A stretch of 64,000 nucleotides of DNA, taken from positions 12,462,001-12,526,000 of the forward strand of contig OX344753.2 of the NCBI GenBank assembly GCA_947034885.2. The letters run 5' to 3'. The position numbers were made by a program, and so were the translations under genes. Shown here piece by piece: positions 1 through 64,000 of the stretch. This DNA is from Thuidium tamariscinum. Lineage: Eukaryota > Streptophyta > Bryopsida > Hypnales > Thuidiaceae. Within the stretch, counting starts at the first letter, position 1. Each line of letters starts with the position of its first letter. The notes beneath the pieces were generated by a model. It saw only the letters and a list, made by a program, of their open reading frames with translations. It had not been told where the DNA came from and made no database searches.

Positions 1-488
1 TCACATTTATTTTAAATCAACATCTTAAATAATTATGAAATTAAGACTATTAATTAATCTAATTAGATGCCATGTTTTGATAAATAATTTCATTGAATAT
101 CAATGTTTTTCATTTGATTATAAGTTAGGTGTAAAATTTACTTCAAATCATTATTTTCAATGAATATGACTCCTTGCAAAATCATAAATTTTGTTACTAT
201 TTTCAACATACTTCACTATTGTCATTAATCATTAAAAAAGTTTCAAATAGGTAAAAAAATTTAATAATTTATATGTAATGTCATGTGAAAGTTGGTTGCA
301 AATGCAATTTCAATAGAAATGTGGCTCACTATTTAGGTCAATGTTACTTTGTCTCTCTCTATAAGTCATCTTTCTTTCTCTCTAAAGATTGTTTTTTACA
401 GACCTATCTTCCACTTGGTTTGCAATCTAATTCTTTCTTTTCTTTTGCAAAATTTGTTCCTAAGAAAATGTGCACTTCACTTCTTTAA

Positions 489-1143
489 CCCCTAAATGCT
501 CTAATCACCAAAATCTAGTGTTTTGAAAATATTGAAGTTAAATAAAACCTAACAAAGTTGCTATTTTTAATAGTTTATATTTTTGAAAACTTTTTTTTGA
601 AGTCTAATTTTAGCATTAGAAATCTGATTTTGAAAATGATTGATTATAATGTTTTTAATCCAAGATTTTGTGCAAGGATATCCTTTGCAATCTCGACTTT
701 CCATATTATTGAAGGGCTCTTGGAAATGAGCCTCAAATACACTAGATATTGGAGAAAAAAGCACATTAGGGATTCATTTGAAAAAATTGTAGAGAAGATT
801 TTGAGAAGCGACAAATTGATTAGGGGTTATGCATGTTAAGCCCTTTAACCTCATATTTTTTTGGTGACCAACTTTTTAGATTTGACATGTCAAAAGAAAA
901 TTGAAAGACTTCAATTCACGGTTTTGTAGTTTTAACACCGTTGTGATTAAACATTATAATATTTCAATCCATAAGTATTATTGTTGAGTTTCCTTTTCCT
1001 AATTGATTCCTAAATATTATGTCCAATTTGAATTTGTAAGGGTACATTTATAAAAGATTGATAGAGCTTATCAAAATGTTGACTTTTAGTTCACCTTAGA
1101 ACAAATTCTTAGAAGCTCAAAAAAGGCCTTGGGCATTTAGGGG
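489..1143. mobile_element. TTAA-flanked MITE, family A copy 1
   Basis: A 655-bp non-coding element bounded on both sides by TTAA (485-488 and 1144-1147). Its left end reads CCCCTAAATGCTC and its right end GGGCATTTAGGGG, a terminal inverted repeat of about 13 bases. The same sequence recurs over its whole length at 15763-16415, which fixes both boundaries. Short open frames inside are in repeat DNA and have no protein character. TTAA target duplication with CCC-type ends is the known signature of piggyBac and Kolobok transposons. No transposase is present, so this is a non-autonomous copy. Superfamily assignment is an inference. Confidence 0.75.
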
Positions 1144-1147
1144 TTAA

Positions 1148-2817
1148 GCATAAATTATAAGTGTCTCCAAAGTCATGAACTTGAGCACTTGAGTTTCAAC
1201 AAAATTGTAGAAGACAATAATTGTACATTTATATGGAGTAATTTTGAGAATGTGATGCATTCATCATTGCTTGGATGGAGGTTCAACTCTATTTTTGTAA
1301 AAGAAAAATTGAAGAAATAAAAAATGCTCACTTTACGAAGGGAGAGGGTTTTAGTGAGGATTAACAAGGATTATGTTGGAGGGTTTATGGAGGAATAATG
1401 GTTGTTTGTTATAAAGAGGTTCAATATTATATTCCACCCATCTTGATTATGATTATAATTTAGTTCAACATATAATTATTGATTACAAAAATCACAAACT
1501 ACTAAATTTTTGAAATTTGTTGTACATAAACAACAATTGGGACAATAGTTGAAGACCATTGCTTATAAAGCAAGAGCATTGCAAAATCATTTGTGTAAGA
1601 AAAATATTTGTATCTTCATAGTGCAAAAATGTGTGGCTATAATATTATATTCATGATCTCTATTCGAATCATTGTAAATATTCACATTTGAAGTAAAATA
1701 GATATTTCTACTTTGATAGTATTATATTATTTAACTCTTATTTGTTTGCAAACTTTTATATGATTAAGATGAAAATGTTTTTTAAGAAATTCTAAACATT
1801 GATTTGTCATGTATATTGAATCTTGGAAATTTCATCAACAAAGTTAAAGGCTTTCATTAAGTCTACAAATGTAATGCATTGAATTAAGTTTCTTTTGAAA
1901 TAAAGAATCAATCTGCCTAAAAATTTCACAATAATTAGGTTTGTAAATGAAATCATCAAAATGCCCTCATTGAAGACATTCATCACTAAGAAAAATTCAA
2001 AAACATTTTGGTCAATGTTTGGTCAATGTTTAGTCAAAATAAGTTGATTCCTTTTTGAAGTGTGATTTTAGTAAAATCAAACTATTGGGATACTTTTAAT
2101 AACAATTCTAAGAAATTTGACACTTCATCATAATATTTTGGTTTTGGATATTCTATTTTCAATATAAAATATAATTTATAATTTATTTTTTTGAATTTAG
2201 AAAAAACTATCTCATACAAATTGGAAACTTTGATCATTTTGTTTATAATTGAATTAATTGTATTGCATAAAATGTAAAGGAACGTTTTTGAATCAATTGA
2301 AAAAAGGTTTTTCCCAAAACCCTTGTATCTTTGTAAATTTTGATTATTTGCAAAACCTAAAATTACACAAATATTACTACTACAACTAGCCAAATGAATA
2401 TGAAAGTTGGCTACAAAGCTTTAATGTAATTTTACAAAGAAATACTCATTTTTATAGTTATAATGTGCATTTAAATGGAAGTCAAGTGCACCTTCTTAGT
2501 ATCAATGGTGTTTATAAAATTTCTTTCAAAATAACTAAAATCCTTTAGGGTTTTGAATAATTGAATTTGATGATGGTTTTCATAAAGTAATTTACATAAG
2601 ATAGATTATTGGAAGAATTTAATCAATTTCATTTATTATTATTTTTAATTGCAAAGAAAATATAGAATGAAATAAATATTACTTCAAAATAGTTCTATGT
2701 TTTAGGATTTAAATGGAATAGTAAATTATTATAGAATTATTATAGAATTATGTAATTTTTTTAATGTGTTTTAAATTATAAATTAATTTTGATATTGATT
2801 TTGTGTGCATTTTGCAG
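1148..2817. other. AT-rich intergenic DNA, no gene seen
   Basis: Very AT-rich sequence with only short stop-rich frames. The last few hundred bases probably hold the promoter and leader of the gene starting at 2867. A TTTTGCAG at 2810-2817 looks like a splice acceptor, so a leader intron is likely. I see no other feature. Confidence 0.5.
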
Positions 2818-2877
2818 ATGATTAATGTTTCAATTAATATGGTACTAGGATTTTCAAGAACCAAAGATGGAGGCTGA
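2818..2877 (+). promoter_or_regulatory. Upstream ORF overlapping the TRP start codon
   Basis: A 19-codon frame opens at ATG 2818, just after a likely leader-intron acceptor, has a second in-frame ATG at 2839 and stops at TGA 2875-2877, past the main ATG at 2867 in another frame. An overlapping uORF of this kind would lower translation of the main frame if the ATG lies in the mRNA. The second ATG begins MVLGFSR, faintly like the MVL start of other plant TRP proteins, so a different first-exon structure is possible. Confidence 0.35.
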
Positions 2878-5800
2878 AAGCCATAGATTTGGAGGAATTT
2901 TTCCTAATTATAATAGATCAATGTTGTCTCAATCAAATCACTTTACTCGAGTAAGTAATTTTTCTAACTATCAAAGTGAATTTTTGAGTTTTACAATATA
3001 ATTCTATTTACTTCAAGTAATATTATTCAATTTTTTTTTTTCAATGTTTTGGAAATTATAAGTCACTAATAATTTGAGTGTTATTTATATATTCTTACAA
3101 TGAAACTAAAATAGAATCAAGGAATCATATTATTTCAATTCAATTTGAATATACAACAAACTGAATTAAAATGAAGAAATTATATTATAAAAGCACTTAG
3201 AAATAGAAAAGTGTGACCATCTCTTTCATATATCTAAATATTTAATTAAATAGTCGAAGACAGAGAGGTCTATAATCTTTAAGTGCTTCAAATGAAGAGA
3301 TTTAACTTGTAAACATCTATACAAACGAATATTATGTTTAGTTTTAGTTAAATAGTGATGAATAAGAATTATATTGAATAAGATTTAAATAATATCATAG
3401 TGAATAATATAAGGTTGAATAATTTGACTTTATAAAGGTTTAGTTTAATGTACAACTTCTTGATAGATTTCAAAATTGATATTCAATTTTTAATTTTTTT
3501 TAAATAATTGAAAGTAAATTTTTTTGAATACATTATTGCACCAACAACATAAGTAAGAAATAAGCAAAGTAATCTAATATGCAACCATTTTTTCAATATA
3601 CATTTTTTTATATTTCATTACAAAGTATCAAATGATCATTTCATTAAATATATTATATATGCAAATATACAAAATTTTGATACTCTTAAATTTCATGTTT
3701 CATTAAAATATTTCAAAATATTTGATGGTTTCAACTTTTATATATTTCATTTCTTAAAATTTTAAAGTTGATTGAAATATGTAAAATTTAAATACTAATA
3801 ATGTAACTATATCCAAATGACCCAAGATTACTATTATATAGACTATTTTTTTACACTTCAAATGTAAATAAAGACTATTGGATTATAGGGAAAAGAAGAA
3901 TTAAATAAAAAACAATTTATTCAAAGAGAACAACCTCGATTTTTTGAACTTCTTGCAACTGTTGCTGGAGAATTTCTTCAAAATGATGGAGATGTTAGAA
4001 AACACAATGAGGATGCCAAGTATAAAAAATTAAAAAATGATAAACTTTTAATTATGGATCCCAAACCTTTAAGTCATATACAAGTAATTAAATGCTCAAA
4101 AAATTTGATAGGCACATGTTTTGTGCCTCAAACTGTTGAAAATCTAATATTAAGTCAAGAAAAAAACAAAATTGAAAAATCTAACAGTTGTTGTTGTGCA
4201 AAACTTTCAAGATATAATTCTTTATTGTTGTATGAACTTCCAATTCCACCTTTTGTTAAAAATATTGTAGTTCATGAAACTGCATGTCAAGATGGATATG
4301 AATCTTTGAAAGAAAATGTAAGATCAAGATTTTTTATAAAGTATAGTTTAATTTGGTTTATATACTATATAAGATTAGAATCACTTGTTTTACAAATCTT
4401 GTTCTACAAAAATTTAGATCCTCAAATATAAATTTCACACCCACATATATGGATATTTTTACATTTTATAAGTTATTATATGCAAATTTATCATTTAATC
4501 CATTTACAGGATGGTCAATTCAAGGTTAATTTGAAATATCAAGATACCATGTTGATGGGAAATAATGATATTTTAAAAATAATGGATGAAAGGGTTGATG
4601 CATTTGAAAATGGGAATCAGTGTTGTACATTACAGTTTGGTAATGAATTCATGGATATAGATCAAACAAAAGATAATAGTTCACAAGAGATACTAAATGG
4701 TAGCAAACAATTTTTGATATTGAATCAATCACATGATTCAATTTGTGAAAGTTACAATCCTTTTTATAAATTAGAAATTAATATTGAGGCATTAAATGAT
4801 ATAATAAATTTCAATTATTGTATTCAAAATAATGAGTTTATAGAAAACAGAAAAATTTCAATTATAAAATCAAGTGCAAATTTTGACACCTGTTGTGCAA
4901 GTAAAGTTGATTTTCAACAATTGGCAAACAATTGGGGAAGAGAAAACTTCAAGACTATGGAAGAAAATCAAAGTTCAACCTTAGAATCTATGGTTATTGA
5001 TGAAATTCATTTAGATTATTCAAAAGATCAAGAAGTGTCAAATCAAGTAGAAAATGAAAAGTATATAAATTCCAAATTTGTAAAAAAGCATATTGAATCT
5101 AAAACAAATGAACTTGAAAGTCAAATTCAATCAAAATGTAGAAAAATAGGAGATCAAAGTCCTTTTCAATGCCTTCATTTTGAAGCAGTGACCAAAAATA
5201 ATTTGGAAAAAAATGTAGATGGTTCAAGATCTTATAGTGTAAATTCTATTTGTAACAATTTACAAGATTCAAAAGCAAAGCCAAAAGAAGTAGAAATAAA
5301 ACGTATTGGTGAATATTATTTTTTTATTAAATAAATAATTAATGTGAATTATATTAATTATTTTAAAAAATAAATTTAATCTCACATCTTAGAGATTGAA
5401 ATTTTGTTTAAAAAGAATCCATGCTTTTCAATAGTTAATAGACATTCTAAGAAACTTAGTTGTATTATTAATTTCTTGATTTATTGCATATAAATTTTGT
5501 TACACTTTGTTATATTATAGATAATTTGCTTCCTACAAAGCAAAGTTTTTTCAATGGTGTTGCTGCTTTCACTCGACAAAGAACAAGCCGAAGGTTGCCT
5601 TTGAAACGGAAGAGATTTGATGAAGCTGAATTAGCTTCTTCAAATTTACAAGTAATAACAAATATTGACAATCATATAGATATAGAATACAATAAAATAT
5701 TTGGTGAACCTCCAGCAGCTGCAGCCAAATTATGTAGTGGTATTTTTTTATTATTTTCATTTTATTGTGGTTCATGATATATTCTTATAGCTAATATTGT

Positions 5801-8300
5801 TTGCTTTCAAATTCATAGATTGTATTTGGAAAAATAACTTCCTCAAATTTGAATTAAACAAACAATTATATCCTAATAGACATTACTTTAAGCTTTTGAA
5901 ATAATTATGTTTATTACTATTAGTATTATTTACCACTATATATTTTTGTAGCAAAAGCTGCAAGTATAGCATCATCTCCAACTACTAAAGGGAACACAAA
6001 ACAAACAAGCAAGATTTTTGTTGAATCCCATGGTAAGTATTAAATTATGATTTAATATATTTATCAACTTTGATAAAAACAAACAAACATAGTATGATGT
6101 CTTCTTTAATAGGTTTTTTCTTGTAAATGTTAACATTTTGAATTCACAGTGAAATTGGGAATTAAATCATTTGCAATACCGGAATTTTTTGTTGACCTAC
6201 CAGAATCAGCATCAATATTAACACTAAAAGTAAGTAATCTTAAATAGCTTATGATCCATATTCTAGAAACTAACTATAGTCTCCAAGTTCATTTTTAAGA
6301 ACTCATCATGAATACATAATATTTATTATTTATAATTTTGAATAAATTAATTTAAATATAAATATGCTAAGTTATTATTATTTTATTTTATTTTATCATT
6401 CTTTTTGTTTTAAAATTATATGTTTATCAGAGAGCTATTATAGATGCAGCAATGAATTTGCTTGGAGGAGGATTACGAGTGCGTATATTGATGCATGGAA
6501 AAAAGGTTATTGATGAAAAATCTACTTTATTACAAAGTGGAATTTCTAAACATTTGAAGCCTGAGTCAATAGGGTTTATGTTAGAACCTAGTTCAATTCC
6601 AACTTCTCCAACTACCAATTTTGAGGATCCATTGCTTGTACTTTCAAGGCCTTCAAATCAAACATCACCTTGGTATTTTTATATTATTCAAAAATGTTCA
6701 ATGCCTTATAAGTAGACTTACATGCTTAAAATTATTTCTATGAGCCATAAACAATACTTCATTCTTTAAACAAGATTCATTCAAATAATTTTTTTAATTT
6801 AATTATTGATTTAATATTAAATTTAAAAAAATTCACATCATATATTTATAACAGCTTCAAAAGAACTAATTGACCGTATTTTTTAATAATATAATTTTAT
6901 TTATCTACTTATTTATTTTATTATAGGTTCCAAGGCTTGGGTATTTCAAATTATCCTCATTCTAATGGTATGGAAAGCGGAAGTGAAGGAATAACTTATG
7001 GTAAAGGTAACCCTAGTAAAATAAGACAAGGATGTTCATTTCATGATGAAGATCCATCATTTTCCCAATCTCATGTATGCAGAGTAGAGCAAGAAGCTTC
7101 ATGTATAGGTCGGAAAAAGAATACAACAACAATTCCATATTCTACTACTTGTATACAAGATGATCAATTAAAAAGTAGCAACTCTTATGTAGAAAAAGCT
7201 ACTACCACCAAATCTAATTTGAGTGAGAGAATTTCCTTGTCTCCACACTCAACACGAATAGCTGCTGTTGGAGCATTAGCTGCTATACGTGCCCAAGCTG
7301 ATGCTAATCGCCGATTGAAAAATGATCTTGATACTCCATTGCCATCAAATAATCACACTCTTCTTAATGGTTCAAGTAATGAATTAAGTGCCATCATTTT
7401 GCATCCTACTATTGGGATGCGAGATAATATCCATGGATTAGCTTTAGTGCCAATGCAACCAAAATCACATTCATTAGATATTGGAAAACGGCGAGTCCGC
7501 CGACCATTTAGTGTTGCTGAAGTAGAAGCACTTGTTCGTGCTGTTGAAAAGTTGGGTACTGGCAGGTATTTATGATGTAATTTGATAGTATTTTAAGACT
7601 TTTTTTGCAAAAATGATGTGTAGTGATAATACTCTATACAATAAATAAAATGGTGCATTGTATTTTTGAAGTCAAAACTATAATGTTAAATTTCACATTG
7701 AATTGAATTGAATTTTGAATTATACTTTGGTAATAAATAAATAAATATTTTAAAAATAAAATATAAAAAAGTGGTCGAAGTCTAGAATTCTTTAAAAAAT
7801 AATATCTCATACAATACAAATGTATACTTTCTACATGAAAAGGTGGCGAGATGTAAAGCTACGTGCATTTGAACAAGCAAAACATCGAACTTATGTTGAT
7901 CTTAAAGTATGAAAATTTACTTTTTATTAATGAACTCTAATTAAAGATAATAAAAATTGAAGATAATGAAAAATCATTATCATTAAAACAAATCACCACA
8001 TTGCTTACATGATTTATCATTTTTTGTACTCAAATATATCTATATATGATATTTAAATATAACCTTTTTGGTTACATACTTTTTAGATACCTACGTGTTT
8101 TTAATAAATTTATATAAGATTCAAACAGAAAAATGATTAATTAATAGGATAAATGGAAAACATTGGTACATACTGCTCGTATTGCTCCACATCAACGAAG
8201 AGGTGAGCCTGTTCCTCAAGAATTATTGGAAAGGGTAACATGTGCACATACATATTGGATAGCCCAAGTTGCCAAACAACAAGCAGAATTAGATTTTTAA
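2867..8300 (+). CDS. TRP1: Telomere-repeat-binding protein (TRP/TRFL type, Ub-like plus Myb telobox)
   Basis: Ten exons by reading-frame continuity and GT-AG sites: 2867-2950, 3889-4317, 4510-5308, 5521-5739, 5952-6032, 6150-6229, 6431-6672, 6927-7565, 7843-7906, 8148-8300; 929 codons, no internal stop. An N-terminal block FFELLATVAGEFLQ (near residue 40) matches the family's FDLLA-VAG region. Residues about 538-620 are the ubiquitin-like domain (IKSFAIPEFFVDLPE, GGGLRVRILMHGKKV, LGFMLEP-like end). Residues about 835-900 are the Myb/telobox domain, RRPFSVAEVEALVRAVEKLG and VDLKDKWKTLVHTAR, the motif that contacts plant TTTAGGG repeats. The protein should act in the nucleus on double-stranded telomeric repeats and telo-box promoters. 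The 5' end is the least certain part, as is the donor at 5308 versus 5302. Codons are strongly AT-biased, unlike the other genes here. Confidence 0.92.
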
Positions 8301-11300
8301 ACGTGTTGCTTATATGACACAATAAGGATATAATTATAGAGGTTCAATAAATTCATAGATTGTCACAATCAATTGCCAATGCTTATTAAATAGAGGCTTT
8401 AAGTTGAATTGAAATTTTATTGCATATGATATGCAAGACATTAAGCATTAGGAAAATACATTCTTGTGTTGATGAAAGGATATTCAAATTTTGGTGATTA
8501 TAGATTGTTTAATCCATCTGTACATTGATCTAAGTTTATCTTTTTGAATTTATCTCTCAAAATAGCACAATGTTCAAAAATAGATCAATTTCTAATGTTA
8601 ATAGTTTTTATTATTTAGAAATATTCAAAAGATTTTCAAACTCTCTAATAAAGATGATGTGTCATCTAAAGATTCTATAAAATATAAAATATACATTATA
8701 TTGGATATTAGTGACTTGCCCAATGCCAAGCTAAATTTTGATTTATTTGATTTTTAGTGCCATAAGAAATTAATGTCCAACAATGGTGAGGGATTTCTAG
8801 TTTTCAAAATCTATAAATTGTATAATCTTTGGAAATGCCTATGACTTAGTTAAATACAAATTTAGGATAAATTTTTTTTTGAATAACTCATTTTCTGCTT
8901 TGTCTATTTCTTTTGTTGCCTTATTATTAGCGTAGAAGAGTAGAAAAAAGAAATAATTCCATTTAACTCTTTGATGTTTCAAAACTTTTGTGTAGATGGA
9001 AAATATATTGCAATTCATATTGCAATTTTTCAAATTTAGGCACAATCAAATGTTGTTTGCTTTTCCAATGATAATCATGAATTTTTTTTCATTGTCATAC
9101 CATTTTGAGCACTTAATATTTATTATCATTGCAATAAAAAAAGCATACTAGAACTTTTGATGATGCAACATAGGAACTTGGAAATAGTAGGTCTCAAAAG
9201 TTCTTCTACTATGACATTGGATTTGCAATTAAATTTTGGAATCATTATTCTTATTGATTGAAGTTATATTACAAAATTTTAATTGATTATTATCATATCT
9301 TTTTTATATATGTTGTTTTGTTTAAAATCACTAAAGGTATATCTATGATGTTTTATTCCATTGTCCACTACAATGAAAGTTGTTCTATGACCTAAGCATA
9401 ATTGATATGATTTTTAATGTCTTTTTAAATTAAAAGAATTTCAATGGAATGTTATTTTGGATTTTTATAACTTTTAAGTAATCCATTTCTTTGATATTCT
9501 AAATTTTATAAAGACATATTGGTGGAATTTAGACTTTTTGACAAAGATTTTCTTAAATACAAATTTGTGGTTTGAAAGTTTTCAACTAAGCAAATGAAAG
9601 TGTCTGAAAAAAATTAAGTTTTTTTTATAGTGATGCTTGCATGAAGTAGATAATATAGATCAAACTATACAAATTTCAATCATCAAAGCTTTCAAAATGA
9701 AATTCATGCTTAAATATGTAGTCTAGAAAACATTGTATCATTACTCCTCTTAGCTATCATCTATAGAGAACCATACAATATGCATAATGTCATGAAAAAC
9801 TTGTAATAGTTTCATTCATTGCTTGGATGGTCACAAGTCACCTTTCCATCTATTTTTCATCTATGCTTTAGAGTTAAAAGATGAAGTTTGTTGCAAAGAT
9901 TGACTTTGCGAATTTTGCAATTGAATTTAGTCTTCTACATGTATGAAAAATACAATAATAAACAAGTAAGAAAATATACTTGTTTATAACCTCACTCTCT
10001 ACCTTCATTATAATAAATGGGGACTTAATGATTGTCAAAATCCTTATTAATATTGGTCTCACACTCTCACCTTCCTATTTGTTTTTCATTGTGTTCCTCA
10101 TAACAGTTTCTTTCAACATATTGAAGGATTGAAAGTCATTTTGTGGGGTTCCTATAACTTTCAAAATATAAAATTCTGTGGATTTAGTAAGTGCTTCAAT
10201 GCTTCTATACTATTGATGCTTGGATAACAAAATTAAAGAAACATTTTGTAGGTAATAGGACAAGTTCAATTGCAATAATGTTGAAATTTCATAAATAAAA
10301 AACATCAAGTTGAGAATGTATGTATTCTAATGTTTTTGGTTGATTGTAAGAATCAATTTTTGAGATTTTTGGTTGTATTCAAAAGAAGTATTGGAAATAC
10401 TAAAACTCTTGATAATTTATTAAAAATTAAATTTAATATGTGTGAATTAAACAAATATTATAACTAGTGCATTTTTAAAATCCTGGGGTAAAAGATTCTC
10501 TAGAAGTTTTAATGAAGTCAAAATAGTAAAAAAATTAAACAAATAAATAAAAAGTTCTCATTATTATATAAATACTTAACATGAGATTTATTAAAGAAAC
10601 AATGAAAAATGTTTTTAAAATCCCCACAAATACAAGTTCAAGAGGGTTTTTTTGTTTGCAAATATATAAAGGAGATGGTTGTTTACTTTTAGATATTTTC
10701 TATAGTATTTGTAAACCTATTATTAAAATCTATCTTCAAAAATTGTCCTCTATATTTTAAATTTTGGATATCTAAAATTTTGAAAACCATTAAAACTTTT
10801 TAAAAAGAAACAATTTTGCAAATTTTGTTTTTTACTTTTAACTAACAATTGAATTTTCAAGAGTCAAAATGAATTTAGTGTATTAGGAAAAGAATACATC
10901 CATTCTTCATCTTTTACTATTTTGGTTCAATGTCTTTACCCCTAAAGGATCAAATGTCTCTAAGGTGATTCTTGAAGGTTCATTCAAGTTCCTATCATCT
11001 CAAATTTGGTGTCATATTTTGAAACTTCTTTCAAAAATAAAAATAAAAATTAGATTTTTGTAAATATGATTTGTATTATACTTTGTAATTAGAAGTAAAA
11101 ATTATCCCACCTTTGGCTCAAAATAAGGTTTGTAGGACAATATTAAGAAAATAAGTATATTAAAAATAATTTTTTTAATTCTATTTTTCATAGGAAGTTA
11201 TTTCTATCTACTTTATTCATTCTATTTGGACTAGTAATGAAGAAGTTATGGGGAGCCTTGTTTTGGAGTCAATAAAAATATTTCCTTGAGAAAAATAACT

Positions 11301-14300
11301 TATAGGATTCATTCTTTAATCCAATTTTCACAATTTCCACCTTCAAAAATAATTCATATAGTTTATTTTGCTTGCTACAGTTGGTATTAGTAATTTTTAA
11401 TTCCATCTTCAAACTATTAATAATTTAGTTTTCCATTCAATTATATCCTTGCTTGTACTTAACAATTTTTTGAAGAATGAAAATGAAGTACATGTCTTAA
11501 AACTTTTTTTTACTAAACTCTCAATTAAATTTTTCAATATAAAATTTTATTGATTTAAAATCTATAGTATAAGATTATTAAGTTAAAAAGATTCAAAGTC
11601 AAAAAATCTAATCATATAAGGTGTAAGAAAAGAAAAGTTTTTTTTCACTTAAAACACAAATTTCTTGTAATTTAAAGATCAAAGTTCTAAAGTTTCTTCC
11701 ATACATTGTTATTTTAGTCTAGTATGGCTAAATATGCAAAGAAGACAAATTTTTAATTTTTGCACCTTCCAATGGATATGAAAGATTTCACATTGAAAGG
11801 GCATTAGAAGAGATTTGAAGGCAACAAAAGCCCATTTCAATGCAGCCTCCAATTTGTTCTTTGTGTTGTCCAAAAACTATAGATTCTTGTTGGCTGAATT
11901 TTTTGGATTTTTGAAAAATTAATTAATCAAATTTTTTTCAAAATTCTAAAAAGTCTCAAGAAACCTTAAATAGAATTAAAAAACAATTCAATTTAAAAAA
12001 TATTATATTGAATTTTTTTTGATGTAACACTCTTTCGGCCATGTCAAATTACTGTGTGTCATTTCATCACGTTCCCACAATTTGGGAATTTTAAAATAAC
12101 TCACAAGCTTCCAATGCCCTCAAATCCCTTCCATTGTCTTATTCTTTTAGAAATTAAGAGTTGGATGCTTGTTGCAATGACTGCCACTAATAGATGCATT
12201 GACTGTAATACATGGTTATAGTGCACCCAAAAAGAAAATTTAATTTCTGAAGGAAAATAATAAATTCCCCCCTTCGGACTCCCCTAGTTAAAAAAATTAA
12301 TTTATTAAATTAATCCCTTCCCCTCCCTTTCCCATATCTATATTCATATCTATATTCATATCCATATTTACTATTCACTATTCATACCATATCAAATATT
12401 TGTATTTGTATTTGGCACTATATTCATATTTTGTATTTATATAATATTTGTATATGTATTCTAAATTTGCACTTGGATGGCTCAAATTAAATCTCACAAA
12501 GATCAATGACTTGTGAGTTTTTGAGAAATCAATGGCATTTTGGAAGAGAAAGCATTTAAAAAAAAATCAATGGCATGTGATTTTTGAGGGAGGGGGGGGG
12601 GGGACAAATGGCAAACTAGGTGGTAAGTGCCACTTTTAAATGCATTGTGCATTGTAGAACAAGCTACATCATACTTTATGTATGACTTCCAAGTAGTACG
12701 TGATTTTCATAACAACCTTTGGAAGTTCAAGACTTCTCTTTCTCTCTTTTTATTTCATTTTAGATAAATCTTTGGATGCACAAATCCTAAAAATTTGATA
12801 TACTTTTAAAGTTAGGTACTATAATTTTGAGCTTATTTCTTGTAAATTCTAGCTAGAGTTTCAAGTTTTTTTACCTTCAAATTTGACATTGAAGAAAACA
12901 AATGCAACCAACAAAGGGAACAAATTTAGTAGTGATTGCCATGCTAGTGTCAATGAAATTAAAGAAGCTAAAATTAGGGTGCTCTAAGAGCATCTTTGCT
13001 CTCAAGCAACCACTAATACAAAAAGTACATTTTGCTTTCTTCAATGTCCCAATATTGTACATTTTAGAGAGGATTACTTTTAGTGACCATGGCATTTTAT
13101 TTCAACTTGAAGTTCAAGGATTTGTACCTTATTCTACAAAGTTCTAAAAAACATGAAACAAGTTGGATTAGATGCCAATCCATTTTTCTTCCTTTCTAAT
13201 TTTACTAAAAACCATTTCAATGATTTTTTTTTCTTTGAAATGCAATTAGCTCTTAAAAGGTCACTTTAAGAGCAGCCTACCTTTCATATGCGACTATAGC
13301 AATAATACATCCGCTTGCAAATCTCAACACCCTTACAACCACCAATTTGTTTTAGGTCAATGATAGTCTATGAGCCATTGTACACACAAAGGAATTGAAA
13401 TTCCATTTCTCATTTCTATCAAATATTGTGAGCGGTTTAGCTAATCTATTCCATTAAACCATGAAAATATTAGAGGATCAATTCTATATTATCTAAGGTA
13501 TATGAAGATACCTAAGGAATAGGTTTTAATATGTTATGAATTTATTCATGAAAATTTGTGAAAAATCATAATGGTTAGGACTACCATAGTTTCCTATCTT
13601 CTAGTAGCTTACTTAGAAAGTAAATAATTAAAAGGGTGCCTGAATTTTTGTAAATTATTAATCTAAATTATCCAAATAAAATAAAAATAAAAATAAAAAT
13701 TTGTATATAAAGATTGCCTACTTTTAAGAAAATAAACTTTCCCCATACAAGGTTGCATCTTTTTTCTATCAATAAATGTAAATATACATTGCAAAGTCTT
13801 CTACTTTAATGTCAAGATCATTTTAAAGCACAATCTCTTACCAAAAAAAACCCTCTTATCTCCTTTGTTCCACTAAAAAATTCCAAAATAAGGCAGAATT
13901 TTTGTCCCACTAAAAAGCTCCAATTTTTTATTATTTTGGACCATTGAGAAAGTATTTGCTTTGTTGAATGACCTTGTGAGGGTACTTAAAAAAATCTAGG
14001 AGCATTTTTATGGCTTAGCAAGCTTGGCCTTGCCCATATGAGGCACCTTGTATTAATTGTTTTTTTCAAACAATAGTGTTAATGATGCATTTAGTGATGA
14101 CTTTGGTGCTATGAAAATTTGTTCATAAAGTAGGCCATGTTTTGTTATTGTGGATATTTAGGTAGAGGGACATATTTCAAGAATCTCATTGTTGCCATTA
14201 GCCTTTAAATCATCTAATTAAATTGACAAAATGGCAACATTCACAAATTATATTTAAATATCATACTTTCTACATGGATTTTCAATGCCTAAATGATTGC

Positions 14301-14591
14301 AACTAAGCTCAAGATTTTGAATGGATTTAAGTGATGGATTACTCATTCATGAATGCATATATTGCTGGCACCATCACTAGTTACAAATACAATTAATCCT
14401 TCAAAAAAAGATTTTCAAAGTTTTTTAGCGGGACAAAGGGGGGATATGCAACAAACCTTGACACACAAGGTAGAGAGTTTAGGATTTGGAGGTCAAGATA
14501 AGGATTTAAATAATACAACTAGCTTAAATGAAAATAATAGCAACCATACAAAAATTGTATGAACAACTTAGATGAATTACTAACTTTTTAA

Positions 14592-14594
<3 letters not shown>
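8301..14594. other. AT-rich intergenic DNA, no gene seen
   Basis: More than 6 kb of AT-rich DNA with no frame that looks like a gene. Isolated features are a CCCCTAAAGGATC motif near 10938 that resembles a family A end without a visible partner, short repeats of ATATCTATATTC near 12340-12370, and a run of 12 G at 12592-12603. Stretches near 12.9-14.4 kb have slightly better frames but I could not tie them to a family. Confidence 0.5.
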
Positions 14595-14650
<56 letters not shown>

Positions 14651-14684
14651 GTGTACATGTGTGTACATGTATATACATATATAT
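14595..14684. repeat. AT dinucleotide microsatellite
   Basis: About 26 uninterrupted AT units (14595-14647) followed by a GTGTACAT/ATATACAT tail to about 14684. It is long enough to be length-variable between individuals. Confidence 0.95.
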
Positions 14685-15762
14685 TTTGATGTATTATTTT
14701 TTAGAATACCTAACTATATTTTTCACTTTTAATTAATTTTTAGTACATAAGGCTGTCCAAGCTACTAAAAAGCTATAGTACTTATTATTTGTAGTAGGTA
14801 CCAAGCAAACCACATATACCAACAAAAGACTTGACGAGTAAGTGTATCAATAGGAAATAGGACATGTACTCAAAATTTAACAAACAAAAATATTTCACCT
14901 TGGAATTTCACCAATTGTCTATTGAAGCAGAAAAATATATCAATTGGAATTCTTTTGACAATTTATATGTTACACCAAAATTCAATAAGACTAGGAGATT
15001 AATCAACTTGAAAATGAATCCATTTGCTTGGCACTGAAAAAGAGGTGCTTTTAGGTTGTGATGAATTCTTTCTTCAAGCTATCATTTCCCAACAATTCGT
15101 CTTTACTCTCAACTCTAAAAAAATGCTATAAGACATTTCATCCTTTTAAAAAGATCAATTCAACTAATAAAGTAAATGCAAAACCAATCACGATTCTAAT
15201 TGAATGTGAAGAGGGAGAAGAGTATATACATGATCACTCTAAGGTCTACTTCTTAATGGGTGCATCAAAGGTATAATTCACCATCTAAGTCCATGATGCA
15301 CAAATAGTTGAGCCATTTGCCAACAACTTAGATACTTTATTCACACTAGTTTTTTTAGATTAGAGTTATCCTCTTTCAAACCACTTTGATGGTAAGAGTT
15401 ACAAAATTGTATGGAAAGAACAACCACAACATATGTGATTTGATTATGTCAAAAATACTCACAAGTGAAATTAGGCCAAGTACCTTTACATGTATCAACC
15501 TCGCAAATAGTAGAAAATAATTACCAATTTAATTTAGTTCTTTGACATATATTCTAACTATATTCCAACCACGAGATTCTTCTTTTGTTGATAAAAGCTA
15601 GTTGACTTCTATATCTTTAAGACTTGAAGTAGTAAGATTCTCCATTAGAAGCTTCTTAGATCTTAATTAATGTTTTGCTAATAAGAAGAGAATAAAAATT
15701 TATTTCTAAATTATTTTTGATTTATTAGATTTTTCAAATACTAATATAAATCCTCTTTTTCA

Positions 15763-16415
15763 CCCCTAAATGCTTGAGGCACCAAAATTTGGTGTTTGGA
15801 AAATTTTGAAGTTAAATAAAACTTAATCAAGTTGATATTTTTAGTAGTTTATATTTTTGAAGAATTTTCTTCAAAGTCTATTTCAAGCATCATAAAACCA
15901 ATTTAAAAAATGATTGACTATGATTTTTTAATTCAAGATTTTGTGCAAGGGTAGGTACCATTGCAATCTTGACTTTCTCTAATGTTAAAGGCTCTTAGAG
16001 ATATGCTTCAAATACACTAGATCTTGGAGAAAAAATCACACCCTAAACTCATTTGAAAAAATTGTAGAGTAGATCGAATTTGAGAAGCCGTAAATTGATT
16101 GGGGTTATGTATGTTAAGCCCTTTCACCTCATATTTTTTTCGTGACCAATTTTTAAAATTTGACTTGTGAAAAGAGGATTAAAAGACTTCACATTAATTT
16201 TGCAATTTTGACACCTTCATAATCAAACATTATAATCTTTCACTCCATAAGTGATATTGTGGTGTTTTCCTTTCCTGAGTGATCTCTAACATGCTTAGAT
16301 TGAATTTGTATAGTTACATTTTAAAAAATTTGATAAAACTCATCATAAAGTTGACTTTTTCTTCACTTTAGAGCAAATTTCTGGAAGCTCAAAAAAGACC
16401 TTGGGCATTTAGGAA
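15763..16415. mobile_element. TTAA-flanked MITE, family A copy 2
   Basis: A 653-bp copy of the element at 489-1143, in the same orientation and alignable end to end. The left end is CCCCTAAATGCTTGAGGC. The right end is GGGCATTTAGGAA followed by TTAA at 16416-16419. The left flank is TTCA instead of TTAA, and the right tip has two changed bases, so this copy is older or more decayed. Comparing the two copies extends the inverted repeat to about 18 bases (CCCCTAAATGCYYRAGGC). No coding capacity. Confidence 0.75.
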
Positions 16416-16419
16416 TTAA

Positions 16420-17160
16420 AAATGTGTAGTAACACCAATAGTATTAACAATAACAATTATATTCTAGAAAACATACCAACTTAGAAATAAGCTAAAAAAG
16501 AATTTTAATGAAAATTCTATGAATATTGTAAAATCATATTCTCTTATCCAAAAATATCATATAAAATAGGGCACCAATTACAAAGTATTAGTGTAGTCAT
16601 TAAAAAAAGGATATTCCTTCTCCATCAAGTCTTCAATCTTATAAGGCTAAGAAAGATTAACCTCCCTTTCTACCTATTAAAAGGTAAATATAAAAATTGC
16701 CCCTATTTTGTGCCACATAAATTTTGTATTTCTTCACATTGTCTAGCAAAATTAGAACTTCCAGTTCCAAAATTGAATTTAGAATTTGCAAATTTTTTTT
16801 ATATATGGCAAATAAAAAATTCAATGTTTTTTCTAGGAATAAAAATAGGGCAATGGGGGGGTCAATTTTCCTTGGCCATCTTACAATATCCACCATTTTT
16901 TTGTGCAAAATCAAAAGTTTAAAGATTTAGTAAAGATTTTTAATTCATATAAGAATCAAATGAATTAAAACCTTTTATTTTATTTTTTGTGTAATGTATT
17001 GTACAATAAAACAAAACCACTTGTACAATGTAGTTTTTCCCTACTCACATAAAAGTGTAAACATCTTGAAACTTAACAAAAACAATTCCAATTTCGGAGA
17101 ACTAAAATTCTTTTGGATTCTATTAGAAATCTAACCTAAATACCCATGTGTGTGAAACAC
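16420..17160. other. Intergenic DNA upstream of RH17
   Basis: AT-rich up to about 17.1 kb, then base composition rises sharply as the RH17 gene island begins. Open frames at 16650-16930 overlap on both strands and look like chance. No feature seen. Confidence 0.4.
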
Positions 17161-17197
17161 TAGGTTAGAGCATCACTACAATTGCCACTGGGCAATA

Positions 17198-17211
17198 AGG
17201 GTTTAGGGTTT
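17198..17211. promoter_or_regulatory. Telo-box upstream of RH17
   Basis: GGGTTTAGGGTTTTT is the reverse form of the telo-box AAACCCTAA. It lies about 330 bases upstream of the RH17 start codon. Telo-boxes are known promoter elements of plant ribosome-biogenesis and translation genes, which suits an RH17 promoter. Confidence 0.55.
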
Positions 17212-17396
17212 TTTTGCTTGGCTCTGTGTTGTGGGACAATAAAATTGGCTAGGCAAAGCCAATCCCTGGGTTTGTAGTGCCGCCGTGGGATGCTCTCAGG
17301 GTTAAATTTGTGATGCGTGTCTGAAATCTAAGACAGTTGAAGATTTCAGGGGAAGCCCCAAAGTTTGCAACCTTGTCCGAATGCTCTCTCCTCTGT

Positions 17397-17449
17397 TTTA
17401 GGGTTTACAGGGTTACAGGGTTACAGGGTTACAGGGTTTAGGGTTTAAG
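17397..17449. promoter_or_regulatory. Telomere-like tandem array in RH17 promoter or leader
   Basis: Seven consecutive telomere-related units: TTTAGGG, TTTACAGGG, three TTACAGGG, TTTAGGG and TTTAAGG. It ends 88 bases before the RH17 ATG, so it lies in the core promoter or leader. It combines two canonical plant telomere units with a tandem run of a variant unit. Confidence 0.7.
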
Positions 17450-17536
17450 GTCGTCCACGTTCAAACTTCCTGGTTTCCATGCTTCCGGATTTTTTTCAAG
17501 CAGCGAGCGTCGACGTTCCACTCCTGGACGGCAACA

Positions 17537-20500
17537 ATGCCGTTGCGGTGTAGAAAGCGGAAAGATTACTCAGCCAAGGAAAAAATCGTTCCAGAGTCTG
17601 GTGACGCGGACGAAGAAAGGCCGCAGCAGGGCAAGGCTCGTAATGGACAAAGAACGGTGAGTAACGCCGGTGCCAAAGCCAACAAGGACACGATTTTTGC
17701 AGCAGGGCGGTTCCACGACCTCGGACTTGCACCGGCTCTGAGCGATCACATTCATGGTTAGTGCCTTGTCACGTTTTTTTAACGGTATTCGAAGTTCGAG
17801 TGTAATTACTCAGTTGGTATGTGTGCACTGTTCTTGTCATGGAGTTGTGGATTGTTGTGGAGATGGGAGACGGCGTCCCTGCGTCCGGAAGTGAGGGTTC
17901 AAACTTGGCTTCAGTTGTTTTGATCAGGTCATTTGGGACTTTATTTTGGCCAATTTGATTTTCATGCAAATGAATCTGGTGATGTGAAATTGGGGCGCAT
18001 CTGAATTCTGCTTCTCACCTAAAATTGCTGTCGAACGTTTCGACACTCAATTCAGGATATAGGGAATCCATAAAATCTCTTACGACAAGAATGACTCTCC
18101 TAAATTTAGATTCTGAAATAAAGAAGGGATGTATGCAGTGCCATAAACTCAAAGACAAGAATTACTATCCTAGATTTAGGTTCTGAAATAAAGAAGGGTA
18201 CGCGGTGATGCAATTAGGTGGGGGTGCAAGCAGGTGTACTTACCTGAAGTGTCCACGTTTGGTTTCAGTAGTTTTGATTAGTTCAAAGGAGACTTCATTT
18301 TGTCCAATTTCGTTTTCTTGTTTTGACGAGCAACTGCAATGATTCTGTTGATATAGAATTTGGGCCCATGCTTTTCACTATGTGATCGATGAATTTGGTG
18401 TCAAACGTTTGGATATTCAATTCTGGACAGAGGGAGTATGCAGGATGTGACGTATTACATTTTGTAGTGATGTAGTTGTAATTACAGAAGCCAATGCAAA
18501 GGCGGTTTTTACTTTTGGCGGGAATGAATTAGGTTTTACTTCGTTGATCTGACAGTTTTTGTATTTTATTTGGAGCAGACAAACTATCGTTCTCGGCACC
18601 GACTTTGATTCAAAAGTCAGCTATTCCGCTAATTCTTTCAGGGCGAGATGCGTATCCACTCATGTGATTGTTTTATGTGGTTCCATTGTCATACTTGAAT
18701 ATAGGGTTAGTGTTGCTTTAATGGGAGAATTTATGGTGCTCGCCAGCACGCCGAGGCATGTTAGTGTGTTCAGGTTCATTTTGTAATTTCTCTTGATCAG
18801 AAATCTGAGCAATTTTTGTTCTACTATAGCCACGTGAGTTAGCAGATTTGTCCCTTTGCAGACGAATACACGACTTTCGTGTGTCCATGTCGCTTATTCA
18901 AGGTTTCCAACCAATAAGACAATGGCTCCTATATCCCACTCATTTATGAGGAACACATTTTTTGGAGAGTTTAATCTGTTATGTGGCTTCTGAAATTTTT
19001 ATGTTAGAAGATGGTGTTTTGGACCACCAAGCTTTTAAGAGAGGTCTTGCCTTGACCAGCTGCAAACAGACTGGTGAATGCTGATACGGGAACGGGTAAA
19101 ACGATGGTATACCTTGCGCCCATCATCAACGCACTTCAGTCATACGAGCCTCGGATAACGAGAAATGAAGGCACAATGGGTGTGTGAGCTTATCCATATC
19201 CCCTTATTAACCCTGAAGTGTCAAAAGACCCAACTCGGACCTAACGTCATTTTTAGCACTTTTGAGTACTTCATATGGGAATTTCCTCTTGTTCAATATT
19301 ATTTATTTTGTGATCAACACATGCAACACTCTTCACTGATTCTCGTGATGAATAAATTTGACCAGTCTGAATTATATTCTTCACTATATGATCAATTGAA
19401 TTGGTCATTTTAAAAATCATGAATGTTCAGTGTTATAGTGTTATGAAATTAGTTTATAACTCTGGTCATGACGAAAACTGTTCACAGGTTGACATTGGTT
19501 TGTCTTCGAAGCCTTTGACCTGTGTTAGATCATTTCTACAATACTTTTTTGGGGTTAGTAGTACGGTCTGTGGTGGAGTTGCCGGTTTTACTCTCTTCGG
19601 GAGCTGTCTAAATTCTCAAAATTCATTGGGGAAAGGGTTCGACAAAGAGAGTCTAACTGATGAGGTGGCAGCGTTGGTGCTTGTTCCAACTCGGGAGCTT
19701 TGTTTGCAGGTCTGTGCTGTAGCAGAGCAAGTGGTGCACCGGTTTCATTGGCTGGTACCTGGCTGTGTCATGGGGGGTGAGAACCGATCTAAAGAGAAAG
19801 CCCGTCTTCGCAAAGGTCAGCAATCACTTGGAGCATCAGATTAGCCCCTTGAGGATCAGTTGGCCTTAATTGGGCTTTACGTTCTTTTAGTAGTGTTGTG
19901 TAGGTCATTTGGTCATACGGGAACTCTTTTTAGTCCAATTTTATTTAACTCATGCAATGTACGATTTGACACCATGTGAATTTTCTTATTTTCACAGTAT
20001 GATCAATCAGTTGACCATCTTAGAACCATGAATTCTCGGTCCTTTAGAGCTGAAGTGATTGGGCAGTGGCATACTGAATGCCAATCGCGTTTTTGTTACT
20101 TGAAATCAAGGGTAATGTAACCATAAAGAAGTATGGACCTTAGGTTTGAGTATTTGTGATCATTTACTAAAACTGGATAATTAATAGGATCGCTCGTAGA
20201 CATTTCCTGATATGTAAACCTCTTAAAGCTTGGGGGATCATTATGGTCATATTTATCAGAATGCAAGAGTAAGCAGGCAGTGAGAGTTTTTTCCTGGTTT
20301 GACATTGTTGTTGTGTCTTACACGTATGCTGATTTTTGTGACGGGAATCTTGGCAGGTATTACAATTTTAGTGGCTACTCCTGGCCGACTGTTAGATCAT
20401 TTGAAAAACACAGCCTCCTTTCGGCATGATCGTCTCCGATGGCTCGTCTTTGATGAGGCAGACAGGTACTTTTCAGTTTTTGTGCCGCTTTGAGGTTCCT

Positions 20501-23500
20501 ATTTCCGGCACATCACATTCATGTGCAAAATTTCACAACGTTGGATTATGGGACACTTGCATTGTTTTTGATCGATTCTATACCTTGATTATATTGAAAT
20601 CTACGCAGATTGCTTGATCTGGGGTTTGAAAAGGATATCGAAAGCATCTTGGAGGTGCTGGGCTCTAGGGACGATAACAATAGAGTCCGCCAGCATGTTC
20701 TCCTGTCTGCTACTTTAAATGAGCGTGTTGAACAGCTAGCAGTTCTCAGTCTGCATAATCCGGCTACTGTTGGTTTGGAAGAAGCAATGCCATTGGAGGC
20801 GGATTCTCTAAGAGAAATGGGAAATGGAACATTAAGGACTCAATCTGAAGTCCAGAAACATGAAAGAAATTTGGGCGATGCTGGTCCCTCAGATGGATTC
20901 ACGGAGTATAGAATTCCGTCACAGTTAGTCCAAAGTTTTCTGAAAGGTATGCGAGATTACTCTATCCGTGAAGATTCTCTTTTTGTTTAGGCTAGCCCTG
21001 AAAACTAAGATTTGCCTGTCACTGAGGTAAACAGGTAGCTGAGAGAGTGTTGATCCCTATTCATTTGTCAAGGTTTTACTTGCTGGTCTTTAGGAGCAGC
21101 TGGAAGATTCGTATTTATCGTGGTGTTTTGTATGCAGTGCCTTGCAGTCTCCGACTAGTTGCTCTGTTAGGTCTTCTTCAACAAAAATCTCAGGGAAACA
21201 GTTCTTGTAAGGTATTCAGGTTTTCTCAGCAGCCTTCATCATCTTTAAATGTTATGATCAGTTTTCTTTTGATGGAGTGTGGGATGCAGCTATAGAATTT
21301 GGTATGCACTCTTGTTCTTGCAGTGTGGATGTGCTCTGAAATTTTATGAATTGATACATTTGATCGAATTCACGTTATTTTACCCCGCCTGCACCAACGA
21401 AGTAGCGTCAATTCGCTAACTGGGGTGTTACGGCAAATATGCTAGCTGGAAGTTAACGAACCTAGAACTTGCAAGGTAATTAATGGGCATTTAGATATTC
21501 AAGTTCGGTAACTGCTGTTATTTGGTTGGTGCGGGCGGATTTAGCACTTCCAACCATTGGTACAGACACAGTTAATTGCTTCTTCTAAATGAGAACTACG
21601 TAAACTTGTGGGATTGAATGTAAAATGATTGCAACGCAGTTAGCTAGAGTTGACTTCAAAACTCTTAATGACAATACTGGGTTGTTTTAGCTTTTAGTAA
21701 CTAGTTAGCTAATAGGCGCTGCAGTTGGTTTTTGTATATCGTTCTTATATGGGGGCCCTTGTTTGTGCTCTAACAGCTGGTTGTCTTCTTCTCAACCTGT
21801 GATGCGGTGGATTTTCACTACACAATTGTCAACGAATTTCGGTGGTCTCCCACACCCTGGAAAGATGCGGGAGACAAAGATGAGAGGAAGCTTCTTGGGT
21901 GTGAGGTGTTTCGTCTCCATGGCAGCATGGCTCAGAAAGACCGGACAGAAGCATATAGTCAGTTTGGGAAATCGAGTTCAGCGATCTTGCTTTGTACGGA
22001 TGTTGCGGCTAGGGGACTGGACTTTCAAAAAGTTTCTGGCATTGTGCAGTACGAACCCCCTGGCGATGCTGCTGAATATGTTCACAGGTGAGAGAACCTT
22101 CTTGAAAGTCTTGCTGGGTTGATAGCAAGTGAAGAATTTCTGATTGATATTGTGGATGTAATGGTTCATTGCCTCTCGTCCCTCATTTAGATACTCCTAA
22201 GAATCATATAAGGTAAGTACACCTAATTGCCACCCCTTACTTAGAAAGTGACCCCTATAGATTCTTGCCTAAGCGTTCAGGATGTGAACATTAGAGCCTT
22301 GGGTTGGTTTTGGATATACCTATGAACACTTTTGAAATTTCATATTTTATTTATACAATGCCTGAAATCCACTTGCTAACTTAGTTGCGTAGGGATCCTC
22401 ACACAATGCTTTCGAGACCCAACAAATATTAAGTCAGTCTAATAAGTAAGAACATTCTCTGATGTTTGATTGGGCTTTTTAGGGCTTACAATACCTTACA
22501 CGTTATGGGGCTCGACAAAATCCATTTTTAATCGAAGCTTCTTATCTGCTGTGAACGTGTGAGGAACTTTAGATTTTAAGTTTTACCCTTACAACAGAGA
22601 GGGCTTTGCAGTTTTTTTTGTTTTATGAGTTGACCAAATATGTACAAGTTGTTTTTTCAGGGTGGGAAGGACAGCTAGGCTGGGACAGAAAGGAGAAGCC
22701 ATCCTTTTCCTGCAACCAAGTGAGGCAGAGTACATGGAGGAGTTGAAGAAGCATGGCGTGTCGTTACAGGAGCTTTCTCTGCCCAAATTGCTAGATGGGC
22801 TTCAAGACAGGCGAGGGCAGAGAGACGACTCTTTTTCGGCAGTGGAGATGCATCCTCTTGCTGGCTTGATGCAGAAGGCCCTTGATGCCTTTGTAGCTGC
22901 AAAGGTATTGTATTCACTCACTGCTCACTGCTCGCTATCAAACACACTGGTCAGGAATGCTCTCAAAGAAGCTTGAAGGCATTTAAAATCCTATCTAATT
23001 CTTACTCTGTCTCAAAATAAGACCGGCGTTTCCTTTGTGAAATACAGGAGAAATACCGGTCTTATTTTAAGACAGAGGGAGTACAAATTATGTCATAATT
23101 TTTGTCTACCACTATGCAATGATTCAAAAATATTGAAATTTCTGGTGCCCCATGAAAATAAGGCACGTGTTTGAAGCGACAGTAGCATGTTGGGGCTCAT
23201 CATTCCAATTAATGAATTCCTTATATCTAGTAGCATTGTAACATATGGTTATTTGAATAGTGACGTTCAAAGATTGCCAAATAGGGGTTTAAGGTTTTAA
23301 ATCAATGCAAAGAACAGTAGGGTTCTCGCTTGTTTGTTCAACGAGTTCAACAAAGTAGGATTGACAAGTACGAAACCCACTACTAGCAAATTGTAGTTTG
23401 ACAATTTAGCATTAGTTAAGTATATATGATCTCTAATGCTTTCACGAAATAATGGCTTAGTCTGAGTGCAAGTATAGCATACTTTATCAATATTATTAAG

Positions 23501-23925
23501 GTTTGCATGAAAGGTTGAACTGACGATTATACGAAATAAAGGGTCATGAAGTATTTACACGTGTCTACTTGGAGTAGACCCTTTTGTCATGAACCACTTG
23601 TTGTCACCACTTGATTTCATGTGTTCAATCACGAACATGTCCATGTTTGTTTGTGATTGGTCAGCCGGATGCTCGGCTGCTCGCTGTGGACGCCTTTCGG
23701 TCCTACGTGCGAGCTTACGCTGCTCATCGAGGGGAGCTGAAGTCCATTTTCCAGGTTCGGAAACTCCATTTGGGTCATGTGGCTAAGAGCTTCGGCTTGC
23801 GGGATGCCCCCTCCTTGTTTGGCAAGTCAGTGAACAAACAGAGCTTGAAGAAGGAGAAGGATCGGAATGTAAAGAAGCGGATGAGGAAGAAGAGGCGCCT
23901 TACACCTGGAGCCATGGAGGATTAG
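17537..23925 (+). CDS. RH17: DEAD-box ATP-dependent RNA helicase 17 (DDX31/Dbp7 family)
   Basis: Ten exons with GT-AG junctions and continuous frame: 17537-17756, 18579-18651, 19070-19179, 19672-19815, 20357-20465, 20609-20946, 21138-21211, 21777-22087, 22661-22904, 23665-23925; 627 residues, close to the plant RH17 length. Helicase motifs appear in order: Q-motif region ([13 protein letters not shown]), motif I ADTGTGKT, Ia PTREL, TPGR, II DEAD, III SAT, V ARGLDF, and VI HRVGRTAR split across exons 8 and 9. The C-terminus holds the DDX31-type segment ([19 protein letters not shown]) and a basic nuclear or nucleolar tail (KKRMRKKRR). Dbp7-family helicases remodel RNA in early 60S subunit assembly in the nucleolus. 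Exon 2 is only 73 bases and was found by phase. Two telo-box clusters lie upstream. The gene faces SLP2 tail to tail. Confidence 0.94.
17906..18432. repeat. Diverged tandem duplication within RH17 intron 1
   Basis: A block near 17906-18130 recurs diverged near 18156-18432. Matching pieces are TTGATCAGGTCATTTGGGAC against TTGATTAGTTCAAAGGAGAC, GTCGAACGTTTCGACACTCA against GTCAAACGTTTGGATATTCA, and two copies of TCTGAAATAAAGAAGGG (18112 and 18183). Similar text occurs in later RH17 introns and near 39.06-39.19 kb, so the unit may be a dispersed repeat and not only a local duplication. Confidence 0.5.
21379..21542. repeat. Inverted repeat in RH17 intron 7, MITE-like
   Basis: CCCGCCTGCACCAACGAA near 21385 faces TTGGTTGGTGCGGGCGG near 21519, giving a roughly 160-bp foldback with about 20-base imperfect arms. 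No target duplication was identified. It may be a small foldback transposon inside the intron. Confidence 0.4.
23003..23083. mobile_element. Stowaway-like MITE (Tc1/mariner type)
   Basis: An 81-bp near-perfect foldback in RH17 intron 9. The left arm starts TACTCTGTCTCAAAATAAG and the right arm, read in reverse, TACTCCCTCTGTCTTAAAAT; both continue through AAGACCGG. The CTCCCTCYGTC-CAAAATAAG end and TA target are the known signature of plant Stowaway elements. The left end lacks about four bases. The loop between the arms is only a few bases, so the transcribed intron would form a long hairpin. Confidence 0.75.
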
Positions 23926-24097
23926 AGCAAGCCCTGCAAGTACTATTTGATCACTGGAACAGGTCGAAGGACATGGGAAGCGTGACCCAATAGAAGATGT
24001 GGTCCTGCAGTGGAATGGCACCGTGGTTTTTTCATTTGGGGGGGCTCATGAAGCTGGCTGTCACAACCAGGTCTTGTCCTGGTGTTTCCTCCTGGGT

Positions 24098-24116
24098 CAC
24101 CACCACCACCACCACC
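24098..24116. repeat. CAC trinucleotide repeat in RH17 3' flank
   Basis: About six CAC units in the likely RH17 3' untranslated region, flanked by GGGTCAC and AGTGAC so that a small stem is possible. Confidence 0.8.
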
Positions 24117-24119
24117 AGT

Positions 24120-25604
24120 GACTGCAGTTTTGGTTTCCTATGAAACCAGATGATTGAACTTGGGCTTTGGATACTAGTAGGAATTTTACCGTAAACTTTA
24201 GGGACCCAAATGAGTCCAACAGAAAGTTCAACAAGCTGAAACCCCGCATAGTTTTGAGGGTATTTTATGATTTCCTGACCTGAAATAGCATTGGATTGAA
24301 CATGGAGCGGACTAGGAGCATGTTAGTTAATTCTCTGCAAAGCACGGGGCCAAGCCTTGCTCTTCAGGCCGCGTGTTTGTGCATCTCGGCTGGGACGTGA
24401 CAACCTGCTTGTTTTATTGCAATTGATGCAATTACATGAGGCAATTTTTTCTATCTTGTTTTGTTCATTCTATGGTTCATTTGGCGATTGTTGTCGACTT
24501 TGTTTTAAGCTTCTTTCTGTACGATATGCGGCTTTCAGCAGTTGTTTCAGTGACTTGTAAGAATTCGTTGACCATCAAAAAATCTGGGTAGTCCAATTCC
24601 AGATACAGCATCGGATTGGACATATTAATTGACGTACACATTTAGTGACAAGTTTTTCTATATGTTGTGCCAAGTCCAATGACACATGACATTCTCAGTT
24701 TGAATCATTATTGCACATACTATCTATATTAAAAGCAACAAGAATAACATTCCATGAATGCAGTGCCATATTTGAGCATGATAAGGTTTAGCTCATAAAC
24801 TGACTTCCAAATGAAAAATGCTAATTGTTGAATTATCAATTCAATGGTGTATGTGTCACCATGTTTTAGTACATAATTCGTATTCTAAGAGTCAAATATA
24901 CTACCATATATGCTTTTCCCCACAAACCTTAATGCATACGATGTTGATCAGTGTTCTAGTTTCACATCAGTTGAGAAAGTGGAAAATTATTCAATGATTT
25001 GGGTATAACTTACAGAATTGAGTACGTTTGGTTATCCTTATCATTCCATGTGCCATCCCATCTTCATATGCATACAATAGACTCAAGTAGCACCAAGTCC
25101 GTTGGGTTCATTCTGCATAGCATGAAACTTAATGAATATTCTAATTTCATAGACTTTCAAGCAACAATGCTAAGATGAAGAGCACTTCATAGATTCTGCA
25201 CTAGCATGTCATCTTCCAAGTGTCACATAAGATGCCACAAAGCATAGGTACCTGATTGGAGTAAAAAAGTTCCTCAATCGTACTTGGCATTCCTCTAGTG
25301 TGTTAGCCACTTGCTATGACATGCTTCAACTTCATTGCCTTTTCTCTAATTTTTCCCAGTGTGGTAAAGCCTCTGAGGAATGAGAGTTTTTTGTACATGA
25401 TGACAGCCAATTGGTGATAGCAGGTTCAACAGCATCTCTGCTGGTGTATCCTGGCAATATCTTGTAACTTACAATGCGACACTGTCTGTGGACTTAAACC
25501 TGCAACACGGCCAGACTTAAAACTATGGGAGCACAAATGTGGCATCCATTCTGAGCTTAAACCTTAAAATTATTTCAACAAAGTGTTGCAGGTTTAGCCA
25601 CCTA
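24120..25604. other. Intergenic region between convergent RH17 and SLP2
   Basis: Must contain the 3' untranslated regions of both genes. No frame here looks like a gene, and I see no structured RNA. Confidence 0.5.
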
Positions 25605-28144
25605 TCAGGCATACCTTTGGGGCGCTTGAGCCAACAAAGATGCCAGTCCCTGTTTCTCCTTCAATTCCAAGCCCGCACTGTCAGCAATGTGAGACGGAGG
25701 CAAACGTGAGCTAAGGACCCGAAGCTCCTTGTCTCCACGAATCTCAAGCACTTGGGGCATCCCGTCTCCACAACCTTTGGACAAACCCACGTCCACACGG
25801 ATCACCTTATTGTCACAGGCGCCATTCAGACCCACTGGTTGTTGAATCGTGTGCCCGACGACCATCCTCTCGGCACCACTAATGGACTGCAGGCATCGCG
25901 TTAGAAGCTCGCAATCACATCGACTTTCCTTTACGTCTGAGTACTTGCGTAGCCACACCAATGCATTGGGACCGTGCAAATAGCGAGGACCCCTCCAACC
26001 CTTGCTCCCCATCATCCAATCGCTCACCTGCAATACCAAATCGTCGGCTCATGCCTTAAACGATGATAATCAACGAATGCCATGAAAAAGTCATAATGTC
26101 TGCAGGATTTTGAAGCTCAAGTGGTGAGTCTCAAGGGTCGAGCGGGGAAAATCAGAACACATATCGTTAGCCCTCTTTAAATGTACTTGGAACGCACAAA
26201 AGAACATGATTTAGGAGATATACAACTAATAAGATTCAATTGCACAAACTTAACTTCACAGTCAAAGTGAAGTGTTGGAAATTGATGTCAAAAACATTGA
26301 CTACGATGATCTTTTAGCACACTAAGTATCAACTGCTGCAACTTTGGAGGTAGGACATCCATAACATGATCTTCAAGATCCTACACTTGAAATGTGCACA
26401 TTAGGTGCGAAAAATGAATTTAAGAAAGATCAGAATATGGTTGTCAGCTACAATGTCTCTTGCATTGGCATCATGTTGGGTGGTGGCAATCAAGGCCAGG
26501 ATTATAAAAAGAATTGCAAGTTCGTAACTAACTTGCTGCTGTGGATACTAACTTGCTAAGTGTTTTTATAACCATATCCTGGTTTGCCATTACGTAGACC
26601 ATAAAACCCATTCATAAATCTCACCTCTTCGTTGATGCGATTGAGACCATACTCCACATGAGCAGGCAAGAGTCCACCATGAACGAAGACGGAGCTCCCA
26701 ACAACCAACACGACCGGATGCTGCGACAAAAACCGTGAAGAAATGGGCCCGCCAGGTCTCAAAGCCGCCATCCGAGCTCGCAATCCATCAGGGTAGGAGT
26801 CCGCAATGCCACGAAATATGTCTTCTTGCTTCCCGGTGCCTGCGCATTTCTCCTTGAGAACATTGCCTATATTGAACCAATGCGCCCAGCTCCGAAACTC
26901 CTCCAACCCGGCAGTAGTGACGTAGCGAAAGTCACCCTCGATGTTCATGATCTCATGGTTCCCAGTCATGATGTGCACATCGCCTCCAGCCTTCTGAGCC
27001 TCCCCTCGCAGCTTCTCCAGCAGATACAGCACTTTGATCTCCTCACCACCTCGGTCGAACAAGTCCCCCACCTACAGATGAACGCACATTGCACGAAATG
27101 ACACAACCACAACAGCCATGAGCCATGAGCAACAACCCTAAAACGAGTTGAAAGGTGATCACTATGCTCCCTTCATTAGAGTGTTGTTTTCAGAATATAG
27201 CAACCAATATAAGGTTTGTATGTACTGAATGATTTTCACATTGAATAGCTTCTAGACATGTTTTCCAAATGAGCAATTGGAAAGGATTCAAGGTTGAATC
27301 ACAATGATAGTGCGACACTTGGAATTCTTCTGCTTTCTGTATGATGTACCAATTCTATCACGGAAAGTGTACAGGCAATTCTATGGAAAGATGACCTAGA
27401 AACAGTATTAAAAAATGCTTTTCGGTGTCTGCACACGGTAAGCGAACCCCCAAAAGACAGCATCCAAAATGCTGCAGCTAAAATTAGAGTTTACACAAAA
27501 AGGGAACCACAACGTCACTGAAACCGTCACAAGCTTTCAAAAATAGTTCAAGAGTTCAAGGATATTCAATTAGGGGGGACTGATACTCTAGTATTAACAT
27601 TAGGTTCCACGTAATTATAACATTGAAAATCCATAGAATATTATAACAGAATCCATAAAATACGAAACGATTATCGCAGTGTGATTCTCTGCCATTTGCT
27701 CACATCTTGAAACGAAATTTCAGCCCAATATGAAGAAAACAGCATAAGAGACGCATCCAGGGGAGGTTGCGATACCTGGACAACCACCGTCTCGCCGCCG
27801 ACCCAGTGGTCACTCTCGTCGATAACTTCGGCAACTTGCAGAGCTGCTCGCGCCTTCGCCAAGTCCCCATGAAGGTCTCCGATAGCAATCAAGCGCTGCG
27901 CGGGCGGCAGCCATGTCCGGAGCCCTGCTTCTTCTTTAACGGGCGCTCCTTCATCCAGCTTGGAAACAGCTAATGGTTTAGGATCTACAACCGGAGGTGG
28001 CGCTGCTTTTGTGAGGACTTGGCCTCCAACCGCAAAGTCCACAAACGCATCTACGAATGAGGAAAACAGAGACGGAACTTGCTTGCACAAGCCCGGTTCC
28101 GGTTCCTGGTCCACATGCTGCAGGGCTTCCGCCACTGCAGGCAT
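25605..28144 (-). CDS. SLP2: Shewanella-like protein phosphatase, SLP2 type
   Basis: Three exons on the minus strand: 28144-27776, 27071-26625 and 26027-25605, all phase 0, 412 residues. The frame shows the full PPP-family metal and phosphate ligand set: GDLHGD (about residue 90), GDLFDRGGEE (125), GNHEIMN (160), then HGGLLP and GHTIQ in the second half, plus the SLP-specific GDFRYV, RINEEV and VDVGLSKGC. The N-terminus CKQVPSLFSSFVDAFVDFAV matches SLP2 proteins and lacks the chloroplast transit peptide of SLP1. Plant SLP2 is a tyrosine phosphatase reported in the mitochondrial intermembrane space with MIA40; that location is taken from the family. The exon 2 donor was placed at GAG/gtgaga because it restores the conserved INEE-VSDW junction. 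A telo-box lies about 190 bases upstream of the ATG. Confidence 0.94.
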
Positions 28145-28334
28145 AGCTTCCTCTTCGTCGCGCTAAATCCTCCTTACCATGACCTAATTGTGGAATTCCT
28201 GAGTTCAGCAAAATGCACTTCAACTGAAAATCTTAAGAGCATGTGCAATTGGAAACCCAATTGTAAACGAAATGTAGTAAATTGTCTGCCTGCCTCGGAA
28301 ATTAAAGTTTCGAAAAACGAGGGGCACTAAATGG

Positions 28335-28343
28335 AAACCCTAA
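28335..28343 (+). promoter_or_regulatory. Telo-box upstream of SLP2
   Basis: AAACCCTAA, about 190 bases upstream of the SLP2 start codon (the gene is on the minus strand). A single exact match; 9-mers of this kind are expected by chance now and then, so weight comes from similar motifs at RH17 and RPL28. Confidence 0.4.
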
Positions 28344-28639
28344 CTGCAAATTCGCGAACAGAGTGTCACTGGATCCTATTTGAGATGTGCCCAAAACAGC
28401 ACCAATTTCTGCGTCGACAGTCTCAACAAAGACAACCAACTGATCGATGCAACCTGCAACAAACGATTGCGTAGAACAATGCAACGTCAATCCGAGGAAG
28501 GAAATAGCAAAGCAAAATGTCTCCTGGAAAATTGAAGCCTCGATACCGACAGGCTTTGAGAAAGTACCATTAATTTATTGGTTTCACTTTGAAGTTTTGG
28601 TCCGCCATTCGTTACGTCAAAATGCCGGGAATTGTTTTT

Positions 28640-30030
28640 GAAAATAGAATTTTGAAAATGTCAAAGGATTGTAGTAACCAGGGCCTTTTTTTTGGGCTTT
28701 TTGGTGCCAGTTTGCACCAGAAAAAATAATCTGGGTAAAAAACACCCCAAAGAATTCTGAAAAACTTGGATTAAATCGCTAGACAACTTTGAAATAAAGA
28801 AAAATATTAGATGAATTCGCCTAATTTTGGATGAAAATCACACTACACATCCAAGAAATGGATGAATGTTGCAATTTGGAGCATTTGTATAACATTTTAT
28901 GTCGCCATTGTGGCTATTCTCCAAAAATGAAAAAGAACACCCTGGTAGTAACTATTTTGAAATGCAAAAAGTTAAAGTGGTCATTCAAAGTCTAGTGTCT
29001 TCCCGTAGCCATGAAAAAATTATCTCTATTTTGTTGTTGTTTGGTGTGTTGTGTTTTTCAACCATCCCCACTAATTTGGGGCCTCTAAATTCAAATTGGA
29101 ATTCTAAATTTTCAAAATTTTGTCACAGGGGCAAACAAAAAATTCCAATATATTTTCCAAGGGTAAAACCACAAACTTCAAATGACCACTTTAACATCTT
29201 GCCTTTAAAACAAATACGAGTCAATGGGATTTGGTGCAAATATGATAAGGCACAATAATTCAAAAGATGGTGGGTCATGTGAATTTACAATTCTCTATAA
29301 CATTATCAACTCCTAAAGTTCTTTCTTGTTTAGAAGCCTTAACTACTTCAAAATACTTGTCTCCAAAGTAGGGCTAAAATCTTTAATTATATTTATTTTT
29401 TAATAAATCAAACTTAGGATCCTTTAGCTAACTTAGTAGAGTATACTTTAAAACTTTAGAATAAGAAACCTTATCAATTGCAAGATTACGAAGTTTGGAT
29501 TTCCAAATTAAAAGATGTATTTTCAATTCTTTCCAAATGGTTAAATTTCATCTTTCAAATTCTTGAATCCAAAAATTTGTAGATCCTAAAACTTGACTAT
29601 ATGACAAAGAAATCACTTGGTTAAACATATAAAAATATTTCAACTAAAATTATTTCATATTCATGCTTGGAAAAAATAGTAAGTGGCATAAGAGGATTTC
29701 TAACTGTTTTAGAAGATTGCAAGTTTCCAAATGTTAGGGACACTGCCACATTAGTACACTGACGTGGTTGGGCAACTACCACATCAAATAATATTAATTA
29801 ATTAATTAAATTAATTATTAAATATTTCTTTAAAATAGTTTTTAAAATCATTTTTTTCTTTTAAATACATTCTGAATTTTTGGAGAAAAAAATTCAATTT
29901 TTTTTTGGAAATTTGAAAATTCAGACCAGCAAGGATTGATCTATAGTAATAGGAATAGTTTCAAGGAATGGCCCTAAAATAGTCTTTTGGAGGCCCAAAG
30001 CTCCTCTTATGAAAGAAGTAAAGAATAGTT
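28640..30030. other. AT-rich intergenic DNA, no gene seen
   Basis: Composition drops back to AT-rich after the SLP2 promoter. The 119-codon frame at 28899-29258 is low-complexity and matches no family I know. Toward 30 kb the sequence becomes part of a family A element. Confidence 0.4.
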
Positions 30031-30245
30031 GAAATGCTATCTTGTTTCAAAATTTAGTTAAGTGAAATTGAAAAATGCCAATTCCAATGGTTGTAATTTT
30101 TTCTAATAAACAATCCACATTCTATGAATTTTTTTTCAAAAATATTGAAAATTGAGTTAAATAATAGACTTCAAAGTTTATTCTAGAAAGTTGGTTTCTT
30201 ATAGTCAATATACCATTGTGATGTAGTTGTACATCACTAAAGACA

Positions 30246-30880
30246 AATGGCAAACCCAAACATCTCTACCATCTGTCTTAGTTGTCAAGATGGCCTCAAG
30301 GAGACCATTCTACACCATTTCCACCATCATATGAAGATGTGACATGCTTGGCACTTTGCTCTTTTGGTACTCGATCTACATAGCCTTAAAGATTCTACCT
30401 ACTAATAATCAATGGCCAAATCTCATATGGTAGCAATGCATAATGGGTTCAAAGCTTCTGCGGAGACTCAAGAGAGGCTCCTCCATGTGGTCATTCTTCT
30501 AAGGTTCAATTATTTGGATTTCTTGGCTTGACAGGAACACTATATGCTTTAATGCCTTCGATTGGCCGCCTTACAAGATTGAGAAACTACTTTAGGAAGT
30601 CTTCATAGATATGCTCGCACTACCTAGTTGAAAACCAACAAGCTGTGCAAGCTCTACCCCGACAAAGTTGCCACATTTCTCAGGCGATTTGATAACACAT
30701 GCTTACAATCATGATTATTTGGCAAAAGGCATCACCTTTCAATCTCATGGAAGCTTGTCCAACCCAAGTTGGGTAGTTTTGACAGAGTGGCCTCTAATTT
30801 TTGGTCTTCTCATAGATTGCTAGATTTGCAATTATACTAGTTGTAAAACTAAATTAAAAACCAACCAAAAAAACTTTAAA
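30246..30880 (+). mobile_element. LINE (non-LTR retrotransposon) 3' end relic
   Basis: On the plus strand, fragments in more than one frame resemble the C-terminal tail of plant LINE reverse transcriptases: a C-x2-C...H zinc-ribbon-like start (SCQDGLKETILHHF) and then a WPPYKIEKLL segment, as in tails of the form WPP..E.LLW. The frames are interrupted by several stops, so the copy is dead. The enclosing 14-base target duplication (30174-30187 and 31952-31965) fits insertion by a LINE, and the 3' part TTGGTTCAATATATT looks like a LINE 3' region. It is 5'-truncated. Confidence 0.5.
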
Positions 30881-30942
30881 AAAATACTCTGTTCGAGGCC
30901 TAGAGCCTTGTGCCCTTGGTTCAATATATTGGTTCCTATATC

Positions 30943-31912
30943 GGGGGTGCTATTTTGTGAGCCTGCGAGCGTGAGCCTATGAGCCTTTGAGCCTGTGAGC
31001 CTAAAATTTTTGGTGAAATTTTTAGTGATTTTTAGGGCATGGACCTATTACCGTGCTTTAAGAATTTTGAATTTTTATATCTAGTACCCCCTCATGGGAT
31101 TTGAAATTTGTAACTTTCAAAAAAAATTTTTAAAATTTTTTTTTAAAAAACTTTTTTTTTTAAAAATTTTTAAAAAATTTTTTTTCAATTTTTTTTTCAA
31201 TCTTCTTTTTATTTTTCAAATTTTTTTTGCAACTCCATCACCCTCCAAAATCCCACTTGATATTGAAAGGGGTTTGGAGGTAGAGAGCTTTGGAGCTCTC
31301 AAAACTTTTTTTTTCAATTTTTTCCAACTTTTTTTTCTTTTTTTCTGACTATGTTACTAGTTCATTTTTTTTGCGACTTTTCACCCTTGAAAACCTTCTC
31401 TTGGTACCGAGAGATCATTTTCAGGGTGATAAAGTCGGAAAAAAAAAAAAAAAAAAAAAAAACTTAAAAAAAAAAAAAAAAATTCTTTTTTTTGCACGAC
31501 TCCATCACCCTAGAAAACCTTCTCTCGGTACCAAGAGATCAATTTCAGGGTGATAAAGTCGGAAAAAAAAAAAAAAAAAATCTTTTTTTTGCACGACTCC
31601 ATCACCCTAGAAAACCTTCTCTCGGTACCGAGAGATCAATTTCAGGGTGATAAAGTCGGAAAAAAAAAAAAAAAAAAATCTTTTTTTTGCATGACTCCAT
31701 CACCCTAGAAAACCTTCTCTCGGTACCGAGAGATCAATTTCAGGGTGATAAAGTCGGAAAAAAAAAAAAAAACTTTTTTTTTTTAAATGACTTCACTTTT
31801 TTTTTCTCTTGGCTTAAAAAGTTCATAGTTTTTTTTGGTTGATTCTCTGGGCTCACAAAACCTACGCTCACAGCTCGCAAGCTCATGCTTTTAGGCTCAC
31901 AAACTAGTGTCG
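30943..31912. mobile_element. Unclassified insert with GTGAGCCT end repeats
   Basis: A roughly 970-bp block bounded by the 14-base direct repeat TTGGTTCCTATATC (30929-30942 and 31913-31926). Just inside the left end, TGAGCCT and close variants recur five times (30957-31002). The right end holds inverted counterparts (GGGCTCAC, CGCTCACAGCTCGC, TTAGGCTCAC, 31848-31900). Between them lie long T and A runs and the hairpin array. No open frame. It lies inside the LINE relic, so it came later. I do not recognise the family. Confidence 0.55.
31362..31770. repeat. Tandem array of hairpin units with poly-T/poly-A arms
   Basis: Four units of about 97-121 bases. Each reads T-run, GCACGACTCCATCACCCT, about 10 bases, the 16-base palindrome CTCTCGGTACCGAGAG, about 10 bases, AGGGTGATAAAGTCGG, A-run. 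Stems are complementary in each unit (CATCACCCT with AGGGTGATA; T-run with A-run). Unit starts are near 31373, 31494, 31591 and 31689. A degenerate fifth unit may start near 31231. Units 1 and 2 each have one change on opposite sides of the palindrome. Confidence 0.85.
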
Positions 31913-32790
31913 TTGGTTCCTATATCAATGGAATTTGTCTTTTTTTTTTAAAAGTTTATTCTGGAGTAGAGATTCAATAACTACCTACAAACTAAAATTC
32001 TTCATAACTTGCACCTCATTAATTAAAATGAAATGATTCAAGTCTTTCTACATACACATGAATTTTAAAAACCAATTAAAAGTTTTATTTCTTAAAAAAC
32101 CGATTTTTTCTAAATTGATTGTGTTGCTCATAAGTCATAACAATCTAAAAGAAACTATATATTACACAATAATTTTTTAACCATGTACTAAAAAGTAAGT
32201 TATCAAAATCGTGTACCTTAAAGCTCCTCCTTGACCACTTATTGTGTAAAAATTTTAAAAAATTAAAAAAAAATGTTTGTAAACGGATGACCAAAAATGC
32301 TATGTTGCTAAAAAATGCTACTTGGTCTTTTTAGGGATTAACCAATATTGTGGGGTCCTTTTACTCCCCTAGAAAGCAAGAGCCTATAGCATTTAAACTT
32401 TCCAACTAGCCAATGATTCTTTACAAATAAAAGTAAATTCAATCCTAATATATAGGTACGAACTATCCAATCTCCAAGGTGGAATGGTTAGTAGGTTGGT
32501 TAACAATGTCATATGTTATAGAGTGAAGAAATGTTCAATTTTAGTTTCAAGAGATATTTTATCTTTAGTGTCTTTGAATAGCATTGAAATCATCCTTCAT
32601 AGTAATTGTACAAAAGTGTATAATTTCACTCGGGGACATGATGATTTTAGAAAGGTAGTATGACATGTCAATGGCTAAGAAGAAAATAATAATCCTAAAA
32701 AGCTGGAGGAACATATCATTGTTACACAAAGCCAAGGGGAGGCTCTTTTACATTTGCTAAAATGAGAGGCCCTAGCAAAGTGAAGGTTAA

Positions 32791-33734
32791 CCCCTAAAGG
32801 TTTTTTACTATGTTTTCACCAAAAATGCTCCAAAATTGCCATTTCTAATACAAGTGCAATTTTTTTTTTAAAAACATATTTTTAACTCATAAAACCATAG
32901 GATCTTGTAGTAAGGTGGTTTGTAAACATGTGGAAAAAATTTCAGAAATTTCCATCGTGTAGATTGCAAGATATAAGCATTTGAATTGACAAAAATTGTT
33001 TTTTTAAACATGCAAAAATCCGGGCAGCTGCACTTCATAAGGTCACATTTGTGTGAAAAAAATTCAAAATGGTGGTTATTCTTTGAATTCATACTTCAAT
33101 GCAAGTTGTCTACATTCTCAAAAAATTTCAAACCATTTAAAATTGTACAACATATAGGAAAAAATAAGTAAGTAGAAAGAAGTAAGAAATGAGCCAAAAT
33201 ACTAAATTGTGAACATTTTATTCATGGAATTGAAAATTTTCAATCCCAATGGTTAAAATGTTGTAATAAACAATCTACACCTTCTGTTTTTACTTTTTTC
33301 CAAAAATATGAAAAATTGAATTAAATGAAGAATTTCAAACTTTTTTTGTACTGAGAGATTCTGTAACTAGTCGTAAACTACCCCAAACTCAAAATCTTCA
33401 TAACTTTTGACTCATTGATTGGAATGGATTGATTCAAAGCTTCACATGTCTGTATAAATCTAAAGAACCAATTTGAAATTTCACTTTTAAAAAAAAAGTT
33501 TTTTTGAAGAAGTTTTTTCAGCTGCCCGGGCTGCCCACCGAGTAAAGAAAACAACATATCCTGCCATAACTTTTTAACCGTGAAGTCAAAAGTTATGAAA
33601 ATTGTTGGGCCTTAAAGCTACTCCTTGGGCACACATTGAATCAAAATTTCAAAGAAAAAAAATAAAAACTCCATCCGTAGTGAGCTGCCCAAAAAAAATT
33701 TAATCTCAAAAAGCAATGTTCAGGGCTTTAGGGG
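32791..33734. mobile_element. TTAA-flanked element, family A long subtype, intact ends
   Basis: A 944-bp element with TTAA at 32787-32790 and 33735-33738. Its ends are CCCCTAAAGG and GGGCTTTAGGGG. The interior is AT-rich and non-coding apart from chance frames. Its inside differs from the 655-bp copies, but parts of it recur at 30040-32337, 35874-36240 and 44674-46200, so it represents a second subtype of the same family. Confidence 0.75.
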
Positions 33735-33738
33735 TTAA

Positions 33739-34355
33739 ATACTTAATTCTCAATCCTATTGCATGCCTTGTTACCAACAACAACTATAGTGAATATAGTT
33801 TCAAACTATGCAAAATAAGAATGAAATGCTATCAAGTATTTCAGAATTATAGTGAGGTAAAATTTTTAGGTTTCAATAATGTTGTACATTTTAAATAGAA
33901 ATGATCAAATACAACCATATTAGGGTGTTTATAGAGAGAGCTTTTTAATAAAATTTTAAAAACAACATATGAAGCTTATGGGGGAATGTATATAAAGTTT
34001 TTGGATTTTTTGGCCATGTAAATTTCAAAATTATAGTGTTTAAAGTTTGAAATTCTTTTTACTTGTTGTCCCTATCATATAGCATTAGCAAACTTTGAAT
34101 CCTTTTAGAGTGAATTTTTTGTTCTATATTTATATGGGTTGCATTTTTAAAAATTGCATATATTGTATTATACTAGTTACATATGTGCCGACTATAAAAA
34201 ATAAAAGTGGTATTTAGCATAATTAAACTACAAACTTGCTTGCTAGTCTAGTTGTTCATGTCAAAATTTTGAAAAAAATCATTCAAATTAATTTTGTAGG
34301 AACTTATTCTAATTTCATTTGTCTATTTTATATTGAAGTTATCTATTAGAAACTA
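33739..34355. other. AT-rich intergenic DNA, no gene seen
   Basis: Spacer between two transposons. Nothing recognisable. Confidence 0.4.
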
Positions 34356-35076
34356 GGGTGATTGCAAGAAACACCTGCTGATTTTGTTGCATTTGGCTGA
34401 TTTTTTTGGGAGGACTTCAAAATTAAAAAATCAATTTAAAAAAATTTAAAAAATATGAATAGTGTATATACCTCTAAGATGAAGGTTTTCACCGAAGGAA
34501 ATGGATAGAAAAATTCTCTAAGTAGGAGAACTTGAAAAGTGCCAAACCTCCAGAAAATACATACTTTCATATTTTAATTAGGGAAAAATAGTAAAAATAG
34601 ATATTTAAAAAAAATAAAAAGTGGAAATTTGCAACAACTTTATGGAGATGGTCATTCACCAAGAAACCTACCAGAATAATATTTTGTATGTTTCAAAATA
34701 CAAGTAGAAGGGAGCTCACTTTGTAGACCTCCGCACCTCACAAAATCAACTTTTTTAAGAAATCCTTCCCTGGAGAGCTAGAAGTCTACTATAAGACCAT
34801 CTCATCCAAATTTCATGTTAAAATCATTAAAAAAAGGTATAGCCTAGTACTAAAAAACCCTAAACTATTAAGTGTGACATCCAATCGAGGTCTATTTTTG
34901 GATAGTAAAATATTTTTGAAAATTATGAAAAAATTATGTGAGGCTTATGATAGTTATGAGTACTTTTCCTACAAATCTTGAGTCAATCGGAGCTAAAACA
35001 CAAAAGTTATGGCCAAAAAACAAATCAGAATGCAACGAGTGATACAAAATAGGACAAGTGTTTCTTGCAATCATCC
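34356..35076. mobile_element. Family C terminal-inverted-repeat element, copy 1
   Basis: A 721-bp non-coding element. Left end GGGTGATTGCAAGAAACACC; right end GTGTTTCTTGCAATCATCC, an inverted repeat of about 20 bases. ACTA flanks both sides (34352-34355 and 35077-35080), a likely 4-base target duplication. The same element recurs at 45171-45913 and, reversed and partial, from 47153. It does not resemble family A. No transposase. Confidence 0.7.
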
Positions 35077-35873
35077 ACTAATCCTGTAAGGATGCAAAGA
35101 ACAAAAATTGTTATGTTCTCTCCTATGTCATTAAATGACATAACCATTGTTTCATGGGAGTTAAAATTGATGGAAGTTAAGTGTTGGGAATAATGGAAGA
35201 ATAGAAACTCCCTGACTAGAGTTCTAAGCTTTCATTGCAAGTGCATGGCATGTGCAATGTTAGGAGATTGTGACCTTGATGTTACTAGGAACTAATGCTA
35301 TAAAAATAATTTAGGTGAATTTAAGCTAGGTAGTAAGTGTTGCTTAAGAGTATGACATTCTAACTAAACAATAGTTCTTTAATTTATACTCAAAGATATG
35401 TATTCATATTGTCTATCCACATGGAAAGAGCCTATACTAAGAGAATGCCAAAAATTAGAAAGGTTTGGTGTTCCATGAAAATATACATGTATTAAAGAAA
35501 TTGAAGCATGTTGATTTCATCCTTCTAAAGATTGAGCTTATTAAGTCTTTAATAGAATTATAACACATGACTTCAAAAATAGTTGCATTCTAAAATGTCT
35601 CTAAAACTCCTTAATTAAGAGAAGAATTTTTTCATTTCGGCTCACAATAATGACGGGAACTCAAAACTATAACATCTTCAAATCAAGGCCATAAAAATTA
35701 ACTTTTCCAATTCAAAAAATTGCTCGTCAAAAAATGACTAGAGTAAATATAGAAATAAAAAAGTCTTAGAAAATATTTATATTTAGAATTCAAAAATTTT
35801 AATATGAAGAACAAAAACTCTTGTGTTGTTTAAAACTATTCAATCTCTATTTAATTTTAGAAAGATATTTTAA

Positions 35874-36240
35874 CCCCTAAAGGACTGAGCCTTGTTTTCT
35901 GCCAAAAAGCATTGAAAACTATCATTTTCATAGCAAAGAGTAAAAAAACATTTAAATTGTCTTTTTTTCACATCTAACCATAGGATCTTACACCTTACTA
36001 GTATAAAAAAGTGTGGAAATTTAAAAAAAAATTTGACCCCTCAGATTGCAAGATATTTGTGTTTAAAGTGGAAAAAACAAGTTTTTCACCACATTGTGGG
36101 ACTGAATTTTTTGACTTTGAACAATTTTGACTTAAAAAATTTTGCACTATAGAGTTTTGAGCTTTAAATCTTTATAGTGCAGAATTGATTTGAGAATCTA
36201 AACAGAAAAAAGAATTTCAAAATATTTAATTTTCATACTT
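35874..36240. mobile_element. Family A long subtype, left-end fragment
   Basis: TTAA (35870-35873) then CCCCTAAAGGACTGAGCC begins a stretch matching the left part of the element at 32791 (shared ACCATAGGATCTT, AGATTGCAAGATAT). I did not find a right end, so the copy is truncated or its end has decayed. Confidence 0.5.
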
Positions 36241-36244
36241 AAAG

Positions 36245-37200
36245 AAATTGTTAAGTAAAAGTAGGTACAAGATAGAAGGAAAATCTAAAACATTAATATC
36301 TTTTAGATGGAATTAAAATGCACTAATTCCAATGGTCAGATTATTCTAGAAATCACCAATAATGCAATAATTATCTTGAAAATGCATTAAATTTTTGAAG
36401 AAGCTAACACATTAAAAAGTATTTATGAGTTTTAAAGGGTAATGGAATTGAAGTTAAGTACATCATTACTTCCTTCAAGCATTGTTTTTCTTATGTTACT
36501 TTCTTTCTACTATGTAAAAATCATTGCAAGTAGAAATCTACATTCCTACTATAAAAAATTAACAATCATCCAACTATCATCATAAAAATGCTTATTTGAC
36601 ATATTGTTAAAGTTTTGACATCACTATGTTGTTGTCATTTAATATAAAATCACTTGCAATCCAAACAAATGTGTTTTATACAACCTTTACAAACTAATGT
36701 TTTGGATTTACAAAGATTGCAATAAAAAAAATTGTTTTGGTTGCTAAATACAAATAATAATGTTTTTGTATTAATTATGTATTATAACAAATATTGTCAA
36801 AACTATTTAAAACACATGCAACAACAACTCAAATTGCAACCTATAGATCTTCTATGATTGTAATGGACATCTTAAGTCTTTGATTCATTAGAAATCTTCA
36901 ATTTCCATTCAAATTCAAATTATCTACATTTTTTGCTATATATATATAATTTTTTTGACTCATATGTATGTCAACTTTTTAAAATACCAATGGAGGTGGG
37001 TCTTAAATGGTGTATTATAACATGCAAAAAAATATTCAAGTCAGCAAGGCTAAAAAAAAAAGCTTATGCAATTTTTGGAGTGAGTTATAAATCCGGCCTC
37101 AAAAAGTGAGTCTATAGGGTGGTTAGCTTTGGAATTCATTTACTTCCAAACCGTAATTTCTTTTTGCTTTGAATTTTTTGTGGATTGTAGTACACAAAGG
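36245..37200. other. AT-rich intergenic DNA, no gene seen
   Basis: No gene-like frame. A segment near 37120-37270 shares loose similarity with 48190-48320 next to a family A right end, so part of it may be transposon-derived. Confidence 0.35.
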
Positions 37201-37204
37201 ATAC

Positions 37205-37730
37205 TACAATATCCATGTTTGTTCATTTGAATTTTGTCCACTTAGATTCAACATATGGTGCATAGAGTGAAACAAAACCAAACATAGACTCAGTCTTTGA
37301 AGTCACTGTATATATCTCAACTTCATTTTGAAGGATTCCAACAGGCCATTGATTTTTCAGATCCTCTCTTGAACACCTTCAATAGAAGTTCATTGTGGTA
37401 CTTGATACCAGAGTTTAAAACCTCAAAAATTGTTGCCTGACCACCCTCAGCAATCTTTCGACCCAACTTCCAAACAGGCAACCATTCGATGAAAAAATGA
37501 CCCCACTCATGGTGTGTCCATTGTGGGTCGCCCATCAATTCTTCAAAGACTTTCCAATTCTCTTGATTCACTTCTTCTAAGATTTCCTCATTCTCTCGCT
37601 TCACTTCTTCTTCATGGTTGTCGTTGTCTTCTGAAAGTTCGGAAAGGCCAGGCACTTCGCTCCAATGCACCCTTGAATGCTCAATCTCATGCTCCACGTC
37701 TGAAGAAAATTGGTTCTTGCTTTGGATCAT
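37205..37730 (-). pseudogene. Protein kinase N-terminal relic (frameshifted)
   Basis: A minus-strand frame from ATG 37730 has an acidic N-terminus, then WLPVWKLGRKIAEGGQATIF, a kinase glycine-rich loop region, and ELLLKVFKRG with the strand-3 lysine (LKVFK). After that the frame changes: near 37365 the match continues in another frame as EDLKNQWPVGILQNEVEIY, which fits kinases of the form LKVFK..-LQKQWPVGML. A few bases appear to have been lost there. The original frame stops at 37323. The new frame stops near 37210. No catalytic loop (HRD) or DFG follows. This is a host kinase piece, probably an exon-1 duplicate that has decayed. Intron use is an alternative, but I see no fitting splice pair. 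Confidence 0.7.
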
Positions 37731-37733
37731 CTC

Positions 37734-37749
37734 CTCTGCGCGCGCAGAG
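37734..37749. repeat. 16-base perfect palindrome upstream of kinase relic
   Basis: CTCTGCGCGCGCAGAG, a GC-rich perfect palindrome, ends four bases upstream of the relic's ATG on the minus strand. It could be a leftover promoter element or a chance alternation of CG. Confidence 0.8.
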
Positions 37750-38561
37750 AAATACTCAGATTTCTGTTATCTCAAGAAACCGGCACTGCTACAATCTCTA
37801 GGAGCCATCTCAGCCAAGGAAAAAAAACATTCTTCAACGGCAGTGTGGAAACTCGTGGTTTCAGTGTGGAAAATAGGAGCATGGCAAATTAGAGAGTTTT
37901 TTCACACGTCGTATTCTTGTCTACTGATTTTCAATAATGAAAAGATTACTGATTATGCCTGAACCAGAATCCGTGAAGACTTGTGCTGGATCATGCGGTT
38001 TTGGAAAAAGTTTTCGAGTGTCATTTCCTGTTCATTCGTACAATCGTACTATCCAAAATCGTCATTTCACCAATCACCATACGGTGGAAACACCCAAAAC
38101 CGCCCAAATAAAGAATTCAGCATAGTTGGAGGCAGATTTTTCTAAAAATAATATTTTTTCTAGTATTACGGAGTAAAAATCATGAATATTTCAATTAGAA
38201 AAAAAGATTTTTTAAATGTCGTATGTATTTTCTATGATTTTTCAAAGTATAGGCTCCATGGACCACTGGAACTGTTCAATAGATGCCCTTAAATCTAAAC
38301 ACTACTAAAATCAACAGTGAGCCAATTAGATTTTGGTATGTGTTTTTAATATGTGTCAGTGAATTATGTTTTTGCAGTATTGGATGTTTCTCTCTTAGGT
38401 GCACGCTTCTACTTAGTGACATTTGTAGACTAATGGGAAAAACATCATATAGTGGGGCACTCTGTTATATCTTGCTCACACAAATGCACACATGTGCAAT
38501 ATTTTGTGAACTTGCTGACTTAGGTACATAGATCTAGTTGAAGTTATATATTAACCGTAAT

Positions 38562-38862
38562 ATGGCGAATTTTGTTAAAATGGCAATATTCCATTAGTTT
38601 GACGCTTTTTATAGTTCAGACCATGCAATCTAAAATCTAAATCAGCCCTAGATTTTTGAAATCTATGTGTTGTAGATATTTGAAATCCATTTCTATCCAA
38701 GATGATTTAAGTCTTAAATCTAAATTTGTCATAAATTTTGGAAATCTATACAAGCTCTAGATGTTTGAAAATCTGTATTGGTCCTAATGTCAGTTTTCAA
38801 TTCAGACCATGTGGTCTGAAAATTGGCATTTGGAATACCACCATTTTAACAAAATTCTCCAT
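38562..38862. mobile_element. 301-bp MITE with TAAT target duplication
   Basis: Ends ATGGCGAATTTTGTTAAAAT and ATTTTAACAAAATTCTCCAT form an inverted repeat of about 29 bases with few mismatches (continuing into TATTCCA/TGGAATA). TAAT flanks both sides (38558-38561 and 38863-38866). The interior also has a second pair of related motifs (TTCAGACCATG near both ends). No coding capacity. Superfamily is uncertain: TAAT, or TAA as in PIF/Harbinger, would both fit. Confidence 0.75.
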
Positions 38863-39314
38863 TAATGTAAATAACAACTGTGGTAGGAGCTGATGTTTGT
38901 GGAAGGATTCGAGGTAGTTTTAAATAAGCTCAGAGTTTGGACGTCCATAGCAGGATTTGCAGCGACATGACTTTGATTAAATCTTCCATTTTTACTCCTG
39001 TTTTAGTACCAAGCAGACCCAATAAGACCTGTTGTGAGTTTCAGATCGAGTTTCAACTTCAACGTTCTTCACCGCTTCTGGTGATCTGAAATTTCATTGG
39101 TTCTATCTGCAAATTATTTGTCAGAATATAGTCACTGGATTGATCATTTTAAAACCATCAATCCTTGGTTCTTCCGCTGTACTGTAGACAGTAGACACGA
39201 GAAAACATTTTCGATTCTACATAATCCGAGTCACTGGAAAGCAAACCTTTGAGAAAGTTAGTTCAGGAACGTGATTTCCATTCATCAGCTGAATCATTAG
39301 TCTGTTACTTCTAG

Positions 39315-39816
39315 TTGCGTCAAGCAGACAGATCACTCGGCTTTCTCGTAACGGAGAAGATTTCCGGCAGCCGCAAGAGCTGCCAATGAAGCTAGAGGAT
39401 GCGAACCATGAGATGTTGCCATATCTCTGTCGAACTTGGGATAGTCACTGTTTCATTTGCAGGTAAGAAGATGAGTCACTAATTAATGTTTCGGCTGGGG
39501 TGGAAAGAGTTCGCAAAGTCAATATAAATAATTGCAGTCTCTTATTCAAAAGTGTCCCTTTGAGATTGTGGATAAGCCAAGGAAGCCCATCTATTGTTTG
39601 GATGGATATGATATATATGTGCATGCACATCTTAGTTTGCTCTACAAATTATGTTGAAAGTCATTCACTGGGGGTTTGTCATCACTGGAGGTTCCTTCTT
39701 CTCATACTGAAAATTTTTAGGAATTCCAGGAGCTTGACACTGTGTTGGCTGTGAAAAATCATCAGTTCGCCAACTTGACTGATCGTGGCTTCAACGTTGC
39801 AAGCATTAATTTCTAG
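39315..39816 (+). other. Possible exon remnants of an unrecognised gene
   Basis: Three short open stretches have plausible splice borders: 39315-39462 (ends TTTGCAG/gtaaga), from 39538 (after ATTGCAG, reading SLIQKCPFEIVDKPRKPIYC), and 39721-39816 (after TTTTTAG, reading EFQELDTVLAVKNHQF and ending TAG). Composition is less AT-rich than the surroundings. I do not recognise a protein family and could not confirm a single frame through all three, so this may be a decayed gene, a non-coding transcript or chance. Confidence 0.25.
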
Positions 39817-40842
39817 TACCGGTATTTAAACAAAATGTTAGTACATGCCACTGGGAAGAAATCTGGCTCAATCGGAATCAAAGACCAACACAATGAGGAG
39901 TTCCGGAAATGCCTACAGGGAGTGAATGTTTGGTGGTGCTCATCTGAAGACATTCAAGGAAGAAGCTCAGAGCCCAAGACATGCATTACCGTCATCGTCA
40001 TCGTCATCGCCCATGAACGTAACGTCGATCAACAGTGGGGCTGAATGGTTGTTGTATTTGACAACTTCATTTTCATAGCTATCGTAAACAAGTGCCAATG
40101 AATGGACTCTTGCAATAATCTGACAACTCAACAGGCATATGGAATTTTCCGATGAATACAAAAAAAAATGTCCGGTGAGTATCGATCTGCAACAAGAGGA
40201 CCTCACATTGACCTGTCTGGTGGAGCTAGGGCAATGGCGTTCTCTCATAATAATAGCTACAAACCCATGTGAACTCAAATTGAGAAAGGTTCAAACATTT
40301 TTCACGAAACCTTAATTTTCTTGTTGTCGTGTTACCGTGTACTCGAGGTGCTATGGCATTTCCACATGGCGTATTTGCTTCAGTTTTCGATCAGTAGCGT
40401 GGAATGATTTTTCCGCGGTGGAATCGCGGTTGTGCATCTGCAGGCGCGCTATGACTCTGTTGGGAGGAAGCAGGTGAATCAGATGGAGGTCAGCTAGAGT
40501 AGAGACAGTGGCGATTAACCTCTTGTTTTAACATTGCATATTGGCATCTTCATGATATTAATTTCTACTGTCATATCGAAACAATTCTCTGGCTCATCCT
40601 CTGGATATATAGCAGATTTGAATCGGGCAATGAGCATCACGAAAGGAGAGAATGTGAAGCTGAAGGCAACTACGATGCAAAGCAACCTGGGATCGGAGTC
40701 AGGAATTTCGCATTAACTTTATTTCTTGGTGTGATTGCACTGGCTCTAGATAGCTGTTACAGTAGGAGTTTGAATCCGACACCTTGATCACTACGTACTG
40801 GCTACCTCTCTTCCCATGCCAAACTACGCAAGGTTTTCCCGT

Positions 40843-43305
40843 TTACTGCGAGGTGCAATCTTTCGAGATCCATCCCATGCGCATATTCACCACGTCCGTC
40901 TCAATGTAATGATTCGCCTGATTCACCGACCCAATAATCATTGAGTTCGCCGCCTTCGCCCTCGCCGCCAAGCACAACGCCCCTGCGACAGCCACTAACG
41001 GCCCATACAAGTTCGAGCCCGCCAACTCAAAGTCCACCACCGACACGCCATCCACGCCCCCATAATGAAACGTTACACTCGGCAACACTAGATCCGTCAC
41101 GCCCGTGACATTAAAGCAAAGAAATCTCGCATCCGGCACCACGGGATACGTCACGACGTTCGCCACTGCTTGTTGCAACTCATTATAAACTTCAGGGAAC
41201 AGTCGCGTGATGGGCGTCCCGGAGTCGAACAGCACGCCCCCTGCATCCGCCTTGAACGCCGTCGAGGGAATACTACTCACTGCCACACCGTTTACACTGA
41301 TCCCCCTCATGTTCACGAAGTAGAACGAATCCTGCCCGGCGAAGGTTAGCAGTGGGGTATACACTAAGCCTTGGGCGTTCGTGGGGTCGGAAGTTCCGAA
41401 GAAGAGAGGGGAAGAGAGAGTGGTGGTGGAAGTGTAGGGCACCAGACAGTAGGCGAAGACTTGGAGGTAGCTGTTGAGGGCGAATTGGGAGGGGAGGGAG
41501 TATTTGCCGCGGCCGAAGCCGACTATACCGTCGTAGTTGTCGAAGATGCCCGTGTTGTTGTTCATGCAGCCGATGATGAAGTTGGTCAAGGTGGTGGTGG
41601 AGGTGAGGGTGAGAGTCTCGGACGTGAGAGTGCCGGCGATTCCGGAGCCGTCGGAGTAGTTGTAGCTGATGTGGCAGGTGTTGCCGGTGGCGGAGTCGCA
41701 GGTCGGGGAAGCGTCTTGAAACTGAAATAAATCTCATCACCACACCACAAACACTCGAAAGGTCACTGGTAGGACGTTGGTGTGTTTCATTTTCAGACGT
41801 CATGACGTCTTTGTTGTCTGCCAAAGAGTGATTCCTCCGAATGTTTACTCGCATTGAAAGTAATCAGATTTGGTAACCCAAATTTGGGACTTAAAATCTG
41901 TGGAAACGACACACCTTAAAACTTCCCTTGGCTCAGTATGTAACGTTAAATTGGTGGAGTTCTGTGACTTTGACACTTTCAGGGTGCACATAATGAAACT
42001 CAAATTCTACACCAGTCCTAATTTTCGGTGTCACAATGCAATTTTTGGTGCCCACAGTCCCGCCAGTTGAAGGAAATGGAATGTATGTACTATAATTACT
42101 CAATCTTGACAGAATCCCTTGTTGTTTCCCTCTGGTGGGACGTTGCCTGTTGGACCGACATGCATCACAATGAAGTACACAAGTGTGATCGATTTGCTTA
42201 CATCTGAGCAGGTATCATCGTTGCAAGAGAAATACACGTCGGAGGAGGAGGCTTCAGGGTCGTACAAGGGGTCAGGTTGCTTGAAGTTGGAGCACCCAGC
42301 GCACGCCACACACTGCACCCACACCAAGTCACTGCCCGTGTCCACGAGCCCAGTGAACCTCTGCGGCGGGGTGCCGAAAGAGATCGTCATCACATACTCG
42401 CCAGCAAAGCCGCCTTTGAGCTCTACGGGCGTCTGAAACTCCCCCAGGCGGCGACGTGCGGCCATGATCCGCTGCCGCTCGTCGGACCGATGGCAGCCGG
42501 CGGCCACGCGCTCCGCCACGGACAACAGTGTGCCATTTGCAGGGGCGAGCGGCGAGCTCGGGTGGTCTCGGTGCAGAAGCTCCGCTCGGATCACTTGTGG
42601 CCCCTGCAAATCAAACGTATCGTCGATCTAGTCAGTCAAATAGTTTGGGCACCCAGAATTGTGCAGAGCCGTCGCAAACTTACGCAACTAAATGAGAATC
42701 ACACCCTTTTGAGAAACATGAGCAAATCATCTGTTATACCATTGCAAAATGAAAATTTTGTAAATTACCTTTGGAGAGCAAACATTGCAAACATCTCTAA
42801 TATCAACTCGTACCTCTCTGTGAAAACGGCCTTCAATTCCTCTAGCTAATTGTGTCTGATCGATGGGTCGGATGGCATTGATCGAACTAGCTAGCTAGCA
42901 TCAGATAATTGAAAGTACAAACCACCAATTTCGCTGAATTGGCGGTATTCCACTACTCTGGCAGCTTTCAGTGCGAGTGTCTCCAAACGTTGTACTACGT
43001 ACACCGGTAGAATTTGGCGCTAGAATCACGCCAATTGAAATTAAGATATTGACGATACAATGCAAGATGTCGGAAACTCTCCCACTTCAAGTAGAAACAG
43101 CTGATTAGGGAGTACAAACCTCAAAATGAGTTGCTTCATTTTGCAATCCAGTGAGAAAGCGGCCGGAAGCTTGACAAGTCGCCGCGAACACCACCAGCAG
43201 CGTCCAACAAGTGAGGAATGATCTTGTTGCCATAGTCGTCATCAATGGCCGGAAATGACGGAAACTGTACAAAATCGACAACTGGAGATGGACACTCGGT
43301 TGCAC
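40843..43305 (-). CDS. Nepenthesin-type aspartic protease (A1B family)
   Basis: Three minus-strand exons, all phase 0: 43305-43120, 42603-42202, 41721-40843; up to 488 residues. A signal peptide follows the in-frame Met at 43242 (MTTMATRSFLTCWTLLVVFA then ATCQASG), a better start than 43305. The propeptide-like segment AELLHRDHPSSPL is typical of plant nepenthesins. The two catalytic aspartates lie in DTGSDLVWVQC (about residue 150) and DSGTPITRL (about 362). A cysteine-rich insert (CVACAGC, CNDDTCSD, CDSATGNTC) fits the nepenthesin-type NAP1 region, and FGRG and IIGSVNQ are also present. It should be a secreted or vacuolar endopeptidase. No C-terminal membrane or GPI segment is seen. A TATA box lies just upstream. 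Confidence 0.93.
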
Positions 43306-43350
43306 TTTGCTCCTTAAAGCTAAGACCAGGAATTCTCTATTGCTCTCAGC

Positions 43351-43362
43351 TATATATATATA
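43351..43362 (-). promoter_or_regulatory. TATA box of the aspartic protease gene
   Basis: Read on the minus strand, ATTATATATATATAGC sits about 110 bases upstream of the better start codon (43242) and 46 upstream of the first ATG (43305). If transcription starts about 30 bases downstream, the leader would be short and the ATG at 43305 would fall close to the cap, which favours 43242. Confidence 0.6.
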
Positions 43363-43905
43363 ATGACTGAGGATGAAGTTTCAGTGACGTACGCCTCCAC
43401 TTTGGCATTGCTGATGAATTGCTGCAATTGATCATCCCCGCGCAGCTGACTTGCTGTTCTGCAAATATGGTAAGGACGCGTCGATCGACAACAATCGGTA
43501 AGTCTAGATTCCATCATTCATCGCACAGATAGAACAGGAGTCGAAGTTTCCCTGAATACTTCTCCTGACCATTGGCAGTTGAAGTACCGCACGAACCAGC
43601 TGACAGAGTCAGAATTCTTATCTAGGTGTTCGATCTGCAACTTCTTTGGACTGGGGGCAACAAGTAATTGAAAGTCTGAAACGTCCGTTTCGTAAAGTTG
43701 GTGGTATTTCATGGCTTAAACTGCACGTTTCAGGAGACTCTGCCCTCAACACAAACCCTTAATTACTCTGTCCTCGTTCTTGGATTGCATTAACTAGACC
43801 CTGTGAAACTGTTGCATGCATGCAGGGGCTGCATGTCACTATTTCTGACGCCAGATTTACCGATGCCAAATTTAAGAAATTTGCGGTTATGATCGAGCAA
43901 AGTCC

Positions 43906-44252
43906 ACATTAGAGAAAATCTGGACTCTACAGAGGGTCACTAAGAAGTGCCGGAAGGGACCCTTAGATAACATTTATTTTTGCTTGACAGTGATTTTTCT
44001 TCTATAGTTATTCCTTGTCAGAGCTTTGAGTGGATCAGAGGAGGGCCAGTAAGTACCCTCTTTTGACAAATTGGGAATTAAAAAAAGGAGAAAAACTAAT
44101 AGATGCTTACAATATTTACACAAACTGAAATGCATCTTTCTTAGGGATCGATTCTACCTTTTTCCTAGCTTCATAAGACTCTTTGTATACTCATATAGAG
44201 TGGCTCATCAAAACTTGGCAGCCGTCTAGAGAGTCCAAATTTTCTCTAATGT
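43906..44252. mobile_element. 347-bp MITE
   Basis: ACATTAGAGAAAATCTGGAC at the left faces GTCCAAATTTTCTCTAATGT at the right, an inverted repeat of 20 bases (one mismatch) continuing imperfectly through TCTACAGA/TCTAGAGA. The interior is non-coding. No clear target duplication (left flank GTCC, right flank TATA), so exact ends and class are uncertain. Confidence 0.65.
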
Positions 44253-44669
44253 TATATAAGGGAAAAATACACAATATCACACTTGTCCCTTGCGTTGAAC
44301 TCAAGACTCTCATTTAATTGCATCTGTAGACTTTAATGAATGTGTTCACCAAATGCTTGATTGTAATTTGTTGATGCATTTAAATGACATATACCAAAAT
44401 CTGATTGGCTCACTATTGATTTTAGCAAGGTTTGGATTTGGGTGTACCTACATGATAGTTTCAATGGTCTAGGGAGCCAACACGTTAAAAAATCATAAAA
44501 ATTATACAAGACATTTGAATTTATTTTTTGAATATTCATAATTTTCACTCATTAATACTAAAAAAATATTTTTTTAGAAAAAGTTACCTCCAACCATGCT
44601 GAATTCCTTATTTGGACAATTTTGGATGTTTCCATTATAGTAGAGTCTTGAATTGAATCTTATTATTAC
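44253..44669. other. AT-rich spacer, no gene seen
   Basis: Spacer between the MITE ending at 44252 and the next TTAA element. Nothing recognisable. Confidence 0.4.
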
Positions 44670-44673
44670 TTAA

Positions 44674-46200
44674 CCCCTTAAATTCCTTAAATCCTTAACT
44701 ATGTTTACTCCAAAAACAGTCAAAAATTGTCATTTTCTTAATACCATTACCAATTTTTTTCTTAAAATATTTTTTGACATTTGCAACCGTAGGATCTTGA
44801 GTTAATTGGTTTGTGAACATGTACAAAAAAATTCAAAGTTTTTCACCATGTAGATTGCAAGGTATTTGTGTTTGAATGTTCAAAAATATTTTTTTTCACC
44901 CTATGGAAGATAGAGTAGTTGCTCTTCAAAAGGCAAAAATCATATGAAAAATGGTCCAAAATGGTTGTGCCTCTTAGGATTCTTTGTTGAAGCCAAGTAG
45001 GGTACTTGCCTAAAAAATTTCATTTTGCTTAGAATTGTACAATATATAGGAAAAAACAATAAGTAAAAAGAAATAGCAAATGATTCAAAATACAAAATTG
45101 TTAAAAATTTATCTATGAAATTAAAAAATGTCAATCCCAATAGTTGCAATGTTGTAATAAACTATTTTTAGGGTCATTGCAAGAAAAACCTACCAAAATG
45201 CGTAGCGTTTTGTACAATATTCATTTTTTTCTTTGGAAATACTATATAATTAGTAAATCAATATTTTTTAAAAGTAAGAAATATGTTTGATGCATATAAC
45301 TTTAAAGAGAAGGTACCTTAGGTAGGAAAAGCATAGAAAAAATCTCTAAGTAGGAGAACTAGAAAAATACACAATTTCATGAAAATTATAACTTTCACTA
45401 TAATTTCACATTTTAATTTGTAAAAAATAAGGAAAGTAATTTAAGTTAAATTAAAAATTTTCCATTTGGGAAGACTTTATGGTGAAGATATTTCACCAAA
45501 ATAATGGTATGAAAACCATCTTAATTGTTCAAAAATGCATGCGCAAGGGAGGCCTATTAGCACACATGTAGAGGAAAGAGAATAATGATTTTTAAAATTT
45601 TCTTCGATAGAAACATGCCTACCTAGTGTATGAATAGACTCCAGAAATCTTATCTCTAAATCATTAATTTTAAATACTCTGCAGTACTAAAAAATACGAA
45701 ATCATAAAGTGTGACAAATTAGCTAAATTTAAATTTAAATATAAAATAATTTTTTAAATTTTTTGAAAAATAAGGGTTTTGATTACTATCAAGTTATCCA
45801 TTTCTAATAAAAATTTCAAGTTCAAGAAATTAATGCTTCAAAGTTATAGCACATGACAACTCCATCACTCAAAGTGTGACACCAAATAATATAAGTCTTT
45901 CTTGCATTCACCCTTCATCCTATGACTTTTTTTTGAGAAATATTGAAAATTGAGTAATATAAAGGACTTCAAAGTTTATTTTAGAGAAAAAATCCATAGT
46001 TGCTTGCAAACAAAAGAAACTCATAACTTTGAGTCATTGATCAAAATGAAGTAATTCAAAGCTTTCCAAGCATATATAAATAAAGAAAAATATTTTCAAA
46101 TTATTATTTTAAAAAAGTGATTTTTTTCAATTTTCGTGAAGTGCCCAATTACAAAACAAAGTAATATATTAGGTCATAACTTTTGACTAGTATTTTCAAA
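44674..46200. mobile_element. Family A long subtype, carries a nested family C element
   Basis: Begins TTAA (44670-44673), CCCCTTAAATTCC. It aligns with 32791-33734 through GTAGGATCTTG, ACATGTACAAAAAAATTC and CAATCCCAATAGTTGCAATG, is interrupted by a family C element at 45171-45913, and resumes (GAAAATTGAGT, TCATAACTTTTGACT) to about 46200, where similarity ends without a clear right tip. Confidence 0.6.
45171..45913. mobile_element. Family C element, copy 2, nested in family A
   Basis: 743 bp. Ends GGGTCATTGCAAGAAAAACC and GTCTTTCTTGCATTCACCC match copy 1 (34356) with several changes. Flanks are TTTA (left) and TTCA (right), one mismatch from a 4-base duplication. It splits a family A copy, so family C moved after that copy was in place. 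Confidence 0.65.
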
Positions 46201-46953
46201 TGTCTTGATATGAGAGAAAATTCTAGCCCACGTGTGGGCTTCATGGATGCACGAGAATGTGCAATTACAACAAAAATCAACCCAAATTGGCAATCAGAGA
46301 CTCTATAAGGTAAGCAATTAGTTCGTATGCCCCATTAGATTTCCAATTAAATAAATATTTTTTTAAATCAAATTGTTTAAAAAATTTTTTTTAAACATTT
46401 AAAAAAAAATTCTTATAATTGTTCATTCATTGAAACCAAAACAACCCTCCATAGGGTCCAAATTTTCTATAATGATTTTTAGTAGACATTAAAAATATTC
46501 CTCCCCATATTTTATTAAAATTTGGGCCCAAAATATGTATTTTATCATGCATGATAAAATTTACAAATTCTAAATTCTTATTTGCAATCAAAGGCCCCCT
46601 ATTTGTTTGAAAAGGTACTCGAGGTAAATTACTCAGGCTCAAAATATTGGAGCTTTTATTTTTACTTATACCCCTAGAATAACTTCTTGTGGCCGAGTGA
46701 GGGCCAGTTCACCTTGACCCTTGTCATCATGCCTAATTTCCTCATGTCCCACCTCATTCTACTATGATTTAGCTTAGCCCTAAGTTTCCAAATCACGTTT
46801 TTGAGCACTCTTCACCTCTCTTTCATTTGCATGTTGTCTCCATATTGTCTTATTCATAGTGATGAATAATTTTTTTGCATCAAAGAATTTGACTTATAAT
46901 TCCATTTCAAATGCAATGAGCAAAAATCTCTTCTAAATTCAAAACAATATGTT
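46201..46953. other. AT-rich spacer with a 22-base palindrome
   Basis: No gene. ATTTTATCATGCATGATAAAAT at 46539-46560 is a perfect palindrome (shown in two halves around TGCA). In DNA this AT-rich that could be chance. Confidence 0.4.
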
Positions 46954-46957
46954 TTAA

Positions 46958-48509
46958 CCTTTAAAGGACCAAGGCCACTTTTATTTCAAAAACCTCTCAA
47001 AACTGCCATTTTTGCTGCATTCATACAAAAAAACAAAAAATATATTTTTTTAAGAAATCTAACAATAGGATCTTGTATTTTATTTAACTCATATCATGTG
47101 GTCAAAATTTCATGAATTTTGACAAGATAGATTGAAAGATATGGGTGATTACAAGAAACACTTGTACTATTTGTTGCGTTTTGTCACACCTTAGTTTCTG
47201 ATTTGTTTTTTGTTTGTGTTTTAGCTCTAAATGATTCAAAATTTATAAAAAAAAAGCTACTCATAACCATTATATACTCTTTCTAACCCTTGAGGATTTT
47301 TCAAAAATAATTACTCTTTTTAAATAGCCCCTAAAACTTCTCACAATGGATGATTTAGGGATATTTAGCACCATTTGAACCAAAAAAAATGAATTTTAAG
47401 CTAGAATTTGGAGAAAATGGTCTCTTAGTAGACTTATAACTAGTACCAGAAGGAATTTTAAAAATACTTATTTTTATGTGATATAGAAGTTCACAAATAA
47501 GCTTCTTTCTACATTTTTTTTCAAAGGTATAAAACATTATTTTGGTGAGTTTTTAGGTCAAATTTTATCACCAAAAAGTCTTCTCATACGGGCAATTTTT
47601 AGGTTTCTTTTTCGAAAAAAACTATTTCTTACAAATTAAAATGTCAGAAATTGTATTTTCTTCATTAGAATTTTGGACATAGAATTAACAATCTCAACAA
47701 TTTTTTGATGATACTAACAATGATGATGGATTTTTTTGGAATTTATTGGATGAATTATATGCACCATGAACTCTAGTTTTTGAACACAAAAGTTGAATTT
47801 TAAAATGCATTATACAATTGTAAAACAGAAATTGTATACATTACCAAATTCAACAAATCTTTTAAATACAAAGGCATTTAGATATAATAATGGTCTATTT
47901 TGCAACCTATACTCTTTTTACAATGGCTAATGCAATCCCATACTCTTAGTTCCAAAAAGAAACCTCAAATTTTGTGAGAACCAACATCATTTGCATGTTT
48001 GTTAAATTGTTAATATTTTTAATTCTATGAATTTGAATTTCCTTCAATTTTTGTATACAACAATCAAAAATGATGTATACCAACACACTAAGGCACAAAA
48101 AGATTTTATGGAGTTTTAAGAAAAAATTGACAAAAGATAAAGTAAAGCCTAACCATGTTGAACAAACCAAGTTTTTGACATAGCAAACTTTGGAATTAAT
48201 TTTCTTTTAAATCACAACTAACTTTTTCTTCAAACTTCCATGGTAATGTATCATATGCTGTACTCTACAACTTTTATGTAAACACTTTTGAATTTTATCC
48301 ATTGATGCTAATAATATGGTTGTTTGAATGAAAATGTTTCACAAAAGTACAAAAGTACTCAATTTCATTAGTCACTGTACACTTAGAGTAATTTGAATTT
48401 GTATAATTGTATCTCAAAAATAATTGAAAAAGCTTGTCAAAATGTTGGCTTTTTGTTCAATTTAGAGCAAATTCCTAGAAGCTCAGAAAAAACCTTGAAC
48501 ATTTAGGGG
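46958..48509. mobile_element. TTAA-flanked family A element, longest form
   Basis: TTAA at 46954-46957 and 48510-48513 bound about 1.55 kb. The left end CCTTTAAAGGACCAAGG matches the long subtype. The right end (AACATTTAGGGG, with GCAAATTCCTAGAAGCTCAGA just inside) matches the 655-bp subtype, so this copy links the two. A reversed family C fragment begins at 47153 (GGGTGATTACAAGAAACACT) and accounts for part of the extra length; its far end was not found. No open frame for a transposase. Confidence 0.5.
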
Positions 48510-48513
48510 TTAA

Positions 48514-49166
48514 TATTCTCACTCACAACTCACGGCTCAGCTTAGGTCAAGAGCACCTGTATCGGCCTTTAGGATGTAAGCACATTCGTATGTTTCAGGA
48601 GACTTGCAGTCTGCCAGAATGCCAGGCATTGTTTCCTGACTGAGACGGTTCGACATATGCAACAACGACAGAACAGATCGACTCCTCCAGACTTCGCGTA
48701 ATGCACCAGTATCGACACTTATTCAAACCCCCGTCATGTCGGCAACAGTAACACTAAGTGTATTAACCAGGTACCCAGGTGTTCCCTACGAGGGGTACCC
48801 GTCGTTACATTCTTACCGGAAAACATTTTCTCCAAGGTCCAAAGAATTCCACACATTGTCCCCAAAACCTTCAATAGCCCGTTACGAATTGGGAAATAAA
48901 TTCTTTTGAAACCGCCAACTCCATCTTCACTAAATATATACAAGCACCCAGTTAAACAATTTGAGTTTACATCAAAAGCACCGCTGACCCTTTCATCCAT
49001 TCACCGACAATCCCAGCACACCAGAACAAACCTTGTCAATTACGGCTCATACTCGATTGAATAGCTCAGACCTGTACAGAAACCGTAGCATCCACTCCGA
49101 GGATGAAACAAAATTACCACCAGGTCTCTCTAATGCAATCTGTAACTCCCAGAAGAAAGGCGCCAA
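48514..49166. other. 3' flank of RPL28
   Basis: Composition rises toward the RPL28 gene. The last few hundred bases are its likely 3' untranslated region. No separate gene is evident. Confidence 0.4.
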
Positions 49167-49826
49167 TCACTGCCTAGCCTTTGGTGTTCTAGCCTTTGAT
49201 TTCTTCTTATTCGCACCAGCCTTGGTCACACGCAAGCTCTTGTGGACAGCGGCCAACCTCGCCAAACCGGCGGACTTCAAATCAGCCCTGTAACCGTTGG
49301 TGGCGACCTAAAATCATTAAACAAAACGAAGTTAAAATGCTGCAACAAAAACTCAAAGAAGGATTCCCAATAAGTATCCAAAGCCTCATGCCACGAAACA
49401 TATCAGGCTATTGACAAAAGAGATAGTACCTGGTTGACAACAGTCTTGGACATCTTCCGGAAATCCTTGTTCAAAAAGGAGTTGTGACGCGACTTGGCGG
49501 GCTGATTCCTCTTCTTGGTCTTGGTGGTAGTCAGGTTAACAGTAAGACCTTCTCCGGGTGTGATGGCCACAGTCTTCTTGTTCGCCAACCCTAAAAGTCA
49601 ACGACACGATATTTATGAAAGTCCTAGGACCAGGTCAAGTGTCTCCCATAAAATATTGAAGAGATATGGTTCAAGTACCTGAATGCTTGAATGTATTCAA
49701 GTTGTACAAGTTATTAGGCTCTGAGCTGAAAGTGATGGACGATGTGTTGTTTCCATTTCTCTTCACCAAAAACTTGTTGTTGTTCTTGACCAACAACCAG
49801 ATCAAGTCATCTGACACAGCCGCCAT
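49167..49826 (-). CDS. RPL28: 60S ribosomal protein L28 (eL28)
   Basis: Three minus-strand coding exons: 49826-49679, 49590-49430 and 49307-49167; 149 residues, slightly longer than the usual 143 or so. The protein opens DDLIWLLVKNNNKFLVKRNG and contains NNLYNLNTFKHSGLANKKTV, TTKTKKRNQP and KDFRKMSKTVVNQV, all eL28 hallmarks, with a basic tail (KKKSKARTPKARQ). It is a component of the cytosolic large ribosomal subunit. The ATG is preceded by TTTCATAG/g, so a leader intron probably ends one base upstream. Candidate leader exons lie around 50383-50480 (with CTCTTTCTCTTTT, like a pyrimidine start tract) or end near 50246. Two telo-boxes lie upstream, usual for ribosomal protein genes. Confidence 0.94.
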
Positions 49827-50130
49827 CCTATGAAACATAAAATTAAACACAATTTCAGAGAACTCAAACCACAACCAAAAACTCCTCAATTTCACTGTCC
49901 ATAACACCAAGACCATGATGATACCTCACACATCTCATGCTCCCCTGCAAGACCTTCACAGAAATGTCTACACTACAAAATCTGCGGCTTGACTTCTTCA
50001 AGACAATCGAGGCACAACATAACTGACTGTCACAAATACACTCCAGGAAACAAAAAATACACACGTCAATGATCCTGAACGCATGAACTACTTCCGAAAT
50101 GCAAGATGTCAACGCCACTCGCCCTCCACC

Positions 50131-50139
50131 AAACCCTAA
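50131..50139 (+). promoter_or_regulatory. Telo-box upstream of RPL28 (proximal)
   Basis: AAACCCTAA, 305 bases upstream of the RPL28 ATG. Depending on where transcription begins it is in the promoter or in a leader intron. Confidence 0.6.
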
Positions 50140-50264
50140 ATACTTATTTACACAACAACATCGCTTGAAGCGCACTATAAAACCACATTCTCGCACACGA
50201 ATTGAAAGACGTGAGATGATGGCACACCTCAACCACTTGCACCTGAAGAACAAAACCTCCGGTA

Positions 50265-50273
50265 AAACCCTAA
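50265..50273 (+). promoter_or_regulatory. Telo-box upstream of RPL28 (distal)
   Basis: AAACCCTAA, 439 bases upstream of the RPL28 ATG. Two exact telo-boxes within 150 bases are unlikely by chance. In plant ribosomal protein genes the motif usually sits near the transcription start. Confidence 0.65.
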
Positions 50274-50693
50274 TGACCGTAAAGGTCACTATGAGCGACC
50301 CTGAGAACCGCAGTACACGAATCGTATCTCAAATTGATCAGCCAAGGATTCCAAGAGAGATAAAAGAATGCGGCAAGGCACCTGAAAATCCGATGGACGC
50401 GTGAGGCCTGCGGCAGAGTAGCGATGGAGCGGATCCAGCAGAAGGTGCACAGACGCAAAAGAGAAAGAGCCTGAAACGAGCGGCTGCCCTAAGAGTCTCC
50501 TTTCCTCGTCACCATGGATGAATAACGAGACATCAATTGATTATTCATTCATCCAGATCAGGTGAATTTGCAGCGTCCGTCCAAATGGACTTCTGTCCAT
50601 CCAAATTTATCATCTGACACTTTTTCATTATCCTTTTTGGTCTGTTGTCAATAAAGTTACTTTTCAATCAGTCATCAATAAGTAAGAGCCTTA

Positions 50694-50698
50694 CTTTC
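50694..50698. repeat. Target duplication CTTTC, left of the copia element
   Basis: CTTTC directly before the 5' LTR, matched exactly by CTTTC at 57233-57237 after the 3' LTR. Five bases is the usual copia duplication length. Confidence 0.9.
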
Positions 50699-50913
50699 TG
50701 TTTAGATATGTAGTGTGAATGTTCACCATAATGGTGAGTGACACGTGGCTTAGAGAATCATTTTTGTCCAATGGGAGAAGGGAACTATTCATTGTCTCTC
50801 TCCCTTCTCCCCTTGTATATACCACCAACTTATTATGAAGACATTTAGTTCTTTGAGTATACTTTGGTGTTGTTTATTGCTTTGCTATTTTGTTTAGTAT
50901 TCTATTCTCAACA
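50699..50913 (+). repeat. 5' LTR of the copia element
   Basis: 215 bp, starts TGTTTAGATATG and ends CTATTCTCAACA. Contains CACGTGG, a G-box-like core, and a TATA-like TTGTATATACC about 60% along, typical of an LTR promoter. Confidence 0.95.
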
Positions 50914-50930
50914 CGTTATCAGCACGCTCT
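50914..50930 (+). other. Likely primer-binding site of the copia element
   Basis: CGTTATCAGCACGCTC begins right after the 5' LTR. TTATCAGCACG-type sites are common in plant copia elements. The priming tRNA is not determined here. Confidence 0.55.
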
Positions 50931-51022
50931 CATACTTTTGTTAGAACGATTATAAGTTTTAGTTTAAATTTTTTTTGAGCATTTTAAGTTTAGATTTTAT
51001 GTTAGAGAAGTTTATTCTTAGA

Positions 51023-51945
51023 ACCCCCCCTCCGCTCTAGCTCTCTGTTGCACCTCCCAGCTTCTCAGTTCTCTCCCTGGCTCGGTGCTCTCCCTGGCTC
51101 GGTGCATCCAGCCTCCAGAGTCTCCCTGCTCCCCCAAGCTCACTTTATTTGGCCTCCAAAGTCTCCCTGCCCTCCAGCCTCCTTCTCCCTGCCCTCCAGC
51201 CTCCTTACTCAGGCACCTCCGTCATTTTTTTTCTCTCCATAGACTTCTCTGCTCAACCCTCCCTGGTTCTTGAACAAGCCTTTCCTCCCTTGAATTTTTT
51301 TTTTCCTTCTAAGTTTCTTCTCTGTCCTCACTCACTCGGCTTTCAAGCCCCCTCCAGACTACCCCATCTGACCCCCTCCCCATCAAATCCTCCATCTGAT
51401 CACCTTCCCATTTGAACTTCACTCCCATCCCAACCATCCCTCCCTTCTGGCCTTCCATTCCAAACCCTTGCCTTCAAGCTCAGACCTTCAAGTTCACATT
51501 ATTTTTATTTTTATTTTTATTTTTATTTTAGTTAATCTTTTATTAATAATCTCCCTTTATAAAAAAATAAAATAAAATAAATAAATAAATAAATATTATC
51601 ATTATCTTTATCTTTAGTTCAATCCTTATCTTTATCTTTATCCATATTTTTTTTTTACCTTATTATTTTTATTTTAACTTTTTTCATTTTTTTACTTCAA
51701 TTTACCTTATCTTTATCTTTACCTTATCTTTATCTTTATCTTTAATTTCCTTCTTTATCTTTATTTTAATTTTTAATTTTTAATTTTAATTATAGTTTTA
51801 ATTTATTTCTTTATCTTTGCCTTATCTTTATCTTTATTTTCTACTTCATCTTTAACTATCTTTTCAAATCCCTAATTTTTTCTAAAACCCTAATTTCTCC
51901 CAAACCTTAATTTTCTTCAAGCATTTTTTTTAATCCTTTTCTTCT
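51023..51945. repeat. Pyrimidine-rich leader with TTTAT/CTTTAT simple repeats
   Basis: About 450 bases (51023-51490) of strongly C+T-biased plus strand with CTCCCTGCCCTCCAGCCTCC-like repeats, followed by TTTTATTTTTA and CTTTATCTTTAT runs to about 51860. It is the untranslated leader of the copia element. Open frames across it are products of the biased composition. Confidence 0.8.
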
Positions 51946-54900
51946 ACATCATGACTACTTCAACATCCTCTGTTGCTACATCTACGACTATTCCGGTGGC
52001 TGCCACTATTATTGAGCCACCAAAGCTTCAACCTCTTCTTTTTCCACAACTTGCAGCGGATGGGAGCAATTATCTATTATGGGCGAGGACGGTTAAAGCA
52101 CATAAATTTGCTGAGGGATTATCAGACGCTATTGTATTTGACACTATCCCCACTGTAAGTGCCACTGCTCCTGCTGCTACAGGCTCTACTGAGAATGTTG
52201 CTATTTCTGCAACCACTGTTTCTCAAGCCATTTCTTGGAAAGCATTACTTTTGCTCCGTCGTCATGTTGTTCCCTCTTTACAACATCACTATTTAGAGAT
52301 AGAAAAACCAGATGAGCTTTGGCAAAAGCTCAAATCTCGTTTTGATCATCAGAAAACGATGTTTCTTCCTAGGGCTCTCCATGATTGGACCCATTTACGA
52401 GTGTTGGATTTTCCAACACTCGTTGCTTTTAACAATGAATTGTACCGCATCATATCACAATTGCGATTGTGTGGTCAATCCATAAGTGAGCAAGAAATGA
52501 TTGAGAAAACTCTCTCAACATTTCCACCAGTTTTTGCTGTACTTGCTCAACAGTATAGAAACATGAAATTTGAGAATCACTCAGATCTCATGTCTCTATT
52601 ACTTCTTGCTGAAAAGCAAAATGAGATTCTTCTGCGGAATGTAGAAGCCCGCCCCATTGGAACTACAGTTCATGAGTCTCATGTTGTCAAGGTTTCTCAT
52701 GTCAAACGTAAGACACACAAATTTAAGAAATATCGCTACAAACAGTCAGGTAGTCATAGTCATGTATAGAAGAAGAATACTAATTCTTCTACTCAAAACC
52801 ATGGTAAGCGTCAGTCAGAGACGCGTTCTTGCCACAAATGTGGTAGAGTTGGACATTTGGCAAATGTCTGCCATACATCAGACTATTTTGTCAAGATGTT
52901 TCAAGAAAATAAGAAACTTCGAGCTCAAGGTCGTGAAATTCATACTATGGATGCGTCTATAGACCCGTTTGGAGCTGAAGACTTTGAAACACATGTTGCT
53001 GAGGATACCTCCACTGGTGAGTCTTGTGATGCACTCCTTGACTCTGCAACTACACATACAATTTTACAGAATAAACAATTTTTTGATGTTGATAATCTCT
53101 CAACCTGGCAAACCAGAAATTTAATAACTATGGCTAGATCAAATGTGTTTCGTTTCCAGGAAGGACCTGCAAAGGTGATTTTGCTTGAGGGCACCACCAT
53201 AACATGCATGCGTGCTATGTTTTCTCCCTCTGCGCCTCGAAGCCTGATCAGCTATCGAGATATCCGCACCAATGGTTTCCATCTCTTGACCAAAATTCTA
53301 GATAAGCGAGAGGCTCTGGTTTTTGTACAGAATAATAAAGTAGTAGAAACAGCCTTTGCTGCGGCAAGTGGCTTGTATCGGATTCCAATCCGACCACCAA
53401 ATGTATCTACTTTTGCTTTATCTTCTTCTTATAATAAAACTTCACTGTGGCATGGAAGATTGGGTCATCCAGGCTCTACTTTATTTCGTAAAATTCTTCC
53501 ATGTGTTCTTGGTCATAATTTACAGCCAGCTGATGTAAATTCTATGACATTATGCCAAGCATGTGTACAAGGCAAATTGATTGCCAGACCATCTCTATGG
53601 AAGTTGCCCAGTGAATTACCACCAATGCTTTCAAGGCTACATGGTGATATTTGTGGTCCTATAACACCTATGTTTGGACCATTTCGATATTTTTTGGTTT
53701 TGGTTGATGCCTTAGGCAGACAATCTCATGTTTCTCTACTTTCAACTCAAAATTTGGCTTTTTCCAATTTACTTTCGATGTTGATCTGATTCAAGGCTCA
53801 TTTTCCCGATCATCCTATCAAAACACTTCGAATGGATAATGCCCAAGAATTTCGGTCCAAATCTTTCGAAGATTATTGTATTGCCACTGGGATTGATTTG
53901 ACATATTCAGTTCCATATGAACATGCCCAAAATGAATTGGTAGAGTCTTTTATCAAGCACATTCAGCTTATAACAAGACCTTTATTATTACATGCAAATT
54001 TGTCTGCATACATGTGGGGACATGCAGTTCTCCATGCTGCAACTCTAATTCGACTTCGTCCTTCATCCGTAGAGATTGCTTCTTCACAAGAGTTTTTTTC
54101 AGAACGTGTTCCAAATGTGTCTCATTTACGAGTATTTGGATGCCGCGTTTGGGTTCCAATTGCAGAACCTCAACGTCATACTATTGGTGCTCATCGCCAA
54201 GAAGGTATTTATGTGGGATTTGACTTTCCAAGCATTATTCGTTACATCAACCCTTCTACTGGTACGTTACTCCGTGCACGTTTTGCCAATTGTCGATTTG
54301 AAGAAGATGTATTTCCATCTTTAAAAGGAGGAGAATCTATTCAAGAGACTTCTACTGGTCTTATATTTCAAACACCTCAAACATTCATATCAAATCCTGA
54401 TCCACGAACATCTTTGACTGAAAATGAAGTTGCCAAAATTTTACATTTACAAAAGATTGCGGATCAAACACCTGATGGTTTTAATGATGCTCCAAGAATC
54501 ACTAAAACTCCATTGAATGAGGCTCGAAATCTTCCTGCTCGAGTTTTTGTACCAGAAACGACAACCATTGCTACTCCTCAATCTATTGGTAAACGGACTC
54601 GTGGACCAGACAAGCAACCACGCAAACGCAAGACTATTATTGATGCTGCTTCTTCTCTACCCACAGCAACCACTTCTAATTTTATTCAACCATCTACTTC
54701 TCAAGAAATTATGTCTAATTCAAACAGAGAATTGTCTGTAATGTACTATGGTACTGGTGATATATGGCATAGAGCAAACATCGACATCGATGAACCATTC
54801 ATTTCTATAATTGTTGAAAATCTTTTTTGCGAAAAAGATGATCCCGAACCACGTACAGTTGAAGATGCTATGCGTCGCCCTGATTGGCTCAAGTGGAAAG

Positions 54901-56711
54901 CTGCTATTGAGGAGGAGTATGTTTCTTTGAAAAAACGACAAGTCTTTGGACCTATCGTGGATAATCTTAATTCACGACCTCTTAGATACAAATTAGTTTT
55001 TGTACGCAAACGAAATGACAAAGGTGAGATTATTCGTTACAAAGTTCGTCTTGTTGCTCAAGGATACACACAAAAATTTGGCATTGATTATGATATCACG
55101 TATTCACCAGTTATGGATACTATTACTTTTCGTTATCTCCTTGGAATGGCAGTCCACACTATCCTTGAGATGATACTTATGGATGTCGTTACTGCTTACT
55201 TATATGGCTCACTTCATACCAATATTTATATGAAAGTCCCACCTGGCCTTGAATCTACAACTCCAAGCACCACTATTCCAGGCAAACATCGTGGCGTTAA
55301 ATTACAACGTGCACTATATGGTCTTAAACAATCTGGACGCATGTGGTACCAACGCTTACAACAATTTCTTATTGCAAATGCATTTATTAATAATTCATTA
55401 CTTCCATGTCTCTTTATTAAACGAGACAAAGATGGTTTTGTCATCATTACAGTTTATGTTGATGATTTAAACCTAGTGGGTACCAAATCTACATTAACTG
55501 CAGCTACTCAACTACTTATTCGAGAGTTTGAAATGAAATTACTTGGCAATACTACCTTCTGTATTGGTTTGCAAGTTCATCATTTGAAAGATAATAGTAT
55601 TTTTCTTTCTCAAACAACCTACATCAACCAAATCTTAAAAAGATTCAACATGTTTGATGCATATCCTCTATCAACACCTATGGTCGGTCGCAGTTCTCAA
55701 GGTGAAGACCCTTACCGTCCTTGCGAGGAGGAGGAGGAAACACTAAGTGAAAATTATCCATACCTCGCTGCAATCGGAGCACTTTTATACTTGGCTACAT
55801 CTACAAGACCTGATATTTCATTTGCAGTCAGTGTTCTTGCAAGGCATAGTGCTCGGCCTACACTTCGACATTGGAATGGCATCAAACACCTTTTCCGTTA
55901 TTTGAAAGGAACTGAAGACTTGGGACTACACTATACTCGATCACTTAATCCAACATTAATTGGATATGCTGATGCAGGATATAGATCTGATCCTGCGACA
56001 TCTAAATCTCAAACAGGCTATGTTTTCTTGCGACATGGAGCTGCAATATTTTGGAAATCTGTAAAGCAAACTATTACTGCCACATCATCTAACCATGCAG
56101 AAATTGTTGCTTTACATGAAGCATCTCGTGAATGTATTTGGTTGAGATCGATTGACAAGTTCATTCGAACGAACTGCAGATTATTTTATGATAATTCTCC
56201 AACTGTTCTATACGAAGACAATAGTGCTTGTGTTACTCAAATGCAAGTAGGTTTTATTAAAGGTGATCGTACAAAACATATTGATCCAAAGTATTTCACC
56301 TTTACTAATGACTTAATTATAGACAAAGTACTTGAAGTTAAGAAAATTGCATCAGCAGATAATTTTGCTGATCTTTTTACCAAGGCTCTTCCATCAACTA
56401 CCCATCGTCAACTTGTCCATGGCATTGGAATGCGGCGACTTAGTAGTTTAGAACAAGAAATTCAATAGTTTTTCTTTATAAAGTTTATTGACCCTTTTTA
56501 ATTCCCTTCCATAGATTTTTCCCACTAGGTTTTACTATGAGATTGGATTGATAAAGGAGTTGTACTCTTTTTCCTTCATCTGTGGTTTTATCCTTAAAAT
56601 ATATTAAGGTTTTCCCAGATAAGGTTTTAACGAGGCAACATTTATAAACTTTTACAAAATTTTCATATAGAAAAGGGTGGGGTCGTGGTGAGAACCACGG
56701 TTTAGGTTTCA

Positions 56712-56935
56712 ATACTAGAGCTTGTTACCATCTTGGGGTGTCCTGCATCTTGTCACATCACAGCTCAGGGGTAGGGTAGCAGGTCGGTTGTTTATTCCTG
56801 CCTCACTAGCAATGCCAAGCCGCGAGTTTCCCGAATCAGTCGACGAGGCCGACGGGTATCGAACCTCGGACCGATCGGTTGACCACCGACATATGAAACC
56901 AGCCGACCAAGTCCACAACTTGGCGACAGTGACTG
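56712..56935 (-). mobile_element. tRNA-derived SINE-like insert in the copia 3' region
   Basis: A GC-richer 220-bp stretch between the last coding part of the copia element and its 3' LTR. Read on the minus strand it contains GGTTCGATACC (56855-56865), a match to the RNA polymerase III B box, and about 45 bases upstream TTGGTCGGCTGGTTTC, a weaker A-box-like match. This spacing fits a tRNA-derived SINE head. No target duplication was identified, so ends are approximate. The alternative is that it is an inherited part of this copia lineage. Confidence 0.55.
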
Positions 56936-57017
56936 GTTTTTATTTGTTTTTATAGCCTTCATCGATTAGTACTTATTAAAATTTTATTTTACCATTATTA
57001 TGTTGAGCGAGGACGAG

Positions 57018-57232
57018 TGTTAAGATATGTAGTGTGAACGCTCACCATAATGGTGAGTGACACGTGGCTTAGAGAATCATTTTTGTCCAATGGGAGAAGG
57101 GAACTATTCATTGTCTCTCTCCCTTCTCCCCTTGTATATACCACCAACTTATTATGAAGACATTTAGTTCTTTGAGTATACTTTGGTGTTGTTTATTGCT
57201 TTGCTATTTTGTTTAGTATTCTATTCTCAACA
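57018..57232 (+). repeat. 3' LTR of the copia element
   Basis: 215 bp, same length as the 5' LTR and nearly identical. Preceded by a purine-rich GAGCGAGGACGAG, the likely polypurine tract. Confidence 0.95.
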
Positions 57233-57237
57233 CTTTC

Positions 57238-57474
57238 CACAAGGAAACCTTTTGCTTCACCAAAGTTATCTTAAAAGTAGCCTTAATGGTATGCCTTGTG
57301 CCGATGGCACAGTCAGAACTAAAGTAAAAGTAATTTTTTAATTTTTTAATTTCATTAAAACTTTGAAATTCAATAACTTTTTCACCATACATTGGAATGC
57401 CATGAAACCAAGCCCATGCACCCCTCTTCACCGAGAGCTTTCCAATAGTACCAAGCACACCCCCAAGGGATGCA
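57238..57474 (-). other. Unrecognised open stretch cut by the copia insertion
   Basis: On the minus strand an open frame from about 57474 reads LGTIGKLSVKRGAWAWFHGI and goes on through SSDCAIGTRHTIKATF to VSLWK, where the LTR begins. Removing the element would place GTGGAAA next to GTAAGG, a donor-like site, so a host exon could have ended here. No start codon or protein family is recognised, and the exon's other end is not clear. Confidence 0.25.
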
Positions 57475-57479
57475 CGGTC

Positions 57480-59555
57480 CGGGAGATCTCAACGTGACAA
57501 AACAAACAAAACAAACTACATTGGTTAAGGCGTAGATAATCCTTCGGTTATCATCTTCACTTTATTTTCAATGTTTTTTGGGGCAAATTTCTATACATTG
57601 TGATGTGTATTGGTTTTATTATTATGTAAGAAATAAGCCAACACTTTATTTTATGAAGAAAAAAAACATCACATTGAAGCAAAGGAATTGAACTTTAGCA
57701 AGTTAAGGTACAAAAGTAATGTACAGTCAACTTTTGAATATTAAGGGTGCTCAACAATTTTTATTTTCTATATTTTTTTGTCAACATTTGGTAATCAGAT
57801 GTGTTGTAAACATTAGATGAAATTTGAGGGCATTAGGAGACTGCGGGTTCCTGGACTGTGGGAATGCAGTTTCTGCCTTGTAAACCCAAATCGCGACCCT
57901 ACCACATAATTAATTAATTTTTTTTTGGACTTATCTTCATATTTCAGGATCCAAGATTTTTTTATTTTTTTATTAAAGCCGGCCTGACAACGGCCAGTGG
58001 CATTGAGAGTCGTTTCGGAAACAAACCCGAAACGGCCCTGTAATGCCCTCAGATTTCTTCTAATGATGTCTTTTCTCTTGAAGTCAATTGTGGGAACTTA
58101 GGTGAACAAACTCTTCATTTATGTGAATTCCTCCTTGATCGAAGTTTTTTACTCTTTGTAAGATATTTTTTCCAATTTTTGATTGGATGAAAGTATATGT
58201 AGTTAGATGGATTTTATAATGCATGGATAAGATAATTGTTCAATTGGAAAGTAAATGGATTTAGGATGAGCCAAATACTAGGATGATTTAGAGATTTGAT
58301 GGTATTGGATGTATTTATTGGAAGATACATTTGTATGTTGATTTCAAGTATTTCAAAAATATTCAAAAAAAAATTGATATATTCAAAAGACAATCATTTG
58401 TAATGGAAAACAATTTCGTCTATCTTTGAGGGTGTCATTGTTTGTGTACAATACAGTCAAGTCTAGTTCATATACAAACTGCTAATTTGAAGCATTTAAA
58501 CTTTTTTTTTACAATGAGCAATATAATTGGTCTATTTTTGTAAGAATTTTTATCATTGTATCTTTATGCAATCCCAATCAAGCAAATCAAATTTTAGATG
58601 GTTTCATAAAAGTAAAATTTCAATGAATTTTTGAAATAAATTGTCATGGATTTACATAACATTTTATTGAAAACAATTGGTGATGAATTTTTTTATAAAA
58701 CTCAATTGCATAGATATGTAGGAAACATCCATACACACATCTTTTATATTTAAAAAAACATCCCATTGAGTAACAAAAATATAATTTAGGACGAGCTCAA
58801 TGTGAGGCATCATAAGACCCAACTTTGTGAAATAGATATTTTATTATTTTACCTAAATAAATTGAGTCCTTCAAAATTTTCAACCTTTCTTTAGACCATT
58901 GCAGTCAGTGATGTATTTGTACTAATGTTGTTTTTTTCTTGGTGAAATTTCACTAGTCAAATGGAATTGGCATCTAACCCTAGTCATTTCATTAATTTTT
59001 TGCACCTTTGTAGAATACATTACAAATTCTTGAAATTGAAGTGTAGTAGTCATAAAAAATAATGTATCTACATCTTGAAATGTACACTATTGATACATTG
59101 ACAAAAGAAAAATGTATGTGTGTCATGATTGCTTTTACAACATGGTTGCTTGTAATTAGAGAAGACTACGACTAATATGATGTGCTCCTTGGTGGCATGA
59201 TCGATGTTCACAAATCTTCTCTATATTAGTTCATTATTTATTGAATTTTCAATGTTTGAAATGTACTAGGTATTATAGTAGAGAAATAGATTGCATAGAC
59301 CAAGGAAGTGACTCATAAAAAGATTCACTTGACAAACTCAACTATTTGTGGATCTTTTTGTTATCATTTCCTTAGCTGACACAAACCATATTCCTTATAG
59401 TATTAAATGGTGCTTAAATTGACTTTTCATTATTAGAAGACTACCATCATTATTGAACAATGTATTTGGTTCTAAAAATTAAAAGTGACATTTGTTAGTT
59501 TGTGATACACTAACTTTCATTCTTCCAAACCTTTGATTCAAGAAACTCACTACAA
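57480..59555. other. AT-rich intergenic DNA with one small hairpin
   Basis: No gene-like frame. At about 57998-58046, GGCATT..CGTTTCGG faces CCGAAACG..AATGCC, a 49-base foldback standing out from the AT-rich surroundings. Otherwise nothing recognised. Confidence 0.4.
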
Positions 59556-59558
59556 AAT

Positions 59559-59800
59559 AGGGAAATTGAAGACATTCTTGGACATGAGAGCTTTGATGAA
59601 GCAAAGGAAGGAAAGAAGATGCATTATTTGGTAAAGTGGATAGGAGTTCCAAAACCAATTTAGACTAAAAAGAGTTGTATGTTTGGAGTATGATTCAAAA
59701 GAAAATTTGCAAGCATACATTAATAAAAATGTAGACATTGGTAAGATGACAGAATATGACAAGTTTGGAGTGAAAATGAAGAAAGAGTTCAAACATTGAT
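59559..59800 (+). pseudogene. Degenerate chromodomain-coding relic
   Basis: The stretch shows IEDILGHE and then HYLVKWIGVP, the two strongest blocks of a chromodomain (which binds methylated histone tails). The coding track is broken in a few places and no complete protein is present. It may be a remnant of a host chromodomain gene or of the chromodomain tail of a Ty3-type retroelement. The short fragment does not decide between them, so it is treated as a fossil. Confidence 0.5.
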
Positions 59801-60236
59801 AATAAATATTTTAAATGAGCCAGGTTGTTTGTTTGTCATAGTGAAATCTCCATAATTGTGCATCTTTTGTTTGTGTTCTCAATAAACATCCATAGATGCC
59901 CAACAACAGAACCTCGGAGAATCAACTTGAGCTATATGAAGGGGTCGGAAGCTTTCACATATAGTTTTGAATGTCAAAAAGCCCTTGGTGAGGATGGTTG
60001 CATGGACTTTGTTTAGTGGTGTTTGAACTTCAAGTGTGACAATGATGGATTTTTTTAGGGGGTGGGGTGATTTTAAATTATACTAAATTTATTATAAGGA
60101 AGTGATGTCCTAATCAACATAAGATGAATACAATTATGTTGATTACAACAATTTTGTCTTAGGTTGTGTTTATTTGGTAATCTTCTATTAAACAACATTC
60201 AACATAATTGTGTTGATTTGAACATACGCTACGTTA

Positions 60237-60571
60237 AATTTTAGACCTCATTTTGGTATAGAACAATAACTTTTTCAAAAACTTTGAAGTGAAAAAAGTT
60301 GTGAAATTAAGCTAACTTTCATCTTCCAAAATCCATTTGAGGTTTCAAGCTTCAAATCAAAAGTTACAGACAAATTTCAAAGAGGGATTGTAAGGGACAT
60401 TTTCATTGACAATTTCAAACATCTTCTTTAGAATTTGTCCATAAGTTTTTATTGAAGGCTCTAAATCTCATACGGTTTTTCAGTGATGAAATTTGGCTTG
60501 ATTTTAGAACTTTTTTAACTCAAGAATTTTTGAAAAAATTATTTTACTCTACCAAAGTGAGGTCTAAAATT
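60237..60571. mobile_element. 335-bp MITE
   Basis: AATTTTAGACCTCATTTTGG at the left faces CCAAAGTGAGGTCTAAAATT at the right, and the repeat continues inward (TTTTTCAAAAACTT against AATTTTTGAAAAAA), giving arms of about 50 bases with gaps. Non-coding interior. No clear target duplication was identified. Confidence 0.65.
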
Positions 60572-63186
60572 ATACTTTAACTACAATTACTACTTTTAAT
60601 TTAATTATAAATGGTTGAGCTCCTACTCATTGTAATTTATACATTCCATATAGTTTGTTCTACTCCTACCTTGCCTCCTACTATCCTACTTGTATTAAAA
60701 ATTGGTCTTCTTGATTCTTCAAGCTTCAAGTGAAGTAATATTCAAAGTTTGATAGTTAAATATATTAAACTATTTTGAATTGAGTACTAATCTTCTGAAA
60801 CTGAATTTTGTAATCTTACCTATGTAGTGAGATTGTTGATGTGGCAACCCTACTTGTATGGTATGTTTTGCCTTTGTAGTAGTCCATAAGGCAAATTTTT
60901 TAAATGATAATTTGACCCAATTAAGACATGAGATTAGTGTAGTTGTAGTTGTGTAAACAAAGATGTTCTAACCAATTGTCCTAACCAACATATATAATAT
61001 AATTTTCATGTTGGTTCTAGTTGTGCTTTTTTTGTAGTAATTATAGGTCTTTTAGATCAATTTTAAATTTCTTATACCTTAACTTAAAAAATGTTAATAT
61101 TATAATTTTAGTGACATTTTGAAGGTAGCGTCTTAAAAGTTTAAATACACCACTTTCAAATTTTTCCTATTGAATTTCTAGATGTGAGTTCAAGGAACAT
61201 ACTAAATATATCATGTTATTCATCACTATCATCTTCATTTTTGCAAAAGATTTCATTATATTTTAATCATTTTTATAATTATTTTAATTTTATAATAAAT
61301 TTATTTTTAAAATCATATAGAATTCATTTTAATATTTTTATTTGTAAAAGTATAAATTTAAATTTTGAATATATATTAACACATAAAAAAATATCAAATT
61401 TTTGAAAGGTAAATTCTAATATAGAAAACTAATGAAGTTTGACCAAACTAAGACATATAGAACATCCTTCAAAATTAGCCTTTAAAGGCCTAAGACCTTT
61501 TGGAGTTTAAAACATTGTTGCTTTTGAAATGTTGTAAGTTTTAATGTTACTAAATCATAGAAATCTCAATTGTGTAATATTGTAGTGTAAATGCTATTGA
61601 AATTGGAGTCATTTGACCACAAAAATTGCATATTTTAGTATTAAAAAAGGATGCTTAAATTTAATTTCTAAATCTATTCAAATAAAAAAGTTTTGAACTA
61701 TAACACGCTTCAAAACTAACATACAAACACATTGATGAAAAAAAATCATTCAATTGGCTCATTGTATTTGCAAAATTGCTTTGAAATGTCAAAAAATAGC
61801 AAAAAGAAGTTGCAAAAAATACATCCAAGGTTTGATCTCTTACTAAAATGCTTCTCTATCACTTGTAACATCTTGGATTGGTATGAAATTTTAAGCATAC
61901 AAACTAAACCAATATGTGCAACTTTCCCCCATGCAATTCTTGGAAATGGATACTATATGAAGAAACAATCCATGGATGTTCACTACAATCCCAAAATGTT
62001 TGGATTTTGAACTTTGCATTGCTCCCAAACATTCAAAACAACTTTAGATTGACAATGAAGATTTACCACAATAATTAGACTTAAAGGGGATATGAACCAA
62101 AAAATTTAATTGAAAACAAACATTGGATGAAAGAGATACAAGCCCCCAAAGTTGCAGCCATCAAAATACAATTTGGTGAACTCAAATTGCATCCATGCAC
62201 TTTGAATGGCATTCAAAATTCAATTCATCTTAGCAGAGAGAGTAAAAATTTAGGAATAAGTTTTACTAAATTCAGCCAGAGGATGCAAAAATAAGGAATC
62301 AATTTGAACTACTATGTGAGGACACTTTCGGTCCCTGGGGACCTAAGGGGTTGACACGAATCCTGTAACATAGTGGGATTTTCTCGTGAAAATTTAGGCT
62401 TCTTAGTACAAAAATGTCCAAACTCCGTTTATCAGCTATTCAGCTGCCGTCCTTCAGAATTTTTTTGCTATTTCGAAAATATTTTATCTGCCTCCACAGC
62501 TTTGTGTAAAGCTCTCTTACTTTCAGAAAATGAACCTTACAGCACTGGTTGCAAGGAAATGCGAGAGTCTGACACCCCTTATTAGTTTGTTTAGAAAGAC
62601 TGATATGTAACAGAATCAATAACTAAATTTATAAGAAATGAAGTGGGCGAGTATACTTAACAATAAGGATGACCAGTATTATTACATGAAAGAGTGTGAG
62701 ATAAAATACATGTGTGGATTTCAGCTAAAGCTGCACGTCCATATCCTCTATCTGAAAATGGCCTATAAATGCGAGTCCAAGCAAATACAGATCCAAAGTT
62801 CACTATTGCTACAGATTGCCAGGACAATTTTCTTCTGTCAGCAACTCTCGTATAAGTACCTGTTTCATAGCTTGTGTAAAATAGTTGAAAAAGCATTGAA
62901 TCATGTAGAAGAAGTGAAACGTGCTGGATATAGATCTCTCGTGATAACCACGCCACTTGACTTGATCTTGCCAAACACCCACCAACTTTACCTCATGGAA
63001 GCAGATATCCTAGAGTTACTTAAGCTTTGAGAGTTGATCACTTGCTGCTACGTAATGTACACCGTGAAGTCTTTCGTAGCTATCCTCACGGAATGCAAAG
63101 ATTCCAGGTATTGTAAATACATGGGGCAATAGATGATAATATCAACGTAATTGCAATTTCAACCGAACCTTAAATTTCTCCTGACC
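60572..63186. other. Intergenic DNA and likely 3' flank of the last gene
   Basis: AT-rich to about 62.3 kb, then more balanced. The 130-codon plus-strand frame at 62638-63030 and the 105-codon minus-strand frame over the same bases look like chance frames in the 3' flank of the gene ending at 63187. I see no other gene. Confidence 0.4.
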
Positions 63187-63948
63187 TCACCACCACCCTT
63201 TTTTCCTTGCCTTCGACTCCATAGAAATCCTCCGCGGCGGGCTTATCTTTCCCAAACTCCAGCCCGCGTCAAACAACACACTCAGCTCGTCATCTGAATC
63301 CTCATCGTTGCTTACAGGAGCAACAGTCATAACGGTTGACTTCCCCTTGTCAACAGTTCCATCGCCGACAGATTTCGATTCTCCAACTTCCTCAAATAAA
63401 TCGGACTTTTTAACAGTCTCAGGATGTGTACTGGATTCAGAGCTTTCAGGGTTCAAACTGCGGTCAGCAGAGTTGATTTCAGAGCTGATCCTCTGTGCGT
63501 CCACACGGGAACTATCCTCAGCTCCATTATCGACCACAAAAAGGGGTTTTCCTTCCAAACTGTCTTTCAAATCCGTATCATCATCCAGTAAACGAACCTC
63601 ATGAAAAAGAAGACGCCTATCCTGGGCTTCACTGTGCTTAACAAGCCAGCTGGAGATAGCCGATGCGATAGGAGTACCAACTGTATAAATAACTGGTACA
63701 AAAGCGCCCAAAAGAGGTAGCCTTTTCACAAACTTCAGAGTATCTGCCGATTTGGACTTCACTGTCACCTCATACTTCACCCAGGTATTCGCAGCACCAC
63801 CAAGCATACCACGCTCACAAACCTGCTCATAGGCATAGGAGGTAACGATTGTAACCTGCTCGAACATGCTGTGAACGCCTTTCGAACTACTGACAAAGCC
63901 TGATAAAAATGGAACCTTCTCCACTGCAATCTCCCCAAGAGCATATAA
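63187..63948 (-). CDS. Last exon of an unrecognised protein gene (partial)
   Basis: A minus-strand exon of 253 codons plus stop, entered in phase 0 after the acceptor TTTTACAG at 63949. Upstream exons lie beyond the window's right edge. It begins LYALGEIAVEKVPFLSGFVS. A hydrophobic stretch LPLLGAFVPVIYTVGTPIAS near residue 90-110 could be a membrane-associated helix. The second half is acidic and serine-rich (SDLFEEVGESKSVGDG, NDEDSDDELSVLFDAGW) and probably disordered, and it ends in a basic KARKKGWW. Composition and frame length mark it as a real gene. I do not recognise the family; a lipid-droplet-associated (REF/SRPP-like) protein crossed my mind but the motifs do not match. Confidence 0.7.
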   Translation of the reverse strand, partial: LYALGEIAVEKVPFLSGFVSSSKGVHSMFEQVTIVTSYAYEQVCERGMLGGAANTWVKYEVTVKSKSADTLKFVKRLPLLGAFVPVIYTVGTPIASAISSWLVKHSEAQDRRLLFHEVRLLDDDTDLKDSLEGKPLFVVDNGAEDSSRVDAQRISSEINSADRSLNPESSESSTHPETVKKSDLFEEVGESKSVGDGTVDKGKSTVMTVAPVSNDEDSDDELSVLFDAGWSLGKISPPRRISMESKARKKGWW

Positions 63949-64000
63949 CTGTAAAATAAGAAATTTTTGGAAGTGAGGAAGAAGCCTAGAATTTGTGAAG

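Follow-up and report, generated by a model that had tools for sequence, protein, structure and literature searches.

The window considered here, i.e., the whole 64-kb stretch of Thuidium tamariscinum DNA that was analysed (with no N), contains two families of transposable elements, designated A and B, whose inverted ends begin CCCCTAAA(K)G and lie directly in TTAA. They belong to a known kind, the non-autonomous TTAA-flanked DNA transposon (MITE-like), and hold no surprise of principle. The explanation that we favour, to which we give a probability of about two in three, is that both families are old and long MITE-like elements that were moved in trans, most likely by a piggyBac-type transposase. 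All inferences draw on that single window and on the published literature. The copies placed in the window are the following:

A1: 485..1147, forward strand, two-ended copy of family A (489-1143, 655 bp), TTAA on both sides
A2: 15759..16419, forward strand, two-ended copy of family A (15763-16415), 79.6% identical to A1
A3: 48386..48513, forward strand, the right-end 124 bp of family A (48386-48509), TTAA on the right; A model E 1.2e-21
B1: 32787..33738, forward strand, the only two-ended copy of family B (32791-33734, 944 bp), TTAA on both sides
B2: 44670..46214, forward strand, left end and interior of family B; B1-model matches at 44693-45167 (E 9e-49) and 45910-46214 (E 4.5e-11)
B3: 30011..32341, forward strand, interior (30011-30181, E 8.8e-8) and right end (homology 31966-32296, E 1.2e-13) of family B
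B4: 35870..36351, forward strand, left half of family B, homology 35874-36351 (E 2.2e-7), TTAA on the left
B5: 46954..47147, forward strand, left end only of family B, homology 46973-47147 (E 3.5e-4), TTAA on the left; a C-type repeat follows
B6 (tentative): 10939..11790, reverse strand, inverted and degenerate copy similar to B4 (homology at 11381-11790)

The first-pass annotation had described a family of TTAA-set ends of the form CCCCTAAAKG...CMTTTAGGGG. Such ends do exceed chance, as the window has six exact occurrences of TTAACCCCTAAA, whereas 200 Markov simulations, built per 2-kb block in order to keep the local composition, averaged 0.01 and never gave more than one; the complete CCCCTAAAKG is present at seven of the 12 ends that could be placed. 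Matches that tolerate mismatches are much less telling: 23 to TTAACCCCTAAA with at most two mismatches, a modest excess over the 10.5 expected, and 11 to CCCCTAAAKG with at most one, against 5.6 expected and a number as high in 2 of 100 shuffles.

The 12 ends were placed by homology together with the motif and, since their count leans on ends found through the motif, the boundaries given by homology constitute the independent part of the evidence. The flanking tetramer is TTAA at ten ends, TTCA at one and TTTA at one, its outer T and inner A being present at all 12 (across the window, TTAA occurs at 0.9% of positions). CCCC opens nine of the ends and CCCCTAAA eight; base 1 is C in ten and T in two, base 2 is C in 11 and T in one, and base 4 is C in 11. 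The perfect terminal repeats measure 11 bp in A1 and 9 bp in B1, as well as 9 bp in A2, where they stand behind two changed bases (A2 has TTCA as its left flank, and TTCC instead of CCCC at its right end).

Regarding the boundaries, the alignment of A1 with A2 covers 484-1147 and 15758-16419 and its limits meet the ends; the match of the B1 model starts with model position 1 at 35874, the left end of B4, and that of the A model extends to the last model position (662) at 48509, the right end of A3. Outside the tetramer, the best of 66 pairs of 100-bp flanks scores 23, the 95% point of 1500 control pairs being 24; a shared flank of B4 and B5 was considered and rejected, its score of 23 lying inside the control range. 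In A1 and B1 the direct repeat, judged by eye, is no longer than TTAA. With homology stopping at the ends and unrelated DNA beyond the tetramer, the most plausible interpretation of TTAA is that of a target duplication and not of a part of the element. An empty site was looked for within the 64-kb window and none was found. The repeat lying upstream of B2 (44364-44634) ends 35 bp short of the TTAA of that copy; with 38085-38366 it forms an inverted pair of another repeat, 77-78% alike, and a further inverted pair occurs at 13026-13185 and 58959-59116 (70.6% alike).

Family A is about 655 bp long. At 820-850, A1 carries a junction-like stretch (TTAGGGGTTATGCATGTTAAGCCCTTTAACC) that resembles two element ends placed back to back, and A2 has a partly changed counterpart at about 16095-16130; the family may have arisen when two elements fused, or the stretch may be due to chance. 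Long inverted halves, i.e., a foldback structure, were considered for the two-ended copies and rejected: A1 scores 64 (shuffle maximum 77), A2 scores 68 (maximum 81) and B1 scores 94 against a mean of 60.5 and a maximum of 107 in 200 mononucleotide shuffles. The last value is high, but it falls within the shuffle range and no foldback is therefore claimed.

The picture of family B, and with it the list of seven full or partial copies given by the first-pass annotation, had to be corrected in its details. Of the seven intervals, three prove to be copies of a single family with both ends; three others are B copies with one end, two of which are broken up by other insertions, and one is mixed. 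The interval 44674-46200 is the left-ended B2 with an insertion of about 740 bp of repeat C (~45171-45913), and no right end was found for it in the window. The interval 30040-32337 corresponds to B3, which has a right end at 32337, set in TTAA; its left end was sought in the window and not found, B homology being limited to the two segments listed above. A nested insertion at about 30188-31951 divides B3; it has a near-identical 14-bp direct repeat, AAGTTTATTCTAGA / AAGTTTATTCTGGA (13 of 14 letters alike), and a T-run at the right side. This insertion contains in turn another one, at 30943-31912, which has an exact 14-bp TTGGTTCCTATATC repeat on either side and within which tandem units recur at a spacing of 97-124 bp. 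The copy placed at 35874-36240 is the left-end fragment B4, whose homology runs on to 36351 and whose right end was not found in the window.

Nor was the list complete, as it missed the degenerate inverted copy B6. This sequence resembles B4 (69.7% over 435 columns; also 72.5%, E 6e-35), the B1 model alone giving only E 1.1. Its end-like CCCCTAAAGG motif, set in TTTA at 10939, stands 442 bp from the homologous stretch, which makes the copy tentative; for the intervening 10939-11380, which comprises the motif, no homology was shown, and the window yielded no opposite end. Repeat C, of about 720-740 bp and with inverted ends like GGGTGATTGCAAGAAA, has copies at 34356-35076 (ACTA on both sides), at ~45171-45913 and from 47143 on, the last two inside or beside B elements.

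The mixed interval, 46958-48509, has a B left end (E 3.5e-4) and an A right end (1e-21) around a C-type fragment, and could represent either a single hybrid element or a pair of remnants. There are thus two families and a mixed case where three different interiors had been reported. The statement that the family fills the AT-rich DNA was too strong as well: A and B cover 5,238 bp, i.e., 8.2% of the window with 10939-11380 included and 7.5% without it, and the 500-bp bins under 33% GC total 31 kb.

Beyond base 8, the subterminal signal common to A and B is weak. Control sets reach an equally high score in 21 of 400 cases when the five A ends are taken together, in 9 of 400 when the three right ends are used and in 210 of 400 with the two left ends; for individual ends the number lies between 16 and 674 of 1000 controls. 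The assignment of both families to one enzyme is consequently drawn mainly from the first ten bases and TTAA.

As the first-pass annotation had stated, no transposase is visible. The 63 open reading frames (at least 45 aa) overlapping the elements and their nested insertions yielded no transposase match, the four weak ones obtained from Pfam at E up to 0.1 (the best at 0.014) being single hits to unrelated families; 65 longer frames elsewhere in the window gave nine families, none of them a DNA transposase. In all, 129 of the 484 frames of at least 45 aa were scanned, a sample which a short or decayed transposase remnant could escape. The matched frames include TAXi_N/TAXi_C and Asp (aspartic protease), a telomere repeat-binding protein 1-like ubiquitin domain, DEAD, Helicase_C and SPB4-like helicase parts, ribosomal L28e, Metallophos and an RVT_2 reverse transcriptase, a gene content that points to a land plant. 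There is no Rfam match at gathering scores and no tRNA in the window. One 21-letter end pattern had no exact match in viral_contigs and genome_contigs; neither collection is of plants, so this count says nothing about them.

The comparison with known systems draws on excerpts of the cited papers. In one of them, piggyBac elements are said generally to combine TTAA duplications with a CC[C/T]T motif and terminal inverted repeats of 12-19 bp, and a coral MITE family with a CCCCTCAGTG start is assigned to this superfamily (PMC2872659). An animal survey reports many piggyBac elements with CCC as the first three bases, terminal repeats of 4-24 bp, some far longer, and the 5′ motifs CACTA, CCCTC, CCCTT and CCCAT (PMC10813416). 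In our set, CCC occupies bases 1-3 at nine of the 12 ends, and the perfect repeats of A1 and B1 fall inside the 4-24 bp range (PMC10813416) and outside that of 12-19 bp (PMC2872659). A single end of the 12 fits CC[C/T]T, and CCCC is absent from the four 5′ motifs in the excerpt of PMC10813416. The elements resemble autonomous piggyBac in the CCC start, the putative TTAA target and terminal repeats that are short, and differ from it in having C at base 4 and no transposase frame found (PMC7351741, PMC10813416); such a frame, not matched among those scanned, is expected to be missing if the elements are non-autonomous. With the coral CMITEs they have in common inverted CCC ends and TTAA flanks, CMITE family III starting CCCCTC, but those elements are about 100 bp long with interiors conserved across families, whereas A and B are plant elements of 655 and 944 bp with unlike interiors (PMC2872659). 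Judged from the TTAA and the CCC start, piggyBac is the best-fitting candidate. At the left end of A2, 15780-15794 is a perfect 15-bp palindrome (CACCAAAATTTGGTG, element bases 18-32) that is degenerate in A1. The C-terminal domain of the piggyBac transposase binds a palindromic repeat that occupies bases 17-33 at the left end of that element (PMC7351741).

Several other explanations have to be weighed against this one, and two of them concern the TTAA itself. We consider it very improbable that TTAA belongs to the terminal repeat as a fixed component, in elements moving without duplication: the few copies and the palindromic nature of TTAA make a duplication and a fixed sequence indistinguishable within the window, and the TTCA and TTTA flanks fit mutation under both views, but we know of no superfamily of this form. 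Quite improbable is also a Tc1/mariner-type origin with a TA duplication, according to which ACCCC...GGGGT would be the element itself and the outer T and A a mere target preference. Both readings yield the same letters, as TTAA contains TA; nevertheless, the constancy of outer T and inner A, at 12 of 12 ends in a sample of only 12, exceeds what we would expect from a preference, and the ends are unlike those of Stowaway. In favour of such an origin, Tc1/mariner is among the main plant MITE superfamilies (PMC12550479).

The remaining alternatives concern the enzyme. That A and B were moved by another TTAA-inserting superfamily, either Sola3-like or undescribed, is improbable in our view. The target of Sola3 is TTAA, the frames scanned include no transposase that would speak against it, and base 4 departs from the piggyBac motif. 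Against it stands the combination of a CCC start with TTAA, which is the published piggyBac pattern (PMC10813416, PMC2872659). The first-pass annotation had proposed piggyBac or Kolobok, and only the first half of this proposal is retained. Kolobok elements do duplicate TTAA, but their termini are 5′-RR and YY-3′ in the excerpt of PMC9587614, whereas here they are 5′-CC...GG-3′, with C or T at both base 1 and base 2; Kolobok does not fit, and was rejected on these terminal bases as having hardly any probability.

Under the favoured piggyBac-type reading, A and B would be cut-and-paste DNA transposons devoid of an own enzyme and mobilised in trans. A single transposase, presumably of piggyBac type, would have served both families, recognising the 5′-CCCCTAAAKG ends, inserting at TTAA and duplicating it. 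By analogy with piggyBac (PMC7351741), the element would be freed via hairpins that open to TTAA overhangs and then joined to a new TTAA, the old site being left in a seamlessly repairable state. The group looks old in sequence terms: A1 and A2 are about 0.19 substitutions per site apart, B1 and the left part of B2 0.29 per site, and the B copies hold later nested insertions, whereas the LTRs of a Copia-like element differ by 0.018 substitutions per site. The copies in the window are probably inactive. The Copia-like LTR retrotransposon, at 50699-57236, has 219-bp LTRs that are 98% alike and a long frame with two in-frame stops.

The first-pass annotation held that a family of this sort would be unusual in a land plant, a claim that can be kept only in a weaker form, given that PiggyBac has already been reported for land plants at annotation level. 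According to excerpts of the respective papers, a survey of 257 species reports PiggyBac as one of the superfamilies that occur in every taxonomic group it covered, land plants among them (PMC4438587), a review lists it among the MITE superfamilies of angiosperms (PMC10004981), and a fern genome paper tabulates 1,230 PiggyBac hits (PMC6890710); these reports are annotation-level tables and lists. In the excerpt of a MITE study of 207 genomes, piggyBac is not among the five main plant superfamilies (PMC12550479). Among the matches listed, no title concerns a land-plant piggyBac or a TTAA family with these ends, and the plant papers mentioning TTAA include those on peanut AhMITE1 (PMC9277781) and Allium (PMC6387171).

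A bolder proposal, which we regard as unlikely, is that the plant has a TTAA-specific transposase lineage of its own, either piggyBac-type or new and characterised by the CCCCTAAA end, which would drive at least two long non-autonomous families and would be able to combine the left end of B with the right end of A, as in 46958-48509. A group of plant TTAA elements whose ends are firm merits a genome search, and the firmly bounded A and B give a direct probe for a plant TTAA transposase, namely their end pairs, with TTAACCCCTAAAKG facing its complement. Should no plant TTAA transposase exist, an extinct or horizontally acquired activity would be indicated.
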